This document shows positions 1 through 64,000 of a stretch of 64,000 bases of DNA, piece after piece (the stretch's first letter is position 1; the number at the start of each line of letters is the position of its first letter). This DNA is from Antedon mediterranea. Lineage: Eukaryota; Echinodermata; Crinoidea; Comatulida; Antedonidae. The DNA lies in assembly GCF_964355755.1 (NCBI RefSeq), contig NC_092678.1, positions 1,947,922-2,011,921 on the forward strand, in the 5' to 3' direction. The notes under the pieces are model-generated. The model saw only the letters and a program-made list of their open reading frames with translations. It was not told the origin of the DNA and made no database searches. A program made the position numbers and the translations under genes.

Positions 1-341
1 AGTTCACGCATGTACTCCTCGACGGTTTCTCCCTCATGTTGCTGTCGTTGGAAGAATTTTGCCCGTTCGTGAATCACGTTTATTTTGGGGATAAAATGTT
101 CGTTAAATTTATCTCTTACTTTAATGTAATTTTGTTTGTCCTCATCTTCGGTGAAGGTAAAAGATTTGAAGATGGTTTCAGCCTCCATCCCCATCGCATA
201 TATTAAGGTACTAACTTGTACATCTCCGTCTTCCTTGTGTAGCTTTGTAGCCGTTCGATATCGTTCAAAGCGGAGGCGCCACTCGGGCCATGCCGCCGGT
301 TGGGAAAAGTTAAAATTGGCTGGCGCTGCTAATTTCGCCAT
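1..341 (-). CDS. Ty3/gypsy-type Gag, N-terminal part (runs off the window)
   Basis: On the minus strand an open frame starts at ATG 341-339 and stays open to the window edge (about 113 codons). It begins MAKLAAPANFNF and contains PAAWPEWRLRFERYR, then a helical region ending near EGETVEEYMRE. This is the usual start of metazoan Ty3/gypsy capsid-type Gag proteins, in which a W-x2-W-containing segment precedes the retrotransposon gag domain. The frame sits about 55 bases downstream of a primer-binding site (397-415) and a short LTR (416-570), as expected for the 5' end of an LTR element transcribed leftwards. Gag would form the particle that packages element RNA. Only the N-terminal third is visible, so intactness cannot be judged. 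The plus-strand frame over the same bases is its antisense shadow. Confidence 0.75.
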   Translation of the reverse strand, partial: MAKLAAPANFNFSQPAAWPEWRLRFERYRTATKLHKEDGDVQVSTLIYAMGMEAETIFKSFTFTEDEDKQNYIKVRDKFNEHFIPKINVIHERAKFFQRQQHEGETVEEYMRE

Positions 342-396
342 GCCTCGTTTTCTGTATACTCGACGTCTTTCTATATGTGTCGATGATCAAAAAAAT

Positions 397-415
397 AATC
401 CCGTCGCTGTCACCA
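397..415 (-). promoter_or_regulatory. Primer-binding site of the minus-strand gypsy element
   Basis: Read on the minus strand, TGGTGACAGCGACGGGATT starts directly after an LTR ending in CA. TGG is the complement of the CCA end of a tRNA, and the position is canonical for a reverse-transcription primer site. The tail resembles the 3' end of a leucine-type tRNA only loosely, so I do not assign the tRNA. Confidence 0.6.
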
Positions 416-570
416 TGTCATATGAGTGGAAGGGTAGGAGGCAATTTACGATAAGCAAACACAACAACGTGGTTTGTTTCTAGTCGGCCATGTTACATCC
501 GTGTACTTTTATTTGTGTATCATTATTAGACATAAAGGGCGGTGTATCGGTAATATATATTATCATGACA
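416..570 (-). mobile_element. 5' LTR of the minus-strand gypsy element (about 155 bp)
   Basis: On the minus strand the segment begins TGTCATGATAATATA (from 570) and ends ATATGACA (at 416), so it has TG...CA ends with short inverted TGTCAT/ATATGACA-like termini. The primer-binding site follows immediately. This is a very short LTR. Its partner LTR would lie left of the window. Directly to its right begins the remnant of a different element in the opposite orientation, so this element probably inserted into that one. Confidence 0.6.
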
Positions 571-732
571 CCATCTGCGTAAGGTTTTAGATAATGCAAG
601 TGATACAGAAAGTGACGATGAGCTTGAGCCAAACAATAAACATGTTAAAAACACTAATGTTAAAAGGGAGTTGAAAGACCGAAGAGAAATAGAAGAGAAC
701 CATCCTATTTAAAGGATTATGTAAAACGTTAA
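571..732 (+). pseudogene. C-terminal tail of a Ty3/gypsy Pol polyprotein, frameshifted
   Basis: A plus-strand frame from 590 reads DNASDTESDDELEP and then a basic segment (KRELKDRREIEENH). A one-base shift near position 700 puts the ending in another frame, where it reads SYLKDYVKR followed by TAA at 730-732. A charged tail ending in YLKDY is characteristic of gypsy Pol proteins downstream of the integrase. A purine-rich tract and LTR-like start (TGTGATGAT at 832) follow about 100 bases later, in the order expected for the 3' end of an element. The left part is cut off at 570 by the oppositely oriented LTR. Confidence 0.55.
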
Positions 733-818
733 TTAAAGAATAGTTATAGAAAGCCATTTGAAGTTTGTTACAAATTTATTTAGTTTTAGAAGTCAATGAT
801 ATAATCGTAAATATAACT

Positions 819-1006
819 TTAAGAGGGAAGATGTGATGATAGATAACAATATCATCTTTAATCATTTAAGAAGTGAGCCCTTTGTATAATGTGAGCCCTC
901 CTTTGGTGAGGTGTGCACAACAAACAGTGTACAATATGGTGTTTGAATAAATGGATCCTGAGACAATATATATAGTTGTAATCGTCTGTTATTATTGTAT
1001 TCATTC
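819..1006 (+). mobile_element. Polypurine tract and 3' LTR of the interrupted plus-strand gypsy element
   Basis: The tract TTAAGAGGGAAGA directly precedes TGTGATGATAG at 832, a typical polypurine tract/LTR junction. Downstream are an AATAAA (about 946) and TATATATA. The right boundary is my estimate, since no partner LTR is visible. A LINE fragment begins by about 1055. Confidence 0.45.
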
Positions 1007-1054
1007 ACCCACCGAACCCATCAAAACATAACAGACACGACCACAAACAATTTA

Positions 1055-1260
1055 CATACACACCTAGAAATTTGAATTCTGTATTTTGAATATTGTCTGA
1101 TTCTATGGTATAATCCCAGTTAACTATCTCTTTACATCTTGTAACATGCATTACGGCGCATTTGACAGGATTTAAGGGAAGTTTGCCCATTTAGCAATTA
1201 AATCTAAATCCTTTTGAAGCAATTTACAATCATTATTGTTATAAAGAGTTTTTTAACAAA
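1055..1260 (-). pseudogene. LINE (non-LTR) reverse transcriptase fragment
   Basis: On the minus strand one frame reads NNNDCKLLQKDLDLIAKWAN. After a one-base shift, the next frame reads PLNPVKCAVMHVTR, then WDYTI and KFLGVYVN. The order DC..LQ.DL...W, then N..KC..MH and finally the KFLGV block is the thumb-proximal segment of jockey/CR1-like LINE reverse transcriptases. The similarity ends at about 1055. Both the shift and the small size mark it as dead. The LINE family cannot be fixed from so short a piece. Confidence 0.65.
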
Positions 1261-2207
1261 ATGTATGATTTCAACGTCAGATTTTCAACTCAATATCAAT
1301 TCTACGCGGTCAAAGTAATTTCCGGGTTCACGATGAGATCACCTTGCAACAACCTGGTTTCAACTATGTTGGCCGTTTCATAGTGGTTATAGCCATTTTA
1401 GTTTTTTGTTTATTTTAGGAACGGACTGCGCGTGTGAAGGTACAGTAGTTAAAAAATAAAAATTATACTGCAAATAAATATACGCCATAAAGCATCGGAA
1501 TATATTGTGGGGAATAGTATGGCGTCATGTCCAAATGTTTTCAAACTGACAAAGCGCGTTAATCGCGTTTTCTTTTGTTTTAGCGTTAGCATGAACATTC
1601 TAAAATCGTCTGACCGTTTGGAAAATGGACAATATGCATAGCTTGTAATAGTTCCGCCCACTAACATGCTTGACTGATTTTTACGAATCGTTTAACGTCG
1701 TTGTGAATCGCTTCGTGTGACGTCGTTTGATACTGCGTTTAACGATGAGTCATCACAAACAAGGCCCAAACAATTCGTTTCAGTTTGTGGCTGAATTTTA
1801 TTCCGGGGGTTCCGATCTCAAGCACCATTCTAAAATGTTTATTAAGTTCGTAACCTCAATGAATGAATAATTTAATATTAATAATAAACAGGGACCTGGA
1901 ATGTTTTAGTCGCTTTCTTTTACATAGTCGACTGAAAATATCAATAGGAAGTTCAGACTACAATAACACGATGTGCCACGCCACCGGTGAACTATCAAAT
2001 ATCCCCGCAAATATCACTTCTTTGCATTAGCAAACGTCTACAGTAGCCGATCGTTAAAAAAACAAGGTCTTCAATTCTAAAAATAGCAGCAGCGAATGCC
2101 GGCCATCTGTGTTCGCGCGCTCATAGATTGCGGGCCGATAATTATAGGGTAAACAAGTACCTAGTTGTTGGTTACGCGATATCCTCTTTCTCCTGTTCAC
2201 AGCGCTC
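1261..2207. other. No gene recognised; degenerate repeat near 1.5-1.75 kb
   Basis: No coding segment is supported here. Around 1,520-1,570 the sequence GGCGTCATGTCCAAATGTTT and the neighbouring TTAACG-rich stretches recur, inverted and diverged, at about 7,250-7,440. That suggests an old dispersed non-coding element. Confidence 0.4.
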
Positions 2208-2995
2208 ACATGTTTTTACTCCAAATTCTGTCGGTCGGTAATCTTATTTAGGTCTTTAAAAAGATGACTGGTCATTTAATTTTATTCATTTAATGTTTGA
2301 TTCTATGTTTTGTGAATTTTATTTTGTTTTATAAATTCTATTTAATTTTTATTGTTACACGTTAGGCCTATATATGTCCCGTCATAATCAGATGGACCAC
2401 CTGCGTTATTTGTTGAAATAAATAAATCATTGGCCATTTTTTCATTGCACAAAGGCCTAATTGTATTAATATTTAATTTATACTTATTAAACAAGGAATA
2501 TATTGATTTTGCATTTATTTTGTGAAGGCTACTGAGTTTGTCGTCGATGTATTTTTTAATTTGTTTACTAGCATAATGATGATCTCCCTATGCCCACATA
2601 AAAAACATTAAGTATTTGCTTTTCGTTTGGCTTGAGTGGTTACAAATTGAATGTACTGTACCTCTACTATGCATGATAGCAACTCAAATTAAAAGCTTTG
2701 TCTTAAATCTCAATTGTCCTTGCATGCTCATTGTCCAGGAAGCGAGTAATTGTTTTCCATCGCCCCATAAATTCTTCGATTTACACATAAAAATGTAATA
2801 CTATTATTTTGATTTTTTTTTTTATTTTGGACAATTAAAAACATGGTGCCAATCGGAAATTCTGAGTGCCATGACGTGGTTAGAACCCGTCAGTTGAGCC
2901 GGCCTCGTGGTTGTCTCCCAAATTTAATATTAATAACTTTGAATACTGTAGTATCCTACGGTACTGTACAAAGAATTAGTAGAAATTAAGACAAT
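2208..2995 (+). repeat. Dispersed repeat family A, copy 1
   Basis: The sequence from GTTTTTACTCCAAATTCTG through CTGAGTGCC and the CCGTCAGTTGAGCCGGCC block to CCTACGGTACTGTACA recurs in the same orientation at 5,695-6,434 with small indels. No open frame is conserved. It carries TATA-like and AATAAATAAAT words. I cannot assign a known class; a non-autonomous transposon or LINE 3' tail is possible. The right end merges into a short tandem array. Confidence 0.7.
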
Positions 2996-3325
2996 GTACG
3001 CTATATTTATCATGCAATATCAACAATATATTTATTATACAACATATTTACAATTTTTTTGAATAATAACTATGTAGAATAACTTTGAATTAATAGCCTA
3101 CGGTACTGCACAACGAATTAGTAGAAATTAAGACAATGTACGCTATATTTATCATGCAATATCAACAATATATTTATTGTACAACATATTTACAATTTTT
3201 TTGATTAATAACTATGTAGAATAACTTTGAATTAATAGCTTACGGTACTGCACAACGAATTAGTAGAAATTAAGACAATGTACGCTATATTTATCATGCA
3301 ATATCAACAATATATATTATTTACA
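2932..3325. repeat. Tandem repeat, about 142-146 bp, roughly 2.7 copies
   Basis: The word AATAACTTTGAAT recurs at 2,932, 3,078 and 3,220. Each is followed by CCTACGG/CTTACGG, then ACGAATTAGTAGAAATTAAG, then ATCATGCAATATCAACAATA. The copies are nearly identical apart from the first 30 bases of copy one. The array ends right at the stop codon side of the BEN-type gene, so it may supply part of that gene's 3' UTR. Confidence 0.85.
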
Positions 3326-4594
3326 GGTTATTATTCAGTGGCCGTTCTTCCCTTCTTTTATTCAAAAATCTGACATATCGGCATTTGCCATTAACAGCTT
3401 CTTTGATGGCCTTTTCTTCCGTTATGGTCGAATTCGGAAAGATGACATCGACCTCTCTGAAAATAGCCAACATTTTTGTTTCTGGTAACGGTTTAAGCAC
3501 CCCTGTCCCACTTAAATTACAAGATAACAATTCATCTTTTAAGAAAACCATGTCCATTAATGCTCGAACAAGTGACGTTGCTCTATCCGCGCCATTGACA
3601 CATGTTTCAAAATCTTTTCTGCATACAGGTACTTCTCCGCCCAACTTGTATATTCCAGATTCAGTAGTTGGTGGTGGCAAAATCACTTTCTTAGTGAGCG
3701 TCTTCGGCGCAACTTTACATGCCCGTTTTAACATTGCCACTTCCTTTTCTAAACTTGTTAAACGTGTCAAAACATCTTTAACTGTAATTAGAGAAAAAAC
3801 GCACATTAATTTTTGTTGTAGATGTTTTGGGTTGTGGGGGATGGAGGGGTGCTAGGAATTACATTTGCATTGAGATAATGAGTGCATTCTGCCTGTAAAG
3901 GAAAACAACAATGGATAGACTATATATATATCAAAATCATTTAAACACTTACTAAAATGTATATTCAACAAAGATAATTGGCAGAAAATTTAGACGTTTC
4001 CCTCATGGTCAAAAGCATAACAACAATTACTTACGAGTATCACTCAATTCGGTATGGCTACATCCGACATCACTTGATTTGTTTTGTCCTCCAACATCAA
4101 CACTGTTTCCACCACTGTGTCCATTTGCTGACTGTTCCAACAGACAAGTTAGTCCTTCCAGTAGTTGTTGAACCGTGGTGTCTTGTTTCGGAGCTGTAAT
4201 TGGTATAGATAACAACAAATATATTAGTATGATAATGTTTAGTACAGTAGTTATTATTAACAACAATAATAAATGAAGGATAATCTCAATAGGCCAGTTA
4301 TTTGATTCATTATTCAAAGGATTATCATAAGGTCAACAAACAATAGGTGATCATTTTATTCTAAATTATCACCTAATTAAACTATAAAAAATACTTACAG
4401 CTTATTTGAAAGTCGTTTGATCCTTGGAGTCCTTGCAAAAACGAGTCGCTTGTGATAGCCGCAGCACCACGAAGGAATTCATCTTCATCGTCTTCTTCTA
4501 TGTCAAGAAAGTCGCTATCCAATCTTGTTTTTTTTGCTTTTGGTTCTCCGTTTGCACCCACTTCTTCGTCACTTTCTGTCAACTCGTCGTTCAT
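3321..4594 (-). CDS. BEN-domain-like nuclear protein, three exons
   Basis: Minus-strand exons are 4594-4399 (donor GTAAGT), 4193-4035 (acceptor ATTACAG, donor GTAAGT) and 3781-3321 (acceptor ATTACAG, stop TAA). The phases are 1-1 at both introns and the joined length is 816 bases, or 271 residues plus stop, with no internal stop; this is strong support. Exon 1 is acidic (DIEEDDEDEF) with a basic KAKKTR patch. Exon 2 has a leucine-rich QQLLEGLTCLLEQ segment. Exon 3 opens with a coiled coil (LTSLEKEVAMLKR), followed by about 100 residues containing LVRALMDMVF, LPETKMLAIFREV and KEAVNGKCRYVR. That pattern of helices fits a BEN domain, a DNA- or chromatin-binding module, so a nuclear regulatory role is inferred. 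No in-frame ATG exists upstream before the stop at 4654-4652, so I chose the ATG at 4594. A non-coding 5' exon is possible. An 85-bp minisatellite abuts the 5' side. Confidence 0.7.
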
Positions 4595-4639
4595 ACCATT
4601 CGTTAATGTCACTACCACTTCTTTATCGCTTACCACCGT

Positions 4640-4947
4640 TAAATGGAATTTTTACAACAATAGTTCGGCTCGCACGATGAATACACGTGGTGATTTTTAC
4701 AAGAGGGGTACAGTGCGTGTACATTAAATGGAATTTTCACAACAATAGTTCGGCTCGCACGATAAATACACGTGGTGATTTTTACAAGAGGGGTACAGTG
4801 CGTGTACATTAAATGGAATTTCCACAACAATAGTTCGGCTCGCACGATAAATACACGTGGTGATTTTTACAAGAGGGGTACAGTGCTTGTACATTAAATG
4901 GAATTTCCACAACAATAGTTCGGCTCGCACGATAAACACACGTGGTC
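4640..4947. repeat. 85-bp minisatellite upstream of the BEN-type gene, 3.6 copies
   Basis: TTAAATGGAATTT recurs at 4,640, 4,725, 4,810 and 4,895 (period 85). Each copy carries TAGTTCGGCTCGCACGAT and an ACACGTGG box (core CACGTG, a palindromic E-box). It lies immediately 5' of the minus-strand gene at 3.3-4.6 kb, where promoter elements would be expected. Short plus- and minus-strand open frames across it are by-products of the 85-bp periodicity. Confidence 0.85.
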
Positions 4948-5299
4948 AACAAACAACATACTTTAGCAGGATTTTCGATCATTATTTATTTAAAAAGTAA
5001 ATTGTATTCGATGTATTATAAATATATAGGTCTGGTTGTCGATTAAAAAATAATAATTGAACGATTCGCGCGCGAAACGACATGCAATATCCAGTTGAAT
5101 TTGTCAACACGCCATGTCAATTGATATGGGTCGACGCACAGAGGGCGCTTTTTGACCTAAGAATTCCGATCTTAATTGGTTTCGTGTCAGCTTACCGGTA
5201 CTTTGTTTATTCGTACGAACGTCGTATGGGTTTTACCCCAAGGGTAAAAACCAAATAAACGTGTATTTCAATCGCCGTACGAACACGGTCTATGATAGG

Positions 5300-5480
5300 T
5301 GGAATGCCCCACCTCTTTTCTGGTTATTAACTGACCAATCACATTTCATTGTACTGTACATATATAATATAATACAAGTTCTGAATAAACTGTTAGTTCA
5401 AGTTCTCATGTAACACTGTTGAGTTATATCTTATTTTTATCCGTTGTTGTTTGCTTCCAAGTCGAGATTATGGCTACTCA
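5300..5480 (+). promoter_or_regulatory. LTR-like promoter/poly(A) segment (tentative)
   Basis: GTACATATATAATATAATAC (TATA-like) is followed after about 15 bases by GAATAAACTG, then GTAACACTGTTGAGTT. Closely spaced TATA and AATAAA signals are typical of an LTR R region. No partner LTR, primer site or element ORF could be found, so a solo LTR fragment is only one reading. Confidence 0.25.
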
Positions 5481-5665
5481 TAATCTAACAAACATTTCTA
5501 TAGTTTTCACGATATTTTACAATTTGAATCTTGGGACACAACCGACAACGCGATGCCACATGGTGGCTTAGGTAAATGTTTGATTTGTCCTGCGTATACG
5601 CTATTTAACAATTCCGACGTCACTGCTCATCGCAGAAAATATCACCCAGGACAACAAATATTGTA
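5481..5665 (+). pseudogene. Short zinc-finger-ending frame, orphan fragment
   Basis: An open frame without ATG runs from 5,481 to TAA at 5,663-5,665. It ends GKCLICPAYTLFNNS then DVTAHRRKYHPGQQIL, giving C-X2-C-X13-H-X4-H, a C2H2-like finger at the very C-terminus. The frame begins just after a stop, and no clear splice acceptor precedes it. It may be the 3' end of a decayed transposon or gene. It is unrelated in spacing to the short fingers at 24-54 kb, which have nine residues between the second Cys and the first His. Function unknown. Confidence 0.3.
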
Positions 5666-5694
5666 AATAAAAATCGTAACAAATATAAATATAA

Positions 5695-6434
5695 ATGTTT
5701 TTACTCCAAATTCTGCCGGTCTTATTTAGATCGTTAAAAAGATGACTGGTCATTTAATTTTATTCATTTAATGTTTGATTCTATGTTTTGTGAATTTTAT
5801 TTTGTTTATAAATTCTATTTAATTTAATTTTGATTGTTACACGTTAGGCCTATATATGTCTCGTCATAATCATATTGTATTGTTGTGAGGGTCCCTAATG
5901 ATCAGCTACGGCTGGATGGACCACCTTCGTTATTGTTGAAATAAATAAATCATTGGCCATTTTTTCGTTGCACAAAGGCCTAATTGTATTAATATTTAAT
6001 TTATACTTATTAAACAAGGAATATATTGATTTTGTCGTCGATGTATTTTTAAATTTGTTTACTAGCATAACAATGATCTCCCTATGCCCACATAAAAAAC
6101 ATTAAGTATTTGCTTTTCGTTCGGCTTGAGTGGTCACGATTTGGCATTACAAACTGAATGTACTGTACCGGGGTACTGTACCTCTATTATGCACGATAGC
6201 AATTCCAACGCTCCATAAATTCTTCGATTTACACATAAAAATGTAATACTATTATTTTGATTTTTTTTTTATTGTGGACAATTAAAAACATGGTGCCGAT
6301 CGGAAATTCTGAGTGCCGCGACGTGGTTAAAACCCGTCAGTTGAGCCGGCCTCGTGGTCGTCTCCCAAATTTAATAATATTAACGATGTAGAATAACTTT
6401 GAATACTGTAGTAGCCTACGGTACTGTACAACGA
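5695..6434 (+). repeat. Dispersed repeat family A, copy 2
   Basis: Same orientation and order of blocks as 2,208-2,995, with one extra block (GAGGGTCCCTAATGATCAGC near 5,887) and a deletion around 6,030. Similarity is high but not perfect, so the two copies are not a very recent tandem duplication. The BEN-type gene lies between them. Confidence 0.7.
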
Positions 6435-8439
6435 ACATAAGAATGACTTTAACGATTGTACATAGAGAATACTCAAGTTCCATCAATATTCTTAATAAAT
6501 AAATCGTAACAAATATAAATATCGATTTTTTAATTGTTTTTTTTTGTTTGTTCAAAATAATTTAATTGACATTTTTTACCAGTACTACTTGACATTCTTT
6601 TTATATATTGTGTGGTAAATTAGCAATGCATTAAACTTGAAGGACAAAATAATATGTTAACAGAACAAAACTGTATGACCAAGAATATGACATTTAGCGA
6701 AAATTATGGATAAGGGATTCATACTCTGATTGCATGAACACAGTTAAAATATTTTAAATTATTATATTCGTAGACAACAAATATTACATTAAATGCATTT
6801 AATTAACACACAGCCTCACGCGCCGTAGAAAAAAATGCCGATGTGAGGTGGTTTCCCGATTAATCGTACGATCAAAACGGTACTGGGTATGATCATGGAG
6901 TTACTCCATGGTATGATCATATACCTCCATGGATCAACTACTGTAGACACTCAAGTCTAGCCTATAAATGTGAACATCGCGTAGGTCGACAGTATTTAAG
7001 AAAAAGTAATTCATTTTGTTGTACTGAACTAAACTGTTACTGTACGTAGTGTACTTTATAGAATGTGTGAGTAATTAGTCAATCTATACTGTAATAATAA
7101 TATTTATTAAAACATTCTGTGTTTTATAACAGTAACTTTTCTACGGTTCTTGAATGTTGACGATAAAACAGTAGGCGAAAGGCAGCTAGGCGCGCCTAGA
7201 CATTGTTTACACGATCTACGGCAGCAGCAGTACGTAGGCATAATAAATCCAACGACGTTTAACGCTAAACGCGCGTCCAACGGCTAAACAATTACAGTGG
7301 GCGGTGGGCGGTACAATACTAAATGCATAAATTAATTAGCTCTTTTACGATCGTTGCACGCGTTAAACGATCAAGCTATCAACGGTGACCGTTTGACGCG
7401 GTTTGTACGTTTGGAAACATTTGGACATGACGCCTTTATAAAATTACATAGGTCGATTTGATGGTAAGACATTTTGTTTAAAATCGAGTGAAATCCCGAT
7501 AGCCGAGTTTTATTGAGTAAGCTGGCAGTAATAACTGTAGGTTATCTGTGTCCCGTTAGGACCGGGATGTCTGCCCATGTTGCAAGCCGTCTAAAATGAC
7601 TTCTTTCTTGGGCCGAAACGGCCTACTCTGTTGTGGAAGTTAGTTTCAAAAGATGTTTAAATTAAATAATGTATTAATTATTATGATGGTATTTATTTGA
7701 ATAAACGCCTCTCCAATAAAACATCACTTTGAATAATAATCTCCCCCCCCCCCTCCTCCAAACTATCTAATAAACGCCCATCCACATTTATAATACACAC
7801 AATATTGTATTATATTTATAATAACACAATGATACTATTTGTAGTAGAATTCCTCCCACTGTTATCTACAATTTACCAAGCATTTGACATTTTATTTTAA
7901 TAAACGCCTCCCCAATAAAACAGTACCGTACTTTGAATAATAAAAGAAAGAATAAAAGAAGTCTTCCACACATTTGGCAATAATGTGTACATGAAATCCA
8001 TTAAAAGTTTTTGGAAAGTTAGTGTTTCCATCATTATTAATTACGGTCTTCTCTGTCGACAGTCCTTTTGATCGACTGAACTTTCTGATAGAATATTTAA
8101 AATTCATCAGTGGAAAATTAAATGAAGTCGGTCGGTGGAAACGGAATAATTTAGGGTTGGCAGATCAGTGGCCTTGATATTAGCTTTAGACCGGGTGGAA
8201 GTGCCTTTAGGCTCCTCCTTACAATTACATCCATGTACTAATATAATATTATTTTAAGAATTCATAATAAACAGATTTCACCAACCTATAATATGGATGG
8301 ACCACATTTATTGGTCTTCTTTTTTCCTGTAAAATAAAATACATAGTTTGTTTATTCAGTCTTTTTCACATATAAATGACGATAGAATAATTGGTGATCT
8401 TAACAAAATAATCTATTGTTATTGTACAACCTCTTTATT
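6435..8439. other. No gene recognised
   Basis: AT-rich sequence with no supported exon. It contains a run of ten C near 7,743 and two similar AATAAACGCCTC-CCAATAAAAC stretches at about 7,700 and 7,900. There is also a palindromic CCATGG/TGATCA cluster at 6,890-6,940 and an inverted, diverged relative of the 1.5-kb repeat at about 7,250-7,440. Confidence 0.4.
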
Positions 8440-9085
8440 TTTATTAGGTGATCTTTTTTGTAAACAAGATCGCCTATTGTTATTTAATAATCCTTATTCT
8501 TATCTTTTTCTTTCTGTAGACATTTTGTTAAGCAATTATCTAAAAAATCTAATCTTAGAACACGGCCATAATAAGCTTTTAAGCGTGAACACTCAACTTG
8601 TTGTTGATCCATGTTACCCGAGTTTTAGTCACTAAATATTAATCTTCTGGTATGTCAATAAACTGTGATTCCTTCTCCTGGACCCACCAGTGGAGCACAT
8701 ACAGAATAAAATAAGGTCAATATATACCGTAAAAAGCAATAACAGGCCTAATTATATTACATTTTCTGTTCTGTCAAAATTGGTCACATTGAAGGTTACC
8801 AATCGTACTACTCTTGTGGATAAGGCACTTTATTTAAAGATTTTCAATCCCTATATAAACTTTTTATCATGTCATAACAAATAACTTCAATCTTCCTTCA
8901 AATTATTATTAAACTATACAAAAATCAACCTTTACCTCTGAAGTGGCTGGTGTAGTTGTCTGAAAATAAGTAAAATCAATAAATTAAGGAGGTATTTAGA
9001 ACATCATTTTAAAGCATTCTCTACTTAAATGTATAGTGTAATTTGTCAATACACTGCTCCCTTCATGTGCCACAAGTGGAGCGCA
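8440..9085 (+). repeat. Dispersed repeat family B, copy 1
   Basis: Blocks such as AAACAAGATCGCCTATTGTT, ACATTTTCTGTTCTGTCAAA, CCTTTACCTCTGAAG and GCTCCCTTCATGTGCCAC recur at 13.62-13.99 kb (same strand). They also recur at 56.28-56.77 kb (opposite strand). No long frame is shared between copies. It looks like a non-autonomous mobile element of about 0.5-0.65 kb. Confidence 0.75.
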
Positions 9086-12000
9086 GTAAAAAAAAAATAA
9101 ACAATGCATTATAATTCAAACATATCATTATTACACCCATATACACATTTTGAAATACAAAGTTTTTTAATTTTATATTAAATATATTACACATAGGCAG
9201 AATTAACAAGAAATTGTTGTATATAATAAAACAATAAAGCATTTTCACAAGTCGAAAGAAGATCAAATCCAAAATTTAACTTGCGTCATCGTTCGGGTTC
9301 GGGGTACATCCCCATTAGAACTTTTTGGTCAAAATCCTTATCAGATAAATCAACTTAGCAGGTGATTAATGACCTTAATCTTATTATACCCCTGTGATTT
9401 TATTAGCTCTCTTGTAATTGATTAGGACAAGGTACATTCTTCAGTATGCAAGGTCAATGGTCAGGCAAAAACTAGCAAAATTTGGTGATGATCAAAAGGT
9501 TTAATGACCTGCCTATCAAAGACTTATATAAACACATGTCACAGTAGGAGGTTAAGTGACATTTACCCGAAGTTTTGAAAAACTTTGGGTAAAAATGAAC
9601 ACATTCTCTAATGGGGCTGTACACGTAATGTTCTATTCTTGTCAGGACGCACACACCAGAAGTAACGATACAATAAGATTGATTGCAATAAGATTGATTG
9701 CAATTTGGTATTCTTTATTTGTGAATATCAGTACTCAAGGTGAAGAACACAACAGCAATGAAACGGAAAGAAAAACCACTAAAAAACAATCAGAGAAATT
9801 CTTTAACAAAATGTATTAAAGGTGACAATACATTATCTGTCTCAACTATATAAATATCTCAAAACAAACAACAAGTTCTTAACATTTCTTTATCTATATA
9901 TAAATTTACGTAAGGGCAAAATTCTGTAAATCGCGCGTTATTTCTAGAATGTTTACTCGATGGTATATAAAGTTGGTTCGTACTTTCGGTACTGATTTTA
10001 ACCACCTGATGTAACCCTGTTTACTAATTAAATTAAGTTAGATAATTAGTTATTGACGATTAAAACAAATTTAGGTTCAACGATTTGCCCCAGATAGGGG
10101 TGTTTTCCGATCGTGGTATACACTGTCTAATGGATGTCCATCTTGAAAAATACCCGCCACAAAAATGCGAGGAGGCTTCGCATTTTCCTATCTCCTCCTA
10201 CAATAATTGTTTTTAATAGCTGAAAACCGGTTGAACAGCTCGAGTACAGTATCATAATGTTGAAGACAGGCCGATTTTCTTTAAAAAATACTATTTTGAT
10301 AGATTTAATATACGTTTATACAAATGTATTGATTTGCGATAAATGGAACATTCCAATCTCTGTGTCGTTCCACAAGTGTCTATTCCCTCAGGCGTCGTAA
10401 AGGAAAGTACTGTATACTCATAACAGAAATTCGATCCTTTTTTTTTTCAATCTGTGCTGCAGAGGTTGGATATAATTTTTTTTAAATGGATAATGAGCTA
10501 GCGTTTTCAGTCGCCGTAATTTAATATTTATTACCGATTAAATCGAATTTATGATTTGCCCCGAATAGAGGTGGTTTTCACAAATTGTTTAACATTATAT
10601 GTAACAGGTTCGTACTACTAGCGTCGTAGCTTTATCGCGTAGTATTTTCAGGAGCTGCAGCACTGGCACAAACACAATAAAATCATCCACAGAGACAGTT
10701 CTTGGTTTGGAAAAGTTAAATTCTTTTATTGAAGCTAGTAACCAGTCGGAAGGAGATATAACAAAAACAGTGTTACTATTTAAGATAACATCAGTGATCG
10801 TATCATTAACGACAGTATAGGCTACTATTGCGTTGTGTCTAGTATAACAATCAACAATCAACTATATTAACTATAGTAAAACAATTCTAAAATTAAGAGA
10901 GATAAAAATATAGATGCTTACCTAGTAACCAGTCGGAAGGAGATGAAAACCTTCACTTTGGGCTAGGCACTAGTAAGTGTCATCCATTCCCAGTTGGGTA
11001 CTATGACAATTTTTAACCGATGGTACATACATTTACCATAACGTTATTTCGTAGTTTACAGAACGATTGTATTGTAACTCGAGTCATACACATGTAATTA
11101 TCAATTTAAAGTTCGGTTATACAAAAAAAGAAACTATTAAAAATGCAAATCAATTAACAAAATCCCTTGTCCATTTATGAACTGACCCATACTGAAACAT
11201 TATACACTAAATATTCATGACCATTTTCCCGCCACTTGGATGAGGTGACTCATCTATTTATAGCATGGTCACTTATCATTTCAGCTTTTACTTTAATGGG
11301 TCCCACAAGGTTTCTCAGATTCAAGTCAGATTCAGCAGATAAATCATTCAAGTATTTGGGTATAAGCATACCTGTTACCCTGTTACATATATATAAACAT
11401 ACGTCGTAGTGTATCGTTACATGTACTGTACTATTTCAATCGACTACAACGGTGATAGTTTCAACCAAGTATTACATCGCAATGTTTTACTGTGTTTAGT
11501 GGTATATTATTTGTAAAACATGTTAATTAATATTTCAATAGATGGATAAAGAATATATTTAAACATTGTTCCTCTTTGCACCCATCCTCTTTCCCATCTC
11601 TCAACCATAATGTTACATACAAAACACAAATTAAGTTTGTTTAAATTTGACTTAAACAATTGGTCTCATTTTGTGACAACATTCTCTTTCGGAAGTAATT
11701 ATTCCCAGTGTGCTAATTTTAGTTGAGTACATAAATCACAGTGTCTATTTAATCGTTCCTGTAAACGACATATATTATTGCCCTGCATTATTGTACATTT
11801 GAAATCGCCAGTTTTTTAACGCTGAAATTACTGTGTATTCGAGAACCATCTGTGGGCACGACCTAGATGGTACGCGAGCGAAGCGAGCGTACCATCTAGT
11901 CTGTATAATAACATTAAGCCTAAATCAGTAGCATTGTACCCATAATAATACATGTTAATATCAACAATCTAGCACTTGGCCATTCCGACTTACCCAACTA

Positions 12001-12950
12001 GAGATAAACTATCTTAAATTCTCAAGTCAAGAAAATGACGGTAATCCTCCAATTTTGTTGTCAAATTTCACTAGTGCAAAACACTAAAAATAATAATCAA
12101 TATAAGCCACAATAGTTTAAACAACCAACCTAATTATCTATTTTTACTCTTCTATACAACTTATAACTAGCTTAAAACTCAAAAATATTTATTTAAAATC
12201 TGACGCTCGATCCACACGGGTGCAGCCATCTTGAATCTTTGTTTACAACTATAGCGCCACCAATCATAAAATAAATCCTAATCAACTACAGCGTGACGCC
12301 CTCATCGGTCAAAAACTAGTTTACAAAATCCACCATTTTATCGATAAAACTGATGTTCAGTGAACATAATCCTCGCAGCATAATAATAACAGGACAGGAC
12401 ATAATAAATCCTCATAATCTAATAAATATACTCTTCTCTAAATACTAATTACTTATAAGTCAATTACTGACACGCAACTAGTCCGAGAAACAATATCTCC
12501 AATGTAATTATTTACTAAATTTGTACCACTCTATATGACTGATCGGACAGTGAGGTACACTAGCTGATTCTGCTCGGTGGCTGCGAATAACATTCATTCA
12601 AGCCTAGCCTAAAGTTACTTAATATAATCCAAACTACTTTTATCATCTCCTATAACCAACGTACCTTAGAACAAAATAATATCAATCTCAAATTTGAAGT
12701 TTAACAGGTATAATTAATAAGATGCATAAAGATAAATAACGGATGTTATTAACCTCAATCTCAGTTTATTGGCGCTCCAAAAACATGTGTCCTCTCGCCG
12801 CGTCGCGGGAACAGCCTCATTACACCGAACCACCATCTACAATTATTCCTCCTATTCAATCAATCTTTAAAATTGAACATCGCCATATAACACTTAATTT
12901 GATGAACTATATTATTACACTGTTCTAGTTTAGTTTGAAAGAATTCAGTC
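9086..12950. other. No gene recognised; a few local structures
   Basis: No exon is supported. A perfect 23-bp direct repeat beginning CTAGTAACCAGTCGGAAGG occurs at 10,735 and 10,922. The minus-strand frame across 10,595-10,861 has no ATG and no relative elsewhere in the window. A strong hairpin lies at 11,863-11,899. The rest is AT-rich and featureless to inspection. Confidence 0.4.
11863..11899. repeat. Perfect 13-bp inverted repeat (hairpin)
   Basis: CTAGATGGTACGC at 11,863-11,875 is the exact reverse complement of GCGTACCATCTAG at 11,887-11,899. The 11-base spacer GAGCGAAGCGA is itself part of a near-palindromic GCGAGCGAAGCGAGCG. The GC-rich core stands out in AT-rich flanks. It could be the core of a small fold-back element. 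Confidence 0.7.
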
Positions 12951-12954
12951 TACG

Positions 12955-13325
12955 ACACTTGGCTAAGAATATCCTCAATAATTGAGTTAGTGCTTGTAGA
13001 ATATCTCTTTGTGTATTATAATTAGGGCAGTAACATAAGAAATGAAGCGGATTCTCAACATTAAAGCCACAATTACAATTTGGATTGTCTCGAAGTCCAT
13101 TTAAGAATAAATGAGAATAAATGAGAATTGAGACTTAAGTTGGATTCTAGTGTGAATTTGGTTAATCTTCTTATCACTTGTATTATAAGAACGTTTTTTT
13201 GTTTTAAACAAGTTGGTTTTCAATAACAATTTTTTAAACTGATGAATTTTTAATTTCATTATGTACTGTAACTCGTTCCAATGTGTTATAATAGATGGGA
13301 CAGAAGACAAATGATATGATGTGGT
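12955..13325 (-). pseudogene. LINE 3' ORF remnant (C-terminal region after the RT)
   Basis: On the minus strand the frame reads SVPSIITHWNELQ, HQFKKLLLK, IHTRIQLKSQFS. After a frameshift it continues NGLRDNPNCNCG, ENPLHFL, then YNTQRDILQALTQ. The order W..LP-like, FK..L, H.R....S, NPNC.CG, EN..HFL and QR..L is the conserved C-terminal tail of many CR1/I-like LINE proteins. The shift coincides with a small tandem duplication (GAATAAATGA twice at about 13,105-13,125). Non-functional. Confidence 0.65.
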
Positions 13326-13623
13326 CTTACAATTATATTTCGGATGTTACGCAAGTTATAAACTTAAATATTGTCAAAAAAATTAAATAAGGAGTAAAGA
13401 TGTTAACTTATGAATAATTTAAAAAAAACAGTATTAGATTAGAAATTGTCTACGTTTGTTCAAGATAATAAAAAAGAGCCAAATTGCTTGTAAAACTACA
13501 ATTAAAAAGAAGTCAGCATAAACACACACAACATCAATACAACACACAAAAATTAGCAAAAATCTCAAAAAAAAAAAAAAAAAAAAAGACTGAAGCAACA
13601 CCATCAGAGAGAAGGGTGAACAT

Positions 13624-13990
13624 AAAATAAAATATGGTTAATATATACCGTAAAAAGCAGTAATATGCCTAATTATATTACATTTTCTGTTCTGTCAAAA
13701 TTGGTCACATTGAAGGTTACCAATCGTACTACTCTTGTGGATAAGGCACTTTATTTAAAGATTTTCAATCCCTATATAAACTTTTTATCATGTCATAACA
13801 AATAACTTCAATCTTCCTTCAAATTATTATTAAACTATACAAAAATCAACCTTTACCTCTGAAGTTGCTGGTGTAGTTGTCTGAAAATAAGTAAAATCAA
13901 TAAATTAAGTAGGTATTTAGAACATCATTTTAAAGCATTCTCTACTTAAATGTAGTGTAATTTGTCAATTTGTCTAGTGGAGCGCAGTAA
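13624..13990 (+). repeat. Dispersed repeat family B, copy 2 (truncated left)
   Basis: Near-identical to 8,706-9,085, starting at GGTTAATATATACCG and ending near AGTGGAGCGCAGTAAACA. The left half of the family is replaced by an A-rich tract (about 13,565-13,590), which suggests truncation or insertion at a poly-A. Confidence 0.7.
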
Positions 13991-14411
13991 ACAATTTTTA
14001 TTTTCTTAGGTTACTAAAAAATGATTTCTAAGCAATTCGAACATTTTGAAATACCAAGTTTTTTTTTTTTTATTAAATATATTACACAGAGGCAGAATTA
14101 ACAAGAAATTCTTGTATAAATAAAAATGGGTCATAGTATTGTTTGTTTAAATGTGAATTGGTTTTTTTAATAAATATTTTAATTGATTATTACTATGTAT
14201 TTTTTAAAACTTGTTCAACTTTTAATTTTATAGGACTTTTTTTTCTTTTGTAAATGGGGAAAATAGAAGAAATAGCTTATACTTTAAATTTCTTTTTTTT
14301 TTCAAGTCACCGCTGCGTCGCTTTTGTTTTTGGTTTACCATATTTATACTGAATTTCTAAAAAAATGGTAAACTGGAGCACAGTGTATTTAACATTGCAA
14401 TATAGGCCTAC

Positions 14412-14502
14412 CGTGTGCATGCGTTTTTGATGTCTTTCCAGACGAACAAATTCAATGTCGCAGATGTCGCACTGTTTCAGTTTTCCCTTGGTGGGGTTTC
14501 TT
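14412..14502 (-). CDS. Short C2H2-like zinc-finger exon (type b), minus strand
   Basis: A 91-base exon with acceptor TTTAACTTTTAG and donor CACACG|GTAGG. It needs two bases from the preceding exon and ends in phase 0. Encodes RNPTKGKLKQCDICDIEF then VRLERHQKRMHT: Cys-X2-Cys-X9-His-X4-His, a finger three residues shorter than the classical linker. It is identical in protein to the 19.5-kb copy and to the first plus-strand unit (HQKRMH), whereas the amplified units read HKKRMH. Splice signals and ligands are intact. No partner exon that could supply phase 2 lies upstream on this strand before 17.18-17.29 kb. Confidence 0.5.
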
Positions 14503-14704
14503 CTAAAAGTTAAAGAAAATAAAATCACATTATTACATAAAAACAATAATCAGTGGCTTATAGTCCTTCTGTTACAAATATTTCTAATATGAAAGTTTTA
14601 GAAGGCAAAAATTGTTTATTTAACATGTATATTTGAAACAACAATATTTATGTTTAGCTAGTAACATGCATCTGTTTTAGGCTATGTAATATGAGAGATA
14701 ATAT

Positions 14705-15500
14705 TGCATTTTCTTTCAGGACAATATGAATTCACTGTGAATCTGGTAGTGCCCTGACGGATGATATTTATTAATGCATCATCCGTCAGGTCACAGTAAA
14801 CATTATACGTTGTTAATTCACTGTGAATCTGGTAGTGCCCTGACGGATGATATTTAATAATGTATCCGTAAGTGCACATAAACATTATACGTTGTTAATT
14901 CACTGTGAAACTGGTAGTGCCCGACGGATGATATTTATTAATGCATCATCCGTCAGGTCACATATAGTAAACATTATACGTTGTTAATTCACTGTGAATC
15001 TGGTAGTGCCCTGACGGATGATATTTAATAATGTATCCGTAAGTGCACATAAACATTATACGTTGTTAATTCACTGTGAAACTGGTAGTGCCCGACGGAT
15101 GATATTTATTAATGCATCATCCGTCAGGTCACATATAGTAAACATTATACGTTGTTAATTCACTGTGAATCTGGAGTGCCCTGACGGATGATATTTAATA
15201 ATGTATCCGTAAGTGCACATAAACATTTTACGTTGTTAATTCACTGTGAAACTGGTAGTGCCCGACGGATGATATTTATTAATGCATCATCCGTCAGGTC
15301 ACATATAGTAAACATTATACGTTGTTAATTCACTGTGAATCTGGTAGTGCCCTGACGGATGATATTTATTAATGTATTATCCGTCAGGGCACATTATAGT
15401 AAACATTATACGTGTATCATCCGTCAGGGCACATATAGTAAACATTATAAGTTGTTAATTCACTGTGAATCTGGTAGTGCCCTGATGGATGATATTTATT
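14705..15500. repeat. Hairpin minisatellite, block 1 (about 90-bp units)
   Basis: Units share ATTCACTGTGAATCTGGTAG, TGCCCTGACGGATGATA, TTATTAATG, TATCATCCGTCAGGGCA and AACATTATACGTTG. The second and fourth words are exact reverse complements (17 bp), so most units can form a strong hairpin. In this block every other unit has a shortened right arm (ATGTATCCGTAAGTGCAC), giving an alternating two-unit pattern. Confidence 0.85.
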
Positions 15501-15501
15501 A

Positions 15502-16545
15502 ATCAGTTTAATCTAGCTAGGTCAATTTTTCACAGTATATTCCTTATGGCCAGGAATCAATGTGGTTATGTTTTCACGGTGCGCAATAAAAAATTACGCG
15601 GTCTACGCACGATTTAACGAAATCACGTTTGTAATCATATCTTCACAACCATGAATCACAATTAAATAAAATTTGGTACTCATAAATTTCAGGGCATAAA
15701 TCATCATATGGCAATACAATTACGTGCGTAGCGCATGTAACACATGCGTACGCGCGCTTAACATTTTCAAAATTTATTTTCGATGAAATAAGAGTACATT
15801 TCAGGCAATTTTAAGTGTTTACAAAATTGCCATGAGTGCGCATATTTTTGCGCGCGCACTGCGCGTTAAATGTTATTACGCACTCTTTTTGCCCGATTTC
15901 TGTTTTCTTGACTTACTTTTCAACTCGAAATTACGTTATACGAGCACGTCGAAAGTGACAGGCTACGCACGTGTAAATTTTAAAAAAACAAATGTTTTTA
16001 AACATTTCAACATTTTTAAACATGTTCAGTAATTTCGGTCAGTATAGTTCACTATGTCGGTCGGTCGGTCTCTCTGTCTGTCTGTCGGTGTGTCTGTCGG
16101 TCCGGTATCACTATGCATTGTAGCACGCGACTTAATGGCTGTTGGCCTTGTTTTTCTTAATTTCATAATAAATCATAAATATGATACATACACTTGAAAA
16201 TGAAATTGAGAGAATAGGGTTCACTGAGCATTCTGACGATCAATATTAATTTTAAAATTAAGCACATTTTCATCATTTTTTATAAGGCTACATGTGCGCA
16301 GCCTGATCACTTTTGATGTGCTCGTATAACGAGATTTCAAGTTGAAAAGTGAATAAAATATGATGAATTGCCAAAGAAAGGTTGTAAAACAGTAATCGGG
16401 AAAAAAGAATGTGCATTAATGTTTAACGCGCAAAAATCTGCGCGCTAATGGCAATTTTTTAAACGCTTAAAATTGCCTGAAACGTACTCAAATTTCATCG
16501 AAAATAAATTCTAAGCGTGCATATTATATGCGCTACGTTGCTTCC
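15502..16545. repeat. Fold-back element with (GTCGGTCTGTCT)-type microsatellite core
   Basis: The left arm, about 15,770-15,975 (AATTTATTTTCGATGAAAT, CAGGCAATTTTAAG, TTATACGAGCAC), is an inverted and diverged version of about 16,320-16,515. The microsatellite GTCGGTCGGTCTCTCTGTCT lies between them at 16,055-16,105. The left half (15,502-16,131) is repeated almost exactly at 22,597-23,280. The small MSAHIFARALRVKC frame at 15,832 is a by-product of this repeat. Confidence 0.7.
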
Positions 16546-16666
16546 GTTGTTGATGCATAAAATTTGTCATCAACAGCAGATGGTAGAGTCCATTAATTAC
16601 TGGGCATTTTTTAATTACCCAGTAAACCTACGTCACGACCCATGCATGGTCCAAAAATGTATCAAA

Positions 16667-16948
16667 TTATTCCACAAATCGAAAATTGCGTAATCCAATG
16701 ACATGAGTGATCGTTGCCTTCAGTGATGAATTAAATGCATTGTTTTTAATGTGCTTTGAAGAAGCTTCGTATTTTAACAATGTGTGTTGGCGCATGTTTT
16801 TTGTGCTGTTAGTTATAATTTTTTTAATTTTAAAAGCGCTTGTCCTGGGACAAGAGAATACGTCAAATGTGGTTGTTTGACCGTAAAAAAAACACTTGTT
16901 CCAGGAGTCGGTTAAGTGGTTAACTAAAGCTGATTGCGCATTGCCCAA
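16667..16948 (-). CDS. Hypothetical frame conserved with the array's L units
   Basis: A 93-codon minus-strand frame (16,948 to 16,667) shares TTFDVFSCP, TSAFKI, MRQHTLLKYEASSKHIK and other blocks with an 80-codon plus-strand frame present once in every L unit (first at 26,547-26,789). The two copies differ by indels and by compensating shifts in a poly-T, yet stay open over their common region. No domain is recognised. It lies about 230 bases downstream of zinc-finger exon d on the same strand, as in the array. Identity is high enough that an open frame could persist by chance, so coding status is unproven. Confidence 0.25.
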   Translation of the reverse strand: MGNAQSALVNHLTDSWNKCFFYGQTTTFDVFSCPRTSAFKIKKIITNSTKNMRQHTLLKYEASSKHIKNNAFNSSLKATITHVIGLRNFRFVE

Positions 16949-17179
16949 GTAAAATCTGTAAAATACTGCAAGTTAATTTTATGATTTGTAATGACAGTGG
17001 TGAAGTTATTTTTATTATATATGTACCTTAAATTAGGCCTACATTATGAAGCAGTGCAATGAAAATAAATAGTGTGTCTTCTTCACTTGTATACAAGTAA
17101 TGCAATGGCAGATTTATTAAATGCTAAAATAATACAAGAAAGTATGTTACAGACTTTCCTTTTTTGGTGTGTTACTCAC

Positions 17180-17292
17180 TTCTTTTTTAGTCCCGCCAGA
17201 CTTGCCATCCTTTCTTTTTCTGTTTTTTCGGTGTGGATTGTTTTAATGTGGCGGGACACATTTATTATGCGTGTCCCGCAAAAAGGACATTC
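17180..17292 (-). CDS. Short C2H2-like zinc-finger exon (type d), minus strand, intact splice sites
   Basis: A 113-base exon with acceptor ATTTTCGTTTTAG and donor GTGAGT. It starts in phase 0 and leaves two bases, exactly what exon b needs. Encodes ECPFCGTRIINVSRH, then IKTIHTEKTEKERMASL and AGLKK: Cys-X2-Cys-X9-His-X4-His followed by a basic helix. Unlike the d copies inside the array, it keeps its acceptor AG. The next exon-b copy on this strand (14,502-14,412) would join in frame across an intron of about 2.7 kb, so a minus-strand two-finger gene (d to b) is possible. Confidence 0.5.
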
Positions 17293-17412
17293 CTAAAACG
17301 AAAATAAAATATTTATATTGTATTGAATTATAAACGCATTTTAAATACTATATCTAAGCCTATATGTTTATGCTAAGTCTGTTATATGTAATTTTCAAAA
17401 TATTGTGTGTTC

Positions 17413-17460
17413 AGTGGCGTATCCAGTGGGGGGCCGGGGGCCCGGGCCCCCTGATTTTGT
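17413..17460. mobile_element. Possible DNA-transposon end (hAT-like TIR)
   Basis: CAGTGGCGTATCCAGTGGGG followed by a GC-only palindrome (GGGGGCCCGGGCCCCC) is strikingly unlike its surroundings. CAGnGGCGTAnCCAG termini are known from hAT-type non-autonomous elements in many animals. A related motif (CTAGATCCGCCACC) sits at 60,862 in inverse sense. No matching opposite end or 8-bp duplication was identified nearby. Confidence 0.35.
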
Positions 17461-18319
17461 AGTGTTTGTTTATTTACATATCATATCATTGATCCCTTCA
17501 GATCAACTATTTTTTATTTTCATTACATCTAACGAAACACGTAAAAAATGTGTTGCACGTACGTACGGCCGTACGCGGTAGACTGTTTACTCAAAAGTCT
17601 TTGACCTTACCCTATTCAACCTTGTAATTTTCTTCTCTTTATACAAATCATGACATTCCGAAATGTTCGTTTATGACCTTTTAACCTTCAATTATTGTGA
17701 AATATTTGGTGGTGAAAGCTGAAAACCATATCATATATTTTGTCTGTTAAAGCATAGTTTTTCCACAAAGAATGATGCCTATAAAATGTGCTACCCAAAC
17801 GTAATGTGTTAGTACTGCACCATCTCTGAGAGGCTAGACAGCACAGCCTGCCGACAGTGACTGTCCGGCTCACTGGCCTAGGCAAGATCAGCTGAATTAC
17901 TAGGTGTCTATATTCAGCCTAAAGCAGGGTGAAATTACATTCAAACATGCCATACAATACTAAAAAGCATATAGCAACAGTAATAGTGATTTGGTAAGCT
18001 AAAAGTAAATGTAAAATAGCAAAAGTTGCACTAAGACTACTCACGCTTTTCCTGTATCTTCGTACATATGTGTAGTACAGTTCGTTGAGGGCAGTCCTCT
18101 GCTCATGGAAATCATACGTGTGCTTCGTTGAGTGATCTCCTAGCAGCCTGTTCATTTCCTGATCACGCACTGCTGGCTTTCGTTGAATTTCTGTGTAGTA
18201 CTACCTGTTGGATAATATTCCAAAGTAGAAATAATTTAAAATGGGAAAAAATCAACAAAATTACACTTGAACCCTCTAAGTTTGTTGCCACCACCTTTGG
18301 AACCTGACAAAGTGTCCTC
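17461..18319. other. No gene recognised
   Basis: No exon or repeat could be supported here. Short frames on the minus strand (17,688-17,885; 17,919-18,170) have no recognisable motif. Confidence 0.4.
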
Positions 18320-18500
18320 TTGATTTCGATCCAAGTCGGCCCTAAACCGTCTCGGCCAAAGTCAAGTCGGCACCAAGTCAAGTCGGCACCAAGTCAAGTC
18401 GACCCAAGTCAAGTCGGCCCCCGGTCAACTCGGCCTCAAGTCAACTCGGCCTCAAGTCAACTCGGCCTAACTCGGCCTCACGTCAACTCGGCCAAAAAAT
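18320..18500. repeat. GC-rich minisatellite (AAGTCAAGTCGGC / CAAGTCAACTCGGCCT)
   Basis: About ten degenerate 16-base units. The left half is AAGTCAAGTCGGCACC and the right half TCAAGTCAACTCGGCC, with one partial duplication of CTCGGCCTAA. The 60-residue plus-strand frame across it (Pro/Ser/Gln-rich periodic) reflects the repeat rather than a gene. Confidence 0.8.
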
Positions 18501-19213
18501 AATCGGTCAACTCGACCCCATTAAAGTATGGAACGCAAAAAGTGCAAATGAAGGGGATTGATAAAATAATATTTATTCACATTTTTGATTGATTAATAAG
18601 CAGCATTCATACTATTATTGATGATTATATTGAACATTTGGATAATAAATAGGAACACATTGTAGGCCCAATAATGATGATGCACGTACGTGGGCGCGTA
18701 TGTTCGTTTGTGCGTCAAAATTCAATAAACATGTCCGATATGCGAGGAAATTTATTAGGTGTAATAAGATTGTTGAATCACGCGTAGATTTCTTCAGTGT
18801 ATGCATTTGATTAGGCGACAACATCTGAGATCAATTCGTAGCTGCGCCTCCCTGCGCCTTTGGCAGCTATTTCGATATCTACAACTGCTACGTGTTTTCG
18901 CTGGGGATTCCCCTTTTTAAAAAACGCAAATCATGGACAAAAACGATTTCTATGGCCAAATGGTGGAACGTAGGCCTACGTCTTCGATTTACTAAAATGC
19001 GGTAGGCCTACCTGCACGAGTTTTTGTAACACGCAGGTACTTCTATTCAAATCGGCAATGAGATCATTTTTTATATGATATTATTATCATATTTTTTTAA
19101 AGCGTGGATAGTAATAATCATGATAATATTAAGCACTTTTTGCATTTCATACTTTATTGTGGCCGAGTATTATGAATTAGGAAAAGGATGAATATGGATC
19201 TTGTAGATTTTTA
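18501..19213. other. No gene recognised
   Basis: AT-rich spacer with several TAGGCCTAC words and no supported exon. Confidence 0.4.
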
Positions 19214-19495
19214 AGATGTTTGTTTACATGTGAATTGGTTTTTTTAATATACTGTATATTTTAATTGATTATTACTATGTATTTTTTAAAACTTGTTCAA
19301 CTTTTAATTTTATAGGACTTTTTTTTCTTTTGTAAATGGGGAAAATAGAAGAAATAGCTTATACTTTAAATTTTTTTTTTTTTCAAGTCACCGCTGCGTC
19401 GCTTTTGTTTTTGGTTTACCGTATTTATACTGAATTTCTGAAAAAAAAAAGGTAAACTGGAGCACAGTGTATTTAACATTGCAATATAGGCCTAC

Positions 19496-19586
19496 CGTGT
19501 GCATGCGTTTTTGATGTCTTTCAAGACGAACAAATTCAATGTCGCAGATGTCGCACTGTTTCAGTTTTCCCTTGGTGGGGTTTCTT
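19496..19586 (-). CDS. Short C2H2-like zinc-finger exon (type b), minus strand, second copy
   Basis: A 91-base exon with the same acceptor, donor and phase as the 14.4-kb copy. It encodes the same finger (CDICDIEF then VRLERHQKRMHT). No type-d exon lies upstream of it on the minus strand within the window, so it has no visible in-frame splice partner. It may be a dispersed, non-expressed duplicate. Confidence 0.4.
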
Positions 19587-19809
19587 CTAAAAGTTAAAGA
19601 AAATAAAATCACATTATTACATAAAAACAATAATCAGTGGCTTATAGTTCTTCTGTTACAAATATTTCTAATATGAAAGTTTTAGAAGGCAAAAATTGTT
19701 TATTTAACATGTATATTTGAAACAACAATATTTATGTTTAGCTAGTAACATGCATCTGTTTTAGGCTATGTAATATGAGAGATAATATTGCATTTTCTTT
19801 CAGGACCAT

Positions 19810-20510
19810 ATGAATTCACTGTGAATCTGGTAGTGCCCTGACGGATGATATTTATTAATGCATCATCCGTCAGGTCACAGTAAACATTATACGTTGTTAA
19901 TTCACTGTGAATCTGGTAGTGCCCTGACGGATGATATTTAATAATGTATCCGTAAGTGCACATAAACATTATACGTTGTTAATTCACTGTGAATCTGGTA
20001 GTGCCCTGACGGATGATATTTATTATTGTATTATCCGTCAGGGCACATTATAGTAAACATTATACGTGTATCATCCGTCAGGGCACATATAGTAAACATT
20101 ATACGTTGTTAATTCACTGTGAATCTGGTAGTGCCCTGATGGATGATATTTATTAATGTATCATCCGTCAGGGCACCTTTGGTTAACATTATACGTTGTT
20201 AATTCACTGCGAATCTGGTAGTGCTCTGATGGATGATATTTATTAATGTATCATCCGTCAGGGCACCTTTGGTTAACATTATACGTTGTTAATTCACTGT
20301 GAATCTGTTAGTGCCCTGACGGATGATATTTATTAATGTATCATCCGTCAGGTCACATATAGTAAACATTATACGTTGTTAATTCACTGTGAATCTGGTA
20401 GTGCCCTAACGGATGATATTTATTAATGTATCATCCGTTAGGGCACCTTTGGTTAACATTATACGTTGTTAATTCACTGTGAATCTGGTAGTGCCCTGCT
20501 GACAAATGAT
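19810..20510. repeat. Hairpin minisatellite, block 2 (period mostly 90 bp)
   Basis: TTCACTG recurs at 19,815, 19,901, 19,983, 20,113, 20,203, 20,293, 20,383 and 20,473. The last five units have an exact 90-bp period. Each contains the 17-bp inverted arms TGCCCTGACGGATGATA / TATCATCCGTCAGGGCA. One unit shows compensating arm changes (CCTAACGG with CCGTTAGGG at about 20,405-20,443), which keep the stem paired. Confidence 0.85.
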
Positions 20511-20693
20511 ATGCCACGACGTGGCGCTATACAATATTTGATTTAGACTCTTCCAACATGTTACCCGGCCGCGATTTTTTTTTTCGTACATAAGTTGGGG
20601 ACCCCATGTGAAAGTCAGCCGAACTACTTCCTAAATATAAACTAAACCTAACCCTCTTAATAATCTCTCTCTCACTATAAAGTAAAAGAAGTA

Positions 20694-20768
20694 GCTCATG
20701 GGAATCGAACCTCATACATCGACATGTAAATCCATAGTCTTATCCACTCGACTACACAGACGGCTCGA
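20694..20768 (-). mobile_element. tRNA-derived SINE head (pol III A and B boxes)
   Basis: On the minus strand an A box (TAGTCGAGTGG, 20,754-20,744) and a perfect B box (GGTTCGATTCC, 20,711-20,701) are spaced as in a tRNA. The anticodon arm does not fold into a regular 5-bp stem with a 7-base loop, and the acceptor ends do not pair. I therefore call a tRNA-derived SINE head, not a functional tRNA. The body continues leftwards to about 20,600, where a TIR element begins. Confidence 0.55.
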
Positions 20769-20836
20769 CAGAAATCGTTTGCATTAGCGAATTGTAGTTA
20801 GCTTAATTCTTACGTCACACCTTATTGATATGACTA

Positions 20837-20985
20837 ATGAATATTCATGTTTATTTTGTGACGTTTCACGAGGGGTCCCCAACTTCTGTACGAAAAGATA
20901 TATCGCTACCCGGCCGCGATTTTTTTTTTCGTACATAAGTTGGGGACCCCTCATGAAACGTCACAAAATAAACATGAATAATTCA
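20837..20985. repeat. Large palindrome (about 60-bp arms)
   Basis: The left arm (ATTCATGTTTATTTTGTGAC to TCCCCAACTTCTGTACGAAA, about 20,838-20,896) is the near-perfect reverse complement of the right arm at about 20,927-20,985. It marks the junction of two head-to-head TIR elements and would form a cruciform. Confidence 0.8.
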
Positions 20986-21843
20986 TCAGTTAAATTTGTT
21001 GTTCCGTGTGCACCCAAGCGTATAGCAACAAGAAGTGATTACACGCACAACTAAACTGCGATACGATTCTTTCTACAGTAGGCCTAGGATTCTAGGTCAA
21101 TTCACGTGACGTGATTGCCTTCGCGCACTCTTCTTCTCACACACACCACTATGCAAAATGTGTCGAGGCTAATCGACAGCTAGGCAAGACATTAGACTAA
21201 GTAGTAAATTCATTGGACATAGCCCAAAGAAAGCTTAGACCCACAAGAATAAAAAATGTGTATAATATTTGTGTACTGTAATTTTTTAATTCTGCTATTT
21301 TATTATCAAACAATATGCATGTACTCAAAGGAACTTTAAAAATGCGCGTATATGAACACATGAGATGGGAAGATTAGACCCACGAGAATAAAAAATGTAT
21401 TTTTGTGTAATGTTTATTGTTTAATTTTGCTGACTTATTACTCGGATTGTGTCATACCTAACACACACACGTAACACACACCCACACAGCTACTACTAGG
21501 CCTAGAATAGACATGGGTTTAGAGACTATTAGGCCTAATAGTATTAATAGAAACTATAATTTTAACACGTAATTCTTTAGTAATAAATTATATTAAAAAC
21601 TCCATAAACTAAAGGCTGATTATTTCGACAATCCACACAAAACGCCGCTATTCTTCTATGAAATCGCACGCCGCAACAACAGCGGAGATAGGACTAGAAT
21701 CGTACCGCACTTGTGTAATCACTTCTTGTTGCTATACGCTTGGGTGCACACGGAACAAGAAAATTTAATCATGAATTATTCATGTTTATTTTGTGACGTT
21801 TCATGAGGGGGTCCCCAACTTATGTACGAAAAAAAAAAATCGC
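20917..21843. mobile_element. Non-autonomous DNA transposon with about 145-bp terminal inverted repeats
   Basis: The left TIR (20,917 to about 21,068) begins GCGATTTTTTTTTTCGTACA and includes GTTGGGGACCCC, CATGAAACGTCACAAAATAA, GTGCACCCAAGCGTATAGCA and GAAGTGATTACAC. The right TIR (about 21,698-21,843) is its reverse complement with few changes. The 630-base interior has no coding capacity. Flanks repeat CTACCCGGCC. Superfamily unassigned. Further half-copies lie at 20,572-20,615 and 21,855-21,965. Confidence 0.75.
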
Positions 21844-21854
21844 TACCCGGCCAG

Positions 21855-21968
21855 CGATTGGGTGCACACGGAACAAGAAAATTTAACTGATGAATTATTC
21901 ATGTTTATTTTGTGACGTTTCATGAGGGGGTCCCCAACTTATGTACGAAAAAAAAATCGCACCCGGCC
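21855..21968. repeat. Extra TIR half-copy
   Basis: GGGTGCACACGGAACAAGAA through GGTCCCCAACTTATGTACGA and the poly-A/ATCGC end repeats the right TIR of the preceding element. It lies directly next to that TIR in the same orientation. Confidence 0.7.
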
Positions 21969-22596
21969 ACCATTATAGCGTAGCGATGATTTTCATGTGA
22001 CTTGCACGTGGCGTTTGTCGTGCGGATAACTAACTCGTCAAAGTGACCAATTCAAATCTAGTTTTTTTTAAATTCTGTTTTGTCGAATTAAAATTATACC
22101 TAACTAGATTGAATTCGTCACTTTGTACAGTAGATGCATTGATTTAAATAAAGATAATAGATTTAAAAAAAAAAAATTATACTGATTGATTGGTTTTGTC
22201 AGGGATCTTTTGTTATTTATAATATGAAAGATGAATCTTGGTAACCCAAATACAATAGCCGGTATCACTGCACATTGAGAAACTTCAATATTTTTTTTAA
22301 TGATGCATGGCCCAAGTATATACTTTCAACTTTAATCAATAAACATTTTAAAGAAGATAGGTTAATGTTAAGTTTGTTATTTCGGTCAAGGAAAATGTCA
22401 TAGTCTGTTTGATTGTCAAAAAAAAACCCAATTATATTTAATATGCAATTAATGATGAGGTAGTCCACTTTTTTGTCACGTGGACTCTATAGTTCACTAT
22501 GTCGGTCGGTCGGTCTGTCTGTCTGTCTGTCGGTCTGTCTGTCTGTCGGTCCGGTATCACTATGCGTTTTATCGCTTTCTGACCTTATCTTGAAAT
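21969..22596. other. No gene recognised; GTCGG/GTCTG microsatellite at the right end
   Basis: AT-rich spacer. A (GTCGGTCTGTCT)-type microsatellite occupies about 22,500-22,552, preceded by the same TAGTTCACTATGTCGG lead-in found at 16.04 and 23.14 kb. Confidence 0.5.
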
Positions 22597-23285
22597 CAGT
22601 TTAATCTAGCTAGGTCAATTTTTCACAGTATATTCCTTATGGCCAGGAATCAATGTGGTTATGTTTTCACGGTGCGCAATAAAAAATTACGCGGTCTACG
22701 CACGATTTAACGAAATCACGTTTGTAATCATATCTTCACAACCATGAATCACAATTAAATAAAATTTGGTACTCATAAATTTCAGGGCATAAATCATCAT
22801 ATGGCAATACAATTACGTGCGTAGCGCATGTAACACATGCGTACGCGCGCTTAACATTTTCAAAATTTATTTTCGATGAAATAAGAGTACATTTCAGGCA
22901 ATTTTAAGTGTTTACAAAATTGCCATGAGTGCGCATATTTTTGCGCGCGCACTGCGCGTTAAATGTTATTACGCACTCTTTTTGCCCGATTTCTGTTTTC
23001 TTGACTTACTTTTCAACTCGAAATTACGTTATACGAGCACGTCGAAAGTGACAGGCTACGCACGTGTAAATTTTAAAAAAACAAATGTTTTTAAACATTT
23101 CAACATTTTTAAACATGTTCAGTAATTTCGGTCAGTATAGTTCACTATGTCGGTCGGTCGGTCTCTCTGTCTGTCTGTCGGTCAGTCGGTCTGTCTGTCG
23201 GTCTGGCTGTCGGTCAGTCGGTCTGTCGGTCTGTCTGTATCACTATGCATTGTAGCACGCGACTTAATGGCTGTTGGCCTTGTTT
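22597..23285. repeat. Second copy of the 15.5-16.1 kb fold-back arm
   Basis: Near-exact duplicate of 15,502-16,131 (offset about 7,093), including the microsatellite, which is expanded here (23,148-23,240). Only the left half of the fold-back is duplicated; the inverted right arm is absent. Confidence 0.85.
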
Positions 23286-24060
23286 AAACTTACTGTATTC
23301 TGTACACATTTGACGTACAAAATGTTGTGACATCATCAAATGGCCACTTGAATTTAAAAATTAGGATTTTATTTTCTTTTTTGGTAGGTTATCACATTCA
23401 ACAAAGCGCTCAGTTATTTGAGCCTGATTTTCACTCAAATTTCAGTATGGCTTGCACAATTAATAATCTTCTCAGGGGATGCAATATTTCATTTTGATGA
23501 CGATGACGTCATCACGCGTAAAACTTGAATAACGTACGTCGTGTAATTTCACCTTCATAATATCTCAGAATTAAAGCTGACCTTGATGATTATGAAAGCT
23601 GATGAAATTTACATATGAATTCATATAAAAAGTAAGCCTATTGGATGTTTTGACGTTATGATATGGCCAGTTGAAGTTAAAAAGTATTTTTTTCATCTAT
23701 TTCGTCAAATTTATAAAAATTTCAACGCTTCTACGTGCTAAATTTTCTTCCAAATCTAATATTTCTTTGCTCAAATCATTATCTTTCAAAATTTGATAAC
23801 GTCGTTATACCAACAATTTAGAACATGATGTGGGTCCCGTAATTTCATCTATGCTACACTGCATATGGATATACAGTATACTGTTCATTCTTATGACACA
23901 TAGGTACAACTCAGCACTATAAGCGTAAATGCATCATGTCATAGGATGGCATCAACTTTTTACGTGCATGTTTCTTTAAAATTAAATGTCAGTAAAATTA
24001 TAAAAATAATCACCTATTATTTGTCACAGTGTAACATTAAATTCTAGTTGTTATATTATA
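23286..24060. other. Spacer upstream of the zinc-finger locus; no gene recognised
   Basis: No exon is supported. If the head exons at 24.07 kb are expressed, their promoter should lie here, but no convincing TATA/CRE pair like that of the array units was seen. Confidence 0.35.
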
Positions 24061-24075
24061 TTTCAGAAAGAAAAT

Positions 24076-25446
24076 ATGAACTCTAAAAAAGAGAAGAGAG
24101 TAAGCAAAATAATCTTTTCAATTTTTAAACCCTAACACACAATATTTTGAAAATTACATATAACAGACTTAGCATAAACATTTAGGCTTAGATATAGTAT
24201 TTAAAATGTGTTTATAATTAAATACAATATAAATATTTTATTTTCGTTTTAGGAATGTCCTTTTTGCGGCAAAAATATTATAAACGTTTCCAGACACATA
24301 TCTGAAGTCCACAAAGATGTCGGTGAGAACGAAAGACGGGCCAGTCTGGCTCAATTAAGAAAAATGTGAGTAACAACCCAAAAAAGTCTGTAACATACTT
24401 TCTTGTGTTATTTTTAGCATTCAATAAATCTACCATTGCATTATTTATTCAAGTATTTGGTTTACTCGTACCCATTATTTGGCTTACCCGTACCCATTTT
24501 TGGCTTACTCGTACCCATTATTTGGCCTACTCGTACCCAATTTGAATAATTACTTCTAATGATTTGATCGGCGCAAAACATTATCGACCATGATGCTTTC
24601 TGTGTCGTATGCAATTTTCGATTTGGGGAGGTAACTTGATACATTTTTGGACCATGAAGAAAAAGGGAGAGGTCACATATCTAATATGTTTGTATGACGT
24701 CACAGTTCCCAGAGTGCTTTATGAATAAAAGTTACTCTCCATATTGATCTCGCATAGCTGGTGGTCGATTCATTTTGTTGCAACTAATAATTGCAACATT
24801 TTTATATTATATTTTAGAAAGAAAATAATATGAAATCAATCCGGCAAAACAGAGTAAGCACAATAATCTTTTCAATTCCTGTATCTATCCGCGAAGAAGT
24901 ACAGGAAAAGCTAAACAAGTTGCTAAAAGGTTATACAAAAAGGTGACAGCACCTACTGAGTGGGTCTTTAACATGGTGATCGCAAGAAAGCAAGATAAGC
25001 ACTCGATGAAATGTTGCAAGATTAAAACAAGGAAAACAACAATTTGATTTTTAGTGCCATAAATCAAGGGTATAAAACATACTATGTTTTGCAAAGAATA
25101 GTTTGTAGTAGTAGACAAACACATAAAGCGGAAAGATAAGGTAGGCCTATTGCCATTTTTAATACCAAGGGTATACAACGAATTTGCAAGTTTTCCAAAG
25201 AACAGTTTGTACGAGTAGACAAACTAAGGGTATAAAACATAAGGACTAAGCCACTGATTATTGTTTTTATGTAATAATGTGATTTTATTTTCTTTAACTT
25301 TTAGAAGAAACCCCACCAAGGGAAAACTGAAACAGTGCGACATCTGCGACATTGAATTTGTTCGTCTGGAAAGACATCAAAAACGCATGCACACGGTAGG
25401 CCTATATTGCAATGTTAAATACACTGTGCTCCAGTTTACCATTTAA
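24076..25446 (+). CDS. Candidate head gene: two short C2H2-like fingers (exons a, d, b)
   Basis: Proposed exons are 24,076-24,099 (ATG, within an exon starting at acceptor 24,066), 24,253-24,365 and 25,305 to a stop at 25,444-25,446. Phases agree: exon a ends in phase 0, exon d runs 0 to 2, and exon b takes two bases. The product would be 92 residues: a basic start (MNSKKEKR), finger 1 (ECPFCGKNIINVSRH, ISEVHK), a charged helix (ENERRASLAQLRK) and finger 2 (CDICDIEF, VRLERHQKRMHT). The tail is intronic read-through (VGLYCNVKYTVLQ). If the exon-b donor is used, the gene continues instead. Both fingers are C-X2-C-X9-H-X4-H, so zinc and possibly nucleic-acid binding are inferred. This is the only plus-strand place in the array region where exon d has an intact acceptor just after an exon a. 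Confidence 0.4.
24459..24541. repeat. Short tandem repeat in the intron (TACTCGTACCCATTATTTGGC)n
   Basis: About four imperfect 19-20-base units of GGCTTACTCGTACCCATT. They are absent from the homologous stretch of the L units, so the repeat arose or was inserted after that split. Confidence 0.75.
24695..24731 (+). promoter_or_regulatory. CRE plus TATA-like motif, present in every unit
   Basis: TGACGTCA (24,695-24,702, a perfect CREB/ATF-type palindrome) is followed 21 bases later by AATAAAAG (24,724-24,731). Exon a follows about 90 bases further on. The motif pair sits at offsets +86 and +115 in every unit, with no changes seen by eye. It would be a reasonable core promoter, but this is inference. 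Confidence 0.4.
24818..24853 (+). CDS. Exon a of unit U1 (start-codon exon), repeated in each unit
   Basis: Acceptor TTATATTATATTTTAG, then 36 bases reading KENNMKSIRQNR in phase 0, then donor GTAAGC. The ATG is at 24,830. The homologous head exon (24,067-24,099) reads KENMNSKKEKR. Copies lie at unit start +209. It can join in frame only to an exon starting in phase 0 (type d or e), not to the exon b that follows it in each unit. Confidence 0.4.
24829..25047 (+). CDS. Frame e of unit U1: 72-codon basic open frame overlapping exon a
   Basis: Open frame running through exon a's donor, reading INPAKQSKHNNLF, YPRRSTGKAKQVAKRLYKK, APTEWVFNMVIARK, KCCKIKTRKTTI and then TGA. It is strongly basic with no named domain. 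It has no ATG near its start. A TAA lies just upstream, so it could be used only as a 3' exon; in the diverged copy at 53,057 a clean acceptor (TTTTGTTTTAG) directly precedes the same frame. U9 and U11 carry an internal GAG-to-TAG change (37,318 and 40,673). The antisense strand is open too (97 codons); that frame has no supporting feature. Confidence 0.25.
   Translation, partial: YEINPAKQSKHNNLFNSCIYPRRSTGKAKQVAKRLYKKVTAPTEWVFNMVIARKQDKHSMKCCKIKTRKTTI
25305..25395 (+). CDS. Exon b of unit U1: short C2H2-like finger, present in all 14 units
   Basis: A 91-base exon with acceptor CTTTAACTTTTAG and donor CACACG|GTAGG. Encodes RNPTKGKLKQCDICDIEF then VRLERHQKRMHT. Copies start at 27,514, 28,661, 29,809, 32,017, 33,164, 34,312, 36,520, 37,667, 38,814, 41,022, 47,803, 50,011 and 52,219; U2-U13 read HKKRMH. 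Both Cys and both His are kept in every copy. U5 alone has PTKRKLK instead of PTKGKLK. It needs two preceding bases, which only exon d supplies. Confidence 0.55.
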
Positions 25447-25835
25447 AAAAAAATTCAGTATAAATACGGTAAACCAAAAACAAAAGCGACGCAGCGGTGA
25501 CTTGAAAAAAAAAGAAATTTAAAGTATAACGCCATCACACTCGCACGCCCTCGTGTGTTGTTGTTGCAGTGCGCCACCTAGCGCCCTATCGAGCGACATT
25601 GTTGTCGCCATGTGTTAGTTGGTTCTAGTAGGCTTAGTGTCGAAAAAACATACTATGTTTTGCAAAGAATAGTTTGTAGTAGTAGATAAACACATAAAGC
25701 AGAAAGATAAGGTAGGCCTATTGCCATTTTTAATACCAAGGGTATACAACGAATTTGCAAGTTTTGCTAAGCCACTGATTATTGTTTTTATGTAATAATG
25801 TGATTTTATTATTATTTTCTTTTTTTTTCTTTTAG

Positions 25836-25926
25836 AAGAAACCCAACCAAGGGAAAACCCAAAATGTGTGACATATGCAAAATTGAATATGTGCGTGTGG
25901 ATCGACATATAAAACGTATGCACACG
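25836..25926 (+). CDS. Exon c of unit U1: second short finger, in L units only
   Basis: A 91-base exon with acceptor TTTTTTTTCTTTTAG, donor CACACG|GTAGG and the same phase as exon b. Encodes KPKMCDICKIEYVRVDRH then IKRMHT. Other copies start at 30,340, 34,843, 39,345, 46,126, 48,334 and 50,542. Exons b and c cannot be joined to each other in frame (each starts with one base of a codon and ends at a codon boundary), so within one transcript they behave as alternatives after exon d. Finger ligands are intact in all copies. Confidence 0.5.
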
Positions 25927-26218
25927 GTAGGCCTATATTGCAATGTTAAATACACTGTGGTCGAGTTTACCATTTTTTTTATAAAATTCAGTATAAATAC
26001 GGTAAACCAAAAACAAAAGCGACGCAGCGGTGACTTGAAAAAAAAAGAAATTTAAAGTATAACGCCATCACACTCGCACGCCCTCGTGTGTTGTTGTTGC
26101 AGTGCGCCACCTTGCGCCCTATGTTTTGAATATTACATCAGACTTAGCATAAACATATAGGTTTAATATCTAAAATGTGTTTATAATTAAATACATAAAT
26201 ATTTCATTTTTGTTTTTG

Positions 26219-26329
26219 TGTCCTTTTTGCGAGACACGCATAGTAAATGTGTCCCGCCATATAAACACAATACACAACGAAAAAACGGACAAAGAAAGAA
26301 GGGCCAGTCTGGCGAAACTAAAAAAGAAG
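26219..26329 (+). pseudogene. Exon d of unit U1: finger exon whose acceptor is lost
   Basis: Homologous to the intact exons at 24,253 and 17,292 and keeps CPFCETRIVNVSRH, INTIH, ERRASLAKLKK and the GTGAGT donor. The upstream TTTTAGGAA has become TTTTTGTG, so the AG acceptor and the Glu codon are gone. The same loss is present in every L unit (U1, U4, U7, U10, U11, U12, U13), so it preceded amplification. The nearest downstream AG would delete the first Cys pair. Because exon d alone supplies the phase needed by exons b and c, its loss would prevent in-frame finger proteins inside the array. Confidence 0.6.
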
Positions 26330-26546
26330 TGAGTAACACACCAAAAAAGGAAAATCTGTAACATACTTTCTTGTATTATTTTAGCATTTAATAAATCTAC
26401 CATTGCATTACTTGGATACAAGTGAAGAAGACACACTATTTATTTTCATTGCACCAGAACGCTGCTTTATAATGTAGGCCTAATTAAAGGGACATATATA
26501 ATGAAAATAACTTTTTTAATGACCACTGTCATTACAAAATCGTAAA

Positions 26547-26789
26547 ATGAACTTGCAGGATTTTACTTGGGCAAGGCAATCAGCTTTAATAGCAAACCCA
26601 CTTTCCCAACTCCTGGGACAAGTGTTTTTTTTCAGTCAAACAAACACATTTGACGTATTCTCTTGTCCCATAACAAGCGCTTTTAAAATAAGAAAAATTG
26701 TAACAGCACAAAAAACCATGCGGCAACACACATTGTTAAAATACGAAGCTTCTTCAAAGCACATTAAAACCAGTGCATTTCATCACTGA
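26547..26789 (+). CDS. Hypothetical 80-codon frame in L units
   Basis: An ATG-initiated frame reading MNLQDFTWARQSALIANPL, then FDVFSCPITSAFKIRK and MRQHTLLKYEASSKHIK, ending TGA. Copies start at 31,050, 35,553, 40,055, 46,836, 49,044 and 51,252. It matches the minus-strand frame at 16,667-16,948. No domain is recognised. A candidate only because two diverged copies keep overlapping frames. Confidence 0.25.
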   Translation: MNLQDFTWARQSALIANPLSQLLGQVFFFSQTNTFDVFSCPITSAFKIRKIVTAQKTMRQHTLLKYEASSKHIKTSAFHH

Positions 26790-26817
26790 AGGCAAAAATC
26801 ACTTATGTCATTAGATT

Positions 26818-29800
26818 ATGCAATTTTCGATTTGGGGAGGTAACTTGATACATTTTTGGACCATGAAGAAAAAGGGAGATGTCACATATCTAATATGTTT
26901 GTATGACGTCACAGTTCCCAGAGTGCTTTATGAATAAAAGTTACTCTCCATATTGATCTCGCATAGCTGGTGGTCGATTCATTTTGTTGCAACTAATAAT
27001 TGCAACATTTTTATATTATATTTTAGAAAGAAAATAATATGAAATCAATCCGGCAAAACAGAGTAAGCACAATAATCTTTTCAATTCCTGTATCTATCCG
27101 CGAAGAAGTACGGGAAAAGCTAAACAAGTTGCTAAAAGGTTATACAAAAAGGTGACAGCACCTACTGAGTGGGTCTTTAACATGGTGATCGCAAGAAAGC
27201 GAGATAAGCACTCGATGAAATGTTGCAAGATTAAAACAAGGAAAACAACAATTTGATTTTTAGTGCCATAAATCAAGGGTATAAAACATACTATGTTTTG
27301 CAAAGAATAGTTTGTAGTAGTAGCCAAACACATAAAGCGGAAAGATAAGGTAGGCCTATTGCCATTTTTAATACCAAGGGTATACAACGAATTTGCAAGT
27401 TTTCCAAAGAACAGTTTGTACGAGTAGACAAACTAAGGGTATAAAACATAAGGACTAAGCCACTGATTATTGTTTTTATGTAATAATGTGATTTTATTTT
27501 CTTTAACTTTTAGAAGAAACCCCACCAAGGGAAAACTGAAACAGTGCGACATCTGCGACATTGAATTTGTTCGTCTGGAAAGACATAAAAAACGCATGCA
27601 CACGGTAGGCCTATATTGCAATGTTAAATACACTGTGCTCCAGTTTACCATTTAAAAAAAAATTCAGTATAAATACGGTAAACCAAAAACAAAAGCGACG
27701 CAGCGGTGACTTGAAAAAAAAAGAAATTTAAAGTATAACGCCATCACACTCGCACGCCCTCGTGTGTTGTTGTTGCAGTGCGCCACCTTGCGCCCTATCG
27801 AGCGACATTGTTGTCGCCATGTGTTAGTTGGTTCTAGTAGGCTTAGTGTCGAAAAAACATACTATGTTTTGCAAAGAATAGTTTGTAGTAGTAGATAAAC
27901 ACATAAAGCAGAAAGATAAGGTAGGCCTATTGCCATTTTTAATACCAAGGGTATACAACGAATTATGCAATTTTCGATTTGGGGAGGTAACTTGATACAT
28001 TTTTGGACCATGAAGAAAAAGGGAGATGTCACATATCTAATATGTTTGTATGACGTCACAGTTCCCAGAGTGCTTTATGAATAAAAGTTACTCTCCATAT
28101 TGATCTCGCATAGCTGGTGGTCGATTCATTTTGTTGCAACTAATAATTGCAACATTTTTATATTATATTTTAGAAAGAAAATAATATGAAATCAATCCGG
28201 CAAAACAGAGTAAGCACAATAATCTTTTCAATTCCTGTATCTATCCGCGAAGAAGTACGGGAAAAGCTAAACAAGTTGCTAAAAGGTTATACAAAAAGGT
28301 GACAGCACCTACTGAGTGGGTCTTTAACATGGTGATCGCAAGAAAGCGAGATAAGCACTCGATGAAATGTTGCAAGATTAAAACAAGGAAAACAACAATT
28401 TGATTTTTAGTGCCATAAATCAAGGGTATAAAACATACTATGTTTTGCAAAGAATAGTTTGTAGTAGTAGACAAACACATAAAGCGGAAAGATAAGGTAG
28501 GCCTATTGCCATTTTTAATACCAAGGGTATACAACGAATTTGCAAGTTTTCCAAAGAACAGTTTGTACGAGTAGACAAACTAAGGGTATAAAACATAAGG
28601 ACTAAGCCACTGATTATTGTTTTTATGTAATAATGTGATTTTATTTTCTTTAACTTTTAGAAGAAACCCCACCAAGGGAAAACTGAAACAGTGCGACATC
28701 TGCGACATTGAATTTGTTCGTCTGGAAAGACATAAAAAACGCATGCACACGGTAGGCCTATATTGCAATGTTAAATACACTGTGCTCCAGTTTACCATTT
28801 AAAAAAAAATTCAGTATAAATACGGTAAACCAAAAACAAAAGCGACGCAGCGGTGACTTGAAAAAAAAAAGAAATTTAAAGTATAACGCCATCACACTCG
28901 CACGCCCTCGTGTGTTGTTGTTGCAGTGCGCCACCTTGCGCCCTATCGAGCGACATTGTTGTCGCCATGTGTTAGTTGGTTCTAGTAGGCTTAGTGTCGA
29001 AAAAACATACTATGTTTTGCAAAGAATAGTTTGTAGTAGTAGATAAACACATAAAGCAGAAAGATAAGGTAGGCCTATTGCCATTTTTAATACCAAGGGT
29101 ATACAACGAATTATGCAATTTTCGATTTGGGGAGGTAACTTGATACATTTTTGGACCATGAAGAAAAAGGGAGATGTCACATATCTAATATGTTTGTATG
29201 ACGTCACAGTTCCCAGAGTGCTTTATGAATAAAAGTTACTCTCCATATTGATCTCGCATAGCTGGTGGTCGATTCATTTTGTTGCAACTAATAATTGCAA
29301 CATTTTTATATTATATTTTAGAAAGAAAATAATATGAAATCAATCCGGCAAAACAGAGTAAGCACAATAATCTTTTCAATTCCTGTATCTATCCGCGAAG
29401 AAGTACGGGAAAAGCTAAACAAGTTGCTAAAAGGTTATACAAAAAGGTGACAGCACCTACTGAGTGGGTCTTTAACATGGTGATCGCAAGAAAGCGAGAT
29501 AAGCACTCGATGAAATGTTGCAAGATTAAAACAAGGAAAACAACAATTTGATTTTTAGTGCCATAAATCAAGGGTATAAAACATACTATGTTTTGCAAAG
29601 AATAGTTTGTAGTAGTAGACAAACACAGAAAGCGGAAAGATAAGGTAGGCCTATTGCCATTTTTAATACCAAGGGTATACAACGAATTTGCAAGTTTTCC
29701 AAAGAACAGTTTGTACGAGTAGACAAACTAAGGGTATAAAACATAAGGACTAAGCCACTGATTATTGTTTTTATGTAATAATGTGATTTTATTTTCTTTA

Positions 29801-31320
29801 ACTTTTAGAAGAAACCCCACCAAGGGAAAACTGAAACAGTGCGACATCTGCGACATTGAATTTGTTCGTCTGGAAAGACATAAAAAACGCATGCACACGG
29901 TAGGCCTATATTGCAATGTTAAATACACTGTGCTCCAGTTTACCATTTAAAAAAAAATTCAGTATAAATACGGTAAACCAAAAACAAAAGCGACGCAGCG
30001 GTGACTTGAAAAAAAAAGAAATTTAAAGTATAACGCCATCACACTCGCACGCCCTCGTGTGTTGTTGTTGCAGTGCGCCACCTTGCGCCCTATCGAGCGA
30101 CATTGTTGTCGCCATGTGTTAGTTGGTTCTAGTAGGCTTAGTGTCGAAAAAACATACTATGTTTTGCAAAGAATAGTTTGTAGTAGTAGATAAACACATA
30201 AAGCAGAAAGATAAGGTAGGCCTATTGCCATTTTTAATACCAAGGGTATACAACGAATTTGCAAGTTTTGCTAAGCCACTGATTATTGTTTTTATGTAAT
30301 AATGTGATTTTATTATTATTTTCTTTTTTTTTCTTTTAGAAGAAACCCAACCAAGGGAAAACCCAAAATGTGTGACATATGCAAAATTGAATATGTGCGT
30401 GTGGATCGACATATAAAACGTATGCACACGGTAGGCCTATATTGCAATGTTAAATACACTGTGGTCGAGTTTACCATTTTTTTATAAAATTCAGTATAAA
30501 TACGGTAAACCAAAAACAAAAGCGACGCAGCGGTGACTTGAAAAAAAAAGAAATTTAAAGTATAACGCCATCACACTCGCACGCCCTCGTGTGTTGTTGT
30601 TGCAGTGCGCCACCTTGCGCCCTATGTTTTGAATATTACATCAGACTTAGCATAAACATATAGGTTTAATATCTAAAATGTGTTTATAATTAAATACATA
30701 AATATTTCATTTTTGTTTTTGTGTCCTTTTTGCGAGACACGCATAGTAAATGTGTCCCGCCATATAAACACAATACACAACGAAAAAACGGACAAAGAAA
30801 GAAGGGCCAGTCTGGCGAAACTAAAAAAGAAGTGAGTAACACACCAAAAAAGGAAAATCTGTAACATACTTTCTTGTATTATTTTAGCATTTAATAAATC
30901 TACCATTGCATTACTTGGATACAAGTGAAGAAGACACACTATTTATTTTCATTGCACCAGAACGCTGCTTTATAATGTAGGCCTAATTAAAGGGACATAT
31001 ATAATGAAAATAACTTTTTTAATGACCGCTGTCATTACAAAATCGTAAAATGAACTTGCAGGATTTTACTTGGGCAAGGCAATCAGCTTTAATAGCAAAC
31101 CCACTTTCCCAACTCCTGGGACAAGTGTTTTTTTTCAGTCAAACAAACACATTTGACGTATTCTCTTGTCCCATAACAAGCGCTTTTAAAATAAGAAAAA
31201 TTGTAACAGCACAAAAAACCATGCGGCAACACACATTGTTAAAATACGAAGCTTCTTCAAAGCACATTAAAACCAGTGCATTTCATCACTGAAGGCAAAA
31301 ATCACTTATGTCATTAGATT
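26818..31320 (+). repeat. Higher-order repeat 1 (S-S-L, 4,503 bp)
   Basis: Units U2-U3-U4. Position-specific variants mark the register: U2 has AGCCAAACAC (27,323), U3 has a ten-A run (about 28,861) giving 1,148 bp, and U4 has ACACAGAAAGCGG (29,620). Confidence 0.9.
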
Positions 31321-34300
31321 ATGCAATTTTCGATTTGGGGAGGTAACTTGATACATTTTTGGACCATGAAGAAAAAGGGAGATGTCACATATCTAATATG
31401 TTTGTATGACGTCACAGTTCCCAGAGTGCTTTATGAATAAAAGTTACTCTCCATATTGATCTCGCATAGCTGGTGGTCGATTCATTTTGTTGCAACTAAT
31501 AATTGCAACATTTTTATATTATATTTTAGAAAGAAAATAATATGAAATCAATCCGGCAAAACAGAGTAAGCACAATAATCTTTTCAATTCCTGTATCTAT
31601 CCGCGAAGAAGTACGGGAAAAGCTAAACAAGTTGCTAAAAGGTTATACAAAAAGGTGACGGCACCTACTGAGTGGGTCTTTAACATGGTGATCGCAAGAA
31701 AGCGAGATAAGCACTCGATGAAATGTTGCAAGATTAAAACAAGGAAAACAACAATTTGATTTTTAGTGCCATAAATCAAGGGTATAAAACATACTATGTT
31801 TTGCAAAGAATAGTTTGTAGTAGTAGCCAAACACATAAAGCGGAAAGATAAGGTAGGCCTATTGCCATTTTTAATACCAAGGGTATACAACGAATTTGCA
31901 AGTTTTCCAAAGAACAGTTTGTACGAGTAGACAAACTAAGGGTATAAAACATAAGGACTAAGCCACTGATTATTGTTTTTATGTAATAATGTGATTTTAT
32001 TTTCTTTAACTTTTAGAAGAAACCCCACCAAGAGAAAATTGAAACAGTGCGACATCTGCGACATTGAATTTGTTCGTCTGGAAAGACATAAAAAACGCAT
32101 GCACACGGTAGGCCTATATTGCAATGTTAAATACACTGTGCTCCAGTTTACCATTTAAAAAAAAATTCAGTATAAATACGGTAAACCAAAAACAAAAGCG
32201 ACGCAGCGGTGACTTGAAAAAAAAAGAAATTTAAAGTATAACGCCATCACACTCGCACGCCCTCGTGTGTTGTTGTTGCAGTGCGCCACCTTGCGCCCTA
32301 TCGAGCGACATTGTTGTCGCCATGTGTTAGTTGGTTCTAGTAGGCTTAGTGTCGAAAAAACATACTATGTTTTGCAAAGAATAGTTTGTAGTAGTAGATA
32401 AACACATAAAGCAGAAAGATAAGGTAGGCCTATTGCCATTTTTAATACCAAGGGTATACAACGAATTATGCAATTTTCGATTTGGGGAGGTAACTTGATA
32501 CATTTTTGGACCATGAAGAAAAAGGGAGATGTCACATATCTAATATGTTTGTATGACGTCACAGTTCCCAGAGTGCTTTATGAATAAAAGTTACTCTCCA
32601 TATTGATCTCGCATAGCTGGTGGTCGATTCATTTTGTTGCAACTAATAATTGCAACATTTTTATATTATATTTTAGAAAGAAAATAATATGAAATCAATC
32701 CGGCAAAACAGAGTAAGCACAATAATCTTTTCAATTCCTGTATCTATCCGCGAAGAAGTACGGGAAAAGCTAAACAAGTTGCTAAAAGGTTATACAAAAA
32801 GGTGACAGCACCTACTGAGTGGGTCTTTAACATGGTGATCGCAAGAAAGCGAGATAAGCACTCGATGAAATGTTGCAAGATTAAAACAAGGAAAACAACA
32901 ATTTGATTTTTAGTGCTATAAATCAAGGGTATAAAACATACTATGTTTTGCAAAGAATAGTTTGTAGTAGTAGACAAACACATAAAGCGGAAAGATAAGG
33001 TAGGCCTATTGCCATTTTTAATACCAAGGGTATACAACGAATTTGCAAGTTTTCCAAAGAACAGTTTGTACGAGTAGACAAACTAAGGGTATAAAACATA
33101 AGGACTAAGCCACTGATTATTGTTTTTATGTAATAATGTGATTTTATTTTCTTTAACTTTTAGAAGAAACCCCACCAAGGGAAAACTGAAACAGTGCGAC
33201 ATCTGCGACATTGAATTTGTTCGTCTGGAAAGACATAAAAAACGCATGCACACGGTAGGCCTATATTGCAATGTTAAATACACTGTGCTCCAGTTTACCA
33301 TTTAAAAAAAAATTCAGTATAAATACGGTAAACCAAAAACAAAAGCGACGCAGCGGTGACTTGAAAAAAAAAAGAAATTTAAAGTATAACGCCATCACAC
33401 TCGCACGCCCTCGTGTGTTGTTGTTGCAGTGCGCCACCTTGCGCCCTATCGAGCGACATTGTTGTCGCCATGTGTTAGTTGGTTCTAGTAGGCTTAGTGT
33501 CGAAAAAACATACTATGTTTTGCAAAGAATAGTTTGTAGTAGTAGATAAACACATAAAGCAGAAAGATAAGGTAGGCCTATTGCCATTTTTAATACCAAG
33601 GGTATACAACGAATTATGCAATTTTCGATTTGGGGAGGTAACTTGATACATTTTTGGACCATGAAGAAAAAGGGAGATGTCACATATCTAATATGTTTGT
33701 ATGACGTCACAGTTCCCAGAGTGCTTTATGAATAAAAGTTACTCTCCATATTGATCTCGCATAGCTGGTGGTCGATTCATTTTGTTGCAACTAATAATTG
33801 CAACATTTTTATATTATATTTTAGAAAGAAAATAATATGAAATCAATCCGGCAAAACAGAGTAAGCACAATAATCTTTTCAATTCCTGTATCTATCCGCG
33901 AAGAAGTACGGGAAAAGCTAAACAAGTTGCTAAAAGGTTATACAAAAAGGTGACAGCACCTACTGAGTGGGTCTTTAACATGGTGATCGCAAGAAAGCGA
34001 GATAAGCACTCGATGAAATGTTGCAAGATTAAAACAAGGAAAACAACAATTTGATTTTTAGTGCCATAAATCAAGGGTATAAAACATACTATGTTTTGCA
34101 AAGAATAGTTTGTAGTAGTAGACAAACACAGAAAGCGGAAAGATAAGGTAGGCCTATTGCCATTTTTAATACCAAGGGTATACAACGAATTTGCAAGTTT
34201 TCCAAAGAACAGTTTGTACGAGTAGACAAACTAAGGGTATAAAACATAAGGACTAAGCCACTGATTATTGTTTTTATGTAATAATGTGATTTTATTTTCT

Positions 34301-35823
34301 TTAACTTTTAGAAGAAACCCCACCAAGGGAAAACTGAAACAGTGCGACATCTGCGACATTGAATTTGTTCGTCTGGAAAGACATAAAAAACGCATGCACA
34401 CGGTAGGCCTATATTGCAATGTTAAATACACTGTGCTCCAGTTTACCATTTAAAAAAAAATTCAGTATAAATACGGTAAACCAAAAACAAAAGCGACGCA
34501 GCGGTGACTTGAAAAAAAAAGAAATTTAAAGTATAACGCCATCACACTCGCACGCCCTCGTGTGTTGTTGTTGCAGTGCGCCACCTTGCGCCCTATCGAG
34601 CGACATTGTTGTCGCCATGTGTTAGTTGGTTCTAGTAGGCTTAGTGTCGAAAAAACATACTATGTTTTGCAAAGAATAGTTTGTAGTAGTAGATAAACAC
34701 ATAAAGCAGAAAGATAAGGTAGGCCTATTGCCATTTTTAATACCAAGGGTATACAACGAATTTGCAAGTTTTGCTAAGCCACTGATTATTGTTTTTATGT
34801 AATAATGTGATTTTATTATTATTTTCTTTTTTTTTCTTTTAGAAGAAACCCAACCAAGGGAAAACCCAAAATGTGTGACATATGCAAAATTGAATATGTG
34901 CGTGTGGATCGACATATAAAACGTATGCACACGGTAGGCCTATATTGCAATGTTAAATACACTGTGGTCGAGTTTACCATTTTTTTATAAAATTCAGTAT
35001 AAATACGGTAAACCAAAAACAAAAGCGACGCAGCGGTGACTTGAAAAAAAAAGAAATTTAAAGTATAACGCCATCACACTCGCACGCCCTCGTGTGTTGT
35101 TGTTGCAGTGCGCCACCTTGCGCCCTATGTTTTGAATATTACATCAGACTTAGCATAAACATATAGGTTTAATATCTAAAATGTGTTTATAATTAAATAC
35201 ATAAATATTTCATTTTTGTTTTTGTGTCCTTTTTGCGAGACACGCATAGTAAATGTGTCCCGCCATATAAACACAATACACAACGAAAAAACGGACAAAG
35301 AAAGAAGGGCCAGTCTGGCGAAACTAAAAAAGAAGTGAGTAACACACCAAAAAAGGAAAATCTGTAACATACTTTCTTGTATTATTTTAGCATTTAATAA
35401 ATCTACCATTGCATTACTTGGATACAAGTGAAGAAGACACACTATTTATTTTCATTGCACCAGAACGCTGCTTTATAATGTAGGCCTAATTAAAGGGACA
35501 TATATAATGAAAATAACTTTTTTAATGACCGCTGTCATTACAAAATCGTAAAATGAACTTGCAGGATTTTACTTGGGCAAGGCAATCAGCTTTAATAGCA
35601 AACCCACTTTCCCAACTCCTGGGACAAGTGTTTTTTTTCAGTCAAACAAACACATTTGACGTATTCTCTTGTCCCATAACAAGCGCTTTTAAAATAAGAA
35701 AAATTGTAACAGCACAAAAAACCATGCGGCAACACACATTGTTAAAATACGAAGCTTCTTCAAAGCACATTAAAACCAGTGCATTTCATCACTGAAGGCA
35801 AAAATCACTTATGTCATTAGATT
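31321..35823 (+). repeat. Higher-order repeat 2 (S-S-L, 4,503 bp)
   Basis: Units U5-U6-U7 carry the same register variants as repeat 1 (AGCCAAACAC in U5, ten-A run in U6, ACACAGAAAGCGG in U7). They also carry private changes: GTGACGGCACC in U5 (shared with U8) and the PTKRKLK change. Confidence 0.9.
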
Positions 35824-38800
35824 ATGCAATTTTCGATTTGGGGAGGTAACTTGATACATTTTTGGACCATGAAGAAAAAGGGAGATGTCACATATCTAAT
35901 ATGTTTGTATGACGTCACAGTTCCCAGAGTGCTTTATGAATAAAAGTTACTCTCCATATTGATCTCGCATAGCTGGTGGTCGATTCATTTTGTTGCAACT
36001 AATAATTGCAACATTTTTATATTATATTTTAGAAAGAAAATAATATGAAATCAATCCGGCAAAACAGAGTAAGCACAATAATCTTTTCAATTCCTGTATC
36101 TATCCGCGAAGAAGTACGGGAAAAGCTAAACAAGTTGCTAAAAGGTTATACAAAAAGGTGACGGCACCTACTGAGTGGGTCTTTAACATGGTGATCGCAA
36201 GAAAGCGAGATAAGCACTCGATGAAATGTTGCAAGATTAAAACAAGGAAAACAACAATTTGATTTTTAGTGCCATAAATCAAGGGTATAAAACATACTAT
36301 GTTTTGCAAAGAATAGTTTGTAGTAGTAGCCAAACACATAAAGCGGAAAGATAAGGTAGGCCTATTGCCATTTTTAATACCAAGGGTATACAACGAATTT
36401 GCAAGTTTTCCAAAGAACAGTTTGTACGAGTAGACAAACTAAGGGTATAAAACATAAGGACTAAGCCACTGATTATTGTTTTTATGTAATAATGTGATTT
36501 TATTTTCTTTAACTTTTAGAAGAAACCCCACCAAGGGAAAATTGAAACAGTGCGACATCTGCGACATTGAATTTGTTCGTCTGGAAAGACATAAAAAACG
36601 CATGCACACGGTAGGCCTATATTGCAATGTTAAATACACTGTGCTCCAGTTTACCATTTAAAAAAAAATTCAGTATAAATACGGTAAACCAAAAACAAAA
36701 GCGACGCAGCGGTGACTTGAAAAAAAAAGAAATTTAAAGTATAACGCCATCACACTCGCACGCCCTCGTGTGTTGTTGTTGCAGTGCGCCACCTTGCGCC
36801 CTATCGAGCGACATTGTTGTCGCCATGTGTTAGTTGGTTCTAGTAGGCTTAGTGTCGAAAAAACATACTATGTTTTGCAAAGAATAGTTTGTAGTAGTAG
36901 ATAAACACATAAAGCAGAAAGATAAGGTAGGCCTATTGCCATTTTTAATACCAAGGGTATACAACGAATTATGCAATTTTCGATTTGGGGAGGTAACTTG
37001 ATACATTTTTGGACCATGAAGAAAAAGGGAGATGTCACATATCTAATATGTTTGTATGACGTCACAGTTCCCAGAGTGCTTTATGAATAAAAGTTACTCT
37101 CCATATTGATCTCGCATAGCTGGTGGTCGATTCATTTTGTTGCAACTAATAATTGCAACATTTTTATATTATATTTTAGAAAGAAAATAATATGAAATCA
37201 ATCCGGCAAAACAGAGTAAGCACAATAATCTTTTCAATTCCTGTATCTATCCGCGAAGAAGTACGGGAAAAGCTAAACAAGTTGCTAAAAGGTTATACAA
37301 AAAGGTGACAGCACCTACTTAGTGGGTCTTTAACATGGTGATCGCAAGAAAGCGAGATAAGCACTCGATGAAATGTTGCAAGATTAAAACAAGGAAAACA
37401 ACAATTTGATTTTTAGTGCCATAAATCAAGGGTATAAAACATACTATGTTTTGCAAAGAATAGTTTGTAGTAGTAGACAAACACATAAAGCGGAAAGATA
37501 AGGTAGGCCTATTGCCATTTTTAATACCAAGGGTATACAACGAATTTGCAAGTTTTCCAAAGAACAGTTTGTACGAGTAGACAAACTAAGGGTATAAAAC
37601 ATAAGGACTAAGCCACTGATTATTGTTTTTATGTAATAATGTGATTTTATTTTCTTTAACTTTTAGAAGAAACCCCACCAAGGGAAAACTGAAACAGTGC
37701 GACATCTGCGACATTGAATTTGTTCGTCTGGAAAGACATAAAAAACGCATGCACACGGTAGGCCTATATTGCAATGTTAAATACACTGTGCTCCAGTTTA
37801 CCATTTAAAAAAAAATTCAGTATAAATACGGTAAACCAAAAACAAAAGCGACGCAGCGGTGACTTGAAAAAAAAAGAAATTTAAAGTATAACGCCATCAC
37901 ACTCGCACGCCCTCGTGTGTTGTTGTTGCAGTGCGCCACCTTGCGCCCTATCGAGCGACATTGTTGTCGCCATGTGTTAGTTGGTTCTAGTAGGCTTAGT
38001 GTCGAAAAAACATACTATGTTTTGCAAAGAATAGTTTGTAGTAGTAGATAAACACATAAAGCAGAAAGATAAGGTAGGCCTATTGCCATTTTTAATACCA
38101 AGGGTATACAACGAATTATGCAATTTTCGATTTGGGGAGGTAACTTGATACATTTTTGGACCATGAAGAAAAAGGGAGATGTCACATATCTAATATGTTT
38201 GTATGACGTCACAGTTCCCAGAGTGCTTTATGAATAAAAGTTACTCTCCATATTGATCTCGCATAGCTGGTGGTCGATTCATTTTGTTGCAACTAATAAT
38301 TGCAACATTTTTATATTATATTTTAGAAAGAAAATAATATGAAATCAATCCGGCAAAACAGAGTAAGCACAATAATCTTTTCAATTCCTGTATCTATCCG
38401 CGAAGAAGTACGGGAAAAGCTAAACAAGTTGCTAAAAGGTTATACAAAAAGGTGACAGCACCTACTGAGTGGGTCTTTAACATGGTGATCGCAAGAAAGC
38501 GAGATAAGCACTCGATGAAATGTTGCAAGATTAAAACAAGGAAAACAACAATTTGATTTTTAGTGCCATAAATCAAGGGTATAAAACATACTATGTTTTG
38601 CAAAGAATAGTTTGTAGTAGTAGACAAACACATAAAGCGGAAAGATAAGGTAGGCCTATTGCCATTTTTAATACCAAGGGTATACAACGAATTTGCAAGT
38701 TTTCCAAAGAACAGTTTGTACGAGTAGACAAACTAAGGGTATAAAACATAAGGACTAAGCCACTGATTATTGTTTTTATGTAATAATGTGATTTTATTTT

Positions 38801-40325
38801 CTTTAACTTTTAGAAGAAACCCCACCAAGGGAAAACTGAAACAGTGCGACATCTGCGACATTGAATTTGTTCGTCTGGAAAGACATAAAAAACGCATGCA
38901 CACGGTAGGCCTATATTGCAATGTTAAATACACTGTGCTCCAGTTTACCATTTAAAAAAAAATTCAGTATAAATACGGTAAACCAAAAACAAAAGCGACG
39001 CAGCGGTGACTTGAAAAAAAAAGAAATTTAAAGTATAACGCCATCACACTCGCACGCCCTCGTGTGTTGTTGTTGCAGTGCGCCACCTTGCGCCCTATCG
39101 AGCGACATTGTTTTCGCCATGTGTTAGTTGGTTCTAGTAGGCTTAGTGTCGAAAAAACATACTATGTTTTGCAAAGAATAGTTTGTAGTAGTAGATAAAC
39201 ACATAAAGCAGAAAGATAAGGTAGGCCTATTGCCATTTTTAATACCAAGGGTATACAACGAATTTGCAAGTTTTGCTAAGCCACTGATTATTGTTTTTAT
39301 GTAATAATGTGATTTTATTATTATTTTCTTTTTTTTTCTTTTAGAAGAAACCCAACCAAGGGAAAACCCAAAATGTGTGACATATGCAAAATTGAATATG
39401 TGCGTGTGGATCGACATATAAAACGTATGCACACGGTAGGCCTATATTGCAATGTTAAATACACTGTGGTCGAGTTTACCATTTTTTTATAAAATTCAGT
39501 ATAAATACGGTAAACCAAAAACAAAAGCGACGCAGCGGTGACTTGAAAAAAAAAGAAATTTAAAGTATAACGCCATCACACTCGCACGCCCTCGTGTGTT
39601 GTTGTTGCAGTGCGCCACCTTGCGCCCTATGTTTTGAATATTACATCAGACTTAGCATAAACATATAGGTTTAATATCTAAAATGTGTTTATAATTAAAT
39701 ACATAAATATTTCATTTTTGTTTTTGTGTCCTTTTTGCGAGACACGCATAGTAAATGTGTCCCGCCATATAAACACAATACACAACGAAAAAACGGACAA
39801 AGAAAGAAGGGCCAGTCTGGCGAAACTAAAAAAGAAGTGAGTAACACACCAAAAAAGGAAAATCTGTAACATACTTTCTTGTATTATTTTAGCATTTAAT
39901 AAATCTACCATTGCATTACTTGGATACAAGTGAAGAAGACACACTATTTATTTTCATTGCACCAGAACGCTGCTTTATAATGTAGGCCTAATTAAAGGGA
40001 CATATATAATGAAAATAACTTTTTTAATGACCACTGTCATTACAAAATCGTAAAATGAACTTGCAGGATTTTACTTGGGCAAGGCAATCAGCTTTAATAG
40101 CAAACCCACTTTCCCAACTCCTGGGACAAGTGTTTTTTTTCAGTCAAACAAACACATTTGACGTATTCTCTTGTCCCATAACAAGCGCTTTTAAAATAAG
40201 AAAAATTGTAACAGCACAAAAAACCATGCGGCAACACACATTGTTAAAATACGAAGCTTCTTCAAAGCACATTAAAACCAGTGCATTTCATCACTGAAGG
40301 CAAAAATCACTTATGTCATTAGATT
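35824..40325 (+). repeat. Higher-order repeat 3 (S-S-L, 4,502 bp)
   Basis: Units U8-U9-U10. U8 shares GTGACGGCACC and GAAAATTGAAAC with U5. U9 lacks the extra A and has the TAG change seen again in U11. U10 lacks the ACACAGAAAG variant of U4/U7. So this repeat is partly re-homogenised. Confidence 0.9.
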
Positions 40326-41409
40326 ATGCAATTTTCGATTTGGGGAGGTAACTTGATACATTTTTGGACCATGAAGAAAAAGGGAGATGTCACATATCTA
40401 ATATGTTTGTATGACGTCACAGTTCCCAGAGTGCTTTATGAATAAAAGTTACTCTCCATATTGATCTCGCATAGCTGGTGGTCGATTCATTTTGTTGCAA
40501 CTAATAATTGCAACATTTTTATATTATATTTTAGAAAGAAAATAATATGAAATCAATCCGGCAAAACAGAGTAAGCACAATAATCTTTTCAATTCCTGTA
40601 TCTATCCGCGAAGAAGTACGGGAAAAGCTAAACAAGTTGCTAAAAGGTTATACAAAAAGGTGACAGCACCTACTTAGTGGGTCTTTAACATGGTGATCGC
40701 AAGAAAGCGAGATAAGCACTCGATGAAATGTTGCAAGATTAAAACAAGGAAAACAACAATTTGATTTTTAGTGCCATAAATCAAGGGTATAAAACATACT
40801 ATGTTTTGCAAAGAATAGTTTGTAGTAGTAGACAAACACATAAAGCGGAAAGATAAGGTAGGCCTATTGCCATTTTTAATACCAAGGGTATACAACGAAT
40901 TTGCAAGTTTTCCAAAGAACAGTTTGTACGAGTAGACAAACTAAGGGTATAAAACATAAGGACTAAGCCACTGATTATTGTTTTTATGTAATAATGTGAT
41001 TTTATTTTCTTTAACTTTTAGAAGAAACCCCACCAAGGGAAAACTGAAACAGTGCGACATCTGCGACATTGAATTTGTTCGTCTGGAAAGACATAAAAAA
41101 CGCATGCACACGGTAGGCCTATATTGCAATGTTAAATACACTGTGCTCCAGTTTACCATTTAAAAAAAAATTCAGTATAAATACGGTAAACCAAAAACAA
41201 AAGCGACGCAGCGGTGACTTGAAAAAAAAAGAAATTTAAAGTATAACGCCATCACACTCGCACGCCCTCGTGTGTTGTTGTTGCAGTGCGCCACCTTGCG
41301 CCCTATCGAGCGACATTGTTTTCGCCATGTGTTAGTTGGTTCTAGTAGGCTTAGTGTCGAAAAAACATACTATGTTTTGCAAAGAATAGTTTGTAGTAGT
41401 AGATAAACA

Positions 41410-41476
41410 TGTAGAGGCAATTTGCATATGTGTTAGCAGGTGTAACAGTATAGTGGGTAAGTTGGATCTCACTAAA
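41410..41476 (+). mobile_element. 5' LTR, internally deleted (67 bp)
   Basis: Begins TGTAGAGGCAATTTGCATAT and ends GGATCTCACTAAA like the 3' LTR, but jumps directly from GGTGTAAC to AGTATAGTGGG. It lacks about 234 bp present at 45,715-45,950. The missing piece holds the TATA-like promoter region (TGTATATAATTAC), so this LTR probably cannot drive transcription. Confidence 0.85.
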
Positions 41477-41477
41477 G

Positions 41478-41495
41478 TGGTGACCCCGACGTGAT
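41478..41495 (+). promoter_or_regulatory. Primer-binding site complementary to tRNA-Trp
   Basis: TGGTGACCCCGACGTGAT is one base downstream of the LTR end and is the exact complement of the 3' 18 bases (including CCA) of animal tRNA-Trp (...ATCACGTCGGGGTCACCA). Confidence 0.85.
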
Positions 41496-41576
41496 CTAAC
41501 GAGAGTGCTTGGAATATTTAAATATTTTTTCTTCGTCGTTGTTGCAAGATTACTTTGAGTTGTCGTTGTTTGATAC

Positions 41577-42440
41577 GTGAATGGAATTATGGCAAGACCT
41601 TCTCCGGGAAGAGCTACACCGATCAAAATGGCCGCTAGAATGGATGAGGCACCACCTGTGGCGGCTGCTGTAAGTTTAAAATTGCCGCCATTTTGGCCGA
41701 ATGACCCACTTATTTGGTTTGCGCAAGTGGAGGCTCAGTTTGTTACCAGAGGAATTACGGCTGAGGAAACAAAGTATTCGTATATAATTGCTTCTTTGCC
41801 GCCTAATATCGCACAGGAGGTTCGGGATTTATTGCTAAGCCCTCCATACCAGAGGCCATATACCCATTTGAAATCGGAATTGGTTAAAAGGACATCCGTG
41901 TCGGAGCAAAAGCGTCTTCATCAGTTGTTAACAACGGAAGAATTAGGTGATCGCAAGCCTAGTCAGTTACTACGCAAGATGTACCAATTGCTGGGGGATC
42001 GTGATTTAGAGACATCCATCCTGAAACAGTTGTTTGTGCAAAGATTGCCTACTAATGTTCAATTGATATTAGCGTCCACCCGTGAGGATATGGACCTTTC
42101 AGATCTGGCAGCGTTGGCCGATAAAATTTTGGAAGTTTCTCCACCACCACCTACTATTGCCACGACAATTAAGGATACAGGTGCACGCGCAACGTCAGAC
42201 GAATTACGAGAATTGAGAGCTGAAGTTAATAAGCTGACTAGCCTCGTTTCTTCCTTGGCGAAACAAGTCAGAGGCAGAAGCCGTAGTAAACAACGTGAAA
42301 GCCGAAAACGCTCGCCCTCTGCTACATCTAATGATGGTTTATGCTGGTATCATCATCGATATGGTAACAAGGCACATAAATGTAATTCACCATGCTCTTT
42401 TTCCTCACAGAAGGCGGGAAACGACCAAGCCAGCGACTAG
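41577..42440 (+). CDS. gag: Gag protein with CHCC zinc motif
   Basis: 287 codons ending at TAG 42,438-42,440. A second ATG at 41,589 (MARPSPGR) is an alternative start. The capsid-like region begins [20 protein letters not shown] (about residues 36-55). It continues with the helical block of Ty3/gypsy Gag proteins to about residue 195. A basic linker ([15 protein letters not shown]) follows, then a zinc motif with C256, H260, C269 and C273. This CHCC arrangement replaces the usual CCHC knuckle and is typical of the CsRn1 group. Gag forms the particle and binds element RNA. Its last 49 bases overlap the pol frame. The frame is intact. Confidence 0.92.
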
Positions 42441-42460
42441 AGACGGCGACAGCTGCTGGC
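42416..42460 (+). promoter_or_regulatory. Programmed -1 ribosomal frameshift site between gag and pol
   Basis: The heptamer G-GGA-AAC (42,416-42,422) is in the gag frame exactly as required for X-XXY-YYZ tandem slippage. A six-base spacer follows, then inverted GCCAGC (42,429-42,434) and GCTGGC (42,455-42,460), which can form a stem just inside the optimal distance. The gag stop lies in the loop. Slipping by -1 enters the pol frame. Confidence 0.8.
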
Positions 42461-45400
42461 GTTGGTGAAGGTAGTCGTCTATTTTTTATTTCTGATCGTA
42501 CTTCGGGACTTAGATTCTTAGTTGACACTGGAGCGGAGGTTAGCGTGTTACCTCCATCAATAACAGACAAGTTGCACCGAAAAACTGACTTTGTATTGCA
42601 AGCAGTAAACAAATCTACAATATCTACTTATGGGGAGCGTTCCTTAACAGTTGATTTTGGATTTCGACGCACGTATAGGTGGATATTTACTGTTGCTGAT
42701 GTGCCTAATGCGATTATTGGGGCCGACTTTTTACGACGTTTTGGTTTAATTGTGGACTTAAAAAATCGCAAACTTTTCGATGCTACTACTAGTATCAGTG
42801 TCAAGGGAATAGAATGTACCCTAGCATCACTTAGTCCGGTCTTTCCGACCCCAAAAGTAAATCCTCGTTTTCAGGAAATATTAAACAAATATAAAACGAT
42901 TACCAAACCATGTTTTCGTAATGGAAGCGTGAAACATAACGTTACACATCAGATAAATACAAATGGGTTGCCAGTTTGTGCCAGACCTCGCCGATTGTCT
43001 TCTGAGAAATTGAAAATTGCACGGGCTGAATTTGATCATATGTTACAATTAGGAATTATACGGCCCTCGGATAGTAACTGGTCGTCGCCGCTACACATGG
43101 TGCCTAAAGGAACAACAGGTGATTGGAGGCCATGTGGGGACTACCGAGCGTTAAATAATGTGACTGTTCCAGATATGTACCCCATCCCTCACATTCATGA
43201 CTTTACCGCAACTCTCTCGGGTTGCAAGATTTTTTCTAAGATAGATTTGGTACGTGCATATCATCAAATACCCGTCGATCCTAAAGACATTTCAAAAACC
43301 GCTATTACTACGCCGTTTGGCATGTTCGAGTTCTTAAGAATGCCATTTGGTCTTCGAAATGCGGCACAGTCATTTCAGCGCTTTATTGACCAGGTGTTGC
43401 AGGGTATGAATTTCGTGTATGCTTACATTGATGACTTACTTATTGCCAGCATGGATACTGCTGAACATGAATTGCATCTTCAGGCACTTTTTAAACGTCT
43501 CGATGAATTTGGTATCATTGTTAATCCGTCCAAGTGTGTATGGGGTGTGTCTTCACTGCAATTTTTAGGTCATCAAATTAACGAGTTTGGGATACAGCCA
43601 TTGCGTTCCAAGGTTGAGGCGATTGAACAGTTTCCAGTACCAGATACTGTGCGTAAATTACGTGAGTTTCTGGGATTAATTAATTTCTACAGACGGTTTA
43701 TACCTAGATGTTCGGATTTGATTCATCCATTAACTGATTTACTTGTCGGTAAACCTAAAAAGGCGATTGAACTATCTCCGACGGAAATTGAATCGTTCAA
43801 CAAGGTCAAGTATGCACTCGTCGAATCAACTCTTCTAGAACATCCACATCCTGACGCTGCATTGTGTTTAATGGTAGATGCGTCCAATTGCGCTGTAGGT
43901 GGTGTGTTGCAACAAATGGTAGCAGGGATTTGGCATCCACTTGCATTTTTTTCCCGACGTCTAAATCCGGTGGAAAGGAGATATAGTACTTTTGGACGGG
44001 AATTACTAGCTACCTATCTTGCAGTTAAGCATTTTCGCCACGTTCTAGAAGCTAGAACATTTTATATCTTAACTGACCATAAACCTTTAACACACGCATT
44101 ACGTTCCAGCGCAGATCGATATTCGCCGCGAGAGATACGTCACTTAGACTACGTCTCACAGTTTACCACGGACATTCGACACGTCAAGGGTAGCGAGAAT
44201 ACCGTAGCAGACGCACTGTCACGTATGGACTTGAATGCAGTGTCAGCTTCATCGGAGCTTTCTATTGATTATGACGTCATGGCTAGGCACCAGCAAAAAG
44301 ATGCGGAGTTGCTCGAACATCAGCATAAGTCTGTTTTCAAGTTGAGAGACGTACCGATAGCGACTAGCGGCGGTACTATTGTATGCGATGTCACCACTGG
44401 TAATCATAGACCGTTCGTGCCCAAAGGTATGCGTAGGTTAGTGTTTGACTCTTTGCATTCACTTTCTCATCCAGGGATTCGAGCTTCACTAAAATTAATC
44501 GCTTCACGGTATGTTTGGCCTGGTATGAACAGTGATGTGCGGACATGGGCTAAGTGTTGTTTAAAATGCCAGAGGAATAAGGTTCATCGCCACACTGTGA
44601 CACCATTAGGTACGTTTGCGACGCCCGACATAAGATTCGACCACGTCCACATAGACTTGGTAGGACCTCTACCTGTATCGGATGGTTATACTTACCTACT
44701 TACATGTATCGATCGCTTTACAAGATGGCCAGAGGCCATATCAATCACCAATATTACCGCTGAAACTGTAGCCAAAGCGTTTGTCACTGTTTGGGTATCC
44801 AGATTCGGTGCGCCATCCACCATCACTACAGACCGTGGTCGTCAGTTCGAATCGGCACTATTCACCGCCCTATCTAACATGTTGGGCACAAAACGCATTC
44901 GAACAACATCTTACCATCCTATGTCAAATGGATTAGTTGAACGTTTTCACCGCCAATTAAAGGTTTCGCTTAAGGCTCAAGATGATCCTCAGAAGTGGAG
45001 TGAAACTTTACCTTTAGTTCTTCTGGGTCTCCGGACAGCGGTCAAAGTTGATTTAGGCTGTTCTTCATCGGAACTGGTGTATGGAGCAACCCTGAAACTT
45101 CCAGGGCAGTTTGTCGCGCCTACTGATATCGCCTCACATGAGCCTGCGAATTACGTACATAGATTGCAAAGACAGATGCAGAATATTCGACCAGTGCCAA
45201 CACGAGCGAATCAACGCACCGCACAAATCCACGACGATTTGCGTGAATGTACTCACGTGTTTGTTCGTTGCGATAGCGTAAAGAAACCTCTTCAGTCTCC
45301 TTACAATGGGCCATTTAAAGTTTTAAACAGAACTGACAAATACTTTGTTTTGAGCATCGCAGGTAAACATGAAACTGTTAGTTTGGACAGACTAAAAGTC

Positions 45401-45574
45401 GCCTATGTAAATAATGGTAAAGCTATTAACAACTTTCCAGAATCGTCAAGGCAACCGGAAGCAGGGCTTTCCCCAACCGCAAGTGCTATTCCAGTCGCAC
45501 CTCCGCCACGGCAAACGCGTAGCGGACGACATGTACACTGGCCACGTAAGCTTGCAGATTATGATTGCGGTTGA
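42423..45574 (+). CDS. pol: Pol polyprotein: protease, RT, RNase H, integrase
   Basis: Expressed by -1 frameshifting from gag; the open frame reaches back to 42,392 (1,060 codons from there, numbering used here). The aspartic protease has DTGA at 45-48. The RT palm includes [13 protein letters not shown] (281-293), [12 protein letters not shown] and YIDD at 345-348. RNase H has D496, E537, D562 and D607. The integrase has an H689/H693-C723/C726 zinc-binding domain and a catalytic D755-X58-D814-X35-E850 triad. A GPF/chromodomain-like segment follows ([16 protein letters not shown]) before TGA at 45,572-45,574. All catalytic residues are present and no stop interrupts the frame, so the enzyme set looks recently active. 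Host silencing or the deleted 5' LTR may now block it. Confidence 0.95.
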
Positions 45575-45662
45575 AGAAATTCTGTTAGTTTATTGTGCTG
45601 GAAGTTTTATACTAGAATCATTTTTTTTTTTATTCATCGCTCGCTAACATTTCATTTGCGAT

Positions 45663-45677
45663 CTAGAGGGGAGCTGA
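45663..45677 (+). promoter_or_regulatory. Polypurine tract
   Basis: CTAGAGGGGAGCTGA directly precedes the TG of the 3' LTR, where plus-strand DNA synthesis would be primed. Confidence 0.7.
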
Positions 45678-45978
45678 TGTAGAGGCAATTTGCATATGTG
45701 TTAGCAGGTGTAACGAACGGCATGCAAACCTTTTTATCCTTTGTCTCTCTCTCTCAACTACCGACCGTCGAACAAGCAGGACGTATTTATTTTACTTATC
45801 GTTGTTTGGTAACACAAGGAACTTTGCGTATCCTGTACATGTACAGAAGAAACCATTATTATTGGAATATATTATGTGTATATAATTACGGAGCCAAGTA
45901 TAAGAAGTTACTAATGATATTTGAACCCAATGCATGCTCTCACAACACAGTATAGTGGGTAAGTTGGATCTCACTAAA
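45678..45978 (+). mobile_element. 3' LTR, full length (301 bp)
   Basis: Starts TGTAGAGGCAATTTGCATAT and ends GGATCTCACTAAA. Contains a TATA-like TGTATATAATTAC. Its outer parts are identical to the shortened 5' LTR, so the element is young. Confidence 0.88.
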
Positions 45979-48900
45979 AACACATAAAGCAGAAAGATAA
46001 GGTAGGCCTATTGCCATTTTTAATACCAAGGGTATACAACGAATTTGCAAGTTTTGCTAAGCCACTGATTATTGTTTTTATGTAATAATGTGATTTTATT
46101 ATTATTTTCTTTTTTTTTCTTTTAGAAGAAACCCAACCAAGGGAAAACCCAAAATGTGTGACATATGCAAAATTGAATATGTGCGTGTGGATCGACATAT
46201 AAAACGTATGCACACGGTAGGCCTATATTGCAATGTTAAATACACTGTGGTCGAGTTTACCATTTTTTTATAAAATTCAGTATAAATACGGTAAACCAAA
46301 AACAAAAGCGACGCAGCGGTGACTTGAAAAAAAAAGAAATTTAAAGTATAACGCCATCACACTCGCACGCCCTCGTGTGTTGTTGTTGCAGTGCGCCACC
46401 TTGCGCCCTATGTTTTGAATATTACATCAGACTTAGCATAAACATATAGGTTTAATATCTAAAATGTGTTTATAATTAAATACATAAATATTTCATTTTT
46501 GTTTTTGTGTCCTTTTTGCGAGACACGCATAGTAAATGTGTCCCGCCATATAAACACAATACACAACGAAAAAACGGACAAAGAAAGAAGGGCCAGTCTG
46601 GCGAAACTAAAAAAGAAGTGAGTAACACACCAAAAAAGGAAAATCTGTAACATACTTTCTTGTATTATTTTAGCATTTAATAAATCTACCATTGCATTAC
46701 TTGGATACAAGTGAAGAAGACACACTATTTATTTTCATTGCACCAGAACGCTGCTTTATAATGTAGGCCTAATTAAAGGGACATATATAATGAAAATAAC
46801 TTTTTTAATGACCACTGTCATTACAAAATCGTAAAATGAACTTGCAGGATTTTACTTGGGCAAGGCAATCAGCTTTAATAGCAAACCCACTTTCCCAACT
46901 CCTGGGACAAGTGTTTTTTTTCAGTCAAACAAACACATTTGACGTATTCTCTTGTCCCATAACAAGCGCTTTTAAAATAAGAAAAATTGTAACAGCACAA
47001 AAAACCATGCGGCAACACACATTGTTAAAATACGAAGCTTCTTCAAAGCACATTAAAACCAGTGCATTTCATCACTGAAGGCAAAAATCACTTATGTCAT
47101 TAGATTATGCAATTTTCGATTTGGGGAGGTAACTTGATACATTTTTGGACCATGAAGAAAAAGGGAGATGTCACATATCTAATATGTTTGTATGACGTCA
47201 CAGTTCCCAGAGTGCTTTATGAATAAAAGTTACTCTCCATATTGATCTCGCATAGCTGGTGGTCGATTCATTTTGTTGCAACTAATAATTGCAACATTTT
47301 TATATTATATTTTAGAAAGAAAATAATATGAAATCAATCCGGCAAAACAGAGTAAGCACAATAATCTTTTCAATTCCTGTATCTATCCGCGAAGAAGTAC
47401 GGGAAAAGCTAAACAAGTTGCTAAAAGGTTATACAAAAAGGTGACAGCACCTACTGAGTGGGTCTTTAACATGGTGATCGCAAGAAAGCGAGATAAGCAC
47501 TCGATGAAATGTTGCAAGATTAAAACAAGGAAAACAACAATTTGATTTTTAGTGCCATAAATCAAGGGTATAAAACATACTATGTTTTGCAAAGAATAGT
47601 TTGTAGTAGTAGACAAACACATAAAGCGGAAAGATAAGGTAGGCCTATTGCCATTTTTAATACCAAGGGTATACAACGAATTTGCAAGTTTTCCAAAGAA
47701 CAGTTTGTACGAGTAGACAAACTAAGGGTATAAAACATAAGGACTAAGCCACTGATTATTGTTTTTATGTAATAATGTGATTTTATTTTCTTTAACTTTT
47801 AGAAGAAACCCCACCAAGGGAAAACTGAAACAGTGCGACATCTGCGACATTGAATTTGTTCGTCTGGAAAGACATAAAAAACGCATGCACACGGTAGGCC
47901 TATATTGCAATGTTAAATACACTGTGCTCCAGTTTACCATTTAAAAAAAAATTCAGTATAAATACGGTAAACCAAAAACAAAAGCGACGCAGCGGTGACT
48001 TGAAAAAAAAAGAAATTTAAAGTATAACGCCATCACACTCGCACGCCCTCGTGTGTTGTTGTTGCAGTGCGCCACCTTGCGCCCTATCGAGCGACATTGT
48101 TTTCGCCATGTGTTAGTTGGTTCTAGTAGGCTTAGTGTCGAAAAAACATACTATGTTTTGCAAAGAATAGTTTGTAGTAGTAGATAAACACATAAAGCAG
48201 AAAGATAAGGTAGGCCTATTGCCATTTTTAATACCAAGGGTATACAACGAATTTGCAAGTTTTGCTAAGCCACTGATTATTGTTTTTATGTAATAATGTG
48301 ATTTTATTATTATTTTCTTTTTTTTTCTTTTAGAAGAAACCCAACCAAGGGAAAACCCAAAATGTGTGACATATGCAAAATTGAATATGTGCGTGTGGAT
48401 CGACATATAAAACGTATGCACACGGTAGGCCTATATTGCAATGTTAAATACACTGTGGTCGAGTTTACCATTTTTTTATAAAATTCAGTATAAATACGGT
48501 AAACCAAAAACAAAAGCGACGCAGCGGTGACTTGAAAAAAAAAGAAATTTAAAGTATAACGCCATCACACTCGCACGCCCTCGTGTGTTGTTGTTGCAGT
48601 GCGCCACCTTGCGCCCTATGTTTTGAATATTACATCAGACTTAGCATAAACATATAGGTTTAATATCTAAAATGTGTTTATAATTAAATACATAAATATT
48701 TCATTTTTGTTTTTGTGTCCTTTTTGCGAGACACGCATAGTAAATGTGTCCCGCCATATAAACACAATACACAACGAAAAAACGGACAAAGAAAGAAGGG
48801 CCAGTCTGGCGAAACTAAAAAAGAAGTGAGTAACACACCAAAAAAGGAAAATCTTTAACATACTTTCTTGTATTATTTTAGCATTTAATAAATCTACCAT

Positions 48901-51900
48901 TGCATTACTTGGATACAAGTGAAGAAGACACACTATTTATTTTCATTGCACCAGAACGCTGCTTTATAATGTAGGCCTAATTAAAGGGACATATATAATG
49001 AAAATAACTTTTTTAATGACCACTGTCATTACAAAATCGTAAAATGAACTTGCAGGATTTTACTTGGGCAAGGCAATCAGCTTTAATAGCAAACCCACTT
49101 TCCCAACTCCTGGGACAAGTGTTTTTTTTCAGTCAAACAAACACATTTGACGTATTCTCTTGTCCCATAACAAGCGCTTTTAAAATAAGAAAAATTGTAA
49201 CAGCACAAAAAACCATGCGGCAACACACATTGTTAAAATACGAAGCTTCTTCAAAGCACATTAAAACCAGTGCATTTCATCACTGAAGGCAAAAATCACT
49301 TATGTCATTAGATTATGCAATTTTCGATTTGGGGAGGTAACTTGATACATTTTTGGACCATGAAGAAAAAGGGAGATGTCACATATCTAATATGTTTGTA
49401 TGACGTCACAGTTCCCAGAGTGCTTTATGAATAAAAGTTACTCTCCATATTGATCTCGCATAGCTGGTGGTCGATTCATTTTGTTGCAACTAATAATTGC
49501 AACATTTTTATATTATATTTTAGAAAGAAAATAATATGAAATCAATCCGGCAAAACAGAGTAAGCACAATAATCTTTTCAATTCCTGTATCTATCCGCGA
49601 AGAAGTACGGGAAAAGCTAAACAAGTTGCTAAAAGGTTATACAAAAAGGTGACAGCACCTACTGAGTGGGTCTTTAACATGGTGATCGCAAGAAAGCGAG
49701 ATAAGCACTCGATGAAATGTTGCAAGATTAAAACAAGGAAAACAACAATTTGATTTTTAGTGCCATAAATCAAGGGTATAAAACATACTATGTTTTGCAA
49801 AGAATAGTTTGTAGTAGTAGACAAACACATAAAGCGGAAAGATAAGGTAGGCCTATTGCCATTTTTAATACCAAGGGTATACAACGAATTTGCAAGTTTT
49901 CCAAAGAACAGTTTGTACGAGTAGACAAACTAAGGGTATAAAACATAAGGACTAAGCCACTGATTATTGTTTTTATGTAATAATGTGATTTTATTTTCTT
50001 TAACTTTTAGAAGAAACCCCACCAAGGGAAAACTGAAACAGTGCGACATCTGCGACATTGAATTTGTTCGTCTGGAAAGACATAAAAAACGCATGCACAC
50101 GGTAGGCCTATATTGCAATGTTAAATACACTGTGCTCCAGTTTACCATTTAAAAAAAAATTCAGTATAAATACGGTAAACCAAAAACAAAAGCGACGCAG
50201 CGGTGACTTGAAAAAAAAAGAAATTTAAAGTATAACGCCATCACACTCGCACGCCCTCGTGTGTTGTTGTTGCAGTGCGCCACCTTGCGCCCTATCGAGC
50301 GACATTGTTGTCGCCATGTGTTAGTTGGTTCTAGTAGGCTTAGTGTCGAAAAAACATACTATGTTTTGCAAAGAATAGTTTGTAGTAGTAGATAAACACA
50401 TAAAGCAGAAAGATAAGGTAGGCCTATTGCCATTTTTAATACCAAGGGTATACAACGAATTTGCAAGTTTTGCTAAGCCACTGATTATTGTTTTTATGTA
50501 ATAATGTGATTTTATTATTATTTTCTTTTTTTTTCTTTTAGAAGAAACCCAACCAAGGGAAAACCCAAAATGTGTGACATATGCAAAATTGAATATGTGC
50601 GTGTGGATCGACATATAAAACGTATGCACACGGTAGGCCTATATTGCAATGTTAAATACACTGTGGTCGAGTTTACCATTTTTTTATAAAATTCAGTATA
50701 AATACGGTAAACCAAAAACAAAAGCGACGCAGCGGTGACTTGAAAAAAAAAGAAATTTAAAGTATAACGCCATCACACTCGCACGCCCTCGTGTGTTGTT
50801 GTTGCAGTGCGCCACCTTGCGCCCTATGTTTTGAATATTACATCAGACTTAGCATAAACATATAGGTTTAATATCTAAAATGTGTTTATAATTAAATACA
50901 TAAATATTTCATTTTTGTTTTTGTGTCCTTTTTGCGAGACACGCATAGTAAATGTGTCCCGCCATATAAACACAATACACAACGAAAAAACGGACAAAGA
51001 AAGAAGGGCCAGTCTGGCGAAACTAAAAAAGAAGTGAGTAACACACCAAAAAAGGAAAATCTGTAACATACTTTCTTGTATTATTTTAGCATTTAATAAA
51101 TCTACCATTGCATTACTTGGATACAAGTGAAGAAGACACACTATTTATTTTCATTGCACCAGAACGCTGCTTTATAATGTAGGCCTAATTAAAGGGACAT
51201 ATATAATGAAAATAACTTTTTTAATGACCACTGTCATTACAAAATCGTAAAATGAACTTGCAGGATTTTACTTGGGCAAGGCAATCAGCTTTAATAGCAA
51301 ACCCACTTTCCCAACTCCTGGGACAAGTGTTTTTTTTCAGTCAAACAAACACATTTGACGTATTCTCTTGTCCCATAACAAGCGCTTTTAAAATAAGAAA
51401 AATTGTAACAGCACAAAAAACCATGCGGCAACACACATTGTTAAAATACGAAGCTTCTTCAAAGCACATTAAAACCAGTGCATTTCATCACTGAAGGCAA
51501 AAATCACTTATGTCATTAGATTATGCAATTTTCGATTTGGGGAGGTAACTTGATACATTTTTGGACCATGAAGAAAAAGGGAGATGTCACATATCTAATA
51601 TGTTTGTATGACGTCACAGTTCCCAGAGTGCTTTATGAATAAAAGTTACTCTCCATATTGATCTCGCATAGCTGGTGGTCGATTCATTTTGTTGCAACTA
51701 ATAATTGCAACATTTTTATATTATATTTTAGAAAGAAAATAATATGAAATCAATCCGGCAAAACAGAGTAAGCACAATAATCTTTTCAATTCCTGTATCT
51801 ATCCGCGAAGAAGTACGGGAAAAGCTAAACAAGTTGCTAAAAGGTTATACAAAAAGGTGACAGCACCTACTGAGTGGGTCTTTAACATGGTGATCGCAAG

Positions 51901-52218
51901 AAAGCGAGATAAGCACTCGATGAAATGTTGCAAGATTAAAACAAGGAAAACAACAATTTGATTTTTAGTGCCATAAATCAAGGGTATAAAACATACTATG
52001 TTTTGCAAAGAATAGTTTGTAGTAGTAGACAAACACATAAAGCGGAAAGATAAGGTAGGCCTATTGCCATTTTTAATACCAAGGGTATACAACGAATTTG
52101 CAAGTTTTCCAAAGAACAGTTTGTACGAGTAGACAAACTAAGGGTATAAAACATAAGGACTAAGCCACTGATTATTGTTTTTATGTAATAATGTGATTTT
52201 ATTTTCTTTAACTTTTAG

Positions 52219-52309
52219 AAGAAACCCAAACAAGGGAAAACTTCAAATTTGTGCGATATGCAAAATTGAATATGTGCGTCTGGAAAGACATATACAACGT
52301 ATGCACATG
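52219..52309 (+). CDS. Last exon b of the array (unit U14), diverged finger
   Basis: A 91-base exon with intact acceptor and donor (CACATG|GTAGG). Encodes KLQICAICKIEYVRLERH then IQRMHM. All four zinc ligands are kept despite several substitutions, some of them exon-c-like (KIEYVR). Repeat identity with other units ends just after this exon, at about 52,350. Confidence 0.5.
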
Positions 52310-52409
52310 GTAGGCCTATATTGCAATGTTAAATACACTGTGCTCCAGTGGACTAAAACAGAAAATAGAGCAAAACAACAAAAGAGAGAGTACCAATTTT
52401 GTGGGACAA

Positions 52410-52482
52410 TATTTTAATATTTAATATTTTAATATTTTATTTTAATATTTTATTATTTAATATTTAATATTTAATATTATAA
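52410..52482. repeat. AT-rich tandem repeat (TTTAATATT)n
   Basis: Irregular units of TTTAATATT/TTTATTTTAATATT at the exact place where the regular array breaks down. Confidence 0.8.
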
Positions 52483-52918
52483 TAATGTGTCCAGACACAT
52501 TTGACAAGTTCACAAACATATAACGGATTGTGAAAGACGGGCCAGTCTGGCCACATTTTGTGAGTGATTAAGTGACAAAAAGGGACAGTCTGATTAATAA
52601 TTAATTAATCTTAAACGCGATACTAATATTTTTTATATGGCTTTAGTTGCAATATCAGTCAACATGACAGTAGACATAGCAATGTGTGAAGCAACCAACA
52701 ATCCATTACAAACATATTTATAGCAAAGATAAATACGTAAATGACGCTTCATAGAAATCCATTACGGTCACATCGAGAAATTAGTCTATTATGAAATGAA
52801 TTATTATTATTAAAGACGTCCACAAAGAAAAAAACGGACAAAGACAAAAAACGGACAACGAAAGAAGGGCCAGTCTGGCCAAACTAAATACAATATCAAT
52901 ATTTTATTTTTGTTTTAG

Positions 52919-53035
52919 GAGTGCCCTTTTTGCGGGACCATAATTATAAATGTGTCCCGCCATATAAAAGACGTCCACAATGAAAAAACGGACAACGAAA
53001 GAAGGGCCAGTCTGACCAAACTAAATACAATATAA
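52919..53035 (+). CDS. Exon d with intact acceptor but read-through stop (possible terminal exon)
   Basis: Acceptor TTTTTGTTTTAG, then ECPFCGTIIINVSRH, IKDVHNEKTDNERRASL, TKLNTI and TAA at 53,033-53,035. The usual GTGAGT donor is deleted, so the frame ends within about 117 bases. It starts in phase 0, and the preceding exon b (52,219-52,309) ends in phase 0, so the two could be joined in frame as the 3' end of a gene. A partial, acceptor-less relative lies just upstream (52,820-52,890). Confidence 0.4.
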   Translation, partial: ECPFCGTIIINVSRHIKDVHNEKTDNERRASLTKLNTI

Positions 53036-53056
53036 ATATTTTATTTTTGTTTTAGG

Positions 53057-53170
53057 AAATCAATCCGGCAAAACAGAGTAAGCACAATAATCTTTTCCAT
53101 TCCTGTATCTATCCGCGAAGAAGTACGGGAAAAGCTAAACAAGTTGCTAAAAGGTTATACAAAAGGTGAC
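53057..53170 (+). pseudogene. Diverged copy of frame e, truncated by a one-base deletion
   Basis: TTTTGTTTTAG is followed by GAAATCAATCCGGC and the e frame (INPAKQSKHNNLF...). A missing A in TACAAAAGG brings TGA after VAKRLYKR. It is useful because it shows a splice acceptor directly before this frame. Confidence 0.4.
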
Positions 53171-53332
53171 AGCACCTACTGAGTGGGTCTTTAAAAACCA
53201 TAAAAGATAAGGTAGGCCTATTGCCATTTTTAATACCAAGGGTATAAAACGAATTTGCAAGTAGACAAACTAAGGGTATAAAACATAAGGACTAAGCCAC
53301 TGATTATTGTTTTTATTTTCTTTAACTTTTAG

Positions 53333-53420
53333 AAGAAACCCAACCAAGGGACAACAGAAACAGTGCGACATATGCAAAGTTGAATATGTGCGTGTGGAAA
53401 GACTACGACATATGGACACG
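53333..53420 (+). pseudogene. Degenerate finger exon, one codon deleted
   Basis: 88 bases between acceptor TTTAACTTTTAG and GGACACG|GTAGG. Encodes QCDICKVEYVRVERLRHMDT. The codon loss and changes remove the normal His-X4-His spacing, so it is probably non-functional. Confidence 0.5.
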
Positions 53421-53675
53421 GTAGGCCTATTGCAATGTTAATACACTGTGGACCAACTATATGTATATAAATATGGTAAACCAAGAACATTACATAGCCT
53501 AAAACAGATGCATGTTACTAGCTAAATATAAATATTGTTGTTTCAAATATACATGTTAAATAAACAATTTTTGCCTTCTAAAACTTTCATATTAGAAATA
53601 TTTGTAACAGACTATTAGTCACCGATTATTGTTTTTAGTATGTAATAATGTGATTTTGTTTTCTTTAAATTTTAG

Positions 53676-53766
53676 AAGAAACCAAACCAAGGGTGAAGTC
53701 AACCGCTGCCCAATATGTCAAGAAGCATTCAATCGGGTAAAAAGACATATACATGGTATGCACACG
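53676..53766 (+). CDS. Divergent but intact finger exon (type b/c)
   Basis: A 91-base exon with acceptor TTTAAATTTTAG and donor CACACG|GTAGG. Encodes GEVNRCPICQEAFNRVKRH then IHGMHT. It is the most divergent member on the plus strand, yet all four ligands, phase and splice sites are intact, which hints at past selection. No exon d stands directly before it. Confidence 0.45.
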
Positions 53767-54355
53767 GTAGGCCTATTGCAATATTAATTGCAGTGGACCA
53801 AATTTGGTACCTCACAAGCAGTTAACAAAAATACACAGTTGTCAGTCGCTCAAATAAGGATGACACAATGTGTAACAGGACAAATAAGAAATAGCAATGA
53901 AAATATGTGTAGCATAGATCGGTGTAAAAAGAATTATCTGCATATAAATATTTATTGTATTGTTTTCCTTTTTGATAAACCATAAAAAATAGACGTACTA
54001 TTTTGCTACGGTTTCGGTAGAATTAGCACTTTTTCTTTTAACCCTTGGATGTGTCTTGAGTGTAACTAAGCAGCATGTCATTATATATGTGACCGAGTTT
54101 GTGTTTCTCCTGGTCTGTTTATGAAAGATTGAAAGTTATTTAAAAAAAAAGATGGATTCTTTTCTTGCTAGATAATGTCCTTTGTCCTCTGTCAATGATA
54201 GTGCTATCAAAGTTTGGTAGATGATTTTCAATGACAACATGGTCTGTGACCAGTTTCTCCACATATATACAAAGATCCTACTAAATACAAGTTTGTTTTT
54301 CAGGATGGTATATGAATTTGTTTGTTATTATTTGAAAGCTTGACTTAGTGATTTG
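53767..54355. other. No gene recognised
   Basis: The end of the zinc-finger locus grades into unremarkable AT-rich DNA. The 65-residue frame at 53,788-53,985 has no motif. Confidence 0.4.
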
Positions 54356-55110
54356 TCAATCCTGCAATGTATACCAATACCGACTTGATTTCTCTAATTC
54401 ATTACTCTGTTCATGATCTTTCAATTCATTACTCTGTTCATGATCTTTCAATTCATTACTCTGTTCATGATCTTTCAATTCATTACTCTGTTCATGATCT
54501 TTCAATTCATTACTCTGTTCATGATCTTTCAATGCCTTTTTAGTTTCTCTCTTGTTTTTTTTTTCTTTTTCAAAGCTCCAATCGGGGTATCCATATAGTG
54601 CTCTCTTAGTGACGTGTTGTGTTTCTTGTTGTCTATCTTCTTCTGTGGACACAATGGCTTTACATCTGTTGACTAAGGTGTTAATAAATAAACTTGGTTT
54701 GTGTTCCGTGTGTTGGTTTTCGGAGGTGCCGATTTCACTGTCACCTTAATTGTACAGTGATGAGGGTGTCTAAGAATGAAATTGAATTATTGTTCATTTT
54801 TTCCATAGTAAACTTGATATGTAGGTCTTCTGTGCCTATAGCCGCTATGTCATCATCTACATATCTCGGGCAGAAGATATGGTTTGCAAGTTTTTATATA
54901 TTTTCCACAACAAAAATTTGTTTGTTCTGTAATATTTTTTATTTCAATAGTCTGCTTGATAGGCATCTTTGTAAACAATGCAGAGACTTCATATTAAATG
55001 AGTATGTTTGGTTAGGTCGATTATTCATCAAATCATGGCAATGCTGCAACGTGGAATGCTGTTAAATTGCCCACTAAATGTGAAAGCATTTGTGAGAGAA
55101 GCTTAGATGT
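54356..55110 (-). pseudogene. Penelope-like reverse transcriptase remnant
   Basis: On the minus strand, in pieces and in shifted frames: LFTKMPIKQTIEI (motif A region); FCPRYVDDDIAAIG (the YVDD catalytic box, about 54,860-54,830); IKFTMEKMNNNSISFLDTL (motif D/E region); then EEDRQQETQHVTKRAL and YGYPDWSFEK (linker typical of Penelope-like elements). Stops and an internal deletion between motif A and YVDD show it is dead. The linker is extended by a 27-bp tandem repeat. It is distinct in sequence from the intact element at 57-59 kb. Confidence 0.65.
54400..54535. repeat. 27-bp tandem repeat inside the Penelope-like remnant, about five copies
   Basis: TTCATTACTCTGTTCATGAT with CTTTCAA repeats with exact 27-base periodicity. 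On the minus strand it encodes (ELKDHEQSN)n in frame with YGYPDWSFEK, so the expansion began or was kept without breaking the frame. Confidence 0.9.
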
Positions 55111-56275
55111 TTCATAGTAGATAGAATTGATTTTGGCCATGATTAGCTGTAATGGGTTGTTACACATCCAACGGGGAGGAGGGAGACAAGCGACACAATA
55201 AGTGATGACAAAAAATCAACACATCACTTGCGTGTACAAGACTACAGGTGCTAGTAGCCGAAATGTAGCAAAATAGTAAGTCTTTTAACAAAAAGGAAAA
55301 AAATTGCAAACTTAGATAATTTGAAACCAACTGAATGTTTAGATTTGAGAAAAAACAAACTTCCATTTGAGTCATTTATGGATATATAAATGGATACAAA
55401 CAATGTCCGCCATCTAACCAAATGGGGCCAAAAAAAATATGAATATAAAACAGATGAATTAATATTAAATTTGAAAGTAATCATTCACCACAACCATATT
55501 GCTGGCTCTGCTAAAGAATTTACACCAGATCCAACTTCCTGACGAAAAATGAAGACTGTCAAACGAATATCAACAGAAATTTGACTGTACTATATTTTTT
55601 TTAAACAAATGCTGAGGTATGTTTTATTTAAGGCAAATTTTGTCATTTTGTCCTAATTTTGTAGGGCTGAGATCTAGGGCCTAATGGAAATAATGATGAA
55701 AACATGTGGGTAAGAAGAGCACATGAATATGCAACTACTAGAAACAACTTGAATGACGCACGTCTGTTGTAACAATAATCGTACGCTATGGGTCTGAACA
55801 CCTAATTTTTTTTCTATGCGGTTTGTAATGTGACATTGCAAGTAACGTTGTACGCTAAAACGGTTTAACGACATGGGTCTGAACATAAAGCCTTAAGGCC
55901 TGCAACAGTGAGTAACACGTTGTGCGTAAAGGCTGTAAACCAAAGGCTCTAAGCGACACATAATACCATATATATACCAATAAATGCATTTTGGTAGACT
56001 GATGTACTGGCAAAAAGAAAAGAAAAGACCGGCAATGTGAAGACCATGTCTTTGCAGAGGAAAAGAAGGAAAACATACTACTACTACAATAAAAACTACT
56101 ATCAGGCTGTGGATACTGAGATCCCTAATAAAGAGAAACGAAAGGGCAACTCCACAAATTAATTTCTAACATATTTACTAGACAAAATTAAGATGGGGTA
56201 ATCCTAATTATCCTAGCTCTATCAAAATTTAATGAGTACATTGTTTACTATCATTTTAAGATGGATTGTTACTGC
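55111..56275. other. No gene recognised
   Basis: No supported exon. Several short minus-strand frames (55,160-56,076) lack motifs. Confidence 0.4.
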
Positions 56276-56765
56276 CCTCCACTAGTGGCACATTAGGGTC
56301 CATGAAGGGAGCACAGTGTATTGACAAATGACACTACTTTAAGTAGAAAATGCTTTAGTTGTAAAAATAACAAATACACCTTCCGCCACTACAGAGGTAA
56401 AGGTTTAATAATGTCAAGTTATTGGTGATGACATGAATATTAATAAGTTTAAACAGAGCTTGATAATCAAAATAAAATTGTGTATGTACTTTAAGGTCAA
56501 TGCCTTATACTGTACATCAGAGCAGTACAATTGGTCAACCTTCAATTGACCAATTTTGACAGAACAGAAAATGTAATATAATTAGGCCTATTACTGCTTT
56601 TTATGGTAAATGAATCACAGTTCATTGACATAACACTAACAGAAGATTAAAATTTACTGACTAAAACTTGGGTAACATTTTGGATCATCAACAAAATGTC
56701 TACAGAAAGAAAAAGATGAGAATAAGGATTATTGAATAACAATAGGCGATCTTGTTTACAACAAG
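56276..56765 (-). repeat. Dispersed repeat family B, copy 3 (inverted)
   Basis: Reverse complement of 8,460-9,085: CACTAGTGGCACATTAGGG, AGAACAGAAAATGTAATA and AATAGGCGATCTTGTTTAC mark the order. Boundaries are approximate. Confidence 0.7.
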
Positions 56766-56977
56766 AAATATTTCTTACAAAACATATATTGTCCCTCTGA
56801 AAAATATTTTTTATTTCAAATTTGTTTTTGAATGTGTCATTTTATTGTCACATAATAGTTATTTTACCTGAAAAAATGTAATTTAAAGCAAAAATTACTT
56901 AAATTGTCTGTCAGACAATGGTTTTTAAGCACTTGGAGCTTGGAGAAATAAAAATGTTTACATCCTAAATTCTATAC
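56766..56977. other. Short spacer before the Penelope-like element
   Basis: AT-rich, no feature seen. Confidence 0.4.
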
Positions 56978-56991
56978 ATGTTTAGTACAAT

Positions 56992-58765
56992 TATTATTAT
57001 ACCGGCAGACAAATCAAACAACTTCTACCGCATGGACGCGAATGATTATAACGACTTATTGCAAAAGAATATAACGAAAACATACAAAAAAGCACCGGTG
57101 GATTCTGTAAATAGTATAACCAAAGACGAGATTAAGATAGCCAAAGAACTACAGCTAGATGACAGGATAGAAACAACTGGAAGACGTAATGCCTTTATAA
57201 CCCTGAAAGACCATAAGGAAAATTTTGTAAACAAGCCGACTTGCAGACTAATTAACCCCTCAAAATCAGAGATAGGAAAGATAAGTAAACACATCCTAGA
57301 AAGAGTTAACAAACATATCGCACGTAAGACCAAGCTTAACCAGTGGAGGAATACTAACGACATGATAGAATGGTTTAAAGGCATCCGGGATAAGGAAAAT
57401 CATCTGTTCATATGCTTTGATGTAACAGAATTTTATCCTTCGATAACTTTGGACCTTCTCAATGAAGCCCTCAACTTTGCTAAAAAATTCACCGATATTA
57501 CAGAGGAAGAAAGGGAAATAGTAATCAAAGCCAAGAATACACTACTATTCAACGACGAGACAGCTTGGTGCAAAAGGAACACCACATTCGATGTTACTAT
57601 GGGTAGCTACGACGGTGCTGAAACATGCGAGTTAATTGGTCTGTTTCTGCTAGCCAAACTAGAGCCCAAGTACGGTAATAACATAGGATTGTACAGGGAT
57701 GACGGACTCGCGGCATTTAATGAAACTCCTCATGTTATTGAAAAAATAAAAAAAGATCTCTGCAGCACATTCAAAGAACATAATCTAAAGATAACGATCG
57801 AAGCGAATAAGAAAATTATAAACTACCTAGATGTAACGCTTAATCTCAACGATGGAAGCTATAAGCCTTATTTAAAGGAAAACAACAAACCACGCTATGT
57901 TCATTGCAAAAGTAATCATCCAGCATCAATAATTAAGAACATATCTGAAGGCATAAACAAAAGATTATCAAACATTTCTTCGAATGAAACTGTTTTCAAT
58001 GAATCAAAGAAACCGTACCAAGAAGCCTTGTATGAAAGTGGATACGACCACAATCTGAAGTACAACCCGACCAATACCAGCGCACAAAATAATGTGAAGA
58101 AGACAAGGAAAAGAAATATCATCTGGTTCAACCCGCCTTACAGTGCCAACGTGAAAACCAAAATAGGGCACGAGTTCTTAAAGACTGTAGATGAATGTTT
58201 TCCACATAACCATGAGCTAAGAAAAATATTTAATAGAAACACCATTAAAATCAGCTATAGTTGTATGCCTAATATAGGGTCTGTAATATCGGCCCACAAC
58301 AAAAATGTATTACGTAATGATATGCCCTGTGATAACATCAAGCAATGCAACTGTCAAAATGAATGCCCATTAGATGGGAAATGCCTAACCAGTGGTGTTG
58401 TTTATCAGGCTACAGTAACAACAAATGATGATGATAAAGTTGAAACATATGTCGGACTAACCGAAAACACATTTAAATGCAGATATAACGCACACAATAG
58501 TTCATTCCGTAATGTTAAATACAAAAACAGCACAACGCTTAGCCAGTACATCTGGAAGCTAAAAGATGATAACATAAAGTATAACATTAAATGGCGAATA
58601 ATAAAGAAGTGTAAACCATATTCCAATGTTAACAAACGGTGTAATCTATGCTTACAAGAGAAGTATTATATTATATGCAAGCCTGAAACCAGCTCACTTA
58701 ACCATAGGAACGAATTAGTCAGTGCATGTAGACATAGAAATAAGTTTCTACTAAAGTATAAGTAA
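56992..58765 (+). CDS. Penelope-like reverse transcriptase with GIY-YIG endonuclease, N-terminally truncated
   Basis: The frame is open for 595 codons if counted from the ATG at 56,978, but that ATG and the next four codons lie in the duplicated target sequence. Element coding begins at about IIIPADKSNNFY. The RT has motif A with D148 (FICFDVTEFYPSI), a conserved GSYDGAETCELIGLF block and the catalytic YRDD at 239-242. A Cys-rich knot (CNCQNECPLDGKC, 457-469) precedes the GIY-YIG-type nuclease: VVYQATV (474-480), YVGLT (491-495), R502 and E561 (LCLQEKYYI). The C-terminus RHRNKFLLKYK ends at TAA 58,763-58,765. The enzyme would nick target DNA and copy its RNA. Without the N-terminus and promoter it is probably inactive, yet it has no stops, so insertion is recent. 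Confidence 0.88.
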
Positions 58766-58915
58766 TTTAGATAATAAGAATTTGGTTAACAATAGACTGT
58801 CCAGGAAATAGAGATGTGTTGTACTTGCTAATTAGCATACTATTGTTCACATAAACCTTAAGCCTTCATTATAGCTTTTTGTATTCACTTGTGACTATCA
58901 TTCAGAGCCAAGCAC

Positions 58916-58943
58916 CTGAAGATTGAGTTCATACTCATGAAAC
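58916..58943 (+). ncRNA. Possible hammerhead-ribozyme core in the Penelope-like 3' UTR
   Basis: CTGAAGA (58,916-58,922) and GAAAC (58,939-58,943) flank a short stem (TGAG/CTCA) with a six-base loop. That is the CUGANGA...GAAA core of a hammerhead, a motif known to occur in Penelope-like elements. I could not identify a convincing helix III and cleavage site, and the base pair next to the core (U-U) is mismatched, so activity is doubtful. Confidence 0.4.
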
Positions 58944-59050
58944 AGCCTGTAGTGCAATAAAATGTTCAGTTGGTAATTTACTAGCGTCTTTCATTTATTT
59001 ATGTTTAGTACAATATATATTAATCATATGATATTCCAATATCATATTAC

Positions 59051-59560
59051 AATTCATTCATAATGCAGAGAATGCTTAATTTGTCAAAATAACATTTTGA
59101 ATCCATCTAATTTGTGTTTTCTTTTTTGCAGAATACAATAACTACTACCGACTATACCTCCACCAGGATGGATGCTAAGTTTTATATTTAAATCCTGGGT
59201 CTTGTATTCAATCCGAGCCTCTCCATTTCAAAAATAAAAATCAACTGGGAAATTAAAATGTAACAAATTAGTCAATTAGAGCCTGGAAAGGCAGATGATG
59301 ATGAACAGAATTCATTCATAATGCAGAGAATGCTCAATTTGTCAAAATAACGTTTTGAATCCTTTGTGTTTTTTTTGTTGCAGAATACAACAACCACCCC
59401 TGCCAGCAGCCTGCCAAAAACTGTGGATGCGACAGTAAGTTTTATATTAAAATCCTGAGTCTAGTATTCAATCCGAGCCTCCATTTAAAAGATAAAAATC
59501 AACAGGGAAAATAAAATGCAACAAATTAGTCAATTAGAGCCTGGAAAGGCAGACAATGAT
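59051..59560 (+). repeat. Duplicated 258-bp segment containing a Thr-rich exon-like block
   Basis: CATTCATAATGCAGAGAATG recurs at about 59,051 and 59,309 (period 258), and the following 240 bases are similar. Each copy has TTTTTTGCAG|AATACAA then a short Thr/Ser/Pro-rich frame. In copy 2 (59,384-59,434) it reads NTTTTPASSLPKTVDAT and ends at a perfect GTAAGT donor. In copy 1 (59,132 on, NTITTTDYTSTRMDAK) the donor is degraded to GCTAAG. This looks like a duplicated phase-0 exon of an extracellular, mucin-like protein, but no neighbouring exons were found. Confidence 0.45.
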
Positions 59561-62500
59561 GGACAGCAATATTAATCATTGTTAGAACACTACTTGCCTC
59601 AAAACTAACATACCTCGCATCAACAGTCATTCTACCAAATTAAATAGTGAAAGAATTAAAAGGGAAAATAAAATAATAAAACCTCATATGAAATAATTTT
59701 GCGATATACTTTTGATAATACAGGGTTAGACTTTATACATTTATACTTATAAATTTAAATGCAATTGTTCAATAAAGCGTATTAAAGGATCAAAGGAAAA
59801 AACGAGGTGCGTAAAATAATAGAGTGTCGAGGGTTTCGGAGGGAGTGTCCCCGAGGGAGTGTCCCCCTCCCGAGGCTCCGAAATTTTTTTGAAAAAAACC
59901 TGTTTAATAGGCTAGAGAAACTGTTTCCATCACACTTAATAACAAATATTACATAATGTAAATTTAAATAAATCCTTCCTAAATACTGTACGGATCTTTT
60001 TTGACGAACTAATAATAAACTTTGATCGAAAAACTTTCAAACAAAATGAACATTTGGTAATGCGGTACTACTCCAAAAATGTCTCGATAGTGCATGTGTT
60101 GTGTACCGAGTTTTGGTGGTCTGTTAACCTCAGAGATATACTACCCTACAGCCGGGTGAATAACTCAATGTAATTTGGTATACAATGATTGCAGTAATCG
60201 CCGTGTCTATAACACAAATCAAAAAAACGCCAAATACGCCACATACTTTTTTCGGCCGTCCTGTGTACATACAAGACATTTCATGTTTATTTTATGCCTA
60301 TAAAATAATAAAAGAACACCATGTTTCTCGTTTATTTTTATCGTTTATACTGCATACCATAATATTATACAAAAAACTTTTATGCGCGAGAAAAAAGTTC
60401 CCGATATTACACTCCACTCATGCCACTCAGGGGTGTAAATATACCACGCTAACGCTTGCACACGTCACACGGACCAGGGCGGCGGAAATTAACTGCAATG
60501 GAAAATGGTGTATTTTGGAGAGTGATGACGTCGGCATACGAGGAGCGAGCTTGACAACGTGACGCTGGTAGTTTTAGGAGTGCGTGTGTTTTGAAAATGG
60601 GTATTTTCTGAAGATTGTAAATCGTGTTTTCTTTTTAAACTCTTGAATTCATAATAGTAATTGAACTCTTAGCTCTTTCACTGTGTAGGCCTATTTACAC
60701 ACAACTATTAATACTAACCCTAGCTCTAGTAGGGCCTAGCTAGGCCTACTCTTAATTAAAAGATTAATCCACGTCTAGCGACTGTCAATCGCGATTAGGT
60801 TGCATCTTTTTTTTTTTTTTTTGAGAATTAAGGGGGGAGGCTAGCCACCCTATTCACCCCCTAGATCCGCCACCATTTACATTACCAAGTTGAACAACCA
60901 ATTTAGAGCCATATATATATATATATATTTGTATAGCGTTTTCCTGTAGTTCATGCATTATTTTTAGATTTTTTTGTCTATGAAATAATGCATATATTCC
61001 GTTTTTATTTCAGTAATTAATTTTATTAATGGTATTAATTTGGTAACATATATATATTGTGTCTATTATAACAAAAGAATAAATACTAGGGCCTACATGC
61101 AATTCAGGACACAAACTTTCAGAGACTCGTTCCATCATTTCATTTGTAATAATTTGCCTTTTTTATTTTAATATTGTTCATACCCTATTCAATATTAACA
61201 AATATATCCAAGACACTCTATTATTTTATTTAGTCATCAAAGCATGCATTATGAATTAAAAATATTACATAATTGTTATTAATATGATGTAGTTATGGGA
61301 TGTTTCGTTAAAATCAATCAATCAAACTTTATAATGTACTAGCGCACGTGCGCGCAATATTCTTTGCCGCAAGTACTTCTGTACGCTGTGCACATCGATA
61401 TTTCACCGTAAAATGTGCAATTACATTTTTTTAAATATAAGAAAAAGTTTCAAGGATTTTCTTGCTCCTATACTTTACATGCATTAACGGAGACAAGTCT
61501 CTTTATATATATGGCTCTGAACCAATTTTATCAACAGCGCCCTCTATCTATTATCGAGAGGAAATAAGTGCAGTGTGTGACGTCACAAGCGGTATCGCGT
61601 TGTGGCTATGTGAGGGGAATCCTCTTTCTGCTTGTGTGTAAGCATATTTGTTATATTTTAATGCAGAAAACCACACATATACATACAAATTCAGTTATCT
61701 TTTTAGGCCTAATCCGGGAGAAAATGTGGAAAAACTTGAGCACAATTAGGCCCTATTTGGCTGGGAGACGAGTCTAAAATGCAAGAGTCTCCAGGCCAAA
61801 ACAGGAGTCACTGGGAGTTGTTAATTCCCTGGTGTTGGCATGTAGGAATTATAAATAATAACACTGGCATAAAGTACATCAATATTACATAACTAGCTAC
61901 AACAATTGTTGCTGTAGGCCTACAATGATAAGAACAACGTAGGCTTACCGGCAAACATCAGCCGAAACTACCCTCAATGGTTACACAATAAAACCAATTC
62001 TGTACTTCAACTTCGTCATTCACGTGTTACTTACAGCTTACTCGTGTCATACCACCATGCTCTCCGGTCTAAAATATCATTCCGCTTCATAGGCACGTGT
62101 CCACAGTACTCCTCACAGCATGGACTTCTTTAGGTCCATCACTGAATGCTTACGCGCTGTGATTGGTCTAAACGCTTAAAAAAACAAAAAAATACACAGT
62201 ATTAGAATAAGGACTGTTTCCATAGATTTTTTATATTCATGAGAAGAGCAACTAAATCACTTCCCTGATTTACAATAAACCTGTATGTAAATTAGTTTTA
62301 GTCAGCTATCCATCACCAGTATGCGCATGGAGGTTTTAATGCGCGTCTTTTGGGTTCTAATTTATACAAAATGTTGTGACGTTTTTACTCTTTTGTTGTA
62401 CGCAATGACTTATTTGCATATTTCCCACCTGTTTGGATAAATAGAGTGAACGGTACCGAGTAATGTGTTGCGTATTATTGCCCCAACAACAAACGGCTGT

Positions 62501-63549
62501 ACTATTTTTTTTTAATGTGTATCATGTTTAATCTGGGACGGTGCGGCCACACACGCCAGTTGCCACATATATTGCAATGCTTATTTTTGCCATTTTAAAA
62601 TACTAAATTTTTCTCTCATCAAATGCACTGAACGAAATGTTTTATTTCTTTTTTTAAACACAAAAAAAAAAAAAAAATACCGATTTTTGCGTAGCCTACG
62701 GGTGTGAAATTCGGAGTCACTCGAAACATAAACAAGGTAAAGATGTTCATACCCAATTCGTCAAATTGGTAGTAATATGAATAAGACCGTACCTCAACCA
62801 CATGGTATATTGAGGGACTAGGTATACCTGAACATGTTGAAGGCTAGCCTAACTGCCATTGTTCGTTACTGTCGTGATTTCGAAAAACAAACAAAAATGA
62901 AAAAAAAAATAGTGCAAAGGTGCAATTGGCAGAGAAAGATTTATTCTTCTTTTTATTCATTGCGTATAAAAAAAGGGAAAACATTATTTTGTAGGTTTCG
63001 CTTATGAATTTTATACCTCGAAGTTAAAATTGTAGATGGAAAATTTCACTACAAGCATGTATGTGCTTTCGTTGTAACCAGCCTTTCAAAAAAAAACTAT
63101 ACATTAATCACCCATGCACAACAATTATGACGTATCATTTTGACGCACTGTTACCATGTTTATGGTGGGTGGTAAAGTGACGAACATTGCCACACTATTG
63201 TTCAAATTGATGGGATATACAATTACAATAGTTTTTTGACGCACTCCTGCGTCAATAATTATTTGTAAATGACGTATCCATAACGCACCTCTCTCGGGGG
63301 TCGTATAGTGGGTCTCACAATTGGCAAGTGCATTAATAATTTTGAAAATTTGTAGTATTCACTCCCAACTATAACACATATATATTAAAAACCTACTCTA
63401 GAAGCCTATGCTAGCCTCCCTAGGCTAGCATAGGCTACAGTAGCTATAGAGTGGTTAGTAGAAAAAGCTACTGAAGTAATAATAGGCTATACTTTGTCAC
63501 TTAATTGTAATTTATTTATATTTGGATCGCTAATGTGTGCAGTATCTTA
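59561..63549. other. No gene recognised; minor repeats
   Basis: Contains a GC-rich imperfect palindrome at 59,833-59,882 (TTTCGGAG...CTCCGAAA around GAGTGTCCCC repeats) and a (TA)n run at about 60,910-60,930. CTAGATCCGCCACC at 60,862 resembles transposon ends. A GC-richer patch at 60,400-60,590 with ATGGAAAATGGTG could be a promoter/first-exon area, but nothing supports a gene. Confidence 0.35.
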
Positions 63550-63668
63550 TTTATCTTATGTACTGGATGTCTAAGGATAGATTTAATTGCTTTTGCTTAT
63601 CCTTGCCTCCTTAGATTTCTACCTGTCTTGTTTTCGATTTTAAAGGCTAAATAAAGAATGAATGAATG
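63550..63668 (+). mobile_element. LINE 3' tail with GAAT microsatellite
   Basis: GTACTGGATGTCTAAGG through GGCTAAATAAAGAATGAATGAATGAA: a 3' UTR-like stretch ending in a short tandem repeat rather than poly-A, as in several CR1/L2-like LINEs. No coding part is attached. Confidence 0.45.
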
Positions 63669-63689
63669 AAACTGGAAGAAAGGAGACAC

Positions 63690-64000
63690 TTAATTCAATT
63701 CAAAATTCTTTAATCATCCCACACGGGGCAATTCAAATAAAAAGGTCTGGATTAAAATGATCTTACAAAATATACAAAATATCACAATACACAGAACAAA
63801 AAAGAAAAAAAAAAAAGTCAAGTCAAGGTTCAAGAATTTAAGAGTCGAATAGCCACTGGCAAAAACGAATTTCTTTTCCGGTTTGTTCTACATGCCGGGC
63901 ATCGAAAGCGACGCCCATGAGGCATGAGATCGAAATCACTGAACAAGGCATGGTTAATATTTTTTAGAATAGCTCTACTTTTTTCTAGAGTTTGCATGTC
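63690..64000 (-). mobile_element. 3' end of a LINE entering from the right edge
   Basis: Includes the C-terminal ORF (63,830-64,000) and a 3' UTR whose minus-strand end reads TTGCCCCGTGTGGGATGATT then AAAGAATTTTGAATTGAATT. That is typical of LINE 3' ends. Confidence 0.65.
63830..64000 (-). CDS. LINE reverse transcriptase C-terminus (partial)
   Basis: A minus-strand frame open from the window edge to TGA at 63,832-63,830 (56 residues). It contains KNINHALFSDFDLMPHGRRF, RCPACRTNRKRNSF and LPVAIRLLNS. The GRRFR...C.TNR.K.SF.P.AI.LLN ending is a recurrent signature at the extreme C-terminus of metazoan LINE ORF2-type proteins. Everything N-terminal lies outside the window. Confidence 0.7.
   Translation of the reverse strand, partial: DMQTLEKSRAILKNINHALFSDFDLMPHGRRFRCPACRTNRKRNSFLPVAIRLLNS

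Follow-up and report, generated by a model that had tools for sequence, protein, structure and literature searches.

Results

A tandem array of zinc-finger exon DNA. The window analyzed here is a stretch of 64,000 nucleotides of contig C9 (C9:1947922-2011921) from the crinoid Antedon mediterranea, and genome searches covered the 354-Mb assembly of 18 contigs. Self-comparison of the window revealed a tandem array on the plus strand at 24608-52349, consisting of 13 full units and a partial one in the order L-(SSL)x3-L-L-L-partial, with L units of about 2208 bp and S units of about 1147 bp. Units U1 to U7 start at 24610, 26819, 27966, 29114, 31322, 32469, and 33617 (lengths, 2209, 1147, 1148, 2208, 1147, 1148, and 2208 bp) and U8 to U14 at 35825, 36972, 38119, 40327, 47108, 49316, and 51524 (1147, 1147, 2208, 6781, 2208, and 2208 bp and, for the partial U14, 826 bp). 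S equals L minus 1,061 bp, with ATT common to both ends of the deletion. The first SSL block (U2, U3, and U4; 26819-31321) measures 4503 bp, the second starts at 31322, and the third extends from 35825 to 40326. After the unit lengths 2208, 1147, and 1148, repeated 20-mers are most often spaced 4503 bp apart, and (SSL)x3 is present in only 5 of the 1716 possible orderings of seven L and six S units. An earlier note, made from the letters alone, had described an array of 13 full units plus a partial, this order of classes of 2,208 and 1,147 bp, and a period of about 4,503 bp; self-comparison, unit alignment, and the measured starts and lengths agree with it on all three points.

The length of U11 corresponds to 2208 bp plus an inserted 4573 bp, target duplication counted in. 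This 4.57-kb insertion is an LTR element (41410-45977, plus strand) with reverse transcriptase, RNase H, and integrase domains, a 5-bp target duplication (AAACA), and a 5' LTR that is shorter than the 3' LTR; its domain order suggests the gypsy type. The element is absent from the earlier note.

The contents of a unit are given here as plus-strand positions in U1. Unit positions 48-190 (24657-24799) are common to a dispersed repeat. The short exon D (36 nt, phase 0 to 0; 24818-24853) occurs once in each of the 14 units, the partial one included, and finger exon A (91 nt, phase 2 to 0, CX2CX9HX4H; 25305-25395) once in each of the 13 full units. All seven L units also carry exon B, a diverged duplicate of A (25836-25926), and a copy of exon C (26217-26328) with its ligands kept and its splice acceptor AG deleted. 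Between A and B lies a repeat of about 116 bp that is also found on other contigs, and a short stretch of the L unit between the dispersed-repeat part and A reads like a decayed reverse transcriptase fragment. S keeps D, A, and the 116-bp repeat and is without B and C. The partial unit U14 holds exon A* (52219-52309), which is largely B-like in sequence and has flanks of the A type.

In 21 of the 21 A-type exons of the array (13 A, 7 B, and A*), the AG and GT ends, the reading frame, and the CX2CX9HX4H ligands are all intact, in line with the splice sites and kept ligands that had been reported earlier. That the units form a nested tandem array of zinc-finger exon DNA is likewise supported. 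Because the copies are so young, this intactness is no independent evidence of use. The spacing of classical C2H2 fingers is CX2-4CX12HX3-5H, from which the array fingers depart with their CX9. Exon A alone (30 amino acids) falls below the Pfam cut-offs, scoring 15 bits versus 27 for zf-C2H2_4 and 12.4 versus 25.2 for zf-C2H2.

Older relatives flank the array on the plus strand. To its left are a D copy of 33 nt (D24; 24067-24099) and a C copy with intact splice sites (C24; 24253-24365), the exon of which is 34.5% off the host C exon; to its right are partly decayed C, D', and A-type copies (52919-53766).

The host gene on the opposite strand. The sole protein matching the exons of the locus is P0001, annotated as "uncharacterized protein [Antedon mediterranea]" (137 amino acids), and protein searches (130 and 35 candidates) gave no relatives in other species at E up to 1. 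P0001 can be placed on the minus strand of the window one exon at a time (18155-18045, 17292-17182, 14501-14412, 13880-13857, 8959-8936, and 8329-8288), its pieces being identical to the window except for the last 3 residues, which are unplaced, and residues at exon joins. The host exons, all on the minus strand, are exon 1' (YYTEIQ...YRKS; 18045-18200), inside which P0001 residues 1-37 begin; exon C (17180-17292); exon A (14412-14502), identical in 91 of 91 nt to A of U1; the two TTTPATSE exons (13880-13857 and 8959-8936); and the exon EKRRPINVVHPYY (8286-8329). The plus strand of the array is thus antisense to the P0001 exons, and the array does not run in the direction of the gene as an intragenic repeat of coding exons would. 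At 13 sites in the array, the opposite strand matches the region of host exon A (14277-14573) with 95.6 to 96.6% identity. Among solved structures, two weak matches to Rad50 (E 0.17 and 0.32) were taken as chance. In the portions of the literature that were accessible, a search found nothing on this locus.

A spliced copy on another contig. Exon X is located 1.3 kb past the end of the window, on the minus strand (C9:2013185-2013323), and X on contig C3 is up to 93.6% identical to it. The array thereby sits between X (window coordinate 65.3 kb) and exon 1' (18.2 kb). At C3:5.267-5.271 Mb, X, D, and C are joined without introns; next come 42 counted copies of a 24-bp repeat, ETNTPASS, and then the last exon (EKKRRPINVVHPYY). 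The X-D and D-C joins coincide with the splice sites on C9, as does the last-exon join with one base changed, which indicates that a spliced message X-D-C...last once existed. The C3 copy now consists of tandem units of two classes, with spacings of 206 and 234/235 bp, and includes seven C copies that are whole and seven that end in NLNN and a stop. Its 3' side, from L028:549 downward, is a dispersed repeat with at least 49 further matches (best 40 of 75 candidates scored). A stretch continuing the C3 copy and matching window coordinates -13439 to -13333 was not counted as an exon because the match includes intron-side bases there.

A pattern search found D in the C9 region on the plus strand only, and X is on the minus strand. 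This opposition suggests that the D-C-array stretch was either inverted or arose as an inverted duplicate, with loss of the minus-strand D. Trans-splicing may also join X and D-C across strands. X and the P0001 exons would belong to one gene; the link between them runs through the C3 copy, which itself holds the plus-strand exon D.

Reading frames. The phases are 0-0 for D, 0-2 for C, and 2-0 for A; the C-A join agrees with P0001 and the X-D-C join with C3. The joins A-A, A-B, C-D-A, and A-D-A hit stops, and successive units hence do not join in frame. Both D24-C24-A and D24-C24-B are open: whichever A or B is taken singly, it reads in frame after C24. As in a mutually exclusive cluster, the exons are homologous, are 91 nt long with phase 2-0, and break the frame when two are taken together. 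A many-fingered protein is ruled out by the frame shift at joined array finger exons and the loss of the C acceptor in all seven L units.

An exon-like stretch of 51 nt (NTTTTPASSLPKTVDAT; 59384-59434, plus strand), with AG and GT ends and phase 0 to 0, is in frame after any array A exon, and D24-C24-A-59384 reads open on the plus strand. On this strand, D24 and C24 lie upstream of the array as candidate shared exons; downstream, there is only the exon-like stretch, in the right phase and of putative kinship with the host. DNA comparison of its surroundings with the TTTPATSE exons of the host gave no clear match (best, 22 bases; E 0.008). Plus-strand searches with X, exon 1', TTTPATSE, and the last exon, extended 30 kb beyond both ends of the window, yielded weak pieces only, none of them a convincing X, exon 1', or last exon. 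One such piece, TTTPASS at 59390-59410, lies inside the exon-like stretch.

Register variants. With the stretch absent from S excluded, the alignment of the 13 units has 18 variable columns, 1 of which falls at the join of the S deletion. All the register variants that the earlier note had named are present in the unit alignment, namely C at column 505 in U2/U5/U8 (AGCCAAACAC), one additional A in U3/U6, at column 895, that U9 lacks, and G at column 514 (ACACAGAAAGCGG) in U4/U7 and not in U10. U10 is without the U4/U7 variants and has column 995 in common with U11 and U12, as though sequence had been swapped with the L-L-L end. Among the 10 possible 3+3 splits of the six S units, the split by register gives the fewest differences (12; next, 16).

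With U14 excluded, the mean unit difference over the part common to S and L is 0.30% (78 pairs). Between different SSL blocks, units that share a register are 0.165% apart, and units of different registers inside one block are 0.309% apart (9 pairs in each case; 1079-1080 columns each). Given these two values, the higher-order pattern is real but shallow. Higher-order repeats such as alpha satellite and NBPF are described, in the section of PMC9584774 available to us, as having block copies about 10 times more alike than the monomers within a block. The array does consist of tandem monomers with a multi-monomer period (the 4503-bp SSL block, three times), but it falls well short of a 10-fold difference. 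In a genome search with two unit parts (525 and 627 bp), matches over most of the length occurred only at C9:1.97-2.00 Mb, and elsewhere there were short pieces only (best 40 of 49 and 40 of 46 candidates, respectively); among the candidates scored, neither part thus forms arrays at several loci, as a satellite would. With block copies so little closer than their neighbors and a single locus for the unit parts searched, the likeness to centromeric higher-order satellites that the earlier note had drawn does not hold.

Exon versus intron divergence. Several paralogous finger exons are far more divergent than their own introns, which is not so for the non-finger exons tested. Among pairs that share sequences and are not independent, compared with 60 and 40 bp of flank (with A* set one base upstream and the 53.3-kb copy slightly off), exon change exceeded flank change (P < 0.05) in 14 of 28 A-type pairs, with 1 in reverse and 13 showing neither, and in 2 of 6 C-type pairs, with 1 showing neither and 3, all with the rearranged 52.9-kb copy, in reverse. 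With longer flanks and corrected positions, the contrast was marked for C_P versus C_24 (exon, 39/113; flanks, 9/195), C_arr versus C_24 (38/112; 12/159), A_P versus A3 (33/91; 9/209, mostly on one side), A versus B (16/91; 10/279), and A versus A* (19/91; 1/728). It was slight, absent, or opposite for C_arr versus C_P (15/112; 41/558), A_P versus A of U1 (0/91; 11/185), D (10/33; 27/75), A2 versus A (16/89; 15/66), A2 versus A* (17/89; 15/66), A* versus B (12/91; 19/78), and the two TTTPATSE exons (1/24; 35/375). Exon 1' and its paralogue at C9:5.82 Mb differ at 9/153 exon and 72/294 flank positions, the far 5' flank being unrelated and the near flanks about 6% apart.

When the most divergent segments were chosen from the data, they covered 18-125 (exon, 1-113), 16-77 (1-112), 9-82 (1-91), and 10-90 (1-91); the segment for A-B, from -12 to 145, reached past the exon. 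These five exceeded 60 shuffles, and that of C_arr-C_P did not. At the 16 sites where A and B differ, A* is B-like at 11 and A-like at 4, a pattern that a single crossover at the exon start could explain.

For all scored pairs carrying more than one or two changes, with A* rows excluded, dN was lower than dS; the array C copy rests on codons other than its first, which was borrowed. Exon dS was 0.35 to 2.3 between distinct C copies, near saturation at the top, and 0.56 to 1.05 between distinct A types; intron divergence, at about 4 to 8%, is lower. Plain positive selection on the fingers is ruled out by dN being less than dS and by exon dS exceeding intron divergence. Because dN stays below dS, the finger exons look old and once useful, and their introns look recently made alike. 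Homogenization of introns with the exons protected and replacement of exons would both fit.

Discussion

We consider it probable that the locus is a recent, local, non-coding tandem array of a 2.2-kb exon-fragment cassette, derived from a small two-finger zinc-finger gene and lying antisense to that gene. The array structure, the identities, the phases, the orientation, and the spliced copy on C3 can be read directly from the assembly. From this anatomy we infer the order of events. A finger exon would have been duplicated within the cassette (A to A+B), the C exon would have lost its acceptor, and the cassette would have been multiplied by unequal exchange; L would then have become S by a deletion of 1,061 bp whose ends match over 3 bp, the S-S-L block would have been multiplied to three copies, and the LTR element would have landed in U11. 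The array most likely makes no protein, since A/B exon pairs or D-A break the frame and C is without an acceptor, and we infer that it has no function. The finger exons would be intact because the copies are young and stem from working exons, not because each is used.

The alternative that survives best, although we regard it as unlikely, is a bank of mutually exclusive exons, in which a plus-strand D24-C24 message would take one of about 20 A/B finger exons and continue into 59384-59434. Exactly one finger exon would be chosen because two in a row break the frame, and this is what the joins display: D24-C24-A and D24-C24-B are open, A-A and A-B stop, and D24-C24-A-59384 is open with AG and GT ends. 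That all 21 A-type exons have intact ends, frame, and ligands is equally expected of a working exon bank and, like the in-frame continuation of D24-C24 and a single A or B into the exon-like stretch, counts against our preferred reading. However, the exons are nearly all one of two sequences, and choice among them would add little. In addition, the window and 30 kb on each side hold no convincing plus-strand X, exon 1', or last exon, and the surroundings of 59384 bear no clear likeness at the DNA level to the TTTPATSE exons, the best match covering 22 bases.

A related and doubtful idea is that finger diversity arises by the swapping of complete finger exons, bounded by their splice sites or close to them, with introns kept alike, through selection against exon conversion or copying from spliced cDNA. 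Given fingers on both strands and a C3 copy joining X (minus) to D-C (now plus), a further step would be to see the locus as a trans-spliced finger bank of the mod(mdg4) type, of which the array would be one spilled-over cassette.

It is improbable that the array serves as a source of antisense or double-stranded RNA, in which the 13 inverted copies of exon A and its introns would pair with host exon A in one transcript. The 95.6 to 96.6% identity of 14277-14573 to the opposite strand at the 13 sites would permit this, and with X as the first exon the array would be located 5' of the host exons, but inverted copies are expected from local duplication without any function. An assembly artifact in copy number is quite improbable: units that are about 99.7% alike are hard to assemble, but the window contains no N, and the LTR insertion and the U1-specific and register-specific variants serve as internal landmarks. 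An expanding many-finger gene or gene family, suggested by finger exons with their ligands kept, is very improbable given that tandem 91-nt exons shift the frame, that the C acceptor is deleted in all seven L units, and that the array is oriented opposite to the only protein found, P0001. A centromeric or pericentromeric higher-order satellite would account for the nested periodicity and the register variants but is scarcely credible when the likeness between block copies is only about twice that between monomers of one block, when the unit parts searched gave a single locus among the candidates scored, and when the array lies 1.97 Mb from the start of a 26-Mb contig.

Returning to the preferred reading of a non-coding array derived from exon fragments, the closest known kind is, on our best reading, that of exon-bearing tandem repeats such as NBPF and LPA KIV-2. 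The array departs from them in three ways: it runs antisense to the gene it came from, its frame breaks between successive units, and its higher-order pattern is shallow. The comparisons that follow draw on excerpts of the cited papers. NBPF repeats run in the direction of their own gene and encode protein. The human NBPF (Olduvai) 3mer consists of exon-bearing 1.6-kb monomers, three to a block of about 4.8 kb and repeated in tandem within the gene, and the monomers of NBPF20 are about 18% apart within a block and 1.6% apart between blocks (PMC9584774). The array likewise has three exon-bearing units in 4.5 kb, but its values are 0.31% and 0.165%, and it is antisense with frame breaks. LPA KIV-2 copies are near-identical. 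Kringle IV-2 is protein-coding, with 5.6 kb per unit and 1 to 40 units (PMC11462820). The array shares with it an exon-bearing tandem unit of a few kilobases in near-identical copies, whereas the exons of successive array units cannot be joined in frame.

For the contrast between exons and introns, the spider silk gene MaSp2 has repetitive introns that are homogenized within the gene, as are its coding repeats (PMC9779670). Here, too, introns may be kept near-identical by exchange between copies, but several finger exons are far apart. In ASSET, described for snake three-finger toxin genes, introns are highly similar and exon segments very different (PMC2474615). The paralogues of this locus resemble these genes in that respect, but segments within the toxin exons switch, whereas the difference here spans most of the finger exon, with dN less than dS. 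The mod(mdg4) locus has zinc-finger exons on both strands. Its trans-splicing is established in Drosophila (PMC12692577). The crinoid locus also has zinc-finger exons on both strands near shared exons, but only the C3 copy joins X to D-C, which inversion or inverted duplication explains equally well.

On its own, the array is an ordinary outcome of unequal exchange. The gene that it came from, older remnants, and a spliced copy on another contig, now itself a two-class tandem array, have been caught alongside it, and together they illustrate how quickly a functioning exon can give rise to a satellite-like array. The excess divergence of finger exons over their introns offers a small, testable case of separate exon and intron histories.

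Exon A of the minus-strand two-finger zinc-finger gene (window 14412-14502) and exon A of U1, the first unit of the plus-strand array (25305-25395), are identical at 91 of 91 positions, despite flanks that differ by 6%. Because of this identity within diverged surroundings, a recent exchange between host gene and array may, on the sequence comparison, have taken place at this exon. An A-type exon is also contained, together with a minisatellite bearing CATCCGTCAGGGCAC, in a direct duplication of 91.5% identity (14140-15413 and 19217-20466). To the right of the array, a 258-bp tandem duplicate (59051-59566) carries Thr-rich exon-like pieces; the first of these has lost its donor, and the second, at 59384-59434, has a reading frame that continues from the array A exons.

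An ORF at 3321-3851 (-), on the same strand as the host gene and perhaps part of it, encodes a BEN domain (Pfam E value, 7.1e-6; 26.6 bits, with a Pfam cut-off of 23.2). A 598-aa ORF at 56969-58765 (+), for which no significant match to Pfam was found, presumably resembles a Penelope-type reverse transcriptase. A coding 27-bp repeat (ELKDHEQSN) is present at 54356-54745 (-) in 5.1 copies with 100% matches.

On contig C3, the intron-less copy of upstream exon X, short exon D, and finger exon C has become a tandem repeat whose units measure 206 and 234/235 bp (780-5360 of the piece L028, C3:5266001-5276000), and a coding repeat with a 24-bp period is present there in over 40 copies. In its surroundings, L028 8109-10000 shares a repeat with window 9892-11900 at up to 96% identity. 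The C3 tandem units are a second array derived from the same gene as the array in the window.
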